From positions 1 to 37,469 of the IMG/VR virus record IMGVR_UViG_3300005827_000092: 37,469 nt of DNA; one strand, given 5' to 3'. Shown in pieces: positions 1-37,469 of the stretch. The notes under the pieces were generated by a model. The model was not told the origin of the DNA and made no database searches. It was given only the letters and a program-made list of their open reading frames with translations. Positions within the stretch are counted from its first letter, which is position 1; every line of letters begins with the position of its first letter. Both the position numbers and the translations under genes were made by a program. The DNA is from a virus.

Positions 1-895
1 AGTCAACCACAGGGCGCAACTCCAAGCCGTTTAACGAGACGATCAGATAAGGTGCCACATAGGTCAGCGAGGAGCCGTTGGCATCATTGCCTGTAAACGT
101 GGTCTGTGCAGCAGTAGCCACATAGACGTAGGTATTCATGGTGGCGACCTGGGCCGAGGAGGCGTTGATCCAGTCTGTGCCTGTATAGACCCGCATGGCG
201 CTGTCAGTGGTGTTGTAGTACAGGGCACCAGTAATCAGGGCGTTACCATCGTTATCCACTGCCGGATCGCTAACCTTCTGACCGAGATAGCGATCATCGA
301 AGTTGTCCAGAGCGGTAGCTGCAGCAGCCGCAGAGTTGGCCGCAGAGACAGCCGAAGCGGAGGCGTTGGTAGCCTGAGTGGTGGCCGTGGTGGCTGAGCC
401 AGCAGCCGCAGTTGCACTAGATGCCGCAGCTAGGGAAATGGCATCAAGCTCAGAGGTATAGGTTGTCTCAAGCCAGTTCTTTGTGACAGCATCCTGAGCA
501 GCAACGGGATCGGCCACGTTGATGATGCGCCTGTTCTGGGCATCTAAGCGCCCGAGCGAGTCCACCCGGATGGTGTCCTCAAGATCGTCCTCGGTCTCCT
601 GCGCCAGGTACAGGTCGTAGGTAGCCAGGAGATCGAGGTCCCTCTCAAGAAGCACCGAGCCATCCGTAAAGTTCACGATGGAGGAATCTTTGGGGGTCTC
701 ACGGCGGATCTCAATGATGGCCGCATTGGCAGGGGCAGCAGCGAACTGGATCGTGCTGGCACTGAGGAACGACCAGTTGGTCACCAGGGTTCCATTCACA
801 CGGACTTTGATGTGGTCTGTAGAAATGGTAGGGAACGAAAAGGTATAGTTGGTGGTAGAGCCGTTGCCGGTATACCGAACGTAAGAATACGCCAC
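1..895 (-). CDS. tail fibre protein, N-terminal part (runs off window)
   Basis: The reading frame is open from a GTG at 895 to the window edge, giving about 298 residues; the C-terminus is missing. The first ~150 residues resemble the T7 gp17 N-terminal domain that anchors the fibre to the tail: YVRYTGNGSTTNYTFSFP, then VRVNG, then ERDLDLLATYDLY and RVDSLGRLDAQNRRI. An alanine/serine/threonine-rich stretch follows, like the T7 fibre shaft coiled coil. The GTG is chosen because TTTTGGAG lies about ten bases upstream and homology starts there. It is the last gene seen in the transcription direction, after a terminator-like hairpin. The receptor-binding tip would lie in the unseen part. Confidence 0.9.
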   Translation of the reverse strand, partial: MAYSYVRYTGNGSTTNYTFSFPTISTDHIKVRVNGTLVTNWSFLSASTIQFAAAPANAAIIEIRRETPKDSSIVNFTDGSVLLERDLDLLATYDLYLAQETEDDLEDTIRVDSLGRLDAQNRRIINVADPVAAQDAVTKNWLETTYTSELDAISLAAASSATAAAGSATTATTQATNASASAVSAANSAAAAATALDNFDDRYLGQKVSDPAVDNDGNALITGALYYNTTDSAMRVYTGTDWINASSAQVATMNTYVYVATAAQTTFTGNDANGSSLTYVAPYLIVSLNGLELRPVVD

Positions 896-906
896 TTGAA
901 AAATCT

Positions 907-938
907 CCAAAATAAAACCCCAGGTGTTACCCTGGGGT
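907..938 (-). terminator. intrinsic terminator between gp16-like gene and tail fibre
   Basis: On the minus strand CCCCAGG pairs perfectly with CCTGGGG around a six-base loop and is followed by TTTTATTTT. It lies between the stop of the large internal virion gene (946) and the tail fibre start (895). The T-rich tract overlaps the fibre gene's leader, so any termination must be partial. Confidence 0.75.
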
Positions 939-945
939 CAGATAA

Positions 946-3900
946 TTACTCGTCAACAAGTTCTCTTGAAGGGAACTCTGCGGAAACTGAGTTTACGAAG
1001 TTGCTTACACCAATCATGTTGTTCAATGGAACCAGTTTAAACATCGCCTTCATATCTCTCTCGGTTGTTTGATAGTCATCCGAGGCAGCATTGCGAACCA
1101 TCTTCTTGCTTGTTGAGAGGGCACCAGAGATCGTGGAGATCGTAGGGTTACCGCTGATAAAGTCCGTCATATCCGTAGACGTCCGCATCCCTGAGAACAG
1201 GGGCACAGGCGACACAGTATCAAACAAGTTGGGGAGTATAGACATCTGAGGTACCCGGCCAACAGCGTTACGTATGATCTGCGCTGTAGACAGTCTTTTT
1301 TCCGCAAACTCCTTCTTTTCCTCAGAAGACATTCCCACCATCTGGGCCTGCGTCCTGGCTGTATACATCAGCATGTTGAAGCCAATGCCCCACATCACCG
1401 TGTACAGAGTCTGCATGTCTTTATGGTTCACGGCAAAGAGCATCGACTTGTTCCAAGCCTGGAGCGGAAAGCTCATGAACTGGAACAGGGTCTTGCCCAC
1501 TTGTTTACCCATGATCGGAACCATGGATGCCAGGTCGTTGTCTTGAATGACCCGTGCTGATTCCCTCTGATACGCGACGATGAACTTCGAGAACGTCTTA
1601 GGATCTTCCTGCGACCACTTGGTGAAATCTACTTCACCGAGACGGCCTGTTCCCGGCTTATGGTACTGGCGAATACCCTGCTTGACAGCCGTAGTATCTT
1701 CAGGGCTGAGGCCCATCCAAGCGAGGCGTTCAGGAGAGATGTCCAGCTTCTTGCCGTTCACCGCATGATCCACAAAGTGGTTCACCATGGCGACCGCAAA
1801 GGTTCTTTGCTGCAGCATTGTAACCCCCGTCATCCCGGTAAATTTGAACAGGTTATTGGTGCCTGCCTGAAGGGTGTTGTCTAACTTGTCCAGCCAACGG
1901 TTGAACTTGGTGTCTCCCTTCTCACGGACCCAGGTCTGAGACGGGCTCAGAGGGTTGTAATGCAGGAGCCTGGTTCCAGGACCCGCAGAGAGGTTCTCCA
2001 GGGCATCGATCACCTCGTTGTTGACCTTGCCGGTCTTAGTGTTCCGGATGAGTGTCCCCAACTCAGGGACAGTCCGCATCACACTACGGCGCATCGATGA
2101 GCCCAAGAGCTGGGACATTTCAGTGATCTGGTTGACAACGAACATGCCCGCCTTAGTCAGGATGTTGTAATCTGCGACCATCTGCAGAGACTTGTTCCAG
2201 GTCGAGAACTCTTCCAAAGGACGGCCTAGGTGCATGTCCACAATATCCACCAAGTGCTTCCGCATCTTGGATGACTGCTCATCGGTAACCTTAGAGCTAA
2301 AGCCCCTTTCGGTCAGCTCAGCGATAATCTGCTTTGCACCTTGGATACTGTAGATTCCAGTGTGATTGGCAAAGGAAACAGCAGCGGCTTGCTTTGTGAA
2401 GTACTGGTTGATCAGCCCCACTGTATCGGTATCGAACAGGTCCTTATAACCAATCTTTACTGTACTCCCGTCTGCAAGCTGGATCGTCTGGGTGTAGGTC
2501 TCATCAAGCACCGAACGCCGCTTGAGGGAGGCATTGAACGCTCCTGTATCACTCCCCTTGGCGGGTTTGCTCATGGAGGCAATAATTCGCTCTGCGTCGA
2601 CAGGAGAAAGACCCCCCAGCTTGATCAAGGAATCCTTAAAGGACACCTGGTCAAACCCACGGAGTTGGTTGTCCACCAGATCCGAGTTGCGGTTAACCTT
2701 GGCTTCTTCAATGGCCTTCAGATACCACCGGCCCAGCTTCTCAACCATTTCGTCAGGGATCTTTGCGTTGGCGGACTTAAACATTCCCCCAATGAACCGT
2801 TCAACAGTCTCCCTTCCTAATTGAGCAATTAAAGCTTTCTCTTTATACGTATCAGGAATACGTGAAAGGAAAAACTCGTTGTAGTCCAATGGGTCGCTCA
2901 GCCTCTTCTGGCCTGTCGCCTCGTCTATGATTTCCCGCTGGGTCAGGCCTGGCTTTACATCCCCGCTGAATTTGCCGGGGTTGTTGATGTGATCGGCAAC
3001 GTCCTTGTTTAGCCTGCGCCACTCATTGCCCACCTTAACGATGGACGGATCGTAGTCTCCAGGGATCCCGCGGATGTAGTCACTGAGCTGCTCGTTCCAG
3101 CGGTGGGTGGCTTCCGTTCGCTTGTAAAATGGAACAGGGTTGCGCTCCATGAAGTCAACGATTGCAGGTTGGAGAACCTTTGCAAACTGGTTTTTCCACT
3201 GGTTTTCCAATGCCTTCTTCTGGTCCGATGCTGCTGGGGCCACTACCGAGTGATCCTTGTAGCCTGTGGTTGATCCGAAGATCGATCGCACGAAACTCTT
3301 GACCTCGTTGGGTACCCACTCACGGTTGAAGAAGTTCTCGTAGGCAGGGCCTTGAGAGAAACCTTTGGGGATAGACCCGTCAGGGTTAGTGGGGGGTAAG
3401 AAGTCAGGATCGACATCATCCGCCATATCCGTGCGGACAGACCTAGAGCCAGACTGCAGTGGGCCTGTTGTGGCTGCATCCCCTGTGGTACGGTTCCTGA
3501 GTGTTACATTCAGGCGTTCACTTCCAAGCTTATCCGCGAGGTGCAGACTCTTGGTGAAGGCGTTGACCTCTCCCTCAGCCATGCCAAGGATCTTGCGGAT
3601 TGCCTCCACAAACTTGTTGAGCAGAGAGGGTTCTCCCTCCACCTTGATTTTGGCCAGGAAATCAACGAAGGCCTGGCGCTTGGCCGAGCCACCATAGAGA
3701 CCAGCGACAAACTCAAACTCGTTCTTGAGGTAGTAGTTCTTGAACCCCTCCTTCGCGGCTTGAGCCTTAGCTTGCTCAAAGATACCGTTTAGTTCCCCTG
3801 TGAGTTTACCTATTGCCGTGTCTGGGTTCTTTCCGCCGAACTCCATCTTATGCACAGTGATCGCATGGGCGATCTCGTGGATCTTGGTGGTGTCTGGGGT

Positions 3901-5514
3901 GTCCTTGGCAATGTAGATCGCGTGTGTATTGGGATCGTAGTAGGGGCTACGTCCGTTGCTGAGATCCTTCTTGGGGACCGTATACACACTCACGTCGTCT
4001 GGAAGTTGCTCCATCAGACGCTGGGCCACAACCTTCTGCTCAGGGGTCCCCTTGTCGGAGATCTGCGTCAGCACCGCCTTGACAGAACCAGCAGGGCGTT
4101 CCTTACCATTTAGCTCAGGTACACGGGTGACGTTGCCAACATCGCTTCTCTCAAACAGGGGTGTGGATTCCTTGCGGACCTGTTCAACCTCTAGTCCAAG
4201 AGAGCGGCGGACATCTGCGACTGCCGCATCGATTCCAGCGTTGACCTCGCTACGGGCAGCGGCGGCCTGCGCATTGAGCCTACTGAAGAAGTCCTCCCCC
4301 TGGGGGGTGAGCTTCATCCCTGCTTCCTCAAGCTCCTTGATCTGAACCTTGTTGGCTTCTTGCTGGGCCCACTCAGCGATTTCTCTGGCTGACGTGCTCG
4401 CATCAGGATCAGCTCTACGTCCAGACGTCAGCGCACCTACGGCTCCACCAATGGTCAGGCCGAAGAGGCCTGCAAGGTAGACATCAACAGCTTCCTGGGT
4501 GGGACGAGAGGCGCCAAAGACATACTCAGCACCCGCATTGGTTGCACTAGCAGCAAGGCCAGTCTTTAGGGCCCGGCTCAGGCGAGACACCTTGTTTGCT
4601 GCCGCTACCTCCCCTGCAACGGGGATGAAAGCCAGAAGGGAGTCAACGTCCAAAATGGCACCGAGACCTGACCCAAGGAAAGCCATCCCTGGCCCCATGT
4701 TCGACAGCTCTTGCTGCCGCACCAAGGCCTCATCCAGACGGGCGATACGTCGAGCAAAGTCATCGTCAGAGAGGGAGGCAGCCAGATATGCCCTGTACTC
4801 CTCAGGGCGCCCTTTCATGCCCTCCTGCAACTTCTCCGTGGTCATGACAAAATTAGGATCAGTCTGCTTGCCTCCCTGTTCCGTCAACCAGTTGTAGGCG
4901 TTGTTCTCGTTCTGGAATCCATACGAGATGGCCGTGGGGATCTGCTTGATGGTGTTCCAGACTCCCCCATATTTTGCCTCCTTCTGGAGATCAGCCATGA
5001 GAAGCTTAGACTGACCAGGAGACTGGGTAGGAGCAATCCCTGAGGGATCTGTAGGTGCGAACTGGAGCGGGGGGGAGGTCTGGGAACTGGATTGCCCTAC
5101 GGGTTGCTGTAGCTCCTTCTCTACCCAATCCCATCCCTTCTTGGGTTGGCTGTACTTGGAGCTAGGCAGGGAGGCCCAGCGACCCCCCAGCTTGTCAATG
5201 GCAGTCTTGAAGTTACCGGCCTTGACATCCTCAAGGGCTCCTTCCTGCTGAATGATGGCAAGAGCTATCTTGTCCTGGCTCTTCTCGGAAAAGTCAGAGA
5301 CCCCAACCTTCGGGGCGAAGTCGTCATAGGTGGTCTTGGTGATCTGATACTTGCCAGCAGCGGTGCTCGCCCCCTCTTTGGTCCGCAGGCCAATGATGTT
5401 GGGATGCCTTGTGAAATCACTGAAGGTCTTGCCACCAACGATTGTGTTGTAGTCTGCTCCTTCAGCCTTCCCTAGTAATCCTAGAAACTTCTGTACATTA
5501 TCGACATCTGCCAT
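946..5514 (-). CDS. internal virion protein D-like (T7 gp16-like) with lambda-R-type transglycosylase and HExxH site
   Basis: This is a 1522-residue ejection protein in the T7 gene 16 position, expected to degrade peptidoglycan and help form the genome channel. Residues 1-135 closely resemble lambda endolysin R, a lytic transglycosylase: YNTIVGGKTFSDF, STAAGKYQI, DFSEKSQDKIAL, RWASLPSSKYSQ. E18 (AEG) is the probable catalytic acid. Residues 546-550 read HEIAH, a zinc-metallopeptidase motif, and NEFEFVAG at 598-605 could supply the third ligand. Hydrophobic stretches lie near 275-300 and 345-362. The C-terminal third is long and helical, with SFPLQAWNK. The start overlaps the previous stop by one base (TAATG). 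T7 gp16 carries an SLT-type domain instead, so the N-terminal enzyme is different here. Confidence 0.9.
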   Translation of the reverse strand: MADVDNVQKFLGLLGKAEGADYNTIVGGKTFSDFTRHPNIIGLRTKEGASTAAGKYQITKTTYDDFAPKVGVSDFSEKSQDKIALAIIQQEGALEDVKAGNFKTAIDKLGGRWASLPSSKYSQPKKGWDWVEKELQQPVGQSSSQTSPPLQFAPTDPSGIAPTQSPGQSKLLMADLQKEAKYGGVWNTIKQIPTAISYGFQNENNAYNWLTEQGGKQTDPNFVMTTEKLQEGMKGRPEEYRAYLAASLSDDDFARRIARLDEALVRQQELSNMGPGMAFLGSGLGAILDVDSLLAFIPVAGEVAAANKVSRLSRALKTGLAASATNAGAEYVFGASRPTQEAVDVYLAGLFGLTIGGAVGALTSGRRADPDASTSAREIAEWAQQEANKVQIKELEEAGMKLTPQGEDFFSRLNAQAAAARSEVNAGIDAAVADVRRSLGLEVEQVRKESTPLFERSDVGNVTRVPELNGKERPAGSVKAVLTQISDKGTPEQKVVAQRLMEQLPDDVSVYTVPKKDLSNGRSPYYDPNTHAIYIAKDTPDTTKIHEIAHAITVHKMEFGGKNPDTAIGKLTGELNGIFEQAKAQAAKEGFKNYYLKNEFEFVAGLYGGSAKRQAFVDFLAKIKVEGEPSLLNKFVEAIRKILGMAEGEVNAFTKSLHLADKLGSERLNVTLRNRTTGDAATTGPLQSGSRSVRTDMADDVDPDFLPPTNPDGSIPKGFSQGPAYENFFNREWVPNEVKSFVRSIFGSTTGYKDHSVVAPAASDQKKALENQWKNQFAKVLQPAIVDFMERNPVPFYKRTEATHRWNEQLSDYIRGIPGDYDPSIVKVGNEWRRLNKDVADHINNPGKFSGDVKPGLTQREIIDEATGQKRLSDPLDYNEFFLSRIPDTYKEKALIAQLGRETVERFIGGMFKSANAKIPDEMVEKLGRWYLKAIEEAKVNRNSDLVDNQLRGFDQVSFKDSLIKLGGLSPVDAERIIASMSKPAKGSDTGAFNASLKRRSVLDETYTQTIQLADGSTVKIGYKDLFDTDTVGLINQYFTKQAAAVSFANHTGIYSIQGAKQIIAELTERGFSSKVTDEQSSKMRKHLVDIVDMHLGRPLEEFSTWNKSLQMVADYNILTKAGMFVVNQITEMSQLLGSSMRRSVMRTVPELGTLIRNTKTGKVNNEVIDALENLSAGPGTRLLHYNPLSPSQTWVREKGDTKFNRWLDKLDNTLQAGTNNLFKFTGMTGVTMLQQRTFAVAMVNHFVDHAVNGKKLDISPERLAWMGLSPEDTTAVKQGIRQYHKPGTGRLGEVDFTKWSQEDPKTFSKFIVAYQRESARVIQDNDLASMVPIMGKQVGKTLFQFMSFPLQAWNKSMLFAVNHKDMQTLYTVMWGIGFNMLMYTARTQAQMVGMSSEEKKEFAEKRLSTAQIIRNAVGRVPQMSILPNLFDTVSPVPLFSGMRTSTDMTDFISGNPTISTISGALSTSKKMVRNAASDDYQTTERDMKAMFKLVPLNNMIGVSNFVNSVSAEFPSRELVDE

Positions 5515-7772
5515 TATTTAACCTTTTGCTGTTCCCGAAAACGCTGCCGCTCTTCCGGGGTATCGTAAATGCTTGGCTCCTTAGAGTTTCGAGGAGGGAA
5601 TGTAATAGCTGGTCCCCAGCCTGATTTCTTTGGTTTCGAAGCTTCGACCGCCGCTGCGGTTTCCTTCTTGGATTCAGCGGTAATCCAATCCTTCAACTCC
5701 TGCTTGGTGAGAAGTATGCCCGTGGGAGCCCCTCGAAGGCTCACCAGGTAGGGAGCATTGCCCCCATCTTGGGGAATCAAAACGAGATCGGCCCTGTTGT
5801 ACTTGATGGGCGGGTCCTGGGCCTGGAGCTTTTCTGCAACTAAACCATCCATGGCTTTACCGAACCACTTGGCAGGGTCCATCCCCTTAGGAAGATCAGG
5901 AAGATCCTTGTTGAGATAAATCGTGTTGTTGACCTGGGTGCTAATTTCGGGGCGGGCAAAGTACTCCGCAGCCTTCTGTACGGCCTGCGTTGCATCCGTA
6001 GCCACCCCGGCACTTAGGTACGTCTCAGCGAGTTTCTTAACGGGATCTTTGACGGCAATGAGGTTCTTTTCCCCAGCGCCAAATTCTCCATTGAGGGTTT
6101 CTTTCCACCAGCGGCCCCAATTTGAAAACATAGATGTATCGGTAATCCTCTCGATCTCCACATTGACACTCTTCTGGATTGATCCCCAGATAGAAGGGGC
6201 GATGTTCCTACGGTTCTTCTGGTTGACCAGGGCAGCCGCCAGATTCACATCACCAATGCCGTTCTCACGGAGGGCTTTAATGTGGTTCAGGGTTTCGTAG
6301 TTGCGCTCACCAACAGCATCCCGGGCATAGCCATCAGACACCTGATGAATCGCTGCAAACATATCAAGGGCTTCTATGGTAGCAGGAAGGAGCTTGCCTA
6401 CAGGTTTCCCGGCAGCCTCGATGTTCACCTCACCAATGTTGTTTATAGCCACGGTGACGGTGCGTTCCCACTCGGGGTTCCTGATGCCGCTTCTGATGTG
6501 CATGAGGAGCAGCTCCTGTGGAGTAATATCTGGTCTGGCAGCCTTGAATTTCTCAATGGCCGCAGTCCCGGCCTCCTGAGCTGTAATGACTCGCCCGGAG
6601 GGCGTCCGAATGTCCTGAACCGCAACACCCCCAGCAATCAAGGTCTGGGCCTGCTGGATTGCAAGATCATTCTCCCTGCTCTTCAACAGGTCCTCATCGA
6701 GCTTTGCGATCTCTCGATACTTTCCAGCTACGACAGAGTTGTTGTGGTCAATCAAAGATTGAACCGTGGCCGACCCTAGGACCTTCGCGTACTTCTCAGC
6801 ATCCTTTCGGAATTGATCTTCATTCAGTTCACCTCGGCTGGCCGAAGCACGAGGGCCTGCCAGCCAGTTGTCGGCTTCAAGACGTGCGCTCTTGTCAACA
6901 ACAGCTTCAGCATTCTTCTGGATGATGATAGAGTCTTGGTCCCCGAGGAGAGACCGAATGGAAGGCCCGTTATTGGGGAGCTTCGAGTTCAGGAACTTAT
7001 CAAGAGCTTCCTGGTTGCCATCCCCGGCCATCGTCAAGGCAAAGCCCTTGAGGGCCTCCTTCTGCATCTGGGGATTGAGCAGGACCTTGGTGGACTTCAG
7101 CAGTTCGTACTTGGCCAGGCCTTGCTGGACCAGATCGTCAGGGGAACCCCCTTCCCTCTTGACCGTGTCATAGACAGTACCGAAAGCCTCTGAGGCATCC
7201 TGAGAAGCCTTCTCAACGAAGTTCTTGTCGAGAACCTTATTGTTGGCATCCAGGAGAGACTCGCGGACCTGAGCCCAGCGTTTGTCAAAGCCAGCTACGG
7301 CGTAGTCATCCCTCCCCTGCAGGAGTTTGTTACGCTCATCTATCAGGTACTGCTCAAGGGACGCCTGATCGGGAAACGACAGCTCCCCGCGGTTCATCTT
7401 GGAGATGGTCTCGTTAGCAGACTGGTTGAGAGCGTTCTCACCATAGATATGACTGGAAGCCGCGACAAAGGCGGGGGACTGAGAAGGCAGGATCTGCTTG
7501 TCCTGGATCGCTTTGCCCAGGGCCTCAACCGTCATGGAGTTGGCCCATTTACTGGCAGCCGCGCCTTCTCTCCTTTCGGTCTCCGCCTGAACCTTTTGGC
7601 CCAAGACATCTAGACCCTGCTGCACCGAGGGGGCTCCCAGGGCCGCAGCCAATTGGAAAGCCTTCGATGAGTTAGGATCAGCAGTTCTTGCCTGAACTGT
7701 TTGAATGTTAGGGGCTGCTGTAGTTTGCAGTGCCGCAGCACGGGGATCGTATCCCACTTGAACTCGCGCCAT
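5514..7772 (-). CDS. internal virion protein C-like (T7 gp15-like)
   Basis: The 752-residue product matches T7 gp15 (747 residues) in length and position, between the gp14-like and gp16-like genes. In T7, gp15 is a core protein ejected into the periplasm, where with gp16 it forms the conduit for DNA entry. The sequence is mostly helical and polar with no signal peptide. It begins MARVQVGYDPRAAALQTT, with an alanine-rich N-terminus typical of the family. The start has AAGGAATATTT directly upstream. The assignment is mainly by order and length; no catalytic motif is visible. Confidence 0.88.
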   Translation of the reverse strand: MARVQVGYDPRAAALQTTAAPNIQTVQARTADPNSSKAFQLAAALGAPSVQQGLDVLGQKVQAETERREGAAASKWANSMTVEALGKAIQDKQILPSQSPAFVAASSHIYGENALNQSANETISKMNRGELSFPDQASLEQYLIDERNKLLQGRDDYAVAGFDKRWAQVRESLLDANNKVLDKNFVEKASQDASEAFGTVYDTVKREGGSPDDLVQQGLAKYELLKSTKVLLNPQMQKEALKGFALTMAGDGNQEALDKFLNSKLPNNGPSIRSLLGDQDSIIIQKNAEAVVDKSARLEADNWLAGPRASASRGELNEDQFRKDAEKYAKVLGSATVQSLIDHNNSVVAGKYREIAKLDEDLLKSRENDLAIQQAQTLIAGGVAVQDIRTPSGRVITAQEAGTAAIEKFKAARPDITPQELLLMHIRSGIRNPEWERTVTVAINNIGEVNIEAAGKPVGKLLPATIEALDMFAAIHQVSDGYARDAVGERNYETLNHIKALRENGIGDVNLAAALVNQKNRRNIAPSIWGSIQKSVNVEIERITDTSMFSNWGRWWKETLNGEFGAGEKNLIAVKDPVKKLAETYLSAGVATDATQAVQKAAEYFARPEISTQVNNTIYLNKDLPDLPKGMDPAKWFGKAMDGLVAEKLQAQDPPIKYNRADLVLIPQDGGNAPYLVSLRGAPTGILLTKQELKDWITAESKKETAAAVEASKPKKSGWGPAITFPPRNSKEPSIYDTPEERQRFREQQKVK

Positions 7773-7785
7773 AAATATTCCTTAA

Positions 7786-8319
7786 TTAAGATACGTATTT
7801 TTTAGCTGATTCACCAAGCCACCCCGCCTTGGCACTTGCAGTACCAATACGGAGTGCTGCACCCAAGTAGTCTGGCCTATCAGGTGTCTTTAGGCTGTTG
7901 ATCTGACTGGCTGCGTTAAGGTCGATGTTCTGCCGCTGGTTAGCAATAGCCATGGAGCTGTTGCCGTAGTTAGTGACTACTGACGAATTGAAGCGGTTCT
8001 GCCTGGTTCCGAGGTCAGCCATAAGAGCGTCCACAGACAACCCTGAGATGCCACTCTCTCCAGAAGACACTGTGGCAGTGGACCTTGCAGCCCTTGCCGC
8101 CATATTGTTTTGTTCAAGCTGCTGAGATCCAGCCTCCCTCTCCTGCTGCTGCATGAGGTTCGTCTGGTTAATGTTGGCAGCCCGTGCAGTAAGCGTATTC
8201 TCATACTGACGTTGGTTGGCTGCTGATTGCGCTCTTGCCCCTTGAGCCTGGGAAATAACCGAAGCGCCCGTGGACGCCACAGAGGCGATGACCAACGCGG
8301 TGGCTGGGTCTACACACAT
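7786..8319 (-). CDS. internal virion protein B-like (T7 gp14-like)
   Basis: The product has 177 residues (T7 gp14 has 196). The N-terminus is hydrophobic and alanine/serine-rich (ALVIASVASTGASVISQAQG), followed by a glutamine/asparagine-rich helical middle, as in T7 gp14, which is ejected into the outer membrane. The start has AAGGTGATTTAAT upstream. The gene sits two bases after the gp13-like stop and is followed after 13 bases by the gp15-like gene, so the ejection cassette 14-15-16 is intact and in T7 order. Confidence 0.88.
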   Translation of the reverse strand: MCVDPATALVIASVASTGASVISQAQGARAQSAANQRQYENTLTARAANINQTNLMQQQEREAGSQQLEQNNMAARAARSTATVSSGESGISGLSVDALMADLGTRQNRFNSSVVTNYGNSSMAIANQRQNIDLNAASQINSLKTPDRPDYLGAALRIGTASAKAGWLGESAKKYVS

Positions 8320-8320
8320 A

Positions 8321-8845
8321 TTAAATCACCTTTGAAAAACTAATGAAGTACTCCCCATCTGGACCCATAGGTTCAGGGGTTCCGAAATTGAACCCCATCC
8401 ACTTGAGCCAACGAATATGCTCAGTGTTCTTGGTCCACGCTACGTTGAATAACTGACTATACCCCTCAGACATCTCCTCAAGATACCTGCTGCATTCCTT
8501 GAGGAATGGCTTGCGGATCTTCTTGAGGAGGTCCGAGGCCAACATCCAAGGGACACCCAGTCCCCCCTTCTCTCCTCCCACACCGAAGATGCAAACCACC
8601 TTACCATCGAGGAGAACCGCACGGTTGTACCGGCAGCTCTCCATGGCCCTCTGCAGAGCCTCCATGGGGGTAACCCTGGCAAGGTGCCAGATCTCGTTTT
8701 TGTCTTCTTGCCGCATAGTCACGGACAATTCGAGAATGTCTTTATGGTGTGGGGGTCTTACAAGGATATTAGGTGGGACGACTGCGCTTGACGTAGAAGC
8801 CTTCCCAGTCTGCACTGAGGAATGAACTTGGGAGTGGACTGTCAT
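8321..8845 (-). CDS. gp13-like GNAT-type acetyltransferase protein, start uncertain
   Basis: In the T7 gene 13 position between tail tubular B and gp14. The recognisable domain begins at NILVRPPHHKDILEL (about 8770) and continues MRQEDKNEIWHLA, RAVLLDGKVVCIFGVGG and VAWTKNTEHIRWLKWMGF, the pattern of phage GNAT-like proteins found at this locus. No canonical start with a good ribosome site exists where the homology begins. The nearest in-frame choices upstream are GTG 8815 and ATG 8845, which overlap the gene 12 end; downstream ones (TTG, GTG, ATG at 8732 and below) would cut into the domain. ATG 8845 is given here; an ATC or ATT start near 8767 or 8746 is possible. Substrate unknown. Confidence 0.75.
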   Translation of the reverse strand: MTVHSQVHSSVQTGKASTSSAVVPPNILVRPPHHKDILELSVTMRQEDKNEIWHLARVTPMEALQRAMESCRYNRAVLLDGKVVCIFGVGGEKGGLGVPWMLASDLLKKIRKPFLKECSRYLEEMSEGYSQLFNVAWTKNTEHIRWLKWMGFNFGTPEPMGPDGEYFISFSKVI

Positions 8846-11159
8846 TTTCAAGGGTGATGTTGGTGCCGATGTTCTGGCTGATAATTGGAACGATGAACCG
8901 CCCTTCGCTAATACCGTAGCTCCCAAGGGTGGCTGAGGATTGTCCGAGGACCTTCCCGGAGAACACATAGTTATACGTCTCTCGGCCAGCAGGGGTTACC
9001 TTGACCTTGAAGTATCCGGCATCGTCATAGTTGAAGGCCATCTTACGCAACTGCAGGCGACCTTCGGTATCCACCTTCTGGCCTCCACCAGCCGTAGGGG
9101 TCCTGACGACAACTGTGGAAAGCTGGTAGGTGAACACATAGCGGCGACCGAACGTATAGGTCCCACCAGTGATGTTCCCCGTAACCTTCGCGTTAGTCCC
9201 ATCCCAGGTCACGTTCAGGATCTCCCCGGGTTTAAGCGTTGGGTGAGTACGAACGACGAGTTGGTAGGTGCCTACGCTGGGGGTGTATCCCAAGCTGGTC
9301 AGGTTGATGTTGGTGAACCCAGAACTGAATGACACATCAGCAGAGCCAAGCTGAACCTTGCGATCCAGGTGAACGTTGTAAGGTTCGCTGGGACCAATGT
9401 CTCCCAAGGAAACCGTAGCCTTCTCCAGGAACACACCGTCGGACCTATTGATCACCAGGTACATATCCGAGCCAATGAAGTCCACATTCAGGATCGTAGA
9501 GTCAGAACCATAGGTCCACTTTGACCATGAACTCTGAAGCTTCTCATTGGCGTTGAAGAAGTACTTGTAGATATACAGGGTGGATGTATCTGCAGTAGAC
9601 AATGCAACCAGGATATCCTCGTTGACAGCCGTGGCAATCTTGTAGATACCCGAGGCTATGTACTGAGGAATGTGGGCAGTGATGTCAATGGCATCGTTGG
9701 CCTGGTTGTTCACATCCGGGAAGTACTCTCGGAATGCAGAGTTGGCTCCCTTGTCCACAGCGAAGTACACATTCTTCCCCACACCTACAGGCTTGGCAAT
9801 GATGTTGCAGGGGAATTCGGTCACCACATTGATGCCGATAGTCTTGGGGGACAGGATATCCCCCTGGTCAATCATGAACTGCGTCTGCTCAGAAAACAGA
9901 AGGAGTTGCTTGTTGAAGGGGACAGCATGCTTGAGAAGAGAAACCTTGGTGTGACTGGCGTTGACATCGATGGGGTCACTGTCCAGCAACTGGGTCACAG
10001 TGGTCCGCATGAAGCTGAAATACTCCCCAGCCTCAGAGAAGATCACAGCTTCATCTGCGAGAAGACCTAAGCGATTCCTGTAGAAGAAGATGTCCGACAG
10101 CGTTCGGCCAATGAATGATGGCAGAGGGTTCGACTCGGTATCTCCAACAAGCCTGGTCTTGTAGGTGGCCTGCTTGAAGGTGAAGGTGCCGTTAGACTCC
10201 CTGACTAACACATGGGGCATGGTAGACGCATCAAAGCCAGACACAATCCCAGGCTTTGGACACTCCTTCCAGACGCCAACACCAGTCGTACCATTCGTTG
10301 TTTGGAATTGTACGTAGTAGCTATCGAAGGGTGCGGTGCTCTGCTCACCGGCCCCTGTGCCTGTGATCTCTACGACAAACCCACTGACACTGGGGTTCGC
10401 AGGGAGATCGGCAAACTTCTGCAGCCGCCCTTTAATCGCCACCATCCCTCCGGAGTTAAAACCATCTTCAGTGGAGATAGTGAAATCTGTGGAGGTATTC
10501 TTGATATAGATTACCGAACCCGCAATTGAGAGGCTCCAGTTACCTGTGTTATATCCCCCAGTCACTAAATCAGTATAGAGTTGCTCTGCAATATTATCTG
10601 TAGAGATGTCATGGGTATGAGCTGCAGATGCTCCATCCGGTGTCGTAAAGCTAGCGACTAAAGTACCGTTGATATACACATTGTAATCTTTACCAAAGTT
10701 GCCAGCCTTGATGTTGATTAGGGCTTCATACGGACGGGCTGTAGTCGTCGCTGTGCCCGCAGCCGCAACCTTCGTCTTGTTCACAAGGAATGTATAGTCA
10801 GCTACGGTCACTGCAGAGAAGGCCGTGGAGGGTGTTGTGGCATTCAGGTAGACCTTGCCATTGGGAAAGGCCACGGTCTTCTCGACACCGTTGATATCAT
10901 AGACCTTCAGATCACCGTTGGTCAGAACCGTGATATACCGTTCTGCTGAGTCACGGTTGATCGTGTGGATGAAGCAGTTACCCAGAGGTGTGCTCTGGAT
11001 CTTCTTGAGGTGCTTCGTGGGTGGACGCTTCTTCAACCCCTGAGAGACAGTGGAAAGGCCATTCTCTTGGACTTCGCCCTGCGAGATCAGTCGAAGAGTA
11101 TAGGGTTGCTGCGAGACACCGTTGACAAAGTTAGGGATTGACGAAGAGATTAGTGCCAT
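8769..11159 (-). CDS. tail tubular protein B (T7 gp12-like nozzle)
   Basis: The 796-residue product matches T7 gp12 (794 residues). It opens with the family signature SSIPNFVNGVSQQPYTLRL and GLKKRPPTKHL. In T7 six copies form the tail nozzle below the gp11 ring. Internal blocks such as RNRLGLLADEAVIFSEAGEYFSF, split here at RNRLGLL and SEAGEYF, are typical of the family. It starts three bases after the gp11-like stop, with no strong ribosome site, so translation is probably coupled. Its 3' end runs into the possible start region of the gp13-like gene. Confidence 0.96.
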   Translation of the reverse strand: MALISSSIPNFVNGVSQQPYTLRLISQGEVQENGLSTVSQGLKKRPPTKHLKKIQSTPLGNCFIHTINRDSAERYITVLTNGDLKVYDINGVEKTVAFPNGKVYLNATTPSTAFSAVTVADYTFLVNKTKVAAAGTATTTARPYEALINIKAGNFGKDYNVYINGTLVASFTTPDGASAAHTHDISTDNIAEQLYTDLVTGGYNTGNWSLSIAGSVIYIKNTSTDFTISTEDGFNSGGMVAIKGRLQKFADLPANPSVSGFVVEITGTGAGEQSTAPFDSYYVQFQTTNGTTGVGVWKECPKPGIVSGFDASTMPHVLVRESNGTFTFKQATYKTRLVGDTESNPLPSFIGRTLSDIFFYRNRLGLLADEAVIFSEAGEYFSFMRTTVTQLLDSDPIDVNASHTKVSLLKHAVPFNKQLLLFSEQTQFMIDQGDILSPKTIGINVVTEFPCNIIAKPVGVGKNVYFAVDKGANSAFREYFPDVNNQANDAIDITAHIPQYIASGIYKIATAVNEDILVALSTADTSTLYIYKYFFNANEKLQSSWSKWTYGSDSTILNVDFIGSDMYLVINRSDGVFLEKATVSLGDIGPSEPYNVHLDRKVQLGSADVSFSSGFTNINLTSLGYTPSVGTYQLVVRTHPTLKPGEILNVTWDGTNAKVTGNITGGTYTFGRRYVFTYQLSTVVVRTPTAGGGQKVDTEGRLQLRKMAFNYDDAGYFKVKVTPAGRETYNYVFSGKVLGQSSATLGSYGISEGRFIVPIISQNIGTNITLENDSPLPSSFLSADWEGFYVKRSRPT

Positions 11160-11162
11160 AGT

Positions 11163-11750
11163 TTAACGATCAATAATCCGCATCACGGAGTAATTGCCTG
11201 TGAGAATGTTGTAGTCTCCCGTCCGTGCCTCATAACGACGCATCGAGCGCAATGCCGCAGCCTCGTCTTGGGCAGTAAAAGAGCCGAGCACGTTAGAGCC
11301 AACCACCCGCTGCTGGAATACTCTGGCAGCACGGACGGTAATGTAGTGACGAGCCGCCTGGGGCATCTCATTGAACTCCAGGAGAATCGTGAGATCAGCT
11401 TTAATGTCCTGCTGAAATTGGTAGGTCTTGTTCTTGCGGTCGTAGAGGCGGTTGCCGCGAATAGCTACATCGATATCGTTGCGGTCATACTCTGAGGCAT
11501 CAACCTCAATGCAGTTTGCTGGGACATAGATTTCCTTCGTGTCAACCGAAGGGGTAAGGACGAACTCGTAGTCCGTATTGAAATGCCAGCCCTCCTCCTG
11601 AACCTGAACAGAGACTTCAGCCAGGATCGAACGGGCGGTAACAGCATCGACTACGCCAGCCGCAGCATCAAGGGAGTTGATGGGGGACTCGCCGATGGTT
11701 CCCAACATAATGTTGATAGCATCTAATTCAGATGTAAGGGAAAGGGTCAT
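11163..11750 (-). CDS. tail tubular protein A (T7 gp11-like gatekeeper)
   Basis: The 195-residue product equals T7 gp11 (196 residues). It begins LTSELDAINIMLGTIGESP, the standard opening of this family, and contains FNTDYEFVLTP and EAAALRSMRRYEARTGDYN. In T7 a dodecamer forms the adaptor between portal and nozzle. The ATG is preceded by GAGAATGACCC. A hairpin with a T-rich tail lies just upstream (11762-11795), which may tune transcription into the tail genes. Confidence 0.95.
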   Translation of the reverse strand: MTLSLTSELDAINIMLGTIGESPINSLDAAAGVVDAVTARSILAEVSVQVQEEGWHFNTDYEFVLTPSVDTKEIYVPANCIEVDASEYDRNDIDVAIRGNRLYDRKNKTYQFQQDIKADLTILLEFNEMPQAARHYITVRAARVFQQRVVGSNVLGSFTAQDEAAALRSMRRYEARTGDYNILTGNYSVMRIIDR

Positions 11751-11761
11751 GGGTCATTCTC

Positions 11762-11795
11762 AAAATTAAAGTGAGGGGGATGTTTAGTCCCCCCC
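11762..11795 (-). terminator. terminator-like hairpin before tail tubular A
   Basis: On the minus strand GGGGGA pairs with TCCCCC around a seven-base loop, then TCACTTTAATTTT follows. The stem is strong but the T tract is interrupted, so partial termination or mRNA 3'-end protection of the upstream transcript is more likely than complete termination. Confidence 0.5.
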
Positions 11796-11822
11796 AGAAA
11801 GAACGTCACGTAGGTGTGGCGT

Positions 11823-11996
11823 TTAATTCCCACTAATCCAAGCATCCTGATATTCATCAGCATATGCTTGGAGCTGTGCTACCAGGTTTCCACCAATATC
11901 CTCGCACACAAGGGTTTGGTCAAACTGCTGGTCCGCGAATTCAACACGCACTGTATAGTACGGCTGAGATTCCAGTAGGATTGTGCAGGTAGCCAT
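11823..11996 (-). CDS. small hypothetical protein (57 aa) between structural gene and gp11
   Basis: ATG at 11996 opens a 57-residue frame beginning MATCTILLESQPYYTVRVEF and ending DEYQDAWISGN. It starts two bases downstream of the stop of the 542-residue structural gene, so translation is probably coupled; the upstream ribosome site is weak. The acidic C-terminus and beta-rich start give no family match that I recognise. T7 has no gene here, so this belongs to the extra capsid/tail-junction block of this phage. No signal peptide or membrane segment is seen. Confidence 0.7.
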   Translation of the reverse strand: MATCTILLESQPYYTVRVEFADQQFDQTLVCEDIGGNLVAQLQAYADEYQDAWISGN

Positions 11997-11998
11997 TT

Positions 11999-13627
11999 TT
12001 ACACCGTGCGCGAGAGTTTGACTTTGACCTGACCTGCAGCAACTGCAGTTGTGTCACTGTCCAGGACGCCACCCGTGATCGCAATGCCAAGTCCAAGCGG
12101 GAACCGGTAGCCGATGAATCCCGGGGAGAGCTCTGCAACTCCAGGAATTCCACTAACTGATGCCGGGAGGGCGATAATCATTTCGGGAACATCCGTACCA
12201 ACGGTTGGTGCCGTGGCCTTGTTGTAGAGCTTCACATAGGCCGCTACTGTACCAATGTTGGTAGCGTATAGAGCCTGCAATCCGCTTGTTCCGGTGGAGA
12301 CGAGCGAACCATTGGTCGATGCCACAGAGTTGATGAAGATAGGCGTGGCAGGAGCTGCAGGAGTACCCGCCGTGGTGACGGTACCAACCGTGGTGACGGT
12401 ACCAACCGTGGTAACAGTACCGCTGGACACAGTCACTGCACCAATAGCTGCCGTACTTGCCACCAGCCGGGCGCCAATGGCCTGACCTTCAACAGTTTGT
12501 CCCCGGCCTGCAGTGATCTCAGCAGTGAGTTCAGCATAGTCCTGGCAGTTCGAGAACTGGAACTGCATGGTCACAGCCGTAGGTGCAGAAGCCAGCGCAA
12601 CACGGCCCGAGCCTAAAACATAAGTTCCAGCAAAGGTGGTTCCAGTCAGCTCGATAGTGTTAGCGTCCACTACCGAGATCGTGTAGTTTCCACGGACCTC
12701 TGCAGCACCGTTCAACACACCATTCAAAGACTCAACCCATACCTGAGGCGTACCTGTGTAACCGTGGGCAGCGGAGGTAAGGCGGATGACACCTCCCGTA
12801 CCTGCAACAGCTCCCGTGATGCTACGCCAAGCAGCGTGGTTCATCGAACGAATGCGGAGCTTATAGACAGAAGATGGATCAGGAATCTGCTGGTGACGAA
12901 CGTAGCTATTGGTACGACCAGTGGTGGAATCAATAGTGCGGCTGTGGAAGTAAGCCTCGTCAGAGAAGGGTTCCAATTCCAGGATGGAGTATGTGGCTGT
13001 GCTTACGATTGTAGTAGCAGTAGACGCCAGGGGAACAAGGCCTCCGTTTTGCACGTAGTACAGCATCTGGGTAGCAGTGGTTGAAGCTGCACCCCCAATG
13101 TCCAGCTGGATACAGTGGCGTCCATCTGGAATCCCTGTACCTGGGTTCACAGACACCGCTTCGATGATCTGATGGTTTGATGCATGGCGCGTGTTCTGGA
13201 CGCCAAACATGGCCCTGAAGGGGATCGTGAAGGTTTCCTTAGAGAGCATCTCAACGAAACCGCCAGCAGTAGTGCCAGAGGAGACCGTAAGTACGCCGCC
13301 TGAATTAGCTGCAGTTGATCCGCCGCTCTGGACAAGATCCCATACTTCTTCGATGGGACGGGTGAAGCTGTCTCGCCACTTTTTCTGGACCGACTTGACC
13401 TTGAACATCTCGTCCGCGGGATCATACCCAGGCTGTGGAGTCCAATCTGGGAGATCAATGCTTACCACGGAGTTCAGTGCGGGGGCGGAAGCCAGGGTTA
13501 CGGAGACGGCATCTTGAGCCGCAATAGGGACCGCCACGCCGTTAACCGTGACTGACACGGAGCCGGTGTGGGCAGGGACACTGAAGCGCGTCGTTACGCC
13601 ATCACCAAATCCACTGATTGAAGACAT
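11999..13627 (-). CDS. virion structural protein (decoration or fibre-like), unknown
   Basis: The frame extends upstream to 13657, but ATG 13627 is preferred: it has AGGATTATATT upstream and begins MSSISGFGDGVTTRFSVP. The first ~65 residues (GDGVTTRFSVP then VSVTVNGVAV) resemble the pattern at the start of the tail fibre in this window (GNGSTTNYTFSFP then VRVNG). The middle (about 90-300) is beta-rich. A valine/threonine repeat near residues 402-419 links to a C-terminal domain with FIGYRFPLGLGIAITGG and DSDTTAVAAGQV, a pattern I associate with phage decoration proteins. It lies between capsid and gp11, where T7 has nothing. Function inferred only: head decoration or accessory fibre. Confidence 0.75.
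   Translation of the reverse strand: MSSISGFGDGVTTRFSVPAHTGSVSVTVNGVAVPIAAQDAVSVTLASAPALNSVVSIDLPDWTPQPGYDPADEMFKVKSVQKKWRDSFTRPIEEVWDLVQSGGSTAANSGGVLTVSSGTTAGGFVEMLSKETFTIPFRAMFGVQNTRHASNHQIIEAVSVNPGTGIPDGRHCIQLDIGGAASTTATQMLYYVQNGGLVPLASTATTIVSTATYSILELEPFSDEAYFHSRTIDSTTGRTNSYVRHQQIPDPSSVYKLRIRSMNHAAWRSITGAVAGTGGVIRLTSAAHGYTGTPQVWVESLNGVLNGAAEVRGNYTISVVDANTIELTGTTFAGTYVLGSGRVALASAPTAVTMQFQFSNCQDYAELTAEITAGRGQTVEGQAIGARLVASTAAIGAVTVSSGTVTTVGTVTTVGTVTTAGTPAAPATPIFINSVASTNGSLVSTGTSGLQALYATNIGTVAAYVKLYNKATAPTVGTDVPEMIIALPASVSGIPGVAELSPGFIGYRFPLGLGIAITGGVLDSDTTAVAAGQVKVKLSRTV
12371..12424 (-). repeat. 18-bp tandem repeat, three units, in structural gene
   Basis: The plus strand reads two identical 18-base units beginning CGTGGTGACGGTACC and a third, diverged unit. 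The repeat encodes repeated TV/TT/VG residues in the linker before the C-terminal domain of the 542-residue structural protein. An 18-base unit keeps the frame, so copy number can change without breaking the protein. Confidence 0.85.
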
Positions 13628-13642
13628 ATAATATAATCCTAT

Positions 13643-13679
13643 AAAAAAAAGGGTCACCCTAAGTTAATAGAGTGACCCT
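13643..13679 (-). terminator. intrinsic terminator after major capsid gene
   Basis: On the minus strand AGGGTCAC pairs perfectly with GTGACCCT, followed by eight T residues. It lies just downstream of the capsid stop at 13695, the same place as the T7 late terminator after gene 10. The following structural and tail genes would be reached by read-through, which fits the need for far more capsid than tail protein. Confidence 0.9.
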
Positions 13680-13694
13680 AGTATTGTGCCTAGA

Positions 13695-14483
13695 TTAGGC
13701 GGTCTTCAGTTCAACAGCGCAAGCAGGACGAAGGACGCCATGGCCCATCGCGTACTTAGCGACCATCAGGGTGCCCTGACGGCGGATGTCGTACTCAGAT
13801 TCCATTGCCAGATCCAGCAGCTTGACGGTACCGACAGCTTCCTTGGTAGCAACCACACCGACGGTGTTGGTGAATGCACCGGCGTACTTGTTGCCAGTGC
13901 CAGCTTCCAGAGTGCCGTTGGCAATCGTGAGGCCGAAAGGAGCGTGGGTCGTCTTGACGATCTCGATGCCCGCAACACGCAGCACCTTGCCATCGCTATA
14001 GACGCCAGCACCGCCCCAATCCTTGTTCATGATCTTGGTGTTCTGAGCAAGCAGGTAGTAAGCAGCGGGGTTCAAGAAGGCAGTGCGACCATCTTCGGTC
14101 ACATTGTTCTCGTCCAGCTTCTGAGCGGCCTTGAACAGTGAGCCAACCAAGGCCTCACCAGTCGCGTCCGAGAGCATGGTAGCGGAAGTCACCGAGCCAC
14201 CAGCGGGATCGCCGGTAACAGGGGCAGAGCCACGGGCAGCCAGGATAGCCAACTGCAGGAGCTGCTTGTCCTTGGCATAAGCCAGGGCGCGGCCGATCTG
14301 CTCGCTGTACGGGGCACGAACGTCATAGTGGTTCATGGCCTCGTCGATGTTGGCGAGGAAGGCGTGAGAGATCAGCAGATCGTCAATGGTCAGCACGATC
14401 TCGTTGTGAGGAACGGTCAAGCCGTTGATCTCAGCACCAGGAACATGGTACTCGGCGGAAATCTTGCCGAGAATAGGGAACTG
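13695..14483 (-). CDS. major capsid protein, exon 2
   Basis: This is the second exon, 262 codons plus stop, beginning at CAG 14483 (QFPILGKISAEYHVPG). It joins exon 1 at 15003 exactly after the Ala codon, giving a 317-residue protein; T7 gp10A has 345. T7 gp10 motifs are present: EDAMNHYDVR-like DEAMNHYDVRAPYSEQ, SAVGTVKLRDLAL-like EAVGTVKLLDLAM, and IAKYAMGHGGLRP-like VAKYAMGHGVLRPAC. The frame is closed by the intron upstream, so simple gene callers will start it falsely near TTG 14420. No slippery site for a 10B-type frameshift product was seen near the stop. Terminator at 13643 follows. Confidence 0.93.
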   Translation of the reverse strand, partial: QFPILGKISAEYHVPGAEINGLTVPHNEIVLTIDDLLISHAFLANIDEAMNHYDVRAPYSEQIGRALAYAKDKQLLQLAILAARGSAPVTGDPAGGSVTSATMLSDATGEALVGSLFKAAQKLDENNVTEDGRTAFLNPAAYYLLAQNTKIMNKDWGGAGVYSDGKVLRVAGIEIVKTTHAPFGLTIANGTLEAGTGNKYAGAFTNTVGVVATKEAVGTVKLLDLAMESEYDIRRQGTLMVAKYAMGHGVLRPACAVELKTA

Positions 14484-15002
14484 CTTCCCTTGTTATCTCC
14501 AATTGCTTGGAGTGTCGGACTATACCTTAATCCATTCGATAGCGCGGTTAAGCGCAGTCGGGCAGTCTTTGAATAAGCCTAAGCCTGTATTGCAGTTTGT
14601 ACATAGTAGCCCACGGATCTGACCAGTTGAATGGTTGTGATCCACAGCGAACCTCTTGTACCTTTTTGAATACAGTCTTGATTGACATATTCCACACTTG
14701 CCATCCTGTGAGTGATACATCTCCCAGTACTGAGATTCAGTGACTCCAAGCGACTTCTCACGGGTCTTGATGATCCTGCAGGATTTGCAGTGTGAATCAA
14801 GGCGACCGTTGAAGTCTTTCTTGTAGTACTCAGTTTCTGGTTTGCTGATGTTACAGCAGTCACAGGCTTTTGTGGATTCTCCGTGTCTAGTCTCTACACC
14901 TTCTCGCGTACTGCGAAGTCTTGGCTCGGTATTGCCCACGTGGGGTTTCACCGAATTTACGGAGTGATTAGAGTCGGCCCAGTTCATATTGTGAATGGGT
15001 CA
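14484..15002 (-). ncRNA. group I self-splicing intron in the capsid gene
   Basis: Intron of 519 nt on the minus strand. P1: exon end GTCGGCT (15009-15003) pairs with GGCCGAC (14979-14973), giving the required U-G at the splice site. P10: GAACTG (14985-14980), directly next to P1, pairs with exon 2 CAGTTC. P3: CTCCGT (14964-14959) with ACGGAG (14884-14879). P4: TCGGT with ACCGA; P5: CCCAC with GTGGG; P6: TCGC with GCGA. P7: R element AGAGACTAGAC near 14886-14896 and S element AAGGTATAGTCC near 14516-14527, matching the group IA consensus. P9: CTCCAA-GCAA-TTGGAG (14512-14497), a GNRA-type loop. The last intron base is G, as required. The endonuclease ORF occupies the P8 region. Confidence 0.95.
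14520..14987 (-). CDS. intron-encoded HNH / endonuclease VII-like homing endonuclease
   Basis: Frame of up to 155 residues within the intron. CDCCN and CKSC form a probable zinc site, then CGICQSRL and the catalytic block FAVDHNHSTGQIRGLLCTNC followed by NTGLGLFKDC. This is the endonuclease VII-type HNH pattern. ATG 14987 overlaps the guide sequence of the intron; core P3-P7 elements lie within the first ~35 codons, so the true start may be a later GTG (14948 or 14939) or a non-canonical codon near 14875. The stop (14520-14522) lies inside the S half of P7. It probably cuts intronless capsid genes at the conserved SGKSA-QFP site to spread the intron. A free-standing relative is at 29589-30029. 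Confidence 0.88.
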   Translation of the reverse strand: MNWADSNHSVNSVKPHVGNTEPRLRSTREGVETRHGESTKACDCCNISKPETEYYKKDFNGRLDSHCKSCRIIKTREKSLGVTESQYWEMYHSQDGKCGICQSRLYSKRYKRFAVDHNHSTGQIRGLLCTNCNTGLGLFKDCPTALNRAIEWIKV

Positions 15003-15167
15003 AGCCGACTTGCCGGAAGAAATCGAACGCTCCATGAAGCGGCCTGCCGTAACAGTAGCCTCTTCGAAAGCAGTCAGAACTTCACCAGCGAAAACTTTAA
15101 GGAACAGAGCCTTGACGTCGCCGGTCGTATTTGCCTGACCGGAACGGGAAACAGTAGCATTAGCCAT
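15003..15167 (-). CDS. major capsid protein, exon 1
   Basis: First exon, 55 codons from ATG 15167 (MANATVSRSGQANTTGDVKA). LFLKVFAGEVLTAFEEATVT and RFMERSISSGKSA match the T7 gp10 start, where the sequence continues QFPVLG, exactly what exon 2 supplies. Without splicing, the frame reads a TGA immediately after GCT (15002-15000), giving a 55-residue truncated product. The insertion is therefore in one of the most conserved stretches of the T7-type capsid. The ribosome site is weak (GAGATATATTTAAA); the long leader upstream may compensate. Confidence 0.93.
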
Positions 15168-15405
15168 TTTAAATATATCTCGTGTAGAGTTAAGAAAGGT
15201 TGAGCAACCTCCTAGAACCCGACACACATTCACACAGAGTTGTCCACCGCAGCGGGCTAAGGTCGTGTAATCAGTTCTTAGAATTGCAAGTCCACCGCAA
15301 AGAATGCAGTGTGGAACATCTTAAATACTACAGAGAGGTGCCGGTCTCTTCCCGGCTGTCAGACGTCTTTCCGTGACGACAACGTTCCTAAGGTAGTAGG
15401 ATCTA
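15168..15405 (-). other. non-coding leader between holin-like gene and capsid
   Basis: No gene is seen in these 238 bases. It holds a GCCGG/CCGGC hairpin (15340-15356), two copies of GCGGTGGAC about 45 bases apart, and GGTTGCTCAACC (15198-15209), a perfect five-base hairpin that shares GGTTGC and CAA with the proposed phage promoter motif but lacks its TTGGA end. By position it is where T7 has its strongest late promoter and an RNase III site. Which element acts as promoter is not clear. Confidence 0.5.
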
Positions 15406-15567
15406 TTAGTCCTTTGAGAAAATCCCAACCAGACCAGCAAGGCCAGTGCCTGCGGTCACGATGGGGGTAATCATCTCAGGAGCGATGCCAACACCAAGAG
15501 ATGTCAGCAGCAATATAAAGCCTCTCCAAGTAGACGCTTCTTGGAGGCGTTCAATAACGTATTTCAT
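15406..15567 (-). CDS. holin-like small membrane protein (53 aa)
   Basis: ATG 15567, with AAGGACAACT upstream, opens a 53-residue frame: MKYVIERLQEASTWRGFI then LLLTSLGVGIAPE and ITPIVTAGTGLAGLVGIFSKD. The short amphipathic start with STWRG, two hydrophobic segments (about 17-30 and 33-49) and charged C-terminal KD resemble a family of small phage holins with a shared RLxExSTWRG opening. Such proteins open the inner membrane to release the endolysin at lysis. Its place between scaffold and capsid is unusual, since the T7 holin follows the tail fibre. A second holin may exist beyond the left edge. Confidence 0.75.
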   Translation of the reverse strand: MKYVIERLQEASTWRGFILLLTSLGVGIAPEMITPIVTAGTGLAGLVGIFSKD

Positions 15568-15575
15568 AGTTGTCC

Positions 15576-16364
15576 TTAGATTACATTTGATCGTGCCAAC
15601 TTGGACTGGACCTTTGCACGGAATGCAGGGTCTGCCTTGTACAGCGGATCTTTCATGGCAGCGGTAACCTGCGCCATGGATTCATATACATCACCAGTAC
15701 TGCCCGCACTCTGGCCACCCAAGAGACGCTTAGGGTCTGACCCATTCGCCCTCTCGAACTTGGCCCCGAGGCCCAGAGCAGCCAGCTTGGCCTGATCCGC
15801 ATTACCCGAGGACACTGCAGCGTTGTACGCAGCGATCTCCTGAGGGGTCAGGCTGGCCTTGGCCCAGGCGGTGATCTCAGAATACTTCTCTGCGCCACCT
15901 ACCTCAGACATGATGTCAGTCTCGAATCGAGCTGCTACTGCACGTTGGCCGTCAATGTACTGGTCAACGATCTGGCGGGAGTAACCTGCCTTGCTCAGCT
16001 TCTCATAGCTCTCTGCGGACAGCTCACCTCTCTGGGCGAACTCAGAGGAGAAGTCCTGGAGATCCAGGCCCTTGTCTGCCAGAGCAGCCTGTGGATCAGC
16101 GGGAGGCGTAACTGCAGGATCTACCGCAGGAGGATCGGCAGGCTTAGCCTTGCCCAGCTTGGACTCCAGTTCGGCGTAGGCCTTGGCCATATCCTCAGGA
16201 GACTTGAACTTCTCCGGGAGCCACTGGGGGCGATCCTCAGGGGGAGTACCTTCAGTTCCCTCGATGGGAGGATTGGAGGCCGCATCGACCTTATCAATCA
16301 TCTTCTGATCATGATCCTCCGGGGCAGCCGGGGGAGTACTCTGAATAACTACAGTATCAACCAT
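15576..16364 (-). CDS. capsid assembly scaffold protein (T7 gp9-like)
   Basis: The 262-residue product lies between portal and capsid as in T7 (gp9, 307 residues). It is acidic and proline-rich at the N-terminus (STPPAAPEDHD, GTPPEDRPQWLPEKFKSPED), with the WLPEKFKSPED block frequent in phage scaffolds. A helical middle follows, and a basic C-terminus (RAKVQSKLARSNVI) of the kind that contacts the shell. AGGAAACCA precedes the ATG. It acts during procapsid assembly and leaves the mature head. Confidence 0.92.
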   Translation of the reverse strand: MVDTVVIQSTPPAAPEDHDQKMIDKVDAASNPPIEGTEGTPPEDRPQWLPEKFKSPEDMAKAYAELESKLGKAKPADPPAVDPAVTPPADPQAALADKGLDLQDFSSEFAQRGELSAESYEKLSKAGYSRQIVDQYIDGQRAVAARFETDIMSEVGGAEKYSEITAWAKASLTPQEIAAYNAAVSSGNADQAKLAALGLGAKFERANGSDPKRLLGGQSAGSTGDVYESMAQVTAAMKDPLYKADPAFRAKVQSKLARSNVI

Positions 16365-16374
16365 TGGTTTCCTA

Positions 16375-16551
16375 TTAGTAGTCCGTCAAAATAACGCCGT
16401 TGGCAAATACGCGAACGGCTCTTGCTTTAGGATCTACTGTAAATTTAATTTTGTCTGCACCCTCACCAAAATACTCGATCTTGGGACCCCCAGAATCCTT
16501 AGGAATCTTAGGGGGTTTAGGGGCAGCACTAGCTGGGTTAGCGTTAGCCAC
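16375..16551 (-). CDS. small hypothetical protein (58 aa) between portal and scaffold
   Basis: GTG 16551 overlaps the portal stop by eight bases and has AAGGAGCACCTG just upstream, a strong ribosome site that lies in the portal's last codons. The product begins MANANPASAAPKPPKIPKDS, a proline/lysine-rich tail, then a short beta-like unit (IEYFGEGADKIKFTVDP, AVRVFANGVILTDY). I do not recognise a family. Position suggests a minor head protein or assembly factor. It ends 11 bases before the scaffold start, so the three genes are co-translated. Confidence 0.7.
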   Translation of the reverse strand: MANANPASAAPKPPKIPKDSGGPKIEYFGEGADKIKFTVDPKARAVRVFANGVILTDY

Positions 16552-18133
16552 CAGGTGCTCCTTGTGTTTGTTGGGCTTGGTTAGCCATGTTCTGCTTCAG
16601 CAAGGCTCCGCCTTGATTGATCACTGGGGTCATGGCCTGCTGCATCATTGCCATCTGTTGGGCCTGCTGCTGTTCTGCTTGGAGCTGTTCAGCGGACTTC
16701 ACAAGGCCCTTCATGTCGATACCGAGAGAGGTGCCAAGACGCTTCAAAGCATCCTCACGATTGATCTCGGGGGGCAGGTTGGCCATCAGTGCAGCAGCCT
16801 GGAAGAACGCCTGCAACTTGGTCATGTCATTGCCACGTCCAAGGGCCTCAATGCCAGTCACTATGACAGGCCTGACGGTACCCTTAGGCAGCACCGGCAT
16901 CTTCTTCTTGCGCTCCATGGAGAACATGATGCGGGTGACCATCGGCAACTGCATTTCCTGCGAGAGGATCGAGTAGATACCACCAAGAGCTGCTTCCAAC
17001 TCGTTGGCCATGTATCGGATCTCTTCGGCAGTCACTCGATCACCGCCACGCTGAATTGAAGAGTTCAACAGGAAGGCAAAGGCAAGGCGTTCCTCGATAC
17101 GGGTTGCTGTCTCCAGAGCCACACGGAAGTCGTTAAACTTGTTGAGCTGGAGGACAGTCACATCCTGATCGTTTCCTTCAATGATGGCACCGTTGGCAGC
17201 TTCAGCAATGCTCTGTTGGCTGGTGGTCCCATTAGGGTTGACCATGAACAGAACCTTGGCTGCAGCGGCAGAGCCTTCAACGATGGATTGGGACAGACCT
17301 TCGAGAGACTTAATGTCACCGAGGTATTCTTCCACATAGGATCGGCCATAGTTCTCACCGTCCACCTTAGTGAACCGCACGGGAATCCATGGAGACTTGT
17401 CCTTGGGGTAGGTGCCTTCAGAGCCGGGAACAACAGCACCTTTGATCTCTTGATAGACCTTCCACTTACCGTCTTCGAGATGTACGTGGGTGTACAAATC
17501 CACGTCCTGTTTACCGGCACTCTTCTTCTCTTGGCCATCCTCCCCCTCGAACATCTCACGGATGTCCTTGGGAAGTGCGTCTTCTGCAATGCACTCTTTG
17601 ACCAGCAGGTCCAGTACGTTGCCCATAGGGTCACGTCGAACCACATACTTCTCAAGGGGGAACACTCGCATACCCCCCTCATCGGGGAGATACAGAAGGG
17701 CGTTACCACCAACCAAGAGATGCTTCATGGCTTCAAAGCCAGACACCCGGATTGCACCGGATTCGATCTCGGACTGGACGGAGCGTTCAATCTTGTTCAG
17801 GCCTTCCTCGACATCGGCCCTCATGCCTTCCTGCTGTGTCATCTGTTCCAGAGTGAAGTCATCAATCTGGAGGCGGAAGAACGGGGAGTTGGGAGGGAGA
17901 AGGGCGAGGAGGAGCTTAGAGGCCAGGTTGTTCACCCCGCGGGCACCAATGCCCTGATATGGAGTGTAATACTTGGTACCGCTGGAGTGCCCATCAGGGG
18001 GAATAAGGGTGGGGATTGTGTACTTGGAACAGTCCCTGGCGCGGTCCAAGAAACTCTGGCGGTCATCTGTTGAGAGCCGCTCGTATAGACTGGCTGCCGA
18101 TACCTTCTGCTCGTTTTCGTTCTTCTCGTCCAT
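16544..18133 (-). CDS. portal (head-tail connector) protein, T7 gp8-like
   Basis: The 529-residue product matches T7 gp8 (536 residues). Typical blocks include RDCSKYTIPTLIPPDGHS, GARGVNNLASKLLLALLPPN, HLLVGGNALLYLPDE, RVTAEEIRYMANELEAALGG and SILSQEMQLPMVTRIMF. Twelve copies form the ring through which DNA enters and leaves, and the ring nucleates head assembly with the scaffold. The C-terminus is glutamine-rich (about 490-525). AAGGAAGTCA precedes the ATG. Confident by sequence and order. Confidence 0.96.
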   Translation of the reverse strand: MDEKNENEQKVSAASLYERLSTDDRQSFLDRARDCSKYTIPTLIPPDGHSSGTKYYTPYQGIGARGVNNLASKLLLALLPPNSPFFRLQIDDFTLEQMTQQEGMRADVEEGLNKIERSVQSEIESGAIRVSGFEAMKHLLVGGNALLYLPDEGGMRVFPLEKYVVRRDPMGNVLDLLVKECIAEDALPKDIREMFEGEDGQEKKSAGKQDVDLYTHVHLEDGKWKVYQEIKGAVVPGSEGTYPKDKSPWIPVRFTKVDGENYGRSYVEEYLGDIKSLEGLSQSIVEGSAAAAKVLFMVNPNGTTSQQSIAEAANGAIIEGNDQDVTVLQLNKFNDFRVALETATRIEERLAFAFLLNSSIQRGGDRVTAEEIRYMANELEAALGGIYSILSQEMQLPMVTRIMFSMERKKKMPVLPKGTVRPVIVTGIEALGRGNDMTKLQAFFQAAALMANLPPEINREDALKRLGTSLGIDMKGLVKSAEQLQAEQQQAQQMAMMQQAMTPVINQGGALLKQNMANQAQQTQGAPGG

Positions 18134-18141
18134 TGACTTCC

Positions 18142-18354
18142 TTAAGAGGGAATGTTCAGGCCGCTACCAGACGAGCCGGTGTCGGACAGAGTGCGATCAA
18201 TGCGAAGAGCACCACGACCACGGTTAGCCGCCAGCAAGCCAGCATCCGCTCGATTGCTTCCTTCTGCAGGAGCCACAGTCGCCAACGGAGATACAGGAAT
18301 TGCAGGAGCTGGGGGCGGAAGTGGGGGAGGAGCTTTAGGGGGGGAAAGGCACAT
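18142..18354 (-). CDS. proline-rich small virion protein (T7 gp7.3-position)
   Basis: A 70-residue product begins MCLSPPKAPPPLPPPAPAIP and continues with ADAGLLAANRGRGALRIDRT. Short proteins with an MCxxxxxPPPPP start and a ‘GR.A.L’ tail are regularly found just upstream of the portal gene in T7-like phages, where T7 gp7.3 is a tail-associated protein. It begins three bases after the previous stop and ends eight bases before the portal start. The assignment is by position and composition; function here is inferred. Confidence 0.7.
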   Translation of the reverse strand: MCLSPPKAPPPLPPPAPAIPVSPLATVAPAEGSNRADAGLLAANRGRGALRIDRTLSDTGSSGSGLNIPS

Positions 18355-18357
18355 AAT

Positions 18358-18546
18358 TCATTTCTCTAAAATGTTCTGGTTCTGTAAATCGAACTGGTGT
18401 CGGAGAAGGCGAATAACCCGAACCTCTCCCTGTCTTTGCAGATACTGGTCAATAGTAGTACCGTTATCAGGCATTCTGTCAGGAAATCGTTTCTCCAACT
18501 CCGTGAGTAATTCTTTATCTACTAAAGGAAACCTTAAGTTATCCAT
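18358..18546 (-). CDS. small conserved-type phage protein (62 aa), unknown function
   Basis: ATG 18546 gives MDNLRFPLVDKELLTELEKRF then PDRMPDN and RLLRHQFDLQNQNILEK. An in-frame TTG at 18564 is also open but would lie inside the promoter-like motif at 18547-18568, so 18546 is preferred. Small proteins with a similar LLxELExRFPDR core occur next to portal genes in T7-like phages; I know of no proven function. It is the first gene after the proposed phage promoter and heads the virion operon. Confidence 0.7.
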   Translation of the reverse strand: MDNLRFPLVDKELLTELEKRFPDRMPDNGTTIDQYLQRQGEVRVIRLLRHQFDLQNQNILEK

Positions 18547-18568
18547 AGTCTTCCAATTGGGCAACCAT
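18547..18568 (-). promoter_or_regulatory. candidate phage RNA polymerase promoter (head genes)
   Basis: Minus strand reads ATGGTTGCCCAATTGGAAGACT, one of four close copies of GGTTGCACAATTGGA in the window. It sits between the PhoH stop and the first head gene, where a late promoter is expected. This copy has C instead of A at the seventh base of the motif, so it may differ in strength. Confidence 0.65.
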
Positions 18569-19248
18569 TAAATGCCAACCTTATCGAACGCTTTGACCCA
18601 CATGGCGCATATATCGCTTCTTACAATATCGTCCACAGTGAACTCAATGTGAGGGACAGGCAGGGACTGTTTCTGGATCATCTTCAGGACAGTGAGCAAC
18701 CCGGAGTCAGCCTTGAGGTCAGACTGCTTGATGTCTCCGTTGATCACCACCTGACTTTCATCTCCGATCCGGGTGAGGAACATCTTCATTTCTGAAGGGG
18801 TAGTGTTCTGTGCCTCATCGAGGATCACGAAAGCGTTGTGAAAGGTTCGCCCCCGCATGACCTCAAAGGGGACGATGTCAATGGAACGCTTCTTGGTCGA
18901 GGTCTCAAAGGCCCCAGGACCCAGGTGCTGCTCGATGACATCGGTGAAGGGGATCACCCAGGGGGCCATCTTCTCCTCCATGGTGCCAGGGAAGAACCCC
19001 AGCGATCTACCTGACGGGACGTTGGGACGGGTCAGGATGATCCTCTCGACCTTCCCCGCAGCAAACAGTCGGGCAGCCCAGGATGCGGCGATGTAGGTCT
19101 TGCCCGTTCCTGCGCTGCCTGTGACGATCACCTGTGGGGAACTCTTGAGAGCCTCCATGTAGGCAGCCTGTTTGTCGTTCTTAGGGAGAAGAGGGATTGA
19201 GCCCGTCGTCTCCTTTGCACGGTACTTACTGTTTCGTTTGGTAGTCAT
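18568..19248 (-). CDS. phoH: PhoH-like ATPase
   Basis: The 226-residue product has Walker A GSAGTGKT (44-51), Walker B FVILDEAQNTTPSE, and GDIKQSDLK, the signature of the PhoH/PhoL P-loop family. These proteins are frequent in phages of aquatic bacteria; an RNA-related role is suspected but the phage function is not established. The gene starts directly after the nrdB stop (TAAATG) with no clear ribosome site, implying coupling, and it is the last gene before the promoter that opens the head genes. Confidence 0.92.
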   Translation of the reverse strand: MTTKRNSKYRAKETTGSIPLLPKNDKQAAYMEALKSSPQVIVTGSAGTGKTYIAASWAARLFAAGKVERIILTRPNVPSGRSLGFFPGTMEEKMAPWVIPFTDVIEQHLGPGAFETSTKKRSIDIVPFEVMRGRTFHNAFVILDEAQNTTPSEMKMFLTRIGDESQVVINGDIKQSDLKADSGLLTVLKMIQKQSLPVPHIEFTVDDIVRSDICAMWVKAFDKVGI

Positions 19249-20220
19249 TTAGTCGTTGGCCCAGACATCCGCCCAAGATCCGCTCAGTGCACCCTTGGCA
19301 TATTCTGTAGCTCTGTTCTCAAAGAAGTTAGTGTGCTCAACGCCATTCAAGATCCAATCCAACCATGGAAGGGGATTGTCCTTGACCTTAAAGTTCCCTC
19401 GCAGGCCCAGCGAAATCAGACGCCGGTCAGCTACGTAGCGGATATATTGCTTCACCTCTTCAGGGGTGAGGCCTTGAATACCTCCTTGTTCAAAGGCCAG
19501 ATCAATGAAGTTGTCTTCCAGCCGGACCATCTCCCGGGCGATATCATAGATGTCCTTCTTGAATTCGTCGGTGACAACTTCAGGATGCTCATCCACAAAT
19601 GCTCGGAACAGCTTGATCATCCCCTCCACATGCAGGGACTCATCACGGATCGACCAAGTGACGATCTGTGACATCCCCTTCATCCGGTTGAACCGGGAGA
19701 AGTTCAGTAGGATGACGAAGGAGGAGAAGAGCTGGAGGCCCTCACCAAAGGCACTGTAGGTAGCCAGCGTCTTGGCGATCTTGGACTTGTCTGAACCCTT
19801 GGTGTCGAAGCCAGCGAAGTAGTCATGCTTCTCTGCCATCTCCTTGTAAGCAGTGAAAGCAGCGTACTCGGCCTCAGGCATCCCCACCGTATCCAGAAGG
19901 AGGCTGTAGGCGTGAGCATGAACAGCTTCCATGGCTGCAAAGGAGGTCAGCATCATGCGGACTTCTGGGGGTTGGAATACAGGCAGGAACTTATCAATGT
20001 AGCCTGCGGCAATATCCACATCCCCCTGAGTGAAGAAGCGGAAGATCTGGGTCAGCAGGTTCTTCTCTTCCTTAGAGAGCTTCGTATTCCAATCCACGAC
20101 ATCATCGTGAAGAGGGACTTCCTCAGGCAACCAGTGCATCTGGTTCTGAGCCTTGTAGGCCTCAAAGGCCCACGGATACTGGAACGGTTTATAATTAGTA
20201 CGGGGTACAAGCAGGGACAT
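19249..20220 (-). CDS. nrdB: ribonucleoside-diphosphate reductase class I, beta subunit
   Basis: The 323-residue radical-generating subunit. The di-metal site is visible: D67/D69 region (TQGDVDIAAGY), E98 and H101 (MEAVHAHAY), E160 (SAFGEGLQ), E194 and H197 (RDESLHVEG). Y105 occupies the position of the radical tyrosine. ATG 20220 is chosen over upstream codons because it immediately follows the NrdA stop (TGATATG). With NrdA it makes deoxynucleotides for phage DNA. The C-terminal tail (after about 310) should bind the alpha subunit. Confidence 0.95.
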   Translation of the reverse strand: MSLLVPRTNYKPFQYPWAFEAYKAQNQMHWLPEEVPLHDDVVDWNTKLSKEEKNLLTQIFRFFTQGDVDIAAGYIDKFLPVFQPPEVRMMLTSFAAMEAVHAHAYSLLLDTVGMPEAEYAAFTAYKEMAEKHDYFAGFDTKGSDKSKIAKTLATYSAFGEGLQLFSSFVILLNFSRFNRMKGMSQIVTWSIRDESLHVEGMIKLFRAFVDEHPEVVTDEFKKDIYDIAREMVRLEDNFIDLAFEQGGIQGLTPEEVKQYIRYVADRRLISLGLRGNFKVKDNPLPWLDWILNGVEHTNFFENRATEYAKGALSGSWADVWAND

Positions 20221-20221
20221 A

Positions 20222-21976
20222 TCAACCTTCGCAGGATAAACAGCCCTCATAGTCATTCAGAGCGGACCGGGCAATCTTTGTTGAGACTGTCTCGGCACGT
20301 CGAATGGCTTCGGAGCGTAAATAGTATAGGGACTTCAGGCCCTTCTTCCATGCACGGAAGTGTACATGGTGAAGCAGGGTGACGTCGGCATTGGCAGGGA
20401 GGAACACATTTACACTTTGCGCTTGGCAGATGTACTCTTGTCGTTCGGCTGCATGATCTACAATCCATCTCTGGTCAATCTCGATGGCGGTCTTGAACAC
20501 GCCCTTTTGGGTTTCGTCTAGGAACTGCAGATGTTGCACAGAGCCCCCATTGGTAATGATCGAGGACCACACCTCGTGTGTGTCCTTACCCATCTCAGCG
20601 AGCACCCTAGTCAGGTACGGGTTCTTCACCAGGAAGGAGCCAGTCTTGGTCTTCGCGGTGTAGGCGTTGGCCCGATACGGTTCGATGGATGGAGAGGTAT
20701 CCCCGCAGATGATCGATGAGGATGCGTTGGGAGCAATCGCCATCAGGTGCATGTTGCGGACAGGATCGTTCAAGCTGGAGTCAGGAGCAGCTCCTCGTTC
20801 CTTCGCTAGTTCGCGGGTGGCTTGTGAAGCGTGCTCTTTGATGTGCTTGAAGATCTTGTGGTTGATACCCACGGCCATCGGGGAGTCAAACGCCAGCCCA
20901 TAAGACTGAAGGAGGGCGTGGAAACCCATAGCGCCAAGACCAATACTGCGCTCCTGACTTGCCGAATAAACCGCCTTCGAAAGTTCTGGCGGCGCACTTG
21001 CAATGAAGTAGGACAAGACATTATCTAGAAACCTCACTAGGTCTTTAATGAACTGAGGGTTGTCCTTCCACTCATCCCAGGTCGCCAGGTTCACGGACGA
21101 CAGGCAGCACACCGCGGTGCGCTCATCGTTGGTCGGAAGGGTGATCTCGGAGCAGAGGTTGGACTGGTGAACAGCCAGGCCCAGTTGCTTCTGTGACTCA
21201 GGGAGTGCCCGGTTGGAGGCATCGATGAAGTGGATGTACGGCTCTCCAGTTTGCATCCGCATATCAAGGAGGCGCTGCCACAGGTCACGAGCCGGGAGGG
21301 TTTTCACGACCACCTTGGAATGGGGGTCAATCAGGTCCCAATCTGCCCCACGCTCTACTGCCACCATGAAGGCATCCGTGATGTTCACCCCATGGTGGAG
21401 ATTCAGGCATCGGCGGTTGGAGTCACCACCTGAGGGCTTGCGCATCTCCAGGAACTCTTCGATCTCCGGGTGGGAGATGTCGAGATAGGCAGCATAGGAA
21501 GCCCGCCTGGTCACACCCTGAGCAAACGCAAGAACCTCCGCATCTACAACCTTCAGGAAAGGAATGGCACCAGAAGAGCGGCTGCCTCCGGACGTGTTGA
21601 CACCGTTGGAACGGACCCTACCCCAGTAGCCACCAATGCCTCCTCCCATGGAGGACAGCCAGGCGTTCTCTGTGTAGTGCCCCGTCAGCCCACCGCGGCT
21701 ATCCGGGACGAAGTTGAGGAAACAAGAGATGGGCATCCCGCGTTTTGTTCCTCCGTTCGAGAGTATGGGGGTGGAGAACATGAACCACAGCTTCGAGGCG
21801 TAGTCATAGATTCGCTGGGCCATTTCGGGGCTGTCCGAGAAAGCCTCGGCTGCACGGGCGAAGGCATCCTGAGGGGACTTCTCGCCATCAGCGAAATAGC
21901 GGTCAGCCAGTGTGGTGATACCAAACGGAGTGAGAAGGCTATCTCTGGAATAATCAATCTTAACGGTCGTCACCAT
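20222..21976 (-). CDS. nrdA: ribonucleoside-diphosphate reductase class I, alpha subunit, short form
   Basis: ATG 21976 (AAGGCA upstream) gives 584 residues. Active-site features: PISCFLNFVPDS (redox cysteine), NLCSEITLPT (the N-x-C-x-E radical site), SSVNLATWDEW, and C-terminal CLSCEG (C579/C582) that re-reduces the active site. E. coli NrdA has 761 residues. The N-terminal ATP-cone is missing: the protein begins directly with the catalytic domain start (SLLTPFGITTLADRYF). It may therefore escape the usual dATP shut-off. The start overlaps the MazG gene end by 17 bases, and nrdB follows directly. Confidence 0.95.
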   Translation of the reverse strand: MVTTVKIDYSRDSLLTPFGITTLADRYFADGEKSPQDAFARAAEAFSDSPEMAQRIYDYASKLWFMFSTPILSNGGTKRGMPISCFLNFVPDSRGGLTGHYTENAWLSSMGGGIGGYWGRVRSNGVNTSGGSRSSGAIPFLKVVDAEVLAFAQGVTRRASYAAYLDISHPEIEEFLEMRKPSGGDSNRRCLNLHHGVNITDAFMVAVERGADWDLIDPHSKVVVKTLPARDLWQRLLDMRMQTGEPYIHFIDASNRALPESQKQLGLAVHQSNLCSEITLPTNDERTAVCCLSSVNLATWDEWKDNPQFIKDLVRFLDNVLSYFIASAPPELSKAVYSASQERSIGLGAMGFHALLQSYGLAFDSPMAVGINHKIFKHIKEHASQATRELAKERGAAPDSSLNDPVRNMHLMAIAPNASSSIICGDTSPSIEPYRANAYTAKTKTGSFLVKNPYLTRVLAEMGKDTHEVWSSIITNGGSVQHLQFLDETQKGVFKTAIEIDQRWIVDHAAERQEYICQAQSVNVFLPANADVTLLHHVHFRAWKKGLKSLYYLRSEAIRRAETVSTKIARSALNDYEGCLSCEG

Positions 21977-22271
21977 TGCCTTGTATTGTGTTGTTGGTTT
22001 TTCGATTTGACAGCTTCTCGATGTTGCCGACAGCAATATCCTCTAGAGTAAAGTTGTAGTCACTTGCGACTGCCGTAAGGCACCACAGGATATCTCCAAG
22101 TTCTTTCTTGGCCTGTTGCAGATAGTCGCTCTTGGCCCCATCACGGATAGCTTTTGCTTCCAGCGACATCAGCTCTCCAACTTCCCCTGACAGATTCATC
22201 AGGGCGTAGAGGGCGTTAGCTGAAGGCAGGCGGAACCTCAGCGCCCCATGCATGTATTCATTCAGGTGCAT
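21960..22271 (-). CDS. MazG-like nucleotide pyrophosphohydrolase
   Basis: ATG 22271 has GAGGAAATCT upstream; the longer open frame is not needed. The 103 residues show the metal-binding pattern of the all-alpha NTP pyrophosphohydrolases: LSGEVGELMSLEAKAI and KKELGDILWCLTAVAS. The family hydrolyses nucleoside triphosphates to monophosphates. In a cluster with nrdA/nrdB and ThyX, a role in the nucleotide pool or in clearing (p)ppGpp-like signals is plausible but inferred. It overlaps both neighbours slightly. Confidence 0.85.
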   Translation of the reverse strand: MHLNEYMHGALRFRLPSANALYALMNLSGEVGELMSLEAKAIRDGAKSDYLQQAKKELGDILWCLTAVASDYNFTLEDIAVGNIEKLSNRKTNNTIQGNGDDR

Positions 22272-22548
22272 AGATTTCCTCGTAATTCTCAATGAGATAT
22301 TCAAGGTAGTGCTTGGCTTTCTCCAAGTCCTCGACCTTGCCCTTGCCCTTGTGGCGCAGGGCATACTTGACAATGTTCCCTTCCCAGTAGTTCAGATCCC
22401 AAGCACGTATAATATCCCACGGTTGAATAGGGTTGAAATAGTGGGTGCCACCTACCTGATGGTGGGATTTATCTTCCTGCGAGTCAAAGGATATAGCGGG
22501 GAATGAAGCGAGCGGGTCGCCAAAGATGTGGTTCAAGTCGGAGTCCAT
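22258..22548 (-). CDS. DUF3310-type phage protein
   Basis: The 96-residue product contains the complete family pattern: VGGTHYFNPIQPWDII, then YWEGNIVKYALRHKGKGKVE, then LEKAKHYLEYLIE. These proteins are frequent in phage nucleotide-metabolism regions and are sometimes called nucleotide kinase-like; no activity is proven. It overlaps the exonuclease stop by 16 bases and the MazG start by 14 bases, so all three are translationally linked. The N-terminal 25 residues are variable. Confidence 0.85.
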   Translation of the reverse strand: MDSDLNHIFGDPLASFPAISFDSQEDKSHHQVGGTHYFNPIQPWDIIRAWDLNYWEGNIVKYALRHKGKGKVEDLEKAKHYLEYLIENYEEIYAPE

Positions 22549-23315
22549 AAAATGATTTTCTTCTGAATGTCGTCGTAGTCAGTTGCCCGAAGGATACGCG
22601 CAACACGGGCCTGGGTAAGAGCCTCTTCTTCACCGAACCCTGCCTTTTCGTAGGCAGCGACAACGTGCTTCCAATAGATCTCCTTGAGCTGCTTGGGGTT
22701 GGCCCATGGGGTACCCTCATCAAGAGCCTTCTGGAGGATCTTCTCGGCACCCACAGGTCCCACCCCTGGACAGCCTGCATAGCCATCCGAGGTGTCCCCC
22801 GTGAGGGTCTGGATCATGTGCCACTTGTCAGCCTGGTGCTCAGTGATCTCAAAGAACTCATCGCGGCCAAAGTTGTAGTGCTTACCGGGGATCGTTTTTA
22901 GATCCTTGTCGGTTGTGCAAATGATGAACTCACGGGCAGGGTCTAGTTTACTCTTGGTGGTCGCCCAGATACCAAGAACATCATCACCCTCAAGAGTTGG
23001 GATGCTGATGCAGCCGTACTTATTGGCATATTGCCTGACCCATTTGAGAAGCATGGGCTTACGGGTCTCTGCACGGTTGCCCTTGTAGGTAGGCAGGACA
23101 TCCTTGCGCCAGTTCATGGAGTCCGAGAATGCCAGCAGGAAGTTGGCTGCCTCGACCTTCTCAAGGACCCTGTTCAGGGAAGTCTCGAAGGCCAGGGCAG
23201 CTTCCTCCTCGAAGGCGTGAAGGGTCCACAGCCCCTCCCCCCAGTCAGTAGCTTTCTCACTTACTGCAGCGGCTTGGTAGGCTAGGATGTCGGCGTCGAT
23301 GAGAGCAGTGCGCAA
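22533..23315 (-). CDS. 5'-3' exonuclease (T7 gp6-like, FEN family)
   Basis: TTG 23315 is taken as start because AAGGAAAAGAC lies just before it and the N-terminal metal-binding strand begins there (MRTALIDADILAYQAA). The 260 residues carry FEN-type acidic clusters: LIDAD, LEGDDVLG, TTDKDL and LTGDTSDG, with the helix-hairpin-helix CPGVGPVGAEKIL. T7 gp6 (300 residues) removes RNA primers and degrades host DNA. The start overlaps the thyX end by 34 bases. Confidence 0.93.
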   Translation of the reverse strand: MRTALIDADILAYQAAAVSEKATDWGEGLWTLHAFEEEAALAFETSLNRVLEKVEAANFLLAFSDSMNWRKDVLPTYKGNRAETRKPMLLKWVRQYANKYGCISIPTLEGDDVLGIWATTKSKLDPAREFIICTTDKDLKTIPGKHYNFGRDEFFEITEHQADKWHMIQTLTGDTSDGYAGCPGVGPVGAEKILQKALDEGTPWANPKQLKEIYWKHVVAAYEKAGFGEEEALTQARVARILRATDYDDIQKKIILWTPT

Positions 23316-23971
23316 GTCTTTTCCTTTGGTTCAATGTTCATTAAAAATTCCCAAGAGGTTGGAAATAACTCACCCATTGTGTCGGATACCAATTGAGCAA
23401 TCTCTCTGGTTTCCTTCTGGGTATGGGAGTCTAGTCGCAGGGAACACATCCTAGCCCAAGCGTAGAGGGTGCCACTCCAGATCCACTCGGTCATGGTGTT
23501 CTGAGGGAGAACCATCCGTGCCTGCTCAGCACAGACACCTTCCATCAACAGGATTTTGTAAGTAGCCAGAGCATCTTCTGAAGCCCTCTCAGCAAACTGC
23601 GGTGAAATGTCTGCAGCCTCATCACTGGACCCCTGCTTCACATTGGCTGCTGCCTTGCGCCACACCTCTGGGATGTAGAACTCAGGATCATCATTGACGT
23701 AGCGCCTGCTCACCTCGTTCCAGCTAAAGCCAACCGTGTGCTTCACGAGTTGGCGGGCCACGAAGATCGGAGCCTTGACGCGGAAGGATGCTGAGCAATG
23801 AGCGAAGGGAGACCAGTGGTTATGCTTGGCCAGGTACTTGATGAGTCCCCGGTCAGTTGTTTGGTCAAACTCGTCGTGCTCTTTGGCAAAGCTAACCCGG
23901 GCTGCATTCACAACGGTCAGGTCTGAACCCATATGGTCCAGAAATTCAACACTCATGTCAGCAATATTCAT
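23282..23971 (-). CDS. thyX: flavin-dependent thymidylate synthase ThyX, divergent motif
   Basis: The 229-residue product makes dTMP from dUMP with FAD and folate. GGAGTAAG precedes the ATG. Family features: VNAARVSFAK, HNHWSPFAH, and the motif region RQLVKHTVGFSWNEVSRRY (73-91). The canonical form is RHR-x7-S; here it reads KHT with one extra residue before the conserved S, so the signature is changed though N85, E86, S88, R90 and Y91 remain. Some podophage ThyX proteins show a similar form. Grouped with ribonucleotide reductase genes for DNA precursor supply. Confidence 0.9.
   Translation of the reverse strand: MNIADMSVEFLDHMGSDLTVVNAARVSFAKEHDEFDQTTDRGLIKYLAKHNHWSPFAHCSASFRVKAPIFVARQLVKHTVGFSWNEVSRRYVNDDPEFYIPEVWRKAAANVKQGSSDEAADISPQFAERASEDALATYKILLMEGVCAEQARMVLPQNTMTEWIWSGTLYAWARMCSLRLDSHTQKETREIAQLVSDTMGELFPTSWEFLMNIEPKEKTCALLSSTPTS
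23383..23406 (-). promoter_or_regulatory. weak match to the phage promoter motif inside thyX
   Basis: Minus strand reads GATTGCTCAATTGGTAT, sharing TTGC, CAATTGG and TA with the strong copies but differing at two or three bases. It lies about 70 bases before the exonuclease start. It is inside a coding region (EIAQLV), so chance is possible; recorded as a candidate only. Confidence 0.3.
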
Positions 23972-23972
23972 C

Positions 23973-24371
23973 TTACTCCTTGGTTAACTCTGTAGTACTG
24001 GTGGTGGAAATGACGGCAATGTATTCTGCTACGTGGGGATTTTCCACGAGAACTGAGGACAGTCCTGTGGCCAATCTGTGGGTGATCATCTCTTCGTCTA
24101 CTTGGCCCATCATGATGCGCATGTAATACATGATCATGTGGATCACTTCGTGCAGGAAGGTGTCCATCTCTTCGACGGGGGTCAGGCCTTCCAAAATTCG
24201 GATGCGTTGTTCCTTGGAATAAAAGTCACCAAAGGCATCAGATCCCCATGGGCCTTCTTCAAGAAACTGCACCGAGATATTCCGGCCCATGAACACCAAG
24301 TTCTCTGGGCGATACACCTTGTGATCTAACAGTTCTTGAGCTTCGTCCTGCTGTTCAATAGCTTCATTCAT
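23973..24371 (-). CDS. small HExxH protein, putative metallopeptidase
   Basis: The 132-residue product carries FLHEVIHMIMYYM (HEVIH at 74-78) followed by DEEMITHRLATGLSSVL, where an acidic residue could be the third zinc ligand. This layout (HExxH, then an EE..xHxLA helix about 15 residues later) is seen in small SprT/ImmA-like phage metallopeptidase proteins. AAGGATTTCT precedes ATG 24371, which overlaps the previous stop (ATGA). The target is unknown; inactivation of a host regulator is only one possibility. Confidence 0.7.
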   Translation of the reverse strand: MNEAIEQQDEAQELLDHKVYRPENLVFMGRNISVQFLEEGPWGSDAFGDFYSKEQRIRILEGLTPVEEMDTFLHEVIHMIMYYMRIMMGQVDEEMITHRLATGLSSVLVENPHVAEYIAVISTTSTTELTKE

Positions 24372-24571
24372 AGAAATCCTTCTTCACGGAGAAGTCCCAG
24401 ACCCCCCTCCGTTATTCGCCATATACGCCCGTACTGGTGTGGGGCTACTTTTGTTGTGATCAAACCAAGACAAGCCAGAGCGGCAATCTCTTGGTCGAAC
24501 TGTCGCGCCGTGCCTGACTGGAGAGAAAGGCCACTGCGGTAAACCTTATGAAGAAGTTCGGTTCGGTTCAT
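24368..24571 (-). CDS. small winged-helix-like protein (67 aa)
   Basis: ATG 24571 follows the DNA polymerase stop by one base. The product (MNRTELLHKVYRSGLSLQSG, then QFDQEIAALACLGLITTKV, RIWRITEGGLGLLREEGF) has the spacing of a winged-helix DNA-binding fold: three helices, then a beta wing ending in RITEGGLxLL, a common wHTH ending. A longer frame to 24601 overlaps polymerase and is not needed. Regulatory or accessory replication role is inferred. Its stop overlaps the next ATG (ATGA). Confidence 0.65.
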   Translation of the reverse strand: MNRTELLHKVYRSGLSLQSGTARQFDQEIAALACLGLITTKVAPHQYGRIWRITEGGLGLLREEGFL

Positions 24572-24572
24572 A

Positions 24573-26363
24573 TCAGTGCGTGTCTGCCCATGTTTTTCCA
24601 ACCTTGGACTCCCCTGCGGTAGGGCAGCGGAAACCGAAATAGTCCCCTGCTTTCAGGACGCAATCCTCAGCCATCTTGCGGACAGCCGCGGCAATCTCTG
24701 GGGATCTGCAGGCAATCTGGCACTCGTCGTGAGACCATGCACAGAAGGCGTAGTCACCGTCCCATCCATGCTTGAGGCCTGCAGCCTGTAGGTGTTCCTC
24801 CAAGAGGACCAGCCACTTCTTGCAGACCAATGCCCCAGCACTCTGCAGGAGAGTGTTCAGTGCAGCGTGTGAGCTGCGAACGTGAATGTGCCTTCCGTCC
24901 AGCCCAACAAGGTAGCCTCGTTTAGCAGCTCCTTGAACGGCTTCGACAAGTCGTCCGAGGGCGGGCAATGAGCGTAGAAACTTTTGCTTGAGCTTCCGTC
25001 CCTCACTTGCAGCTCCACCAGTAATGGAACCAATCTTTGCGTCACCTGCTCCGTAGAGGAATGCATAAATAAAAGTCTTTGCTTGGTTACGGGTTAATAG
25101 GCCAGCGGCTTTCTGGTTCTCCGTGTGGATGTCTCCACCCAACAGGATCTCCGCGTACTTGCCTCCATCCCACTTGGCCATGAAGTGGGCCAGGCACCTA
25201 AGCTCTAGGCCAGAAGCATCAGCCCCAACCAAGAGCCAATCAGCAGGCACAGTGAATAGCTCCCTACACTCAGGCCCGTAAGGAGAACCAGAAGAAGGCA
25301 CTTGAGAAATATTTGGGTAGCTATGCGTAGCACGTCCAGTGACTGCTCCATTCGGGTTAATCGATCCATGGATCTTGCCTTTCTTTTCGCACTTCATCCA
25401 AGCCTGGCCTCCCTCATTAAGCTGAGAGATGCGCTTCTGGACCAACAGGTATTCTGTGAGCTGCTTGCAGGGTGGGTAGCTGAGTTTCCCCAGCACCACT
25501 TCGTCCACCATGGGCTTGCCACCCTCAGTGAAGTCTGCAGGTTTCCACCCGTATAGTGTGATCAGCCTGTCTGCAATGTGATCACGAGACGAGGGGTTGA
25601 ACTCCACTGTCTTGATCTTCTTGACCGGGACACCCTTCTTGTACCCGAGGGTCTTGTTGTCACGAGCAGGCACGAAGTCGGGGAGCGGTACCTCCCAAGA
25701 GCCGAAGTACTCTTTGAGTTCCCTCTCCAGCTCCCCTCTCCGTTGGACCAGGGTGCCCAAGAGTTCAGCGGCTTTCTTCATATCGAAGTGGAAGCCGTTG
25801 CGTTCCTGCTTAGCCATGAGCCAAGCCACTTGGTGCTCTAGGTCCAAAGACTGCTGAGCGTAGTCCTTGTCGATGATCTTCTGGTACAGGGATGCGGTGA
25901 CCTCTACGTCTTGGACGCAGTAGTCAAGCATCTCCTGAGAGAACGTCTCCCAGCCCCCCGAGTAGTCACCCTTGTAGTTGCCCAGGCGATAGCCCCAAGC
26001 AGCCAGTGAGTGAGACCCGAAGAGTTTGCCGGGGAGTTTCTCCTGCTTGAGGAGGGCAGTGTCTGTGTCTTTGATGTTGGCCCAGATCAGTCGCGTGGCA
26101 ACTAGAGTATCGAAGACCTTAGACTGGTCTACAGTGAACCAAGGGTAGAGCTTCTGGATCACAGGGATGTCGTACTTGATGACGTTGTGGCCTGAGAGTG
26201 TTCTCTCCTCAGCAGCCCAAGCCATGAGGTGCTTCAAACCCTCCTCAATCTTATCAACCCAAGTGTGTACTGAACCAGTCTTCAGATCTTTCACTGCCAA
26301 ACAATGGATCTTCGTAACTTCATCCAGCAATCCATCTGTTTCCAAATCGAATACAATTGCCAC
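24573..26363 (-). CDS. DNA polymerase, family A (T7 gp5-like), short
   Basis: GTG 26363 has AAAGGGACAGC upstream. The 596 residues (T7 gp5: 704) keep the 3'-5' exonuclease: FDLETDG with D6/E8, SGHNVIKYDIPV, YCVQDVEVTASLY. Polymerase motif A is DASGLELRCLAHFM, motif B AKTFIYAFLYGAGD with the T7-type Tyr, and motif C HDECQIAC. Between GSW (221) and FNPSSRDH (255) only about 32 residues remain, where T7 has the ~76-residue thioredoxin-binding loop. Host thioredoxin is thus unlikely to be its processivity factor in the T7 manner. Identity is certain; the processivity inference is not. Confidence 0.96.
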   Translation of the reverse strand: MAIVFDLETDGLLDEVTKIHCLAVKDLKTGSVHTWVDKIEEGLKHLMAWAAEERTLSGHNVIKYDIPVIQKLYPWFTVDQSKVFDTLVATRLIWANIKDTDTALLKQEKLPGKLFGSHSLAAWGYRLGNYKGDYSGGWETFSQEMLDYCVQDVEVTASLYQKIIDKDYAQQSLDLEHQVAWLMAKQERNGFHFDMKKAAELLGTLVQRRGELERELKEYFGSWEVPLPDFVPARDNKTLGYKKGVPVKKIKTVEFNPSSRDHIADRLITLYGWKPADFTEGGKPMVDEVVLGKLSYPPCKQLTEYLLVQKRISQLNEGGQAWMKCEKKGKIHGSINPNGAVTGRATHSYPNISQVPSSGSPYGPECRELFTVPADWLLVGADASGLELRCLAHFMAKWDGGKYAEILLGGDIHTENQKAAGLLTRNQAKTFIYAFLYGAGDAKIGSITGGAASEGRKLKQKFLRSLPALGRLVEAVQGAAKRGYLVGLDGRHIHVRSSHAALNTLLQSAGALVCKKWLVLLEEHLQAAGLKHGWDGDYAFCAWSHDECQIACRSPEIAAAVRKMAEDCVLKAGDYFGFRCPTAGESKVGKTWADTH

Positions 26364-26402
26364 GCTGTCCCTTTCGACTAGCTAAAAATTTTTCGAGCTA
26401 AA

Positions 26403-26603
26403 TTATTTGCCCATCACGTACCGAGCGTAACGCTGGCCGGTCACCGGGTGCTTCTTATGCTGGGTCTCGATCTGAAACCCTTCGTCCCGCAGCTCGCTGA
26501 TACGTTTGGTCAGGGACTGGATCGAGTAGTCGATCAGTGCCTCACGCTGCGAAATGCTGCCGGTGCGATAAAGGTGGTGAAGGATAATGTCGTTCTGTGT
26601 CAT
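26403..26603 (-). CDS. helix-turn-helix protein (66 aa)
   Basis: ATG 26603 has AAAGAAG upstream; a GTG at 26615 in frame lacks a site. The product (MTQNDIILHHLYRTGSISQR, then YSIQSLTKRISELRDEGFQI, then GQRYARYVMG) is a typical compact winged helix: a recognition helix (SIQSLTKRISELRDEG) and a wing with YARYV. Such proteins are common near phage replication genes. Its role is unknown. It lies between the primase block and DNA polymerase. Confidence 0.75.
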   Translation of the reverse strand: MTQNDIILHHLYRTGSISQREALIDYSIQSLTKRISELRDEGFQIETQHKKHPVTGQRYARYVMGK

Positions 26604-26615
26604 GGCTTCTTTCAC

Positions 26616-26909
26616 TCAGGAAATGTATTCTGGCGGAACTACGTACAGGGGGAACTCAAGGAACTTCGTATGTGCGGTGAAGCGTCGAGCGGCGTAATTC
26701 TGGTGTGAATTCTCCAGCAAGACGGTCGGAAGCTTATCGGCGTTTGGTGACAGGTTGGCAGATCGAGGGGGGCTTTGTGACCAACGGACAATTTCGGCGT
26801 ATTCCTCCGGCGTAACCAAGATGTGGGCCACCTCACGGTGGTTCCTTTTGGCGTCATCAATGCGTTCGTAAATCTCGTCGATTACGGTTGGCTTGAGAAC
26901 AACTTTCAT
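26616..26909 (-). CDS. hypothetical protein (97 aa)
   Basis: ATG 26909 overlaps the primase-helicase stop (TAATG) and has CGGAGTTTTA upstream. The product starts MKVVLKPTVIDEIYERIDDA and has VAHILVTPEEYAEIVRW, then FLEFPLYVVPPEYIS. I recognise no family; the middle looks like a helix-strand unit found in several small phage proteins with an ‘ILVTPEEY’ type motif. It is part of the replication operon by spacing. Confidence 0.7.
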   Translation of the reverse strand: MKVVLKPTVIDEIYERIDDAKRNHREVAHILVTPEEYAEIVRWSQSPPRSANLSPNADKLPTVLLENSHQNYAARRFTAHTKFLEFPLYVVPPEYIS

Positions 26910-28522
26910 TAAAACTCCGAGTTAGTTTCGTCTTTGAAATCACCAGAAGTCTCTGAGAGACGACCAGTGTCACGATTATACAGTAAGTACCCGGCCTCCC
27001 CTGTCTCACCACTAAAGCGGTTCTTCAGGATACGCAGAGTTGTTACGTTGGGGTCCTCACCTTGCTGGTTACGCTCAAGGCCAATGACCATGTCGCTGAG
27101 TTGCCCGATAGCTGCTGAGCCACGGAGCTGAGACAGTGAAGTCTTGGCCCCCTCCTCATGCCCTTTGCCATCCGAAGGACGCTTAAGGTGTGACACGAGG
27201 AACATCCCTACCCCAGTCTCTTCGACCAGGGTACGCAAGGAGGTCATCGCATTGTCTATGAGTCTGCGCTCGTCGCCATCCCCAAGGCCTGAAACTACGA
27301 TGCTGAGATGGTCGAGAACAATCCAGCCACAACCACACCCACGAGCAAGGAAGCGAACACGGGAAACCAGATTTTCAATGTCACTGGAGCCAAAGTGGTT
27401 GTATAGAAATACCTTCCCAGACCCGACAGTGCTGTCAAACGCTCTCTTAATATCAACTTCATCTACACCCTCTCTGCTCAAATGGAGCGGTTTGTTAAGT
27501 TCAATACCCATGAGACCCAGTGCAGTGCGCTTTGGGTTCTCCTCTAACATGATCATTCCCACTGTCTCACCAGACTTGATGAGGTGGTGGGCGATCTCTC
27601 GGACTATGGCTGACTTACCTACACCTGAGCCTGCAGTCATGGTCACCAGCTCACCCTTGCGAGCACCGTGAGTGATCTTGTTGAGTCCTTCCCAGGGATA
27701 GGCTACCGAAGGAATCACCTCGTTGGAGGAGACCTCAGCCCAGAGATCTTCACCTGCCAGGATACCATCAGGGCGGTAGACCTTGGCGTTCCACATGGCT
27801 GCAACAATCGCCTCAGGCTGGCCCTTCTGGAGGCACTCATTGGCATCCTTGAAGGGCAGCGTGGCGATCTTGGCCTTGCCAGGTTCGAAGAGCTGCACAC
27901 ACTCGGCGGCAGCTTCCTTTCCAGGCTCATCCATGTCGAACATGAAGATGACTTCTTCGAACTTGTTGAGGTACTCCAAATTTTTGGCAATGGATTTTTT
28001 TGCACCACTGGCACCGTTAGGTACAGAGACCACTGGCCACTTGTTGCCCTGAACCTGAGAGACTGTCATGCAGTCGATCTCACCTTCAGTGACAATGATC
28101 TTCTTGCCTGAGTTCCAGAGCTGAGATCCGAAGAGACACGCAGACTGGCCCTTGGTATCCCCTAGTACCGGGAAGTCCTTACTGGGGGTACGGATCTTTT
28201 GGGCAATAAGGGTTCCACTCGCATCGTAGTACGGGGCAATCTGGGCAGTGCGCCCTTGGTACTCTCCAACCTGGTAGCCAAATTTCCTGCAGGTGTCCTC
28301 GCGGATACCTCTCTTGATCAGGTCTTGGTATGACCCAGAGATCAATCCTCGTTCCTTCTTTTCGGTCTGAACTGGTGCGTCCGTGCATGTACCGTCACCC
28401 TTGACGTGTGTGTTGCAGGCAAAGCAGAACTGGTGATTGTCCGAGTACAAAGAGTTCCCCTCGGACGAGCCGCAGTTCTCACAGGGAATGTGTCTCAGAA
28501 ATGTACTTTCGTCCTTTTGCAT
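26909..28522 (-). CDS. DNA primase-helicase (T7 gp4-like)
   Basis: ATG 28522 (AAAGATTT upstream) gives 537 residues; a GTG at 28546 would overlap the previous gene. The zinc-binding domain has C14, C17, C33 and C36 (CENCGSS, FCFAC). The TOPRIM-type primase core has VTEGEIDCMTV and FMFDMDEPG. The helicase has Walker A SGVGKS, GWIVLDHLSIVVSG with the Walker B acid, and the C-terminal LKNRFSGETGEAGYL block. The C-terminal tail is acidic with a final Phe (KDETNSEF), as in T7, where the tail contacts polymerase. It unwinds DNA and makes primers at the fork. Confidence 0.96.
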   Translation of the reverse strand: MQKDESTFLRHIPCENCGSSEGNSLYSDNHQFCFACNTHVKGDGTCTDAPVQTEKKERGLISGSYQDLIKRGIREDTCRKFGYQVGEYQGRTAQIAPYYDASGTLIAQKIRTPSKDFPVLGDTKGQSACLFGSQLWNSGKKIIVTEGEIDCMTVSQVQGNKWPVVSVPNGASGAKKSIAKNLEYLNKFEEVIFMFDMDEPGKEAAAECVQLFEPGKAKIATLPFKDANECLQKGQPEAIVAAMWNAKVYRPDGILAGEDLWAEVSSNEVIPSVAYPWEGLNKITHGARKGELVTMTAGSGVGKSAIVREIAHHLIKSGETVGMIMLEENPKRTALGLMGIELNKPLHLSREGVDEVDIKRAFDSTVGSGKVFLYNHFGSSDIENLVSRVRFLARGCGCGWIVLDHLSIVVSGLGDGDERRLIDNAMTSLRTLVEETGVGMFLVSHLKRPSDGKGHEEGAKTSLSQLRGSAAIGQLSDMVIGLERNQQGEDPNVTTLRILKNRFSGETGEAGYLLYNRDTGRLSETSGDFKDETNSEF

Positions 28523-28533
28523 AAATCTTTCGG

Positions 28534-29127
28534 TTAAATGCCCCACTGGGAGGCCATTGCTTCGGCTATACCTTTGTAGGTTTCACTTCGGATCTTCCAA
28601 CGATCTGCTGAGGGAGCCAGCTTGTTCTGACCTGAGTCAGTCTGGTTTCCCCATCGCTTCTTCCCATCGACAATCCGTGGGGCCACCATCTCGGTGGGCT
28701 TCAGAGGGGCCAGGCCCTTGAGCCACAGGCACGTCTTCTTGCTGGCATCATGGCCAAACATATAGGGCGTGATGATCTGGTCAGGCTTCCTGATCCTGCT
28801 GGAGATGACACTCACTGGGTTCTCCAGTGCGATCCGTTCGATTGGCGCATTGAGCAGCAGACGAACGAAGTCGAGGGCATCCTCAGTGAGCTGCGGGTCT
28901 CGCAGGCCACGGGTTGTTCAGTGCATTCCAGAGACCGACAGGTAGGTACACGGTGGGTGTGCGACCATGAGGTCCCATCCATCATTGATGATGTCCATGA
29001 CATCACCTTGGTAATGAGGGCCGGGACTGTCTGTCGGGAGAAGGTCGCAACTCAGAGCTTCATGGCCTTTGGCAATAAACGCATCGCGGACTGCTCCGCT
29101 GTATTCACAAGCAACCAGTACTTTCAT
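28534..29127 (-). pseudogene. cytosine-C5 methyltransferase-like gene interrupted by TGA
   Basis: ATG 29127 has GGAGTTTT upstream. The frame reads MKVLVACEYSGAVRDAFIA, the catalytic-type loop AHPPCTYLSVSGMH, then TGA (28918-28920), and continues in the same frame TTRGLRDPQLTED, IERIALENPVSVIS, RIRKPDQIITPYMFGHDASK to 28534. Related phage proteins carry Trp there (SGMHWTTRGLRDP), so one base change (TGG to TGA) explains the break. PPC and ENP match motifs IV and VI. With Trp 70 the protein has 197 residues. It could be a true nonsense mutation, a sequence error or read-through. Upstream promoter motif and ribosome site are intact. Confidence 0.85.
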
Positions 29128-29149
29128 AAAACTCCAAGTTGAAAATGGT

Positions 29150-29605
29150 TTAGTTATCCAATTGTGCAACCTTCAGCCACTCAGCCACATCAAACGATGG
29201 GCAGGCCTTAGCTACTTTCGGGAAATCTCGGTGCCCCTGAACCTTTGCGTTGGGGTATCGGGTCTTCAGATCCACCAGGAGCTTCTTCAATGACTCGAAC
29301 TGTGCCTTGGTGAAGTTGTTCTGAGCCTTGGTGTGATCGTCAGCACTCACGCCCCCGACCATGCAGATGCCAAGTGACACTGAGTTCCAGTCGGCCACAT
29401 GGGCACCGACCACAGCTTCATCTCGACCCTGCTCGACAGTGCCGTCACGGCGGATCACATAGTGATAGCCAATGCAGGTCCATCCCTGCTTACGGTGCCA
29501 CTTGTCGATGTCTGCCGCACCAAAGTTCTGGTTGGCGGTCGCACTGCAGTGGATAGCAATGAAGTCAGTCTTCTCTCGCTTCTTTGTATTAGCTTTGTAT
29601 ACCAT
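29150..29605 (-). CDS. N-acetylmuramoyl-L-alanine amidase (T7 lysozyme-like)
   Basis: The 151 residues match T7 gp3.5. Zinc ligands are H19 (IAIHCSAT), H125 (GHRDFP) and C135 (ACPSFD); Y47 and K133 are the catalytic helpers. GYHYVIRRDGTVEQGRDE is the family core. It cuts the bond between peptidoglycan peptide and glycan at lysis; in T7 the same protein also binds RNA polymerase and lowers its activity, which may hold here. AAAGAAGA precedes the ATG, which overlaps the upstream HNH gene by 17 bases. Confidence 0.95.
   Translation of the reverse strand: MVYKANTKKREKTDFIAIHCSATANQNFGAADIDKWHRKQGWTCIGYHYVIRRDGTVEQGRDEAVVGAHVADWNSVSLGICMVGGVSADDHTKAQNNFTKAQFESLKKLLVDLKTRYPNAKVQGHRDFPKVAKACPSFDVAEWLKVAQLDN
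29152..29173 (-). promoter_or_regulatory. candidate phage RNA polymerase promoter (methyltransferase/primase)
   Basis: Minus strand reads AAGGTTGCACAATTGGATAACT, matching the other copies over 15 bases. It covers the last codons and stop of the amidase gene and lies about 30 bases before the methyltransferase-like start. It is the clearest case that the DNA motif, not a free intergenic spacer, is kept. Confidence 0.7.
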
Positions 29606-30029
29606 TCTTCTTTAAATACCTTGCGGCATTTTCAATGTTGGGGATCGAATCCTTAAACAATCCTATGGCGGCGTTGCAGGGGTGGCATAGTAAACCACGC
29701 ACTTGACCAGAAGTATGGCAATGATCGATCATAAATAACTTGTTCCGTTCTTGAGTATTAAACTCAAGCGTGGTGCTACATATTTCGCAGCGACCACCGC
29801 TTCGTTCGACTAAATTTTCGAGTTGTTCGGTGGAAATGTTATAGCGGTGTTTTATTGCATACTTTTTGCGGGTATCGTACCCTGCATGTTTCTGATAAAC
29901 GGACATGCAATCCTTACAGTACGCCTGTTTTCCACTAGGCCTAGTCTTGTGGGACGAGAACTCTTCCGGAGGCTTCGCTATTTGACATTTGCTGCAGAGC
30001 AAGCATCCTTGCTTTGTCTGCGGGTTCAT
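29589..30029 (-). CDS. free-standing endonuclease VII-like HNH endonuclease
   Basis: The 146-residue product shares architecture with the intron enzyme at 14520-14987: a CSKCQIAKPPEEF / CKDC zinc site, CEICSTTL, and the catalytic DHCHTSGQVRGLLCHPC then NAAIGLFKDS. It is of the endonuclease VII-type family. It overlaps the end of the endonuclease I gene by 89 bases and the amidase by 17, and no gene here is split, so it is free-standing. It is probably a homing enzyme inserted beside endonuclease I; an extended, HNH-overlapping C-terminus of endonuclease I supports insertion. Confidence 0.85.
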   Translation of the reverse strand: MNPQTKQGCLLCSKCQIAKPPEEFSSHKTRPSGKQAYCKDCMSVYQKHAGYDTRKKYAIKHRYNISTEQLENLVERSGGRCEICSTTLEFNTQERNKLFMIDHCHTSGQVRGLLCHPCNAAIGLFKDSIPNIENAARYLKKNGIQS

Positions 30030-30456
30030 TTTTCCAATCGTTGGGGATCAGCCTGTCCGCATATGGAAACCCATACTTGTCCGCCCAGTTGCCATAGGTG
30101 GTCTTACTGCGCTTACTGATCTTGGTTTTTGAATTTGAGAAGACGAAGCGTATATCAAGCTGCGGGTATTGCTGCTTTATAAGTATCATCTTCTGACGGT
30201 CCTCAGTCAGGTATCTGCCCTTAGACTCAACGATGATGCCGTTCTCAAGTACAAAATCTGGCGTATATCGCGACTGCTTTGCTGGTTTTACGTAGCGAAT
30301 AACCAACTCTTCATAAGAAAACCCCACCCCGCAAGAGGTGAGGTCTTCTGCAATCGCTTCTTCTAAGCCGGACCTAAAGCCGTACTTTAGGCCCACTTGA
30401 TGTACTGAGAGAGGCGTCTTAGAAGTCCTCGTCGGACGTTTCTTCAGCAAAGCCAT
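29941..30456 (-). CDS. endonuclease I, Holliday junction resolvase (T7 gp3-like)
   Basis: ATG 30456 gives 171 residues (T7: 149) and overlaps the SSB end by 38 bases. Family blocks: YGFRSGLEEAIAEDL, RYTPDFVLENGIIVESKGRY with the PD-(D/E)xK acids and Lys, LDIRFVFSNSKTKI and TYGNWADKYGF. The enzyme resolves branched DNA and breaks host DNA. The C-terminus after NDWKNEP runs on about 30 residues (ALQQMSNSEASGRVLVPQD) in a region shared with the next HNH gene, so it is probably a new extension made by the insertion. A longer upstream frame is not supported. Confidence 0.93.
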   Translation of the reverse strand: MALLKKRPTRTSKTPLSVHQVGLKYGFRSGLEEAIAEDLTSCGVGFSYEELVIRYVKPAKQSRYTPDFVLENGIIVESKGRYLTEDRQKMILIKQQYPQLDIRFVFSNSKTKISKRSKTTYGNWADKYGFPYADRLIPNDWKNEPADKARMLALQQMSNSEASGRVLVPQD

Positions 30457-31030
30457 TCTGTGCAGCGGGGGTATCTTCCGCCTCGTAACCCTCTTCCTGG
30501 CCGAAGCCATAAGCCTCGGAACTTGCGCCACCAGAGAACTCGACCAGGTTAATGACCTGGACAGCCTTCAGTCGTAGCGAGATGCCTGCACCAGCGATGG
30601 CGGTGTAGTAGGGGACCAACTCGTAGGCCACCTTGACCTTGGAGCCGCCACCAATCTTGGCATCGGCACCAATGGGCTTACCCTTGGCATCAAAGAGAGC
30701 TGGGCGCTGCTCGAAGGGGTCGCCCATCTTGGGGGTGACCTTGGCCTTCAGCTTGAAGCGGACAGTGACAGCACCCGTGTCGTCATTGACTGAGTAGGGT
30801 ACGTCGCCTTCCTTGATCTTCTTGCCTGGGTTTTCCTTCTTGGCCTTGGCCACAGAGACTGCGAACTGCTCATCCAAAAAGGTGACGATGTCCTGAGCTG
30901 CTGCTCCGGGGATCTCTACAGAGATCTTGTACTCGCCATCACTGTTGAATTTAGTATCTGGCTTTGTCAGATATGGATACTGTGCAATACCTGCTGGAGT
31001 TGTGTAACGTTGAGCCTTAGGCTTCGACAT
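30419..31030 (-). CDS. single-stranded DNA-binding protein (T7 gp2.5-like)
   Basis: The 203 residues match T7 gp2.5 (232). The OB-fold region includes YPYLTKPDTKFNSDGEYKIS and VKVAYELVPYYTAIAGAGIS with LRLKAVQVINL. The acidic tail ends ETSDEDF; in T7 the acidic tail with terminal Phe is needed for contact with polymerase and helicase. It begins inside the last codons of the upstream HNH gene (14-base overlap). Confidence 0.95.
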   Translation of the reverse strand: MSKPKAQRYTTPAGIAQYPYLTKPDTKFNSDGEYKISVEIPGAAAQDIVTFLDEQFAVSVAKAKKENPGKKIKEGDVPYSVNDDTGAVTVRFKLKAKVTPKMGDPFEQRPALFDAKGKPIGADAKIGGGSKVKVAYELVPYYTAIAGAGISLRLKAVQVINLVEFSGGASSEAYGFGQEEGYEAEDTPAAQNGFAEETSDEDF

Positions 31031-31532
31031 ATTCTTCCTTGAATGAATTACTCTTAATGCGGTTTTCTAGTGGGCTTAGCAACTGGAGGTTTGCTTCAGT
31101 GTGTAATCCACATACATTTGGGTTATTAAGAGGGACGATGTGATCAACCTGCATCCCTTGTTCAGATGCTCGGGCATACAGGTCTTTTATAGCGGAAGTG
31201 TCAGCCCAAGCAGGAGTAGCGTCTATGATTTTCGCTCTCCGATTAGCTGTGTAGCTGTTCCGCTTTCCTGGATTTTTTTGGTTCCAGTCTTTGACGGCCT
31301 TGTTTGTCATCTCTCGATGCTTCTCAAGGTTGTCGTTGCGCCACTTGTAGACAAGCTCTCGTCCACGCTCTTTGTTGTTGTCCCACCAGTCTTTATTTCT
31401 GAGGGCCTTACATTCGGAGCATGTCCCGTCTAGTGTCCACCGTTTGGCGATGTGCCCATGTTTACAGGGCTTACCAGTGTAGTACGAGGACTGTCCCCGC
31501 TCTTTGGCTTGCGCCCTGTTAACGAGTTCCAT
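31017..31532 (-). CDS. free-standing HNH endonuclease
   Basis: The 171-residue product has a CKHGHIAKRW / CSECKAL zinc pair at the N-terminus, a charged helical middle, and a C-terminal HNH block: MQVDHIVPLNNPNVCGLH, then EANLQLLSPLENRIKSN. It is of a different HNH subgroup from the two endonuclease VII-like proteins. It overlaps the SSB start by 14 bases and follows a 37-residue gene closely; the ribosome site is weak. Neighbouring SSB and RNA polymerase are whole, so it is not in an intron. Confidence 0.88.
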   Translation of the reverse strand: MELVNRAQAKERGQSSYYTGKPCKHGHIAKRWTLDGTCSECKALRNKDWWDNNKERGRELVYKWRNDNLEKHREMTNKAVKDWNQKNPGKRNSYTANRRAKIIDATPAWADTSAIKDLYARASEQGMQVDHIVPLNNPNVCGLHTEANLQLLSPLENRIKSNSFKEEYVEA

Positions 31533-31535
31533 AGG

Positions 31536-31649
31536 TTAGTTGTTGAAGTAGCCTGCGTAGGCTTCTTTCATTTCTGCAATGATCTGGTTGCGCTCTGCTA
31601 CACAGTTGGCAATGCGGAAGGTGCCGTCAGGCATAACGATCTGAAACAT
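31536..31649 (-). CDS. very small protein (37 aa) after the phage promoter
   Basis: ATG 31649 has a strong ribosome site (AAAGGAAACCT) and codes MFQIVMPDGTFRIANC then VAERNQIIAEMKEAYAGYFNN. The composition looks protein-like, with a short strand pair and a helix. It is the first gene after the promoter-like motif at 31672-31693 and ends four bases before the HNH start. I recognise no family. Confidence 0.6.
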   Translation of the reverse strand: MFQIVMPDGTFRIANCVAERNQIIAEMKEAYAGYFNN

Positions 31650-31671
31650 AGGTTTCCTTTAGAGGGGCTTG

Positions 31672-31693
31672 AGTATTCCAATTGTGCAACCAT
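31672..31693 (-). promoter_or_regulatory. candidate phage RNA polymerase promoter (SSB block)
   Basis: Minus strand reads ATGGTTGCACAATTGGAATACT, identical to the other strong copies over GGTTGCACAATTGGA. It lies between the RNA polymerase stop (31744) and the 37-residue gene, the equivalent of the first T7 class II promoters after gene 1. Confidence 0.7.
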
Positions 31694-31743
31694 AGGCCTC
31701 AGCGTTGGGTTGCCGAGGCGATATGGTTTCCATTTGGTAAGTG

Positions 31744-34257
31744 TTAAGCGAAGCAATAGCGCGATTCCAACACCTGAGAGAGTCCCAGAGTGCCTCTTTG
31801 TGGGAGAGCTTCCAGTTTCCCCCGGTTCTTCTCACCGAGTTGCTGCCAGATCTCGTCCTTGAAGGACTCCAGCACCTCCACCTCGGTGTACATCTCCACA
31901 AAGCTCTCCCGCACCACATGGTAGAGCTGCTCGACATCCCCTGCCGTGGTCCCGAAAGAGTCGTGGATCATTGCAAAGCTATCGATGCCTGCCTGCTTGG
32001 CCCTCACCACGGTCAGCATCATATGCGCTGCATCACAGGAGTGGACATAGTTGGGGGCGATCCCCTGAGACTGAGCCCTGCGGTCCAGATTGTCCTTGTC
32101 CTGGTACATCGTCAGGTAGACCAGCTTGCCGTTGATGGCGGTCTTCACCTTGCGCTTCTCCAGGTCAGGGTAGGCCTGCATCACAGGGAATCCCACAGGA
32201 GTCGTCCAGCGGACAGGGAGTTCCTCAGAGGCAGCCAGAGATGCCGCATGTTGCAACCACTTCATGGCTTCACCGGCCTTGACGAGCACCTGGTTCACCG
32301 CCACCCAGATGGCCTTCGCCATGTACTGGGCACCCTGGTAGCCATCCCCCTGGAAGGGGAATTCCTTACCGGACTGCTTGGCGGGACGGATGATGTCCTC
32401 CATGAGCTGCTCCTTGAAACCGTACTCCTTGGAACCGTAGGCCAGCGTCATGACGGACCGCTTAGTGACCTTGCGGGTGATCCCAAAGGCGTTCCACTGG
32501 GACGCGATGGTCTTGGTGCCCTGCTTGACGTAGGCAACTCCCTCATCGGTGTGCCTCAGCTCGTCCTCAGTTCCCTCTGCCATGTCTCTCTTGGACTGCT
32601 CGATGACCTGGTTGGCGACTAGCTGGTAGACATCTGCGGGAAGTTCTCGGGGCACAAGGTTGACTGCGGCTCCTCCCACTTCATCTCTGAGCATGGCCGA
32701 AAAGTGCTGGATGCCAGAGCATGAACCGTCCATAGCCACGGGCAATTTCGATACGAACGACTCACCATGCTCAGTGAAACCCGCCCACTCGAAGCAAAAC
32801 GCAAGGAACTGCCAGGGTTTGTCGATCTCAACATCTCCGATTGTTGAACACCACCCTCTGGAGTTAAATGGATCTCTCGCAATACTAAGTATTTCATCTT
32901 CGTTGTCCTGAACCCAGTTGACACGGTCTTCAAAGCTGGCCTTGTCGAAGCCTGCCACGTTGGCGCCATGGATAGCCAACCACTTCCACCCCTCGGAACC
33001 CAGGGGCTTGCCATGAGCAAACCTCAGGAGGGCCTTCTGATAGTCGCTTCCCTGAGGATTCAGGTGGGGCACCGCGTAGATGCGACCCCGGAAGTCGAGC
33101 TGGTAAGGGAAAAACAGCTTGCGAAACTTCTCGTATCGACGGGCCAGCCCCAGAGCCATGTTGAAGCCGATCCGCTGGCCCAACAGTGAGAGGTTCTGGA
33201 GGTGGGTCTTGGCTGCCTCAATGCGCCACTCCTTCTTGGCCTCCTCGTTGGTGTCGATGTCATGGGGGACAGGAGGCACCTGGATGCCATCACGGGCAGG
33301 AATCCCGGCGATCTCAGAGCCTCCCTCCCAGAGCTGCTCCATGACCTCCAGCACCCCCGAATTGATCTGCCATGCTGTCCGCTGAAGGGCGTTCACCGCA
33401 TCGTAGACGATGGGCATGTCGGTGTTCTTCAGCTCGTCCAGGTAGGCCTTGTTCTTGGTCTTGACGAGCTTCAGGGGTTTGATGTTGGAGGAGATGTAGC
33501 CCCCGTTGAAGGGCGTGGTCCAATCCTTGGGCTGCACCACCATGGGTTCGTAGACGGGCCGCAGGAACTGCACGACCCCGTTCTTTTTCTCGATCCACTC
33601 GATGGTCTCAGGCAGGGCCTTCACGTACTTGATCGACTGGTCCTTATCGACTTTCTGGTGGGTCAGCTCGACCAGCCCCACGGTGGCGATCAGGATGTCC
33701 AGCATCTTCACCCCGACGTGCAGCCGGTCTGTCCTAGCCCAACGCTTCCAGCCATCCTCAAGGCGGTCCGCCTGGCGCACGGCGTAGATGTGGCGGTAGT
33801 GCCCTGAGGTGCGCTTCTTGGCCCCCACCAGGATCTTCTCGTAGGCCTTGCGCTCATTCTCCCGGATCTGAGCGAATCGCAGCTCATCCTCGATGGCTGT
33901 GCCGATGGAGACCCCAACGAACTGAAGGGTCCTCAGGCTTGAGATGCCCGACAGGACAGCCTTGAGGGACAGGAACGCCAACAGGGTGTTTGGGACATCC
34001 TTGATCTTTGGGTAAGTCGCAGAGCGTACCCCAGCGGCACCCTTGGACATTGACTCCTTCCACTCCTCGATAGCCTTTGCGAGGACCTCCAGGCGGTGGG
34101 ACAGGATGGTGGTCCCGTATGCTGTGGACTCCTCACGACCCGTCTGGACAGACTTGTAGGCATCCCGCATGTACCTCTCGGCACCTCGCTGGGTCATCCC
34201 TTCTTCCAAGGAAATCTGGATGGACATTAAGTCTTCTTCTGGAGCGTTCATAAACAT
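31744..34257 (-). CDS. single-subunit DNA-directed RNA polymerase (T7 gp1-like)
   Basis: The 837 residues (T7: 883) contain all catalytic residues: D510 (PVAMDGSCSGIQHFSAM), K599 and Y607 (RKVTKRSVMTLAYGSKEYGF), H765 and D766 (FAMIHDSFGT). The C-terminus SRYCFA resembles the T7 FAFA foot. The promoter-specificity loop region (about 697-720, DLEKRKVKTAINGKLVYLTM) differs from T7, in line with a different promoter sequence. AGGA lies ten bases before ATG 34257. It is preceded by one promoter-like copy and follows the early genes. Confidence 0.97.
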   Translation of the reverse strand: MFMNAPEEDLMSIQISLEEGMTQRGAERYMRDAYKSVQTGREESTAYGTTILSHRLEVLAKAIEEWKESMSKGAAGVRSATYPKIKDVPNTLLAFLSLKAVLSGISSLRTLQFVGVSIGTAIEDELRFAQIRENERKAYEKILVGAKKRTSGHYRHIYAVRQADRLEDGWKRWARTDRLHVGVKMLDILIATVGLVELTHQKVDKDQSIKYVKALPETIEWIEKKNGVVQFLRPVYEPMVVQPKDWTTPFNGGYISSNIKPLKLVKTKNKAYLDELKNTDMPIVYDAVNALQRTAWQINSGVLEVMEQLWEGGSEIAGIPARDGIQVPPVPHDIDTNEEAKKEWRIEAAKTHLQNLSLLGQRIGFNMALGLARRYEKFRKLFFPYQLDFRGRIYAVPHLNPQGSDYQKALLRFAHGKPLGSEGWKWLAIHGANVAGFDKASFEDRVNWVQDNEDEILSIARDPFNSRGWCSTIGDVEIDKPWQFLAFCFEWAGFTEHGESFVSKLPVAMDGSCSGIQHFSAMLRDEVGGAAVNLVPRELPADVYQLVANQVIEQSKRDMAEGTEDELRHTDEGVAYVKQGTKTIASQWNAFGITRKVTKRSVMTLAYGSKEYGFKEQLMEDIIRPAKQSGKEFPFQGDGYQGAQYMAKAIWVAVNQVLVKAGEAMKWLQHAASLAASEELPVRWTTPVGFPVMQAYPDLEKRKVKTAINGKLVYLTMYQDKDNLDRRAQSQGIAPNYVHSCDAAHMMLTVVRAKQAGIDSFAMIHDSFGTTAGDVEQLYHVVRESFVEMYTEVEVLESFKDEIWQQLGEKNRGKLEALPQRGTLGLSQVLESRYCFA

Positions 34258-34338
34258 GTCAAGTGGTTCCTGTTGTAGTGGTAACTATAGATAATGTAAC
34301 TTAGAATAAACCTTAAAAAGGTATTCTAGAGTCTACTC

Positions 34339-34377
34339 TTAGAGGTCTCTCTTCAGTCTATCCAATTGTGCAACCAT
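34339..34377 (-). CDS. possible 12-aa leader peptide before RNA polymerase
   Basis: ATG 34377 follows a near-perfect ribosome site (AGGAGGAGAACGCA) and reads MVAQLDRLKRDL then TAA. It overlaps the promoter-like motif at 34354-34377, so ATG may simply be part of the motif. Still, the strong site in a non-coding stretch is notable. It could be a leader peptide or chance. Confidence 0.3.
   Translation of the reverse strand: MVAQLDRLKRDL
34354..34377 (-). promoter_or_regulatory. candidate phage RNA polymerase promoter (before polymerase gene)
   Basis: Minus strand reads ATGGTTGCACAATTGGATAG, then ACTG. It lies about 100 bases before the RNA polymerase start, in the 189-base non-coding gap 34258-34446. 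A promoter here would let the polymerase raise its own transcription. Confidence 0.65.
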
Positions 34378-34446
34378 TGCGTTCTCCTCCTGTTCTCAAT
34401 TGGTTGTCCACTGGAAAGGGTCTGTCACTGTTTGTGAAACTCCAGC

Positions 34447-34659
34447 TTAGGAGGCAGTAGCCCCAGGAAGCTCCTTGTGGTTCTCTGGGAGAATTCTGAG
34501 AAGCTTCCTTTCCTCCATGTTCCTGATGAACAGGGTAAGGTTTGCCATCACATTCATTGCAATAGAGTCAGCAACATTATCCATGTGACCTGAAGACTGC
34601 CAGATGAGCTTCGTTTTGAGCCCATCAGGGGTATCTTCGATGAAGAGAGCAGTTTTCAT
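34447..34659 (-). CDS. early small protein (70 aa)
   Basis: ATG 34659 overlaps the previous TGA (ATGA) and gives MKTALFIEDTPDGLKTKLIW then NVADSIAMNVMANLTLFIRN. An upstream in-frame ATG at 34674 would overlap the previous gene more. The product pattern (short beta strands, SSGHMDNVADSIA, then a helix) resembles small phage early proteins of unknown role. It is the last gene before RNA polymerase. Confidence 0.7.
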   Translation of the reverse strand: MKTALFIEDTPDGLKTKLIWQSSGHMDNVADSIAMNVMANLTLFIRNMEERKLLRILPENHKELPGATAS

Positions 34660-34805
34660 TTGAGATTCATCCATAGCCCAATTTGGGCAAATGCGTATCC
34701 AGACCAGACCATGCCATTCGACAGATCACCTTTAGACCACTGCAAGACACCCACGATGAGGTATCCGATGCCTGTGAGGCCGACTATGAGGTGCTCTAGG
34801 CTCAC
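34656..34805 (-). CDS. small membrane protein (49 aa)
   Basis: GTG 34805 overlaps the previous TGA (GTGA) and has GAGGAGGCGCTGCT before it, a strong site. The product MSLEHLIVGLTGIGYLIVGV, then LQWSKGDLSNGMVWSGYAFA and QIGLWMNLK has two hydrophobic segments (5-22 and 32-46) around a charged turn. I have seen similar small proteins in T7-like phages of freshwater and soil bacteria; function unknown. An inner-membrane location is likely. Confidence 0.7.
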   Translation of the reverse strand: MSLEHLIVGLTGIGYLIVGVLQWSKGDLSNGMVWSGYAFAQIGLWMNLK

Positions 34806-34942
34806 AGCAGCGCCTCCTCTGCGTCGGCCAGGGACTGATTAACCCTGTCTTCCTCAAGTTTCTTGAGTAGTGCGGCCATCTCTTTTGGAGACAAACGAGT
34901 AAAGGGCCATGTAGGCCAACCGGAAGAATATGGATAGTTCAC
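34802..34942 (-). CDS. early small protein (46 aa)
   Basis: GTG 34942 lies seven bases after GGAG. The product MNYPYSSGWPTWPFTRLSPK then EMAALLKKLEEDRVNQSLAD ends with AEEALL: an aromatic-rich start and an acidic helix. A hairpin (34957-34985) ends just before the ribosome site and may control it. Its stop overlaps the next GTG. No family recognised. Confidence 0.65.
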   Translation of the reverse strand: MNYPYSSGWPTWPFTRLSPKEMAALLKKLEEDRVNQSLADAEEALL

Positions 34943-34956
34943 GATAATCTCCAATG

Positions 34957-34985
34957 ATATGCCCTCGCCCAATGCAAAGGCATAT
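34957..34985 (-). promoter_or_regulatory. hairpin before the ribosome site of the 46-aa gene
   Basis: On the minus strand ATATGCC pairs with GGCATAT around a 15-base loop that contains TTTGCATTGGGCG, a sequence also found at 35161-35173. The stem ends three bases before the TTGGAG ribosome site, so it could modulate translation or be an RNA processing site. Confidence 0.45.
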
Positions 34986-35233
34986 TTTTAGAGACTGTAG
35001 GATTGTCCCGAAGGCGTTCGCCCCTACACCCAGCCTATTAACGTGCTCTGGTCAGCACATGTAGCGAAGTTTAAATGAGAATTTCTAAAGGTCCACTAGG
35101 GATTACCCTTAGAAATGCCCAGTTATCTTTGTGACGGCCACGGTTTGGAAATATGTGGGAGCGCCCAATGCAAGAGAGCGGGTCATCTTTGTGACGGCCA
35201 CGGTTTTATGGCCTATCACAAAGACCCCCACTC
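34986..35233 (-). repeat. non-coding early region with direct repeats and a long hairpin
   Basis: No gene is seen between 34943 and 35233. Two identical 22-base copies of a sequence starting ATCTTTGTGACGGCC (plus strand) lie at 35125-35146 and 35185-35206. The second lies inside a long imperfect hairpin, 35180-35227: GGGTC/GACCC, TTTGTGA/TCACAAA and GGCCA/TGGCC. The left hairpin arm could pair with either copy. Further hairpins are GTGCT/AGCAC and TGTAGG/CCTACA. There is no T tract, so this looks more like RNA processing sites or an origin than a terminator. Confidence 0.7.
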
Positions 35234-35425
35234 TTAGCCTCGTTTTGCTAGGCTCATGGCGTACCGCTTAGACTCAGTACTGCATGAATCTGAAGCTTCA
35301 TAGAACACTGCGTCATCGGTCCATGTGGTTGTCTCTGGGTCAAACCTTTGGACTACCCGGGTACCGTCAAGGCCCATCCCTCGAATTTCAATACGCACCT
35401 CTGTGCCGTAGTATGTGGGTTTCAT
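35234..35425 (-). CDS. early small protein (63 aa)
   Basis: ATG 35425 has GAGGGGCCTAAGA upstream. MKPTYYGTEVRIEIRGMGLD, then GTRVVQRFDPETTTWTDDAV has a beta-strand pattern; the rest (FYEASDSCSTESKRYAMSLA) is helical. Its stop is followed at once by the long hairpin at 35180-35227. Unknown family; expected role is host takeover by its early place. Confidence 0.65.
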   Translation of the reverse strand: MKPTYYGTEVRIEIRGMGLDGTRVVQRFDPETTTWTDDAVFYEASDSCSTESKRYAMSLAKRG

Positions 35426-35427
35426 TC

Positions 35428-35625
35428 TTAGGCCCCTCTAACAGATGACACTAAATTGAATGTCTTAGACCCTTTGGGACGTGCATCGTAAGCCTCCCAG
35501 ATTGATTTAAAGGCCTTAGACCCGGGCCTATTTTGCTCACGTATTGCCCCCTTTATCGTGCGGTATCCCTTCGTGTTCCCAATGATAGTGCCGTTACAGT
35601 CTCGAATAAAAAAGCGGTCATTCAT
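35428..35625 (-). CDS. early small basic protein (65 aa)
   Basis: ATG 35625 has AGGACTACTCATT upstream, one of several AGGACTAC leaders in this region; the longer frame to 35721 is not supported. MNDRFFIRDCNGTIIGNTKG then YRTIKGAIREQNRPGSKAFK and SIWEAYDARPKGSKTFNL is basic. The opening strand pair (FFIRDCNGTIIGNTKGYRT) recalls the 51-residue protein at 37199-37354 (YRITDSYGTNKTAWTRKE). Function unknown. Confidence 0.7.
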   Translation of the reverse strand: MNDRFFIRDCNGTIIGNTKGYRTIKGAIREQNRPGSKAFKSIWEAYDARPKGSKTFNLVSSVRGA

Positions 35626-35650
35626 AATGAGTAGTCCTATTGTTTGGCCC

Positions 35651-35836
35651 TTAGATAACGCGATAGCTCCCCGCTGCATAGGCAGGGACCATATAACGGC
35701 TAATGAAACACTTCGCAGCATGTAAAGATCGAAAATACCTTATATGACTACATGCCAGAGAGTCGCGGACATACACGTCTTTATTTGTTTCATGGGTGTA
35801 GATAGCGAAACCTTTATAGTCGATAGGTGAATTCAT
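35651..35836 (-). CDS. early small protein (61 aa)
   Basis: ATG 35836 follows AGTACTACCCACC, a variant of the local AGGACTAC leader. MNSPIDYKGFAIYTHETNKD then VYVRDSLACSHIRYFRSLHA and AKCFISRYMVPAYAAGSYRV: a short beta start (YKGFAIYTHETNKDVYVRD) and a helix with AAKCFISRY. This strand-then-helix plan is common among small phage early proteins. A leader of about 90 bases with a hairpin separates it from the gene upstream. Confidence 0.65.
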   Translation of the reverse strand: MNSPIDYKGFAIYTHETNKDVYVRDSLACSHIRYFRSLHAAKCFISRYMVPAYAAGSYRVI

Positions 35837-35885
35837 GGTGGGTAGTACTATGAGTGGCCAGGGCATGGCCTACAGAATGCCCACT

Positions 35886-35911
35886 GTTGCCCACTGATTC
35901 CAATGGGCAAC
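35886..35911 (-). promoter_or_regulatory. perfect 8-bp hairpin in the leader of the 61-aa gene
   Basis: On the minus strand GTTGCCCA pairs with TGGGCAAC around ten bases. It begins about 20 bases after the TATAAT at 35930, so it would be at the 5' end of a transcript from there. No T tract follows; an operator or a stabilising 5' hairpin is more likely than a terminator. Confidence 0.5.
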
Positions 35912-35929
35912 GATTGGCAATCGGTACGT

Positions 35930-35938
35930 ATTATACCA
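35930..35938 (-). promoter_or_regulatory. extended -10 host promoter
   Basis: Minus strand reads TGTGGTATAAT: a perfect -10 with the TGn extension. No good -35 is seen 16-18 bases upstream. It overlaps the stop of the 269-residue gene and would serve the small early genes 35836-34447. Confidence 0.5.
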
Positions 35939-36740
35939 CAGCGATATTGAACACGGTGCGTCCCTTAAAGCCCACAGCGTGGTCACGGATAACGATATCC
36001 TTCGCTTTGATGGACGTACCACCACACAAGCGACAATCGGCACATGTGGTCTTCTTTCCTGCTTCGGCAGATGCTGGACATACAGCCTCACCCATCACTT
36101 TCAGAAGCTCATCACCAAAGCCCACACGAAACGTACGAAGACCCCTTTCTTTAGCCTTGTTACGCTGTTCAAGAGTGTCAGCCGATGCCATTACAAGCGG
36201 ACCCCATGCCTCAGCGTCAAACTTAGGGTTTTGCCATTGATGCGAGTAACCCACACGACGCGCCGCAGCTTGGACCATAGGCAACCAGACTGTGATAGGT
36301 GCTGCGAAAGGGTCCCCATAGGTCCCTAAGCGAAGGACACGGTCCGCGAGGTACTGAGCGACCTCTTCAGGTGTTGCCTTGACATAAGACCCACGTTGAT
36401 AAGCCCCAAAGACTGACATCACGGACCTCCCCACATTCACATAGCATGGGGCTTTACCGTTGCCCCCCTTCACCAGGATAGGCCTATGCTCACAATCACC
36501 ACACACTGAGACATCTTCACCAGACTTAAGGGCATCCAGGGGAGAGACATCGGACCGGATAATGAAAGTTTGGACGATATCCCCAGTCTTCGCATTGTCG
36601 GATGCTGTGAAGATACGATTCACAATCACGACTATGGGAGAACCATCCAGTTCTGAGGGTCCCTCATACACCACGAAACCTATGGGCTTACGCGTGAGTT
36701 TGCCGGACATGGTGGTGTAGGTGTGGGCTTGGTTTTTCAT
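35931..36740 (-). CDS. early protein with two CxxC pairs (269 aa), unknown
   Basis: ATG 36740 has AGGACTACACACC upstream; the extra 15 codons to 36785 run through a promoter and are not used. The product begins MKNQAHTYTTMSGKLTRKPI and has VCGDCEHRP near residue 78 and CADCRLCGG near 236, likely one or two zinc sites. Between are NVGRSVMSVFGAYQRGSY and EEVAQYLADRVLRLGTYGDP, AAPITVWLPMVQAAARRVGY and HQWQNPKFDAEAW. Proteins of this plan occur in many phages and plasmids; I do not know a proven function. It is by far the largest early gene. Confidence 0.85.
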   Translation of the reverse strand: MKNQAHTYTTMSGKLTRKPIGFVVYEGPSELDGSPIVVIVNRIFTASDNAKTGDIVQTFIIRSDVSPLDALKSGEDVSVCGDCEHRPILVKGGNGKAPCYVNVGRSVMSVFGAYQRGSYVKATPEEVAQYLADRVLRLGTYGDPFAAPITVWLPMVQAAARRVGYSHQWQNPKFDAEAWGPLVMASADTLEQRNKAKERGLRTFRVGFGDELLKVMGEAVCPASAEAGKKTTCADCRLCGGTSIKAKDIVIRDHAVGFKGRTVFNIAVV

Positions 36741-36774
36741 GGTGTGTAGTCCTATGAATGATTGAGAGGAGGCA

Positions 36775-36804
36775 ATTATTGTCACTTGGCAAGTGTTACG
36801 TCAA
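36775..36804 (-). promoter_or_regulatory. sigma-70-type promoter with palindromic spacer
   Basis: TTGACG (36804-36799), an 18-base spacer, and AATAAT (36780-36775): five of six bases match at each box. The spacer contains CACTTGCCAAGTG, an inverted repeat (CACTT/AAGTG), a possible operator. The promoter would drive the 269-residue gene and is placed in the gap after 36813. Confidence 0.6.
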
Positions 36805-36812
36805 GAGGGAAT

Positions 36813-36953
36813 TCACACCCCTCTAGAGAATAGGGTCTCTACGTAAACCTGAGGGACCTTGAAGTGTAACGCAGTACGTACCGCAGCATCCTTGAAGGGT
36901 ACATCGTGGTAATTAATGAGGCACACCATGTAAGAGAGAATCGTTTGGGGCAT
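36813..36953 (-). CDS. early small protein (46 aa)
   Basis: ATG 36953 has GAGGTGCATC upstream and codes MPQTILSYMVCLINYHDVPF then KDAAVRTALHFKVPQVYVET and LFSRGV. Two helices with a turn, of the size of a helix-turn-helix unit (DAAVRTALHFKVPQVYVETL), but the match is weak. Its start lies in the second copy of a 17-base repeat shared with the next gene. Unknown function. Confidence 0.65.
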   Translation of the reverse strand: MPQTILSYMVCLINYHDVPFKDAAVRTALHFKVPQVYVETLFSRGV

Positions 36954-36961
36954 GATGCACC

Positions 36962-37087
36962 TCAGAATGTGAGTGAAGCTTCAATGAATGCTCGAAATTC
37001 TTCAGGTGTAATCTCACCACGCGTCAACAGTGGGAGCCATACATCAAGAATTGCCAGGATGAATGCTTTTTGTCTTTCTGTAGACAT
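36962..37087 (-). CDS. early small protein (41 aa)
   Basis: ATG 37087 has GAGGTGCATC upstream and codes MSTERQKAFILAILDVWLPL then LTRGEITPEEFRAFIEASLT and F. It is helical, with an ITPEEF turn typical of helix caps. The 17 bases TTCTGAGGTGCATCATG, covering the previous stop and this start, recur exactly at the next gene. Unknown function. Confidence 0.65.
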   Translation of the reverse strand: MSTERQKAFILAILDVWLPLLTRGEITPEEFRAFIEASLTF

Positions 37088-37095
37088 GATGCACC

Positions 37096-37185
37096 TCAGA
37101 AGTAGAGAGCTAGAACGTAACCCCCGAGGCTACCCAAGATCAATGCAAAGGCTACTTCCGACCAGAATTCGTTAGGGTTCTTCAT
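37096..37185 (-). CDS. very small membrane protein (29 aa)
   Basis: ATG 37185 has AAGGAACATC upstream and codes MKNPNEFWSEVAFALILGSL then GGYVLALYF: one membrane segment (about 11-28) after a short polar start. Such single-span peptides occur among early phage genes; function unknown. Its stop is eight bases before the next start. Confidence 0.6.
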   Translation of the reverse strand: MKNPNEFWSEVAFALILGSLGGYVLALYF

Positions 37186-37198
37186 GATGTTCCTTAGG

Positions 37199-37354
37199 TT
37201 AGTAGACACGGGAAAATTTACGAGCAGCGATCACACGACCAGTAATTCTATTCGTGATCTTCGCTTCTGGACTACACACCGCAAGCCATGCAAAGGCCTC
37301 TTTACGGGTCCAGGCTGTTTTGTTGGTGCCGTAGGAGTCAGTAATGCGGTACAT
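37199..37354 (-). CDS. early small basic protein (51 aa)
   Basis: ATG 37354 has AAAGGACTACACC upstream, the local leader type; the longer frame to 37423 is not supported. MYRITDSYGTNKTAWTRKEA then FAWLAVCSPEAKITNRITGR and VIAARKFSRVY: basic, with a strand-helix-strand plan. It resembles in outline the proteins at 35428 and 35651. It is the first gene seen from the right edge. Confidence 0.65.
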   Translation of the reverse strand: MYRITDSYGTNKTAWTRKEAFAWLAVCSPEAKITNRITGRVIAARKFSRVY

Positions 37355-37469
37355 GGTGTAGTCCTTTAGTTGCTGCCGTGCACTATTGCTTGGCATGGTG
37401 CGCAGTGTACGTTGAAAACGCACCGATGTAACTAGGGGAAACCCTAAGGGATGACTAGGTGAATACTAA
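37355..37469 (-). other. right edge, no gene seen
   Basis: These 115 bases hold no convincing gene. The sequence has short repeats of the type AGGGTTT/AAACCCT near 37434-37450. Terminal repeats or strong early promoters might lie just beyond the window; nothing here proves that. Confidence 0.4.

Follow-up and report, generated by a model that had tools for sequence, protein, structure and literature searches.

RNA polymerases of the single-subunit T7 type are already known to form polymerase–promoter pairs that differ in specificity. For T7 itself, the published contacts pair residue N748 with promoter bases −10/−11, R756 with −9, and Q758 with −8 (PMC5937735). In Pseudomonas phage LUZ100, whose transcription starts have been mapped by ONT-cappable-seq, one phage promoter (phi1) lies before the polymerase gene, two (phi2 and phi3) lie after it, and a fourth (phi4) spans the stop codon of the amidase gene. 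The named phage with the polymerase closest to the one studied here (66%) is Bordetella phage vB_BbrP_BB8 (Gyeongsanvirus); the paper on it describes no promoters (the word "promoter" is absent).

The DNA analysed here, which we call the window, comprises 37,469 bases and is a linear virus record. Its genes follow a T7-like order along the minus strand. The early genes are succeeded by those for RNA polymerase, single-stranded DNA-binding protein and endonucleases, amidase, primase/helicase, and DNA polymerase; next come exonuclease, ribonucleotide reductase, and PhoH, and after these the genes for portal, scaffold, capsid, tail, and internal virion proteins. A sequence-only reading had proposed that a motif repeated in this DNA is the promoter of the phage polymerase. 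Conservation of position, concerted change, and covariation with the specificity loop all support that proposal, and from these sequence comparisons we put at roughly 96% the probability that the motif serves the phage's own RNA polymerase, a single-subunit enzyme of the T7 type, as its promoter. The candidate promoters, and the amidase gene that one of them overlaps, are as follows:

34361..34375, minus strand: promoter copy 1 (−12 to +3), exact motif, predicted +1 G at 34363, upstream of the RNA polymerase gene
31677..31691, minus strand: promoter copy 2, exact motif, predicted +1 at 31679, ahead of the ssDNA-binding/endonuclease block
29157..29171, minus strand: promoter copy 3, exact motif, predicted +1 at 29159, ahead of the primase/helicase block
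29150..29605, minus strand: N-acetylmuramoyl-L-alanine amidase gene (PHROG 822), whose last codons (KVAQLDN and stop) contain copy 3
18552..18566, minus strand: promoter copy 4, one mismatch (C at −6), predicted +1 at 18554, before the portal block

The motif GGTTGC[A/C]CAATTGGA is present four times in the window, every copy lying on the minus (transcribed) strand and before a gene block, as had been claimed. The first three copies are exact instances of the 15-letter GGTTGCACAATTGGA, and copy 4 is GGTTGCCCAATTGGA; the description of four near-identical copies thus holds, with the qualification that copy 4 carries a C at −6 which is itself kept at the portal site in the clade genomes checked. 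The plus strand of the window contains no copy at up to one mismatch, and a backwards control pattern has no match in the window. At up to three mismatches there are five matches, compared with 1.12 expected in shuffled sequences (five being reached in 1 of 100 shuffles), but so loose a count makes the motif look weaker than it is: chance would not be expected to produce three exact 15-mers in 37 kb. Using a 30-column matrix trained on sites of the clade, the window's own among them, the four sites score 35.8–43.0 bits, while the next match in the window reaches 2.8 and the best antisense match 2.3. Copy 1 lies 104 bp upstream of the RNA polymerase gene (its equivalents in clade relatives are 117–146 bp ahead of the polymerase match), and copy 2 lies 52 bp 3′ of that gene (equivalents 24–57 bp past the polymerase stop). 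The amidase stop codon (29150–29152) is 4 bp beyond the end of copy 3. Downstream of copy 4 come a 62-codon ORF and then the portal gene, with a leader of only 8 nt to the next ATG (18546).

In T7 numbering, the window promoter would be laid out as GGTTG-CAC-AATT-GGA, with GGTTG from −12 to −8 as the recognition sequence, C−7 [A/C]−6 C−5 as the core, AATT at −4 to −1 as the melting region, and G+1 G+2 A+3 as the start. In the window this part is CACAATTGGA at three sites and CCCAATTGGA at one, and the resemblance to the T7 core that had been pointed out is borne out by alignment of C−7 A−6 C−5, the AT-rich −4 to −1 stretch, and GG at +1/+2. Upstream of the motif, the sequence is A/T-rich at −15 to −13 only, −17 being mostly C/G and −16 C/T. 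Within the window clade, portal-site promoters have C at −6 and those around the polymerase gene have A, even where the recognition bases differ, and the two sets are possibly two promoter classes.

We fetched forty relatives using the polymerase as query; phage records with a match to the polymerase number 2,593. In close relatives, all three positions around the polymerase gene are occupied by the identical motif. Six clade genomes of 41–42 kb (L006, L009, L010, L011, L018, and L042) have strong copies on either side of the polymerase gene, with others at the end of the amidase gene and ahead of the portal block, for a total of four to six strong copies per genome; the expectation of copies before late genes in complete genomes is thereby borne out. 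In five of the six, an extra copy lies over 3.5 kb upstream of the polymerase gene, a position beyond the end of the window. A contig whose polymerase is identical to the window's (L005) shows this upstream copy as GGTTGCCCAATCGGA, and the window's own would lie past its end. No strong copy is found upstream of the capsid and tail genes of the clade, and the late region therefore seems to depend on one promoter.

More divergent genomes were compared without supplying the motif, by finding the best 16-mer shared between the 260 bases before and the 150 bases after the polymerase gene. In most genomes with both flanks, 14–16 of the 16 letters match, whereas shuffled sequences reach at most 14, and the shared 16-mer is the homologous motif in a genome-specific form. 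The form in the window clade is the 15-mer given above, and forms elsewhere include GGTCCTACAATTGGA and AGTCCGACAATTGGA, CCCTGCACAATTGGA, TATTGCACAATTGGT, GGTTGCCCAAACGG, and TGTCCCACAATTGGA, among others. In divergent relatives the motif is thus altered yet common to the sites of each genome, changing together with the polymerase; for several genomes, a full reading showed the variant at additional sites. We used the flank comparison in place of an unsupervised whole-genome motif search, which returned mostly codon-periodic and repeat artefacts. One relative (L029) has two different shared CAC-core motifs around its polymerase gene, CTTC followed by CACATTCGG and GGGAC followed by CACATAAGG.

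The enzyme proposed to read these sites, and the part of it that would contact the recognition bases, are located as follows:

31744..34257, minus strand: single-subunit RNA polymerase, 837 aa (PHROG 414, E 3.1e-284; T7 RNA polymerase in PDB, 4.2e-186)
32077..32172, minus strand: specificity loop (T7 739–770 region; polymerase residues about 696–727), placed by alignment with T7, T3, K11, SP6, and gh-1 and by covariation

The PDB match to T7 RNA polymerase spans residues 10–837 of the window protein. Compared with T7 RNA polymerase, its AlphaFold model (mean pLDDT 86, with the loop tip poorly determined) gives Z scores of up to 48.7; for the T7 promoter complex 1cez, the score is 44.8. Catalytic residues D510, K599, Y607, and D766 fall at the T7 positions in the PDB alignment (T7 D537, K631, Y639, and D812) and are invariant in a 34-sequence alignment. 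Full-length homology, predicted fold, and catalytic residues together indicate that this is a T7-type single-subunit RNA polymerase (Autographiviridae). The loop, by contrast, differs from that of T7, as the sequence-only reading had stated: in T7 numbering its residues are K703 at 746, K705 at 748, L712 at 756, and Y714 at 758, so that T7 N, R, and Q at 748, 756, and 758 are replaced by K, L, and Y. The polymerase match is broken in L223–L227, from five different metagenomes, with 31–33 stops in the frame in which the match starts; a frameshift or insertion in the gene would account for this.

We then calculated mutual information between promoter bases and about 700 aligned columns over 43 dereplicated polymerases, with the promoter register set by hand in the main table; an automatic version agrees, with some wrong calls. 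In the curated set, the top-ranked column for base −11, and also for −10, is 748. For base −8 it is 758, and here the residue fixes the base in every case: G goes with Y, F, or M, C with K, R, or E, and T with Q. Under the automatic calls, 748 ranks first for −11 and second for −10, and 758 ranks first for both −8 and −9. The top pairs, 748/−11 and 758/−8, are contacts published for T7. On a tree built from the polymerases with the loop left out, at least 10 changes are counted for base −8, with the same minimum for residue class 758; base −11 and residue class 748 changed 8 times each, and independent pairs are concordant in 7/7 cases for −8 and 758 and 6/6 for −11 and 748; for 4 of the 47 tree rows (L155, L166, L132, and L100), the promoters had been found using the predicted pattern described below. 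By covariation, then, the recognition bases −12 to −8 appear to match the loop of the polymerase encoded in the same genome.

Taken jointly, these observations make it likely, in our judgment, that promoters of this clade have been rewritten many times, at most of their sites, each time along with changes of one or two loop residues, that the resulting code is transferable, and that at least one genome (L017) represents an intermediate. As part of this likely reading, an aromatic residue (or M) at 758 would specify G−8, a basic residue C−8 or A−8, and Q T−8; at 748, a basic residue would specify G−11, an acidic one C−11, and an aliphatic one A−11. Such a code would extend what T7, T3, SP6, and K11 already show. 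The known enzymes fit it in part: T3 and gh-1 (D748, Q758) have C−11 and T−8, and G−11 is found in SP6 and K11, whose residue 748 is R or K. Two misfits are that K758 occurs with C−8 in these relatives, yet with A−8 in SP6 and mostly A−8 in K11, and that LUZ100 (D748) lacks an obvious C−11.

The polymerase of L017 and the promoters after its gene are of the GGTTC kind, with K758, while its late promoter (genome G006, oriented position 17368) is of the GGTTG kind. Compared with L010, its structural module is 88% identical and its polymerase region 76%. This looks like a recombination that left a mismatched late promoter; an assembly chimera is a possible explanation as well, given that the L017 and L010 contigs both come from one metagenome.

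The loop can also be used in the forward direction. From K748, L756, and Y758 alone, GTTG followed by a C-type core is predicted near the polymerase gene, and we looked for it in genomes whose flank comparison had shown no such motif. The predicted GGTTGCAC was found beside the polymerase gene in four of them, with three copies in L132, two in L100 (W758), and one each in L155 and L166, and was absent from the opposite strand near these genes. The L155 and L166 sites (GGTTGCACTATAG and GGTTGCACTCTATG) lie 22–23 bases into the downstream flank, and the polymerases concerned share about 40% and 37.5% identity with that of the window, roughly as distant as that of T7. The prediction failed in L118, L122/L124, and L035.

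One alternative is that the motif binds something other than the polymerase, such as a repressor or an origin or replication factor, or that it is a packaging signal. The CCAATTGG of copy 4 is palindromic, the annotated primary origin of T3 adjoins a promoter, and for temperate relatives it has been proposed that MarR-like repressors bind near the polymerase promoter (PMC10134795). However, relatives have lost the palindrome (positions −4 to −1 being ATAA, AAAC, or ATTC) but keep the asymmetric −12 to −5, the orientation is always with transcription, and the identity of the bases follows that of two residues in the specificity loop of the polymerase. We consider such a site very improbable as the explanation of the motif, which may nonetheless have a second role as origin.

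Conservation of coding sequence, whether of a repeated (M)VAQL(D/E) peptide or of the amidase C-terminus, might also account for the repeated letters. The frame GTT GCA CAA TTG is open in each of the four copies, copy 3 encodes the amidase end, and the sole change among the window's copies, GCA to GCC, leaves the amino acid of that frame the same. Against this, the amidase ORF stops before the motif in L010, L016, L024, and L042, where the motif or its genome-specific form is retained (in L017, the ORF chosen for this check is not the amidase). Because of indels downstream of the portal site, relatives differ in frame there, the L011 genome lacks the ATG, and in divergent relatives the letters change without keeping the peptide. 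Because the motif persists past amidase stops and its frame varies at the portal site, it is the DNA and not the peptide that is conserved, in agreement with the earlier claim that conservation there is independent of amidase coding; the coding explanation is largely refuted by these comparisons, and we hold out very little chance for it. Although the copies do precede gene blocks, neither a host promoter of the sigma-70 type nor a repeat arisen by chance merits serious consideration, as no sigma-70-like pair coincides with a copy (4 pairs in the window versus 12 expected in shuffles), and the score gap to the next site and the conservation across relatives also speak against these readings.

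Returning to the motif as promoter of the phage polymerase, its recognition would involve K705 (T7 748), most likely reading G−11/T−10, and Y714 (T7 758), reading G−8. LUZ100 has phage promoters at the same three positions, and because of this correspondence the window would be expected to work like LUZ100. The first phage polymerase would presumably be made by the host polymerase; copy 1 would then let the enzyme amplify expression of its own gene, the replication and nuclease genes would be under copies 2 and 3, with copy 4 as the late promoter for the head and tail genes. Both the start at the G of GGA and this order of expression are inferred, as is a possible role of the GGAAG at +1 of copy 4 as ribosome-binding site. 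Single-sequence folds for an RNase III-type hairpin in the leader of the polymerase gene are unconvincing (z −0.1 to −2.5), and Rfam at the gathering level gives no match in the window. Farther upstream, an inverted repeat with promoter-like sequence (GTTGCCCATTGGAATCAGTGGGCAAC) lies at about 35890–35915 on the minus strand; similar repeats occur upstream of the polymerase gene of relatives, and it is perhaps a terminator or operator.

Several other features of the window deserve mention. The major capsid gene is split after codon 55 by a 519-bp insertion (14484–15002, minus strand), a group I intron with an HNH/endonuclease VII ORF (RF00028, 40.6 bits, E 6.4e-9, below the gathering score). 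The capsid gene is uninterrupted in seven close relatives, and nine other phage contigs (L234–L242) have a related endonuclease and a capsid gene split near codon 53 or 55. Two further endonuclease VII-like ORFs (29589–30029 and 31017–31532, minus strand) lie in the replication region between copies 2 and 3. Between the capsid and tail genes, a 552-aa ORF (11999–13657, minus strand) has no PHROG match, and the sole match of an early 284-aa ORF (35931–36785, minus strand) is phrog_2554, of unknown function.

In a literature search, whose coverage mostly leaves out subscription papers so that absence is unproven, we found no study of natural loop–promoter covariation; as far as this incomplete coverage goes, both the pairing of GGTTG with K748/Y758 and the natural covariation across the clade are new. 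GGTTG read by K748/Y758 would be unlike the recognition sequences of characterised enzymes, and could be an orthogonal expression tool. If natural sequence sets make promoter specificity readable from two residues, promoters become predictable in uncultured phages, and it is now testable how a phage shifts the specificity of its polymerase when several promoters must change too. A signal and the residues reading it, changed together in dozens of related viruses, would amount to a readable natural DNA-recognition code.

Among the characterised systems, the window polymerase is 41% identical to that of T7 over its whole length and has the same fold. The T7 promoter TAATACGACTCACTATAGGGAGA shares C−7 A−6 C−5, the AT-rich melting region, the GG start, and reading by a specificity loop, but has CGACT where the window has GGTTG and TATA where the window has AATT; the window also lacks a clear AT block at −17 to −13 (C/T at −16, A/T at −15 to −13). 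Its loop differs from that of T7 at the three residues noted above and is one residue shorter, its polymerase gene has a phage promoter of its own, and the one late copy found in the window is fewer than in T7. SP6 and K11 are alike in having a basic residue at 748 and G−12 G−11, their GGTGA and GGGCA sharing GG with GGTTG, but their usual forms have K758 and A−8 in place of Y758 and G−8. LUZ100 differs in its promoter, ATTACCACACAGGTATGGA, and in its loop (D748, R756, and L758). Finally, BB8 has a similar motif both before (GGTTGCACATAAGG) and after (GGTTGCACATATGG) its polymerase gene, with ATAA/ATAT where the window has AATT.
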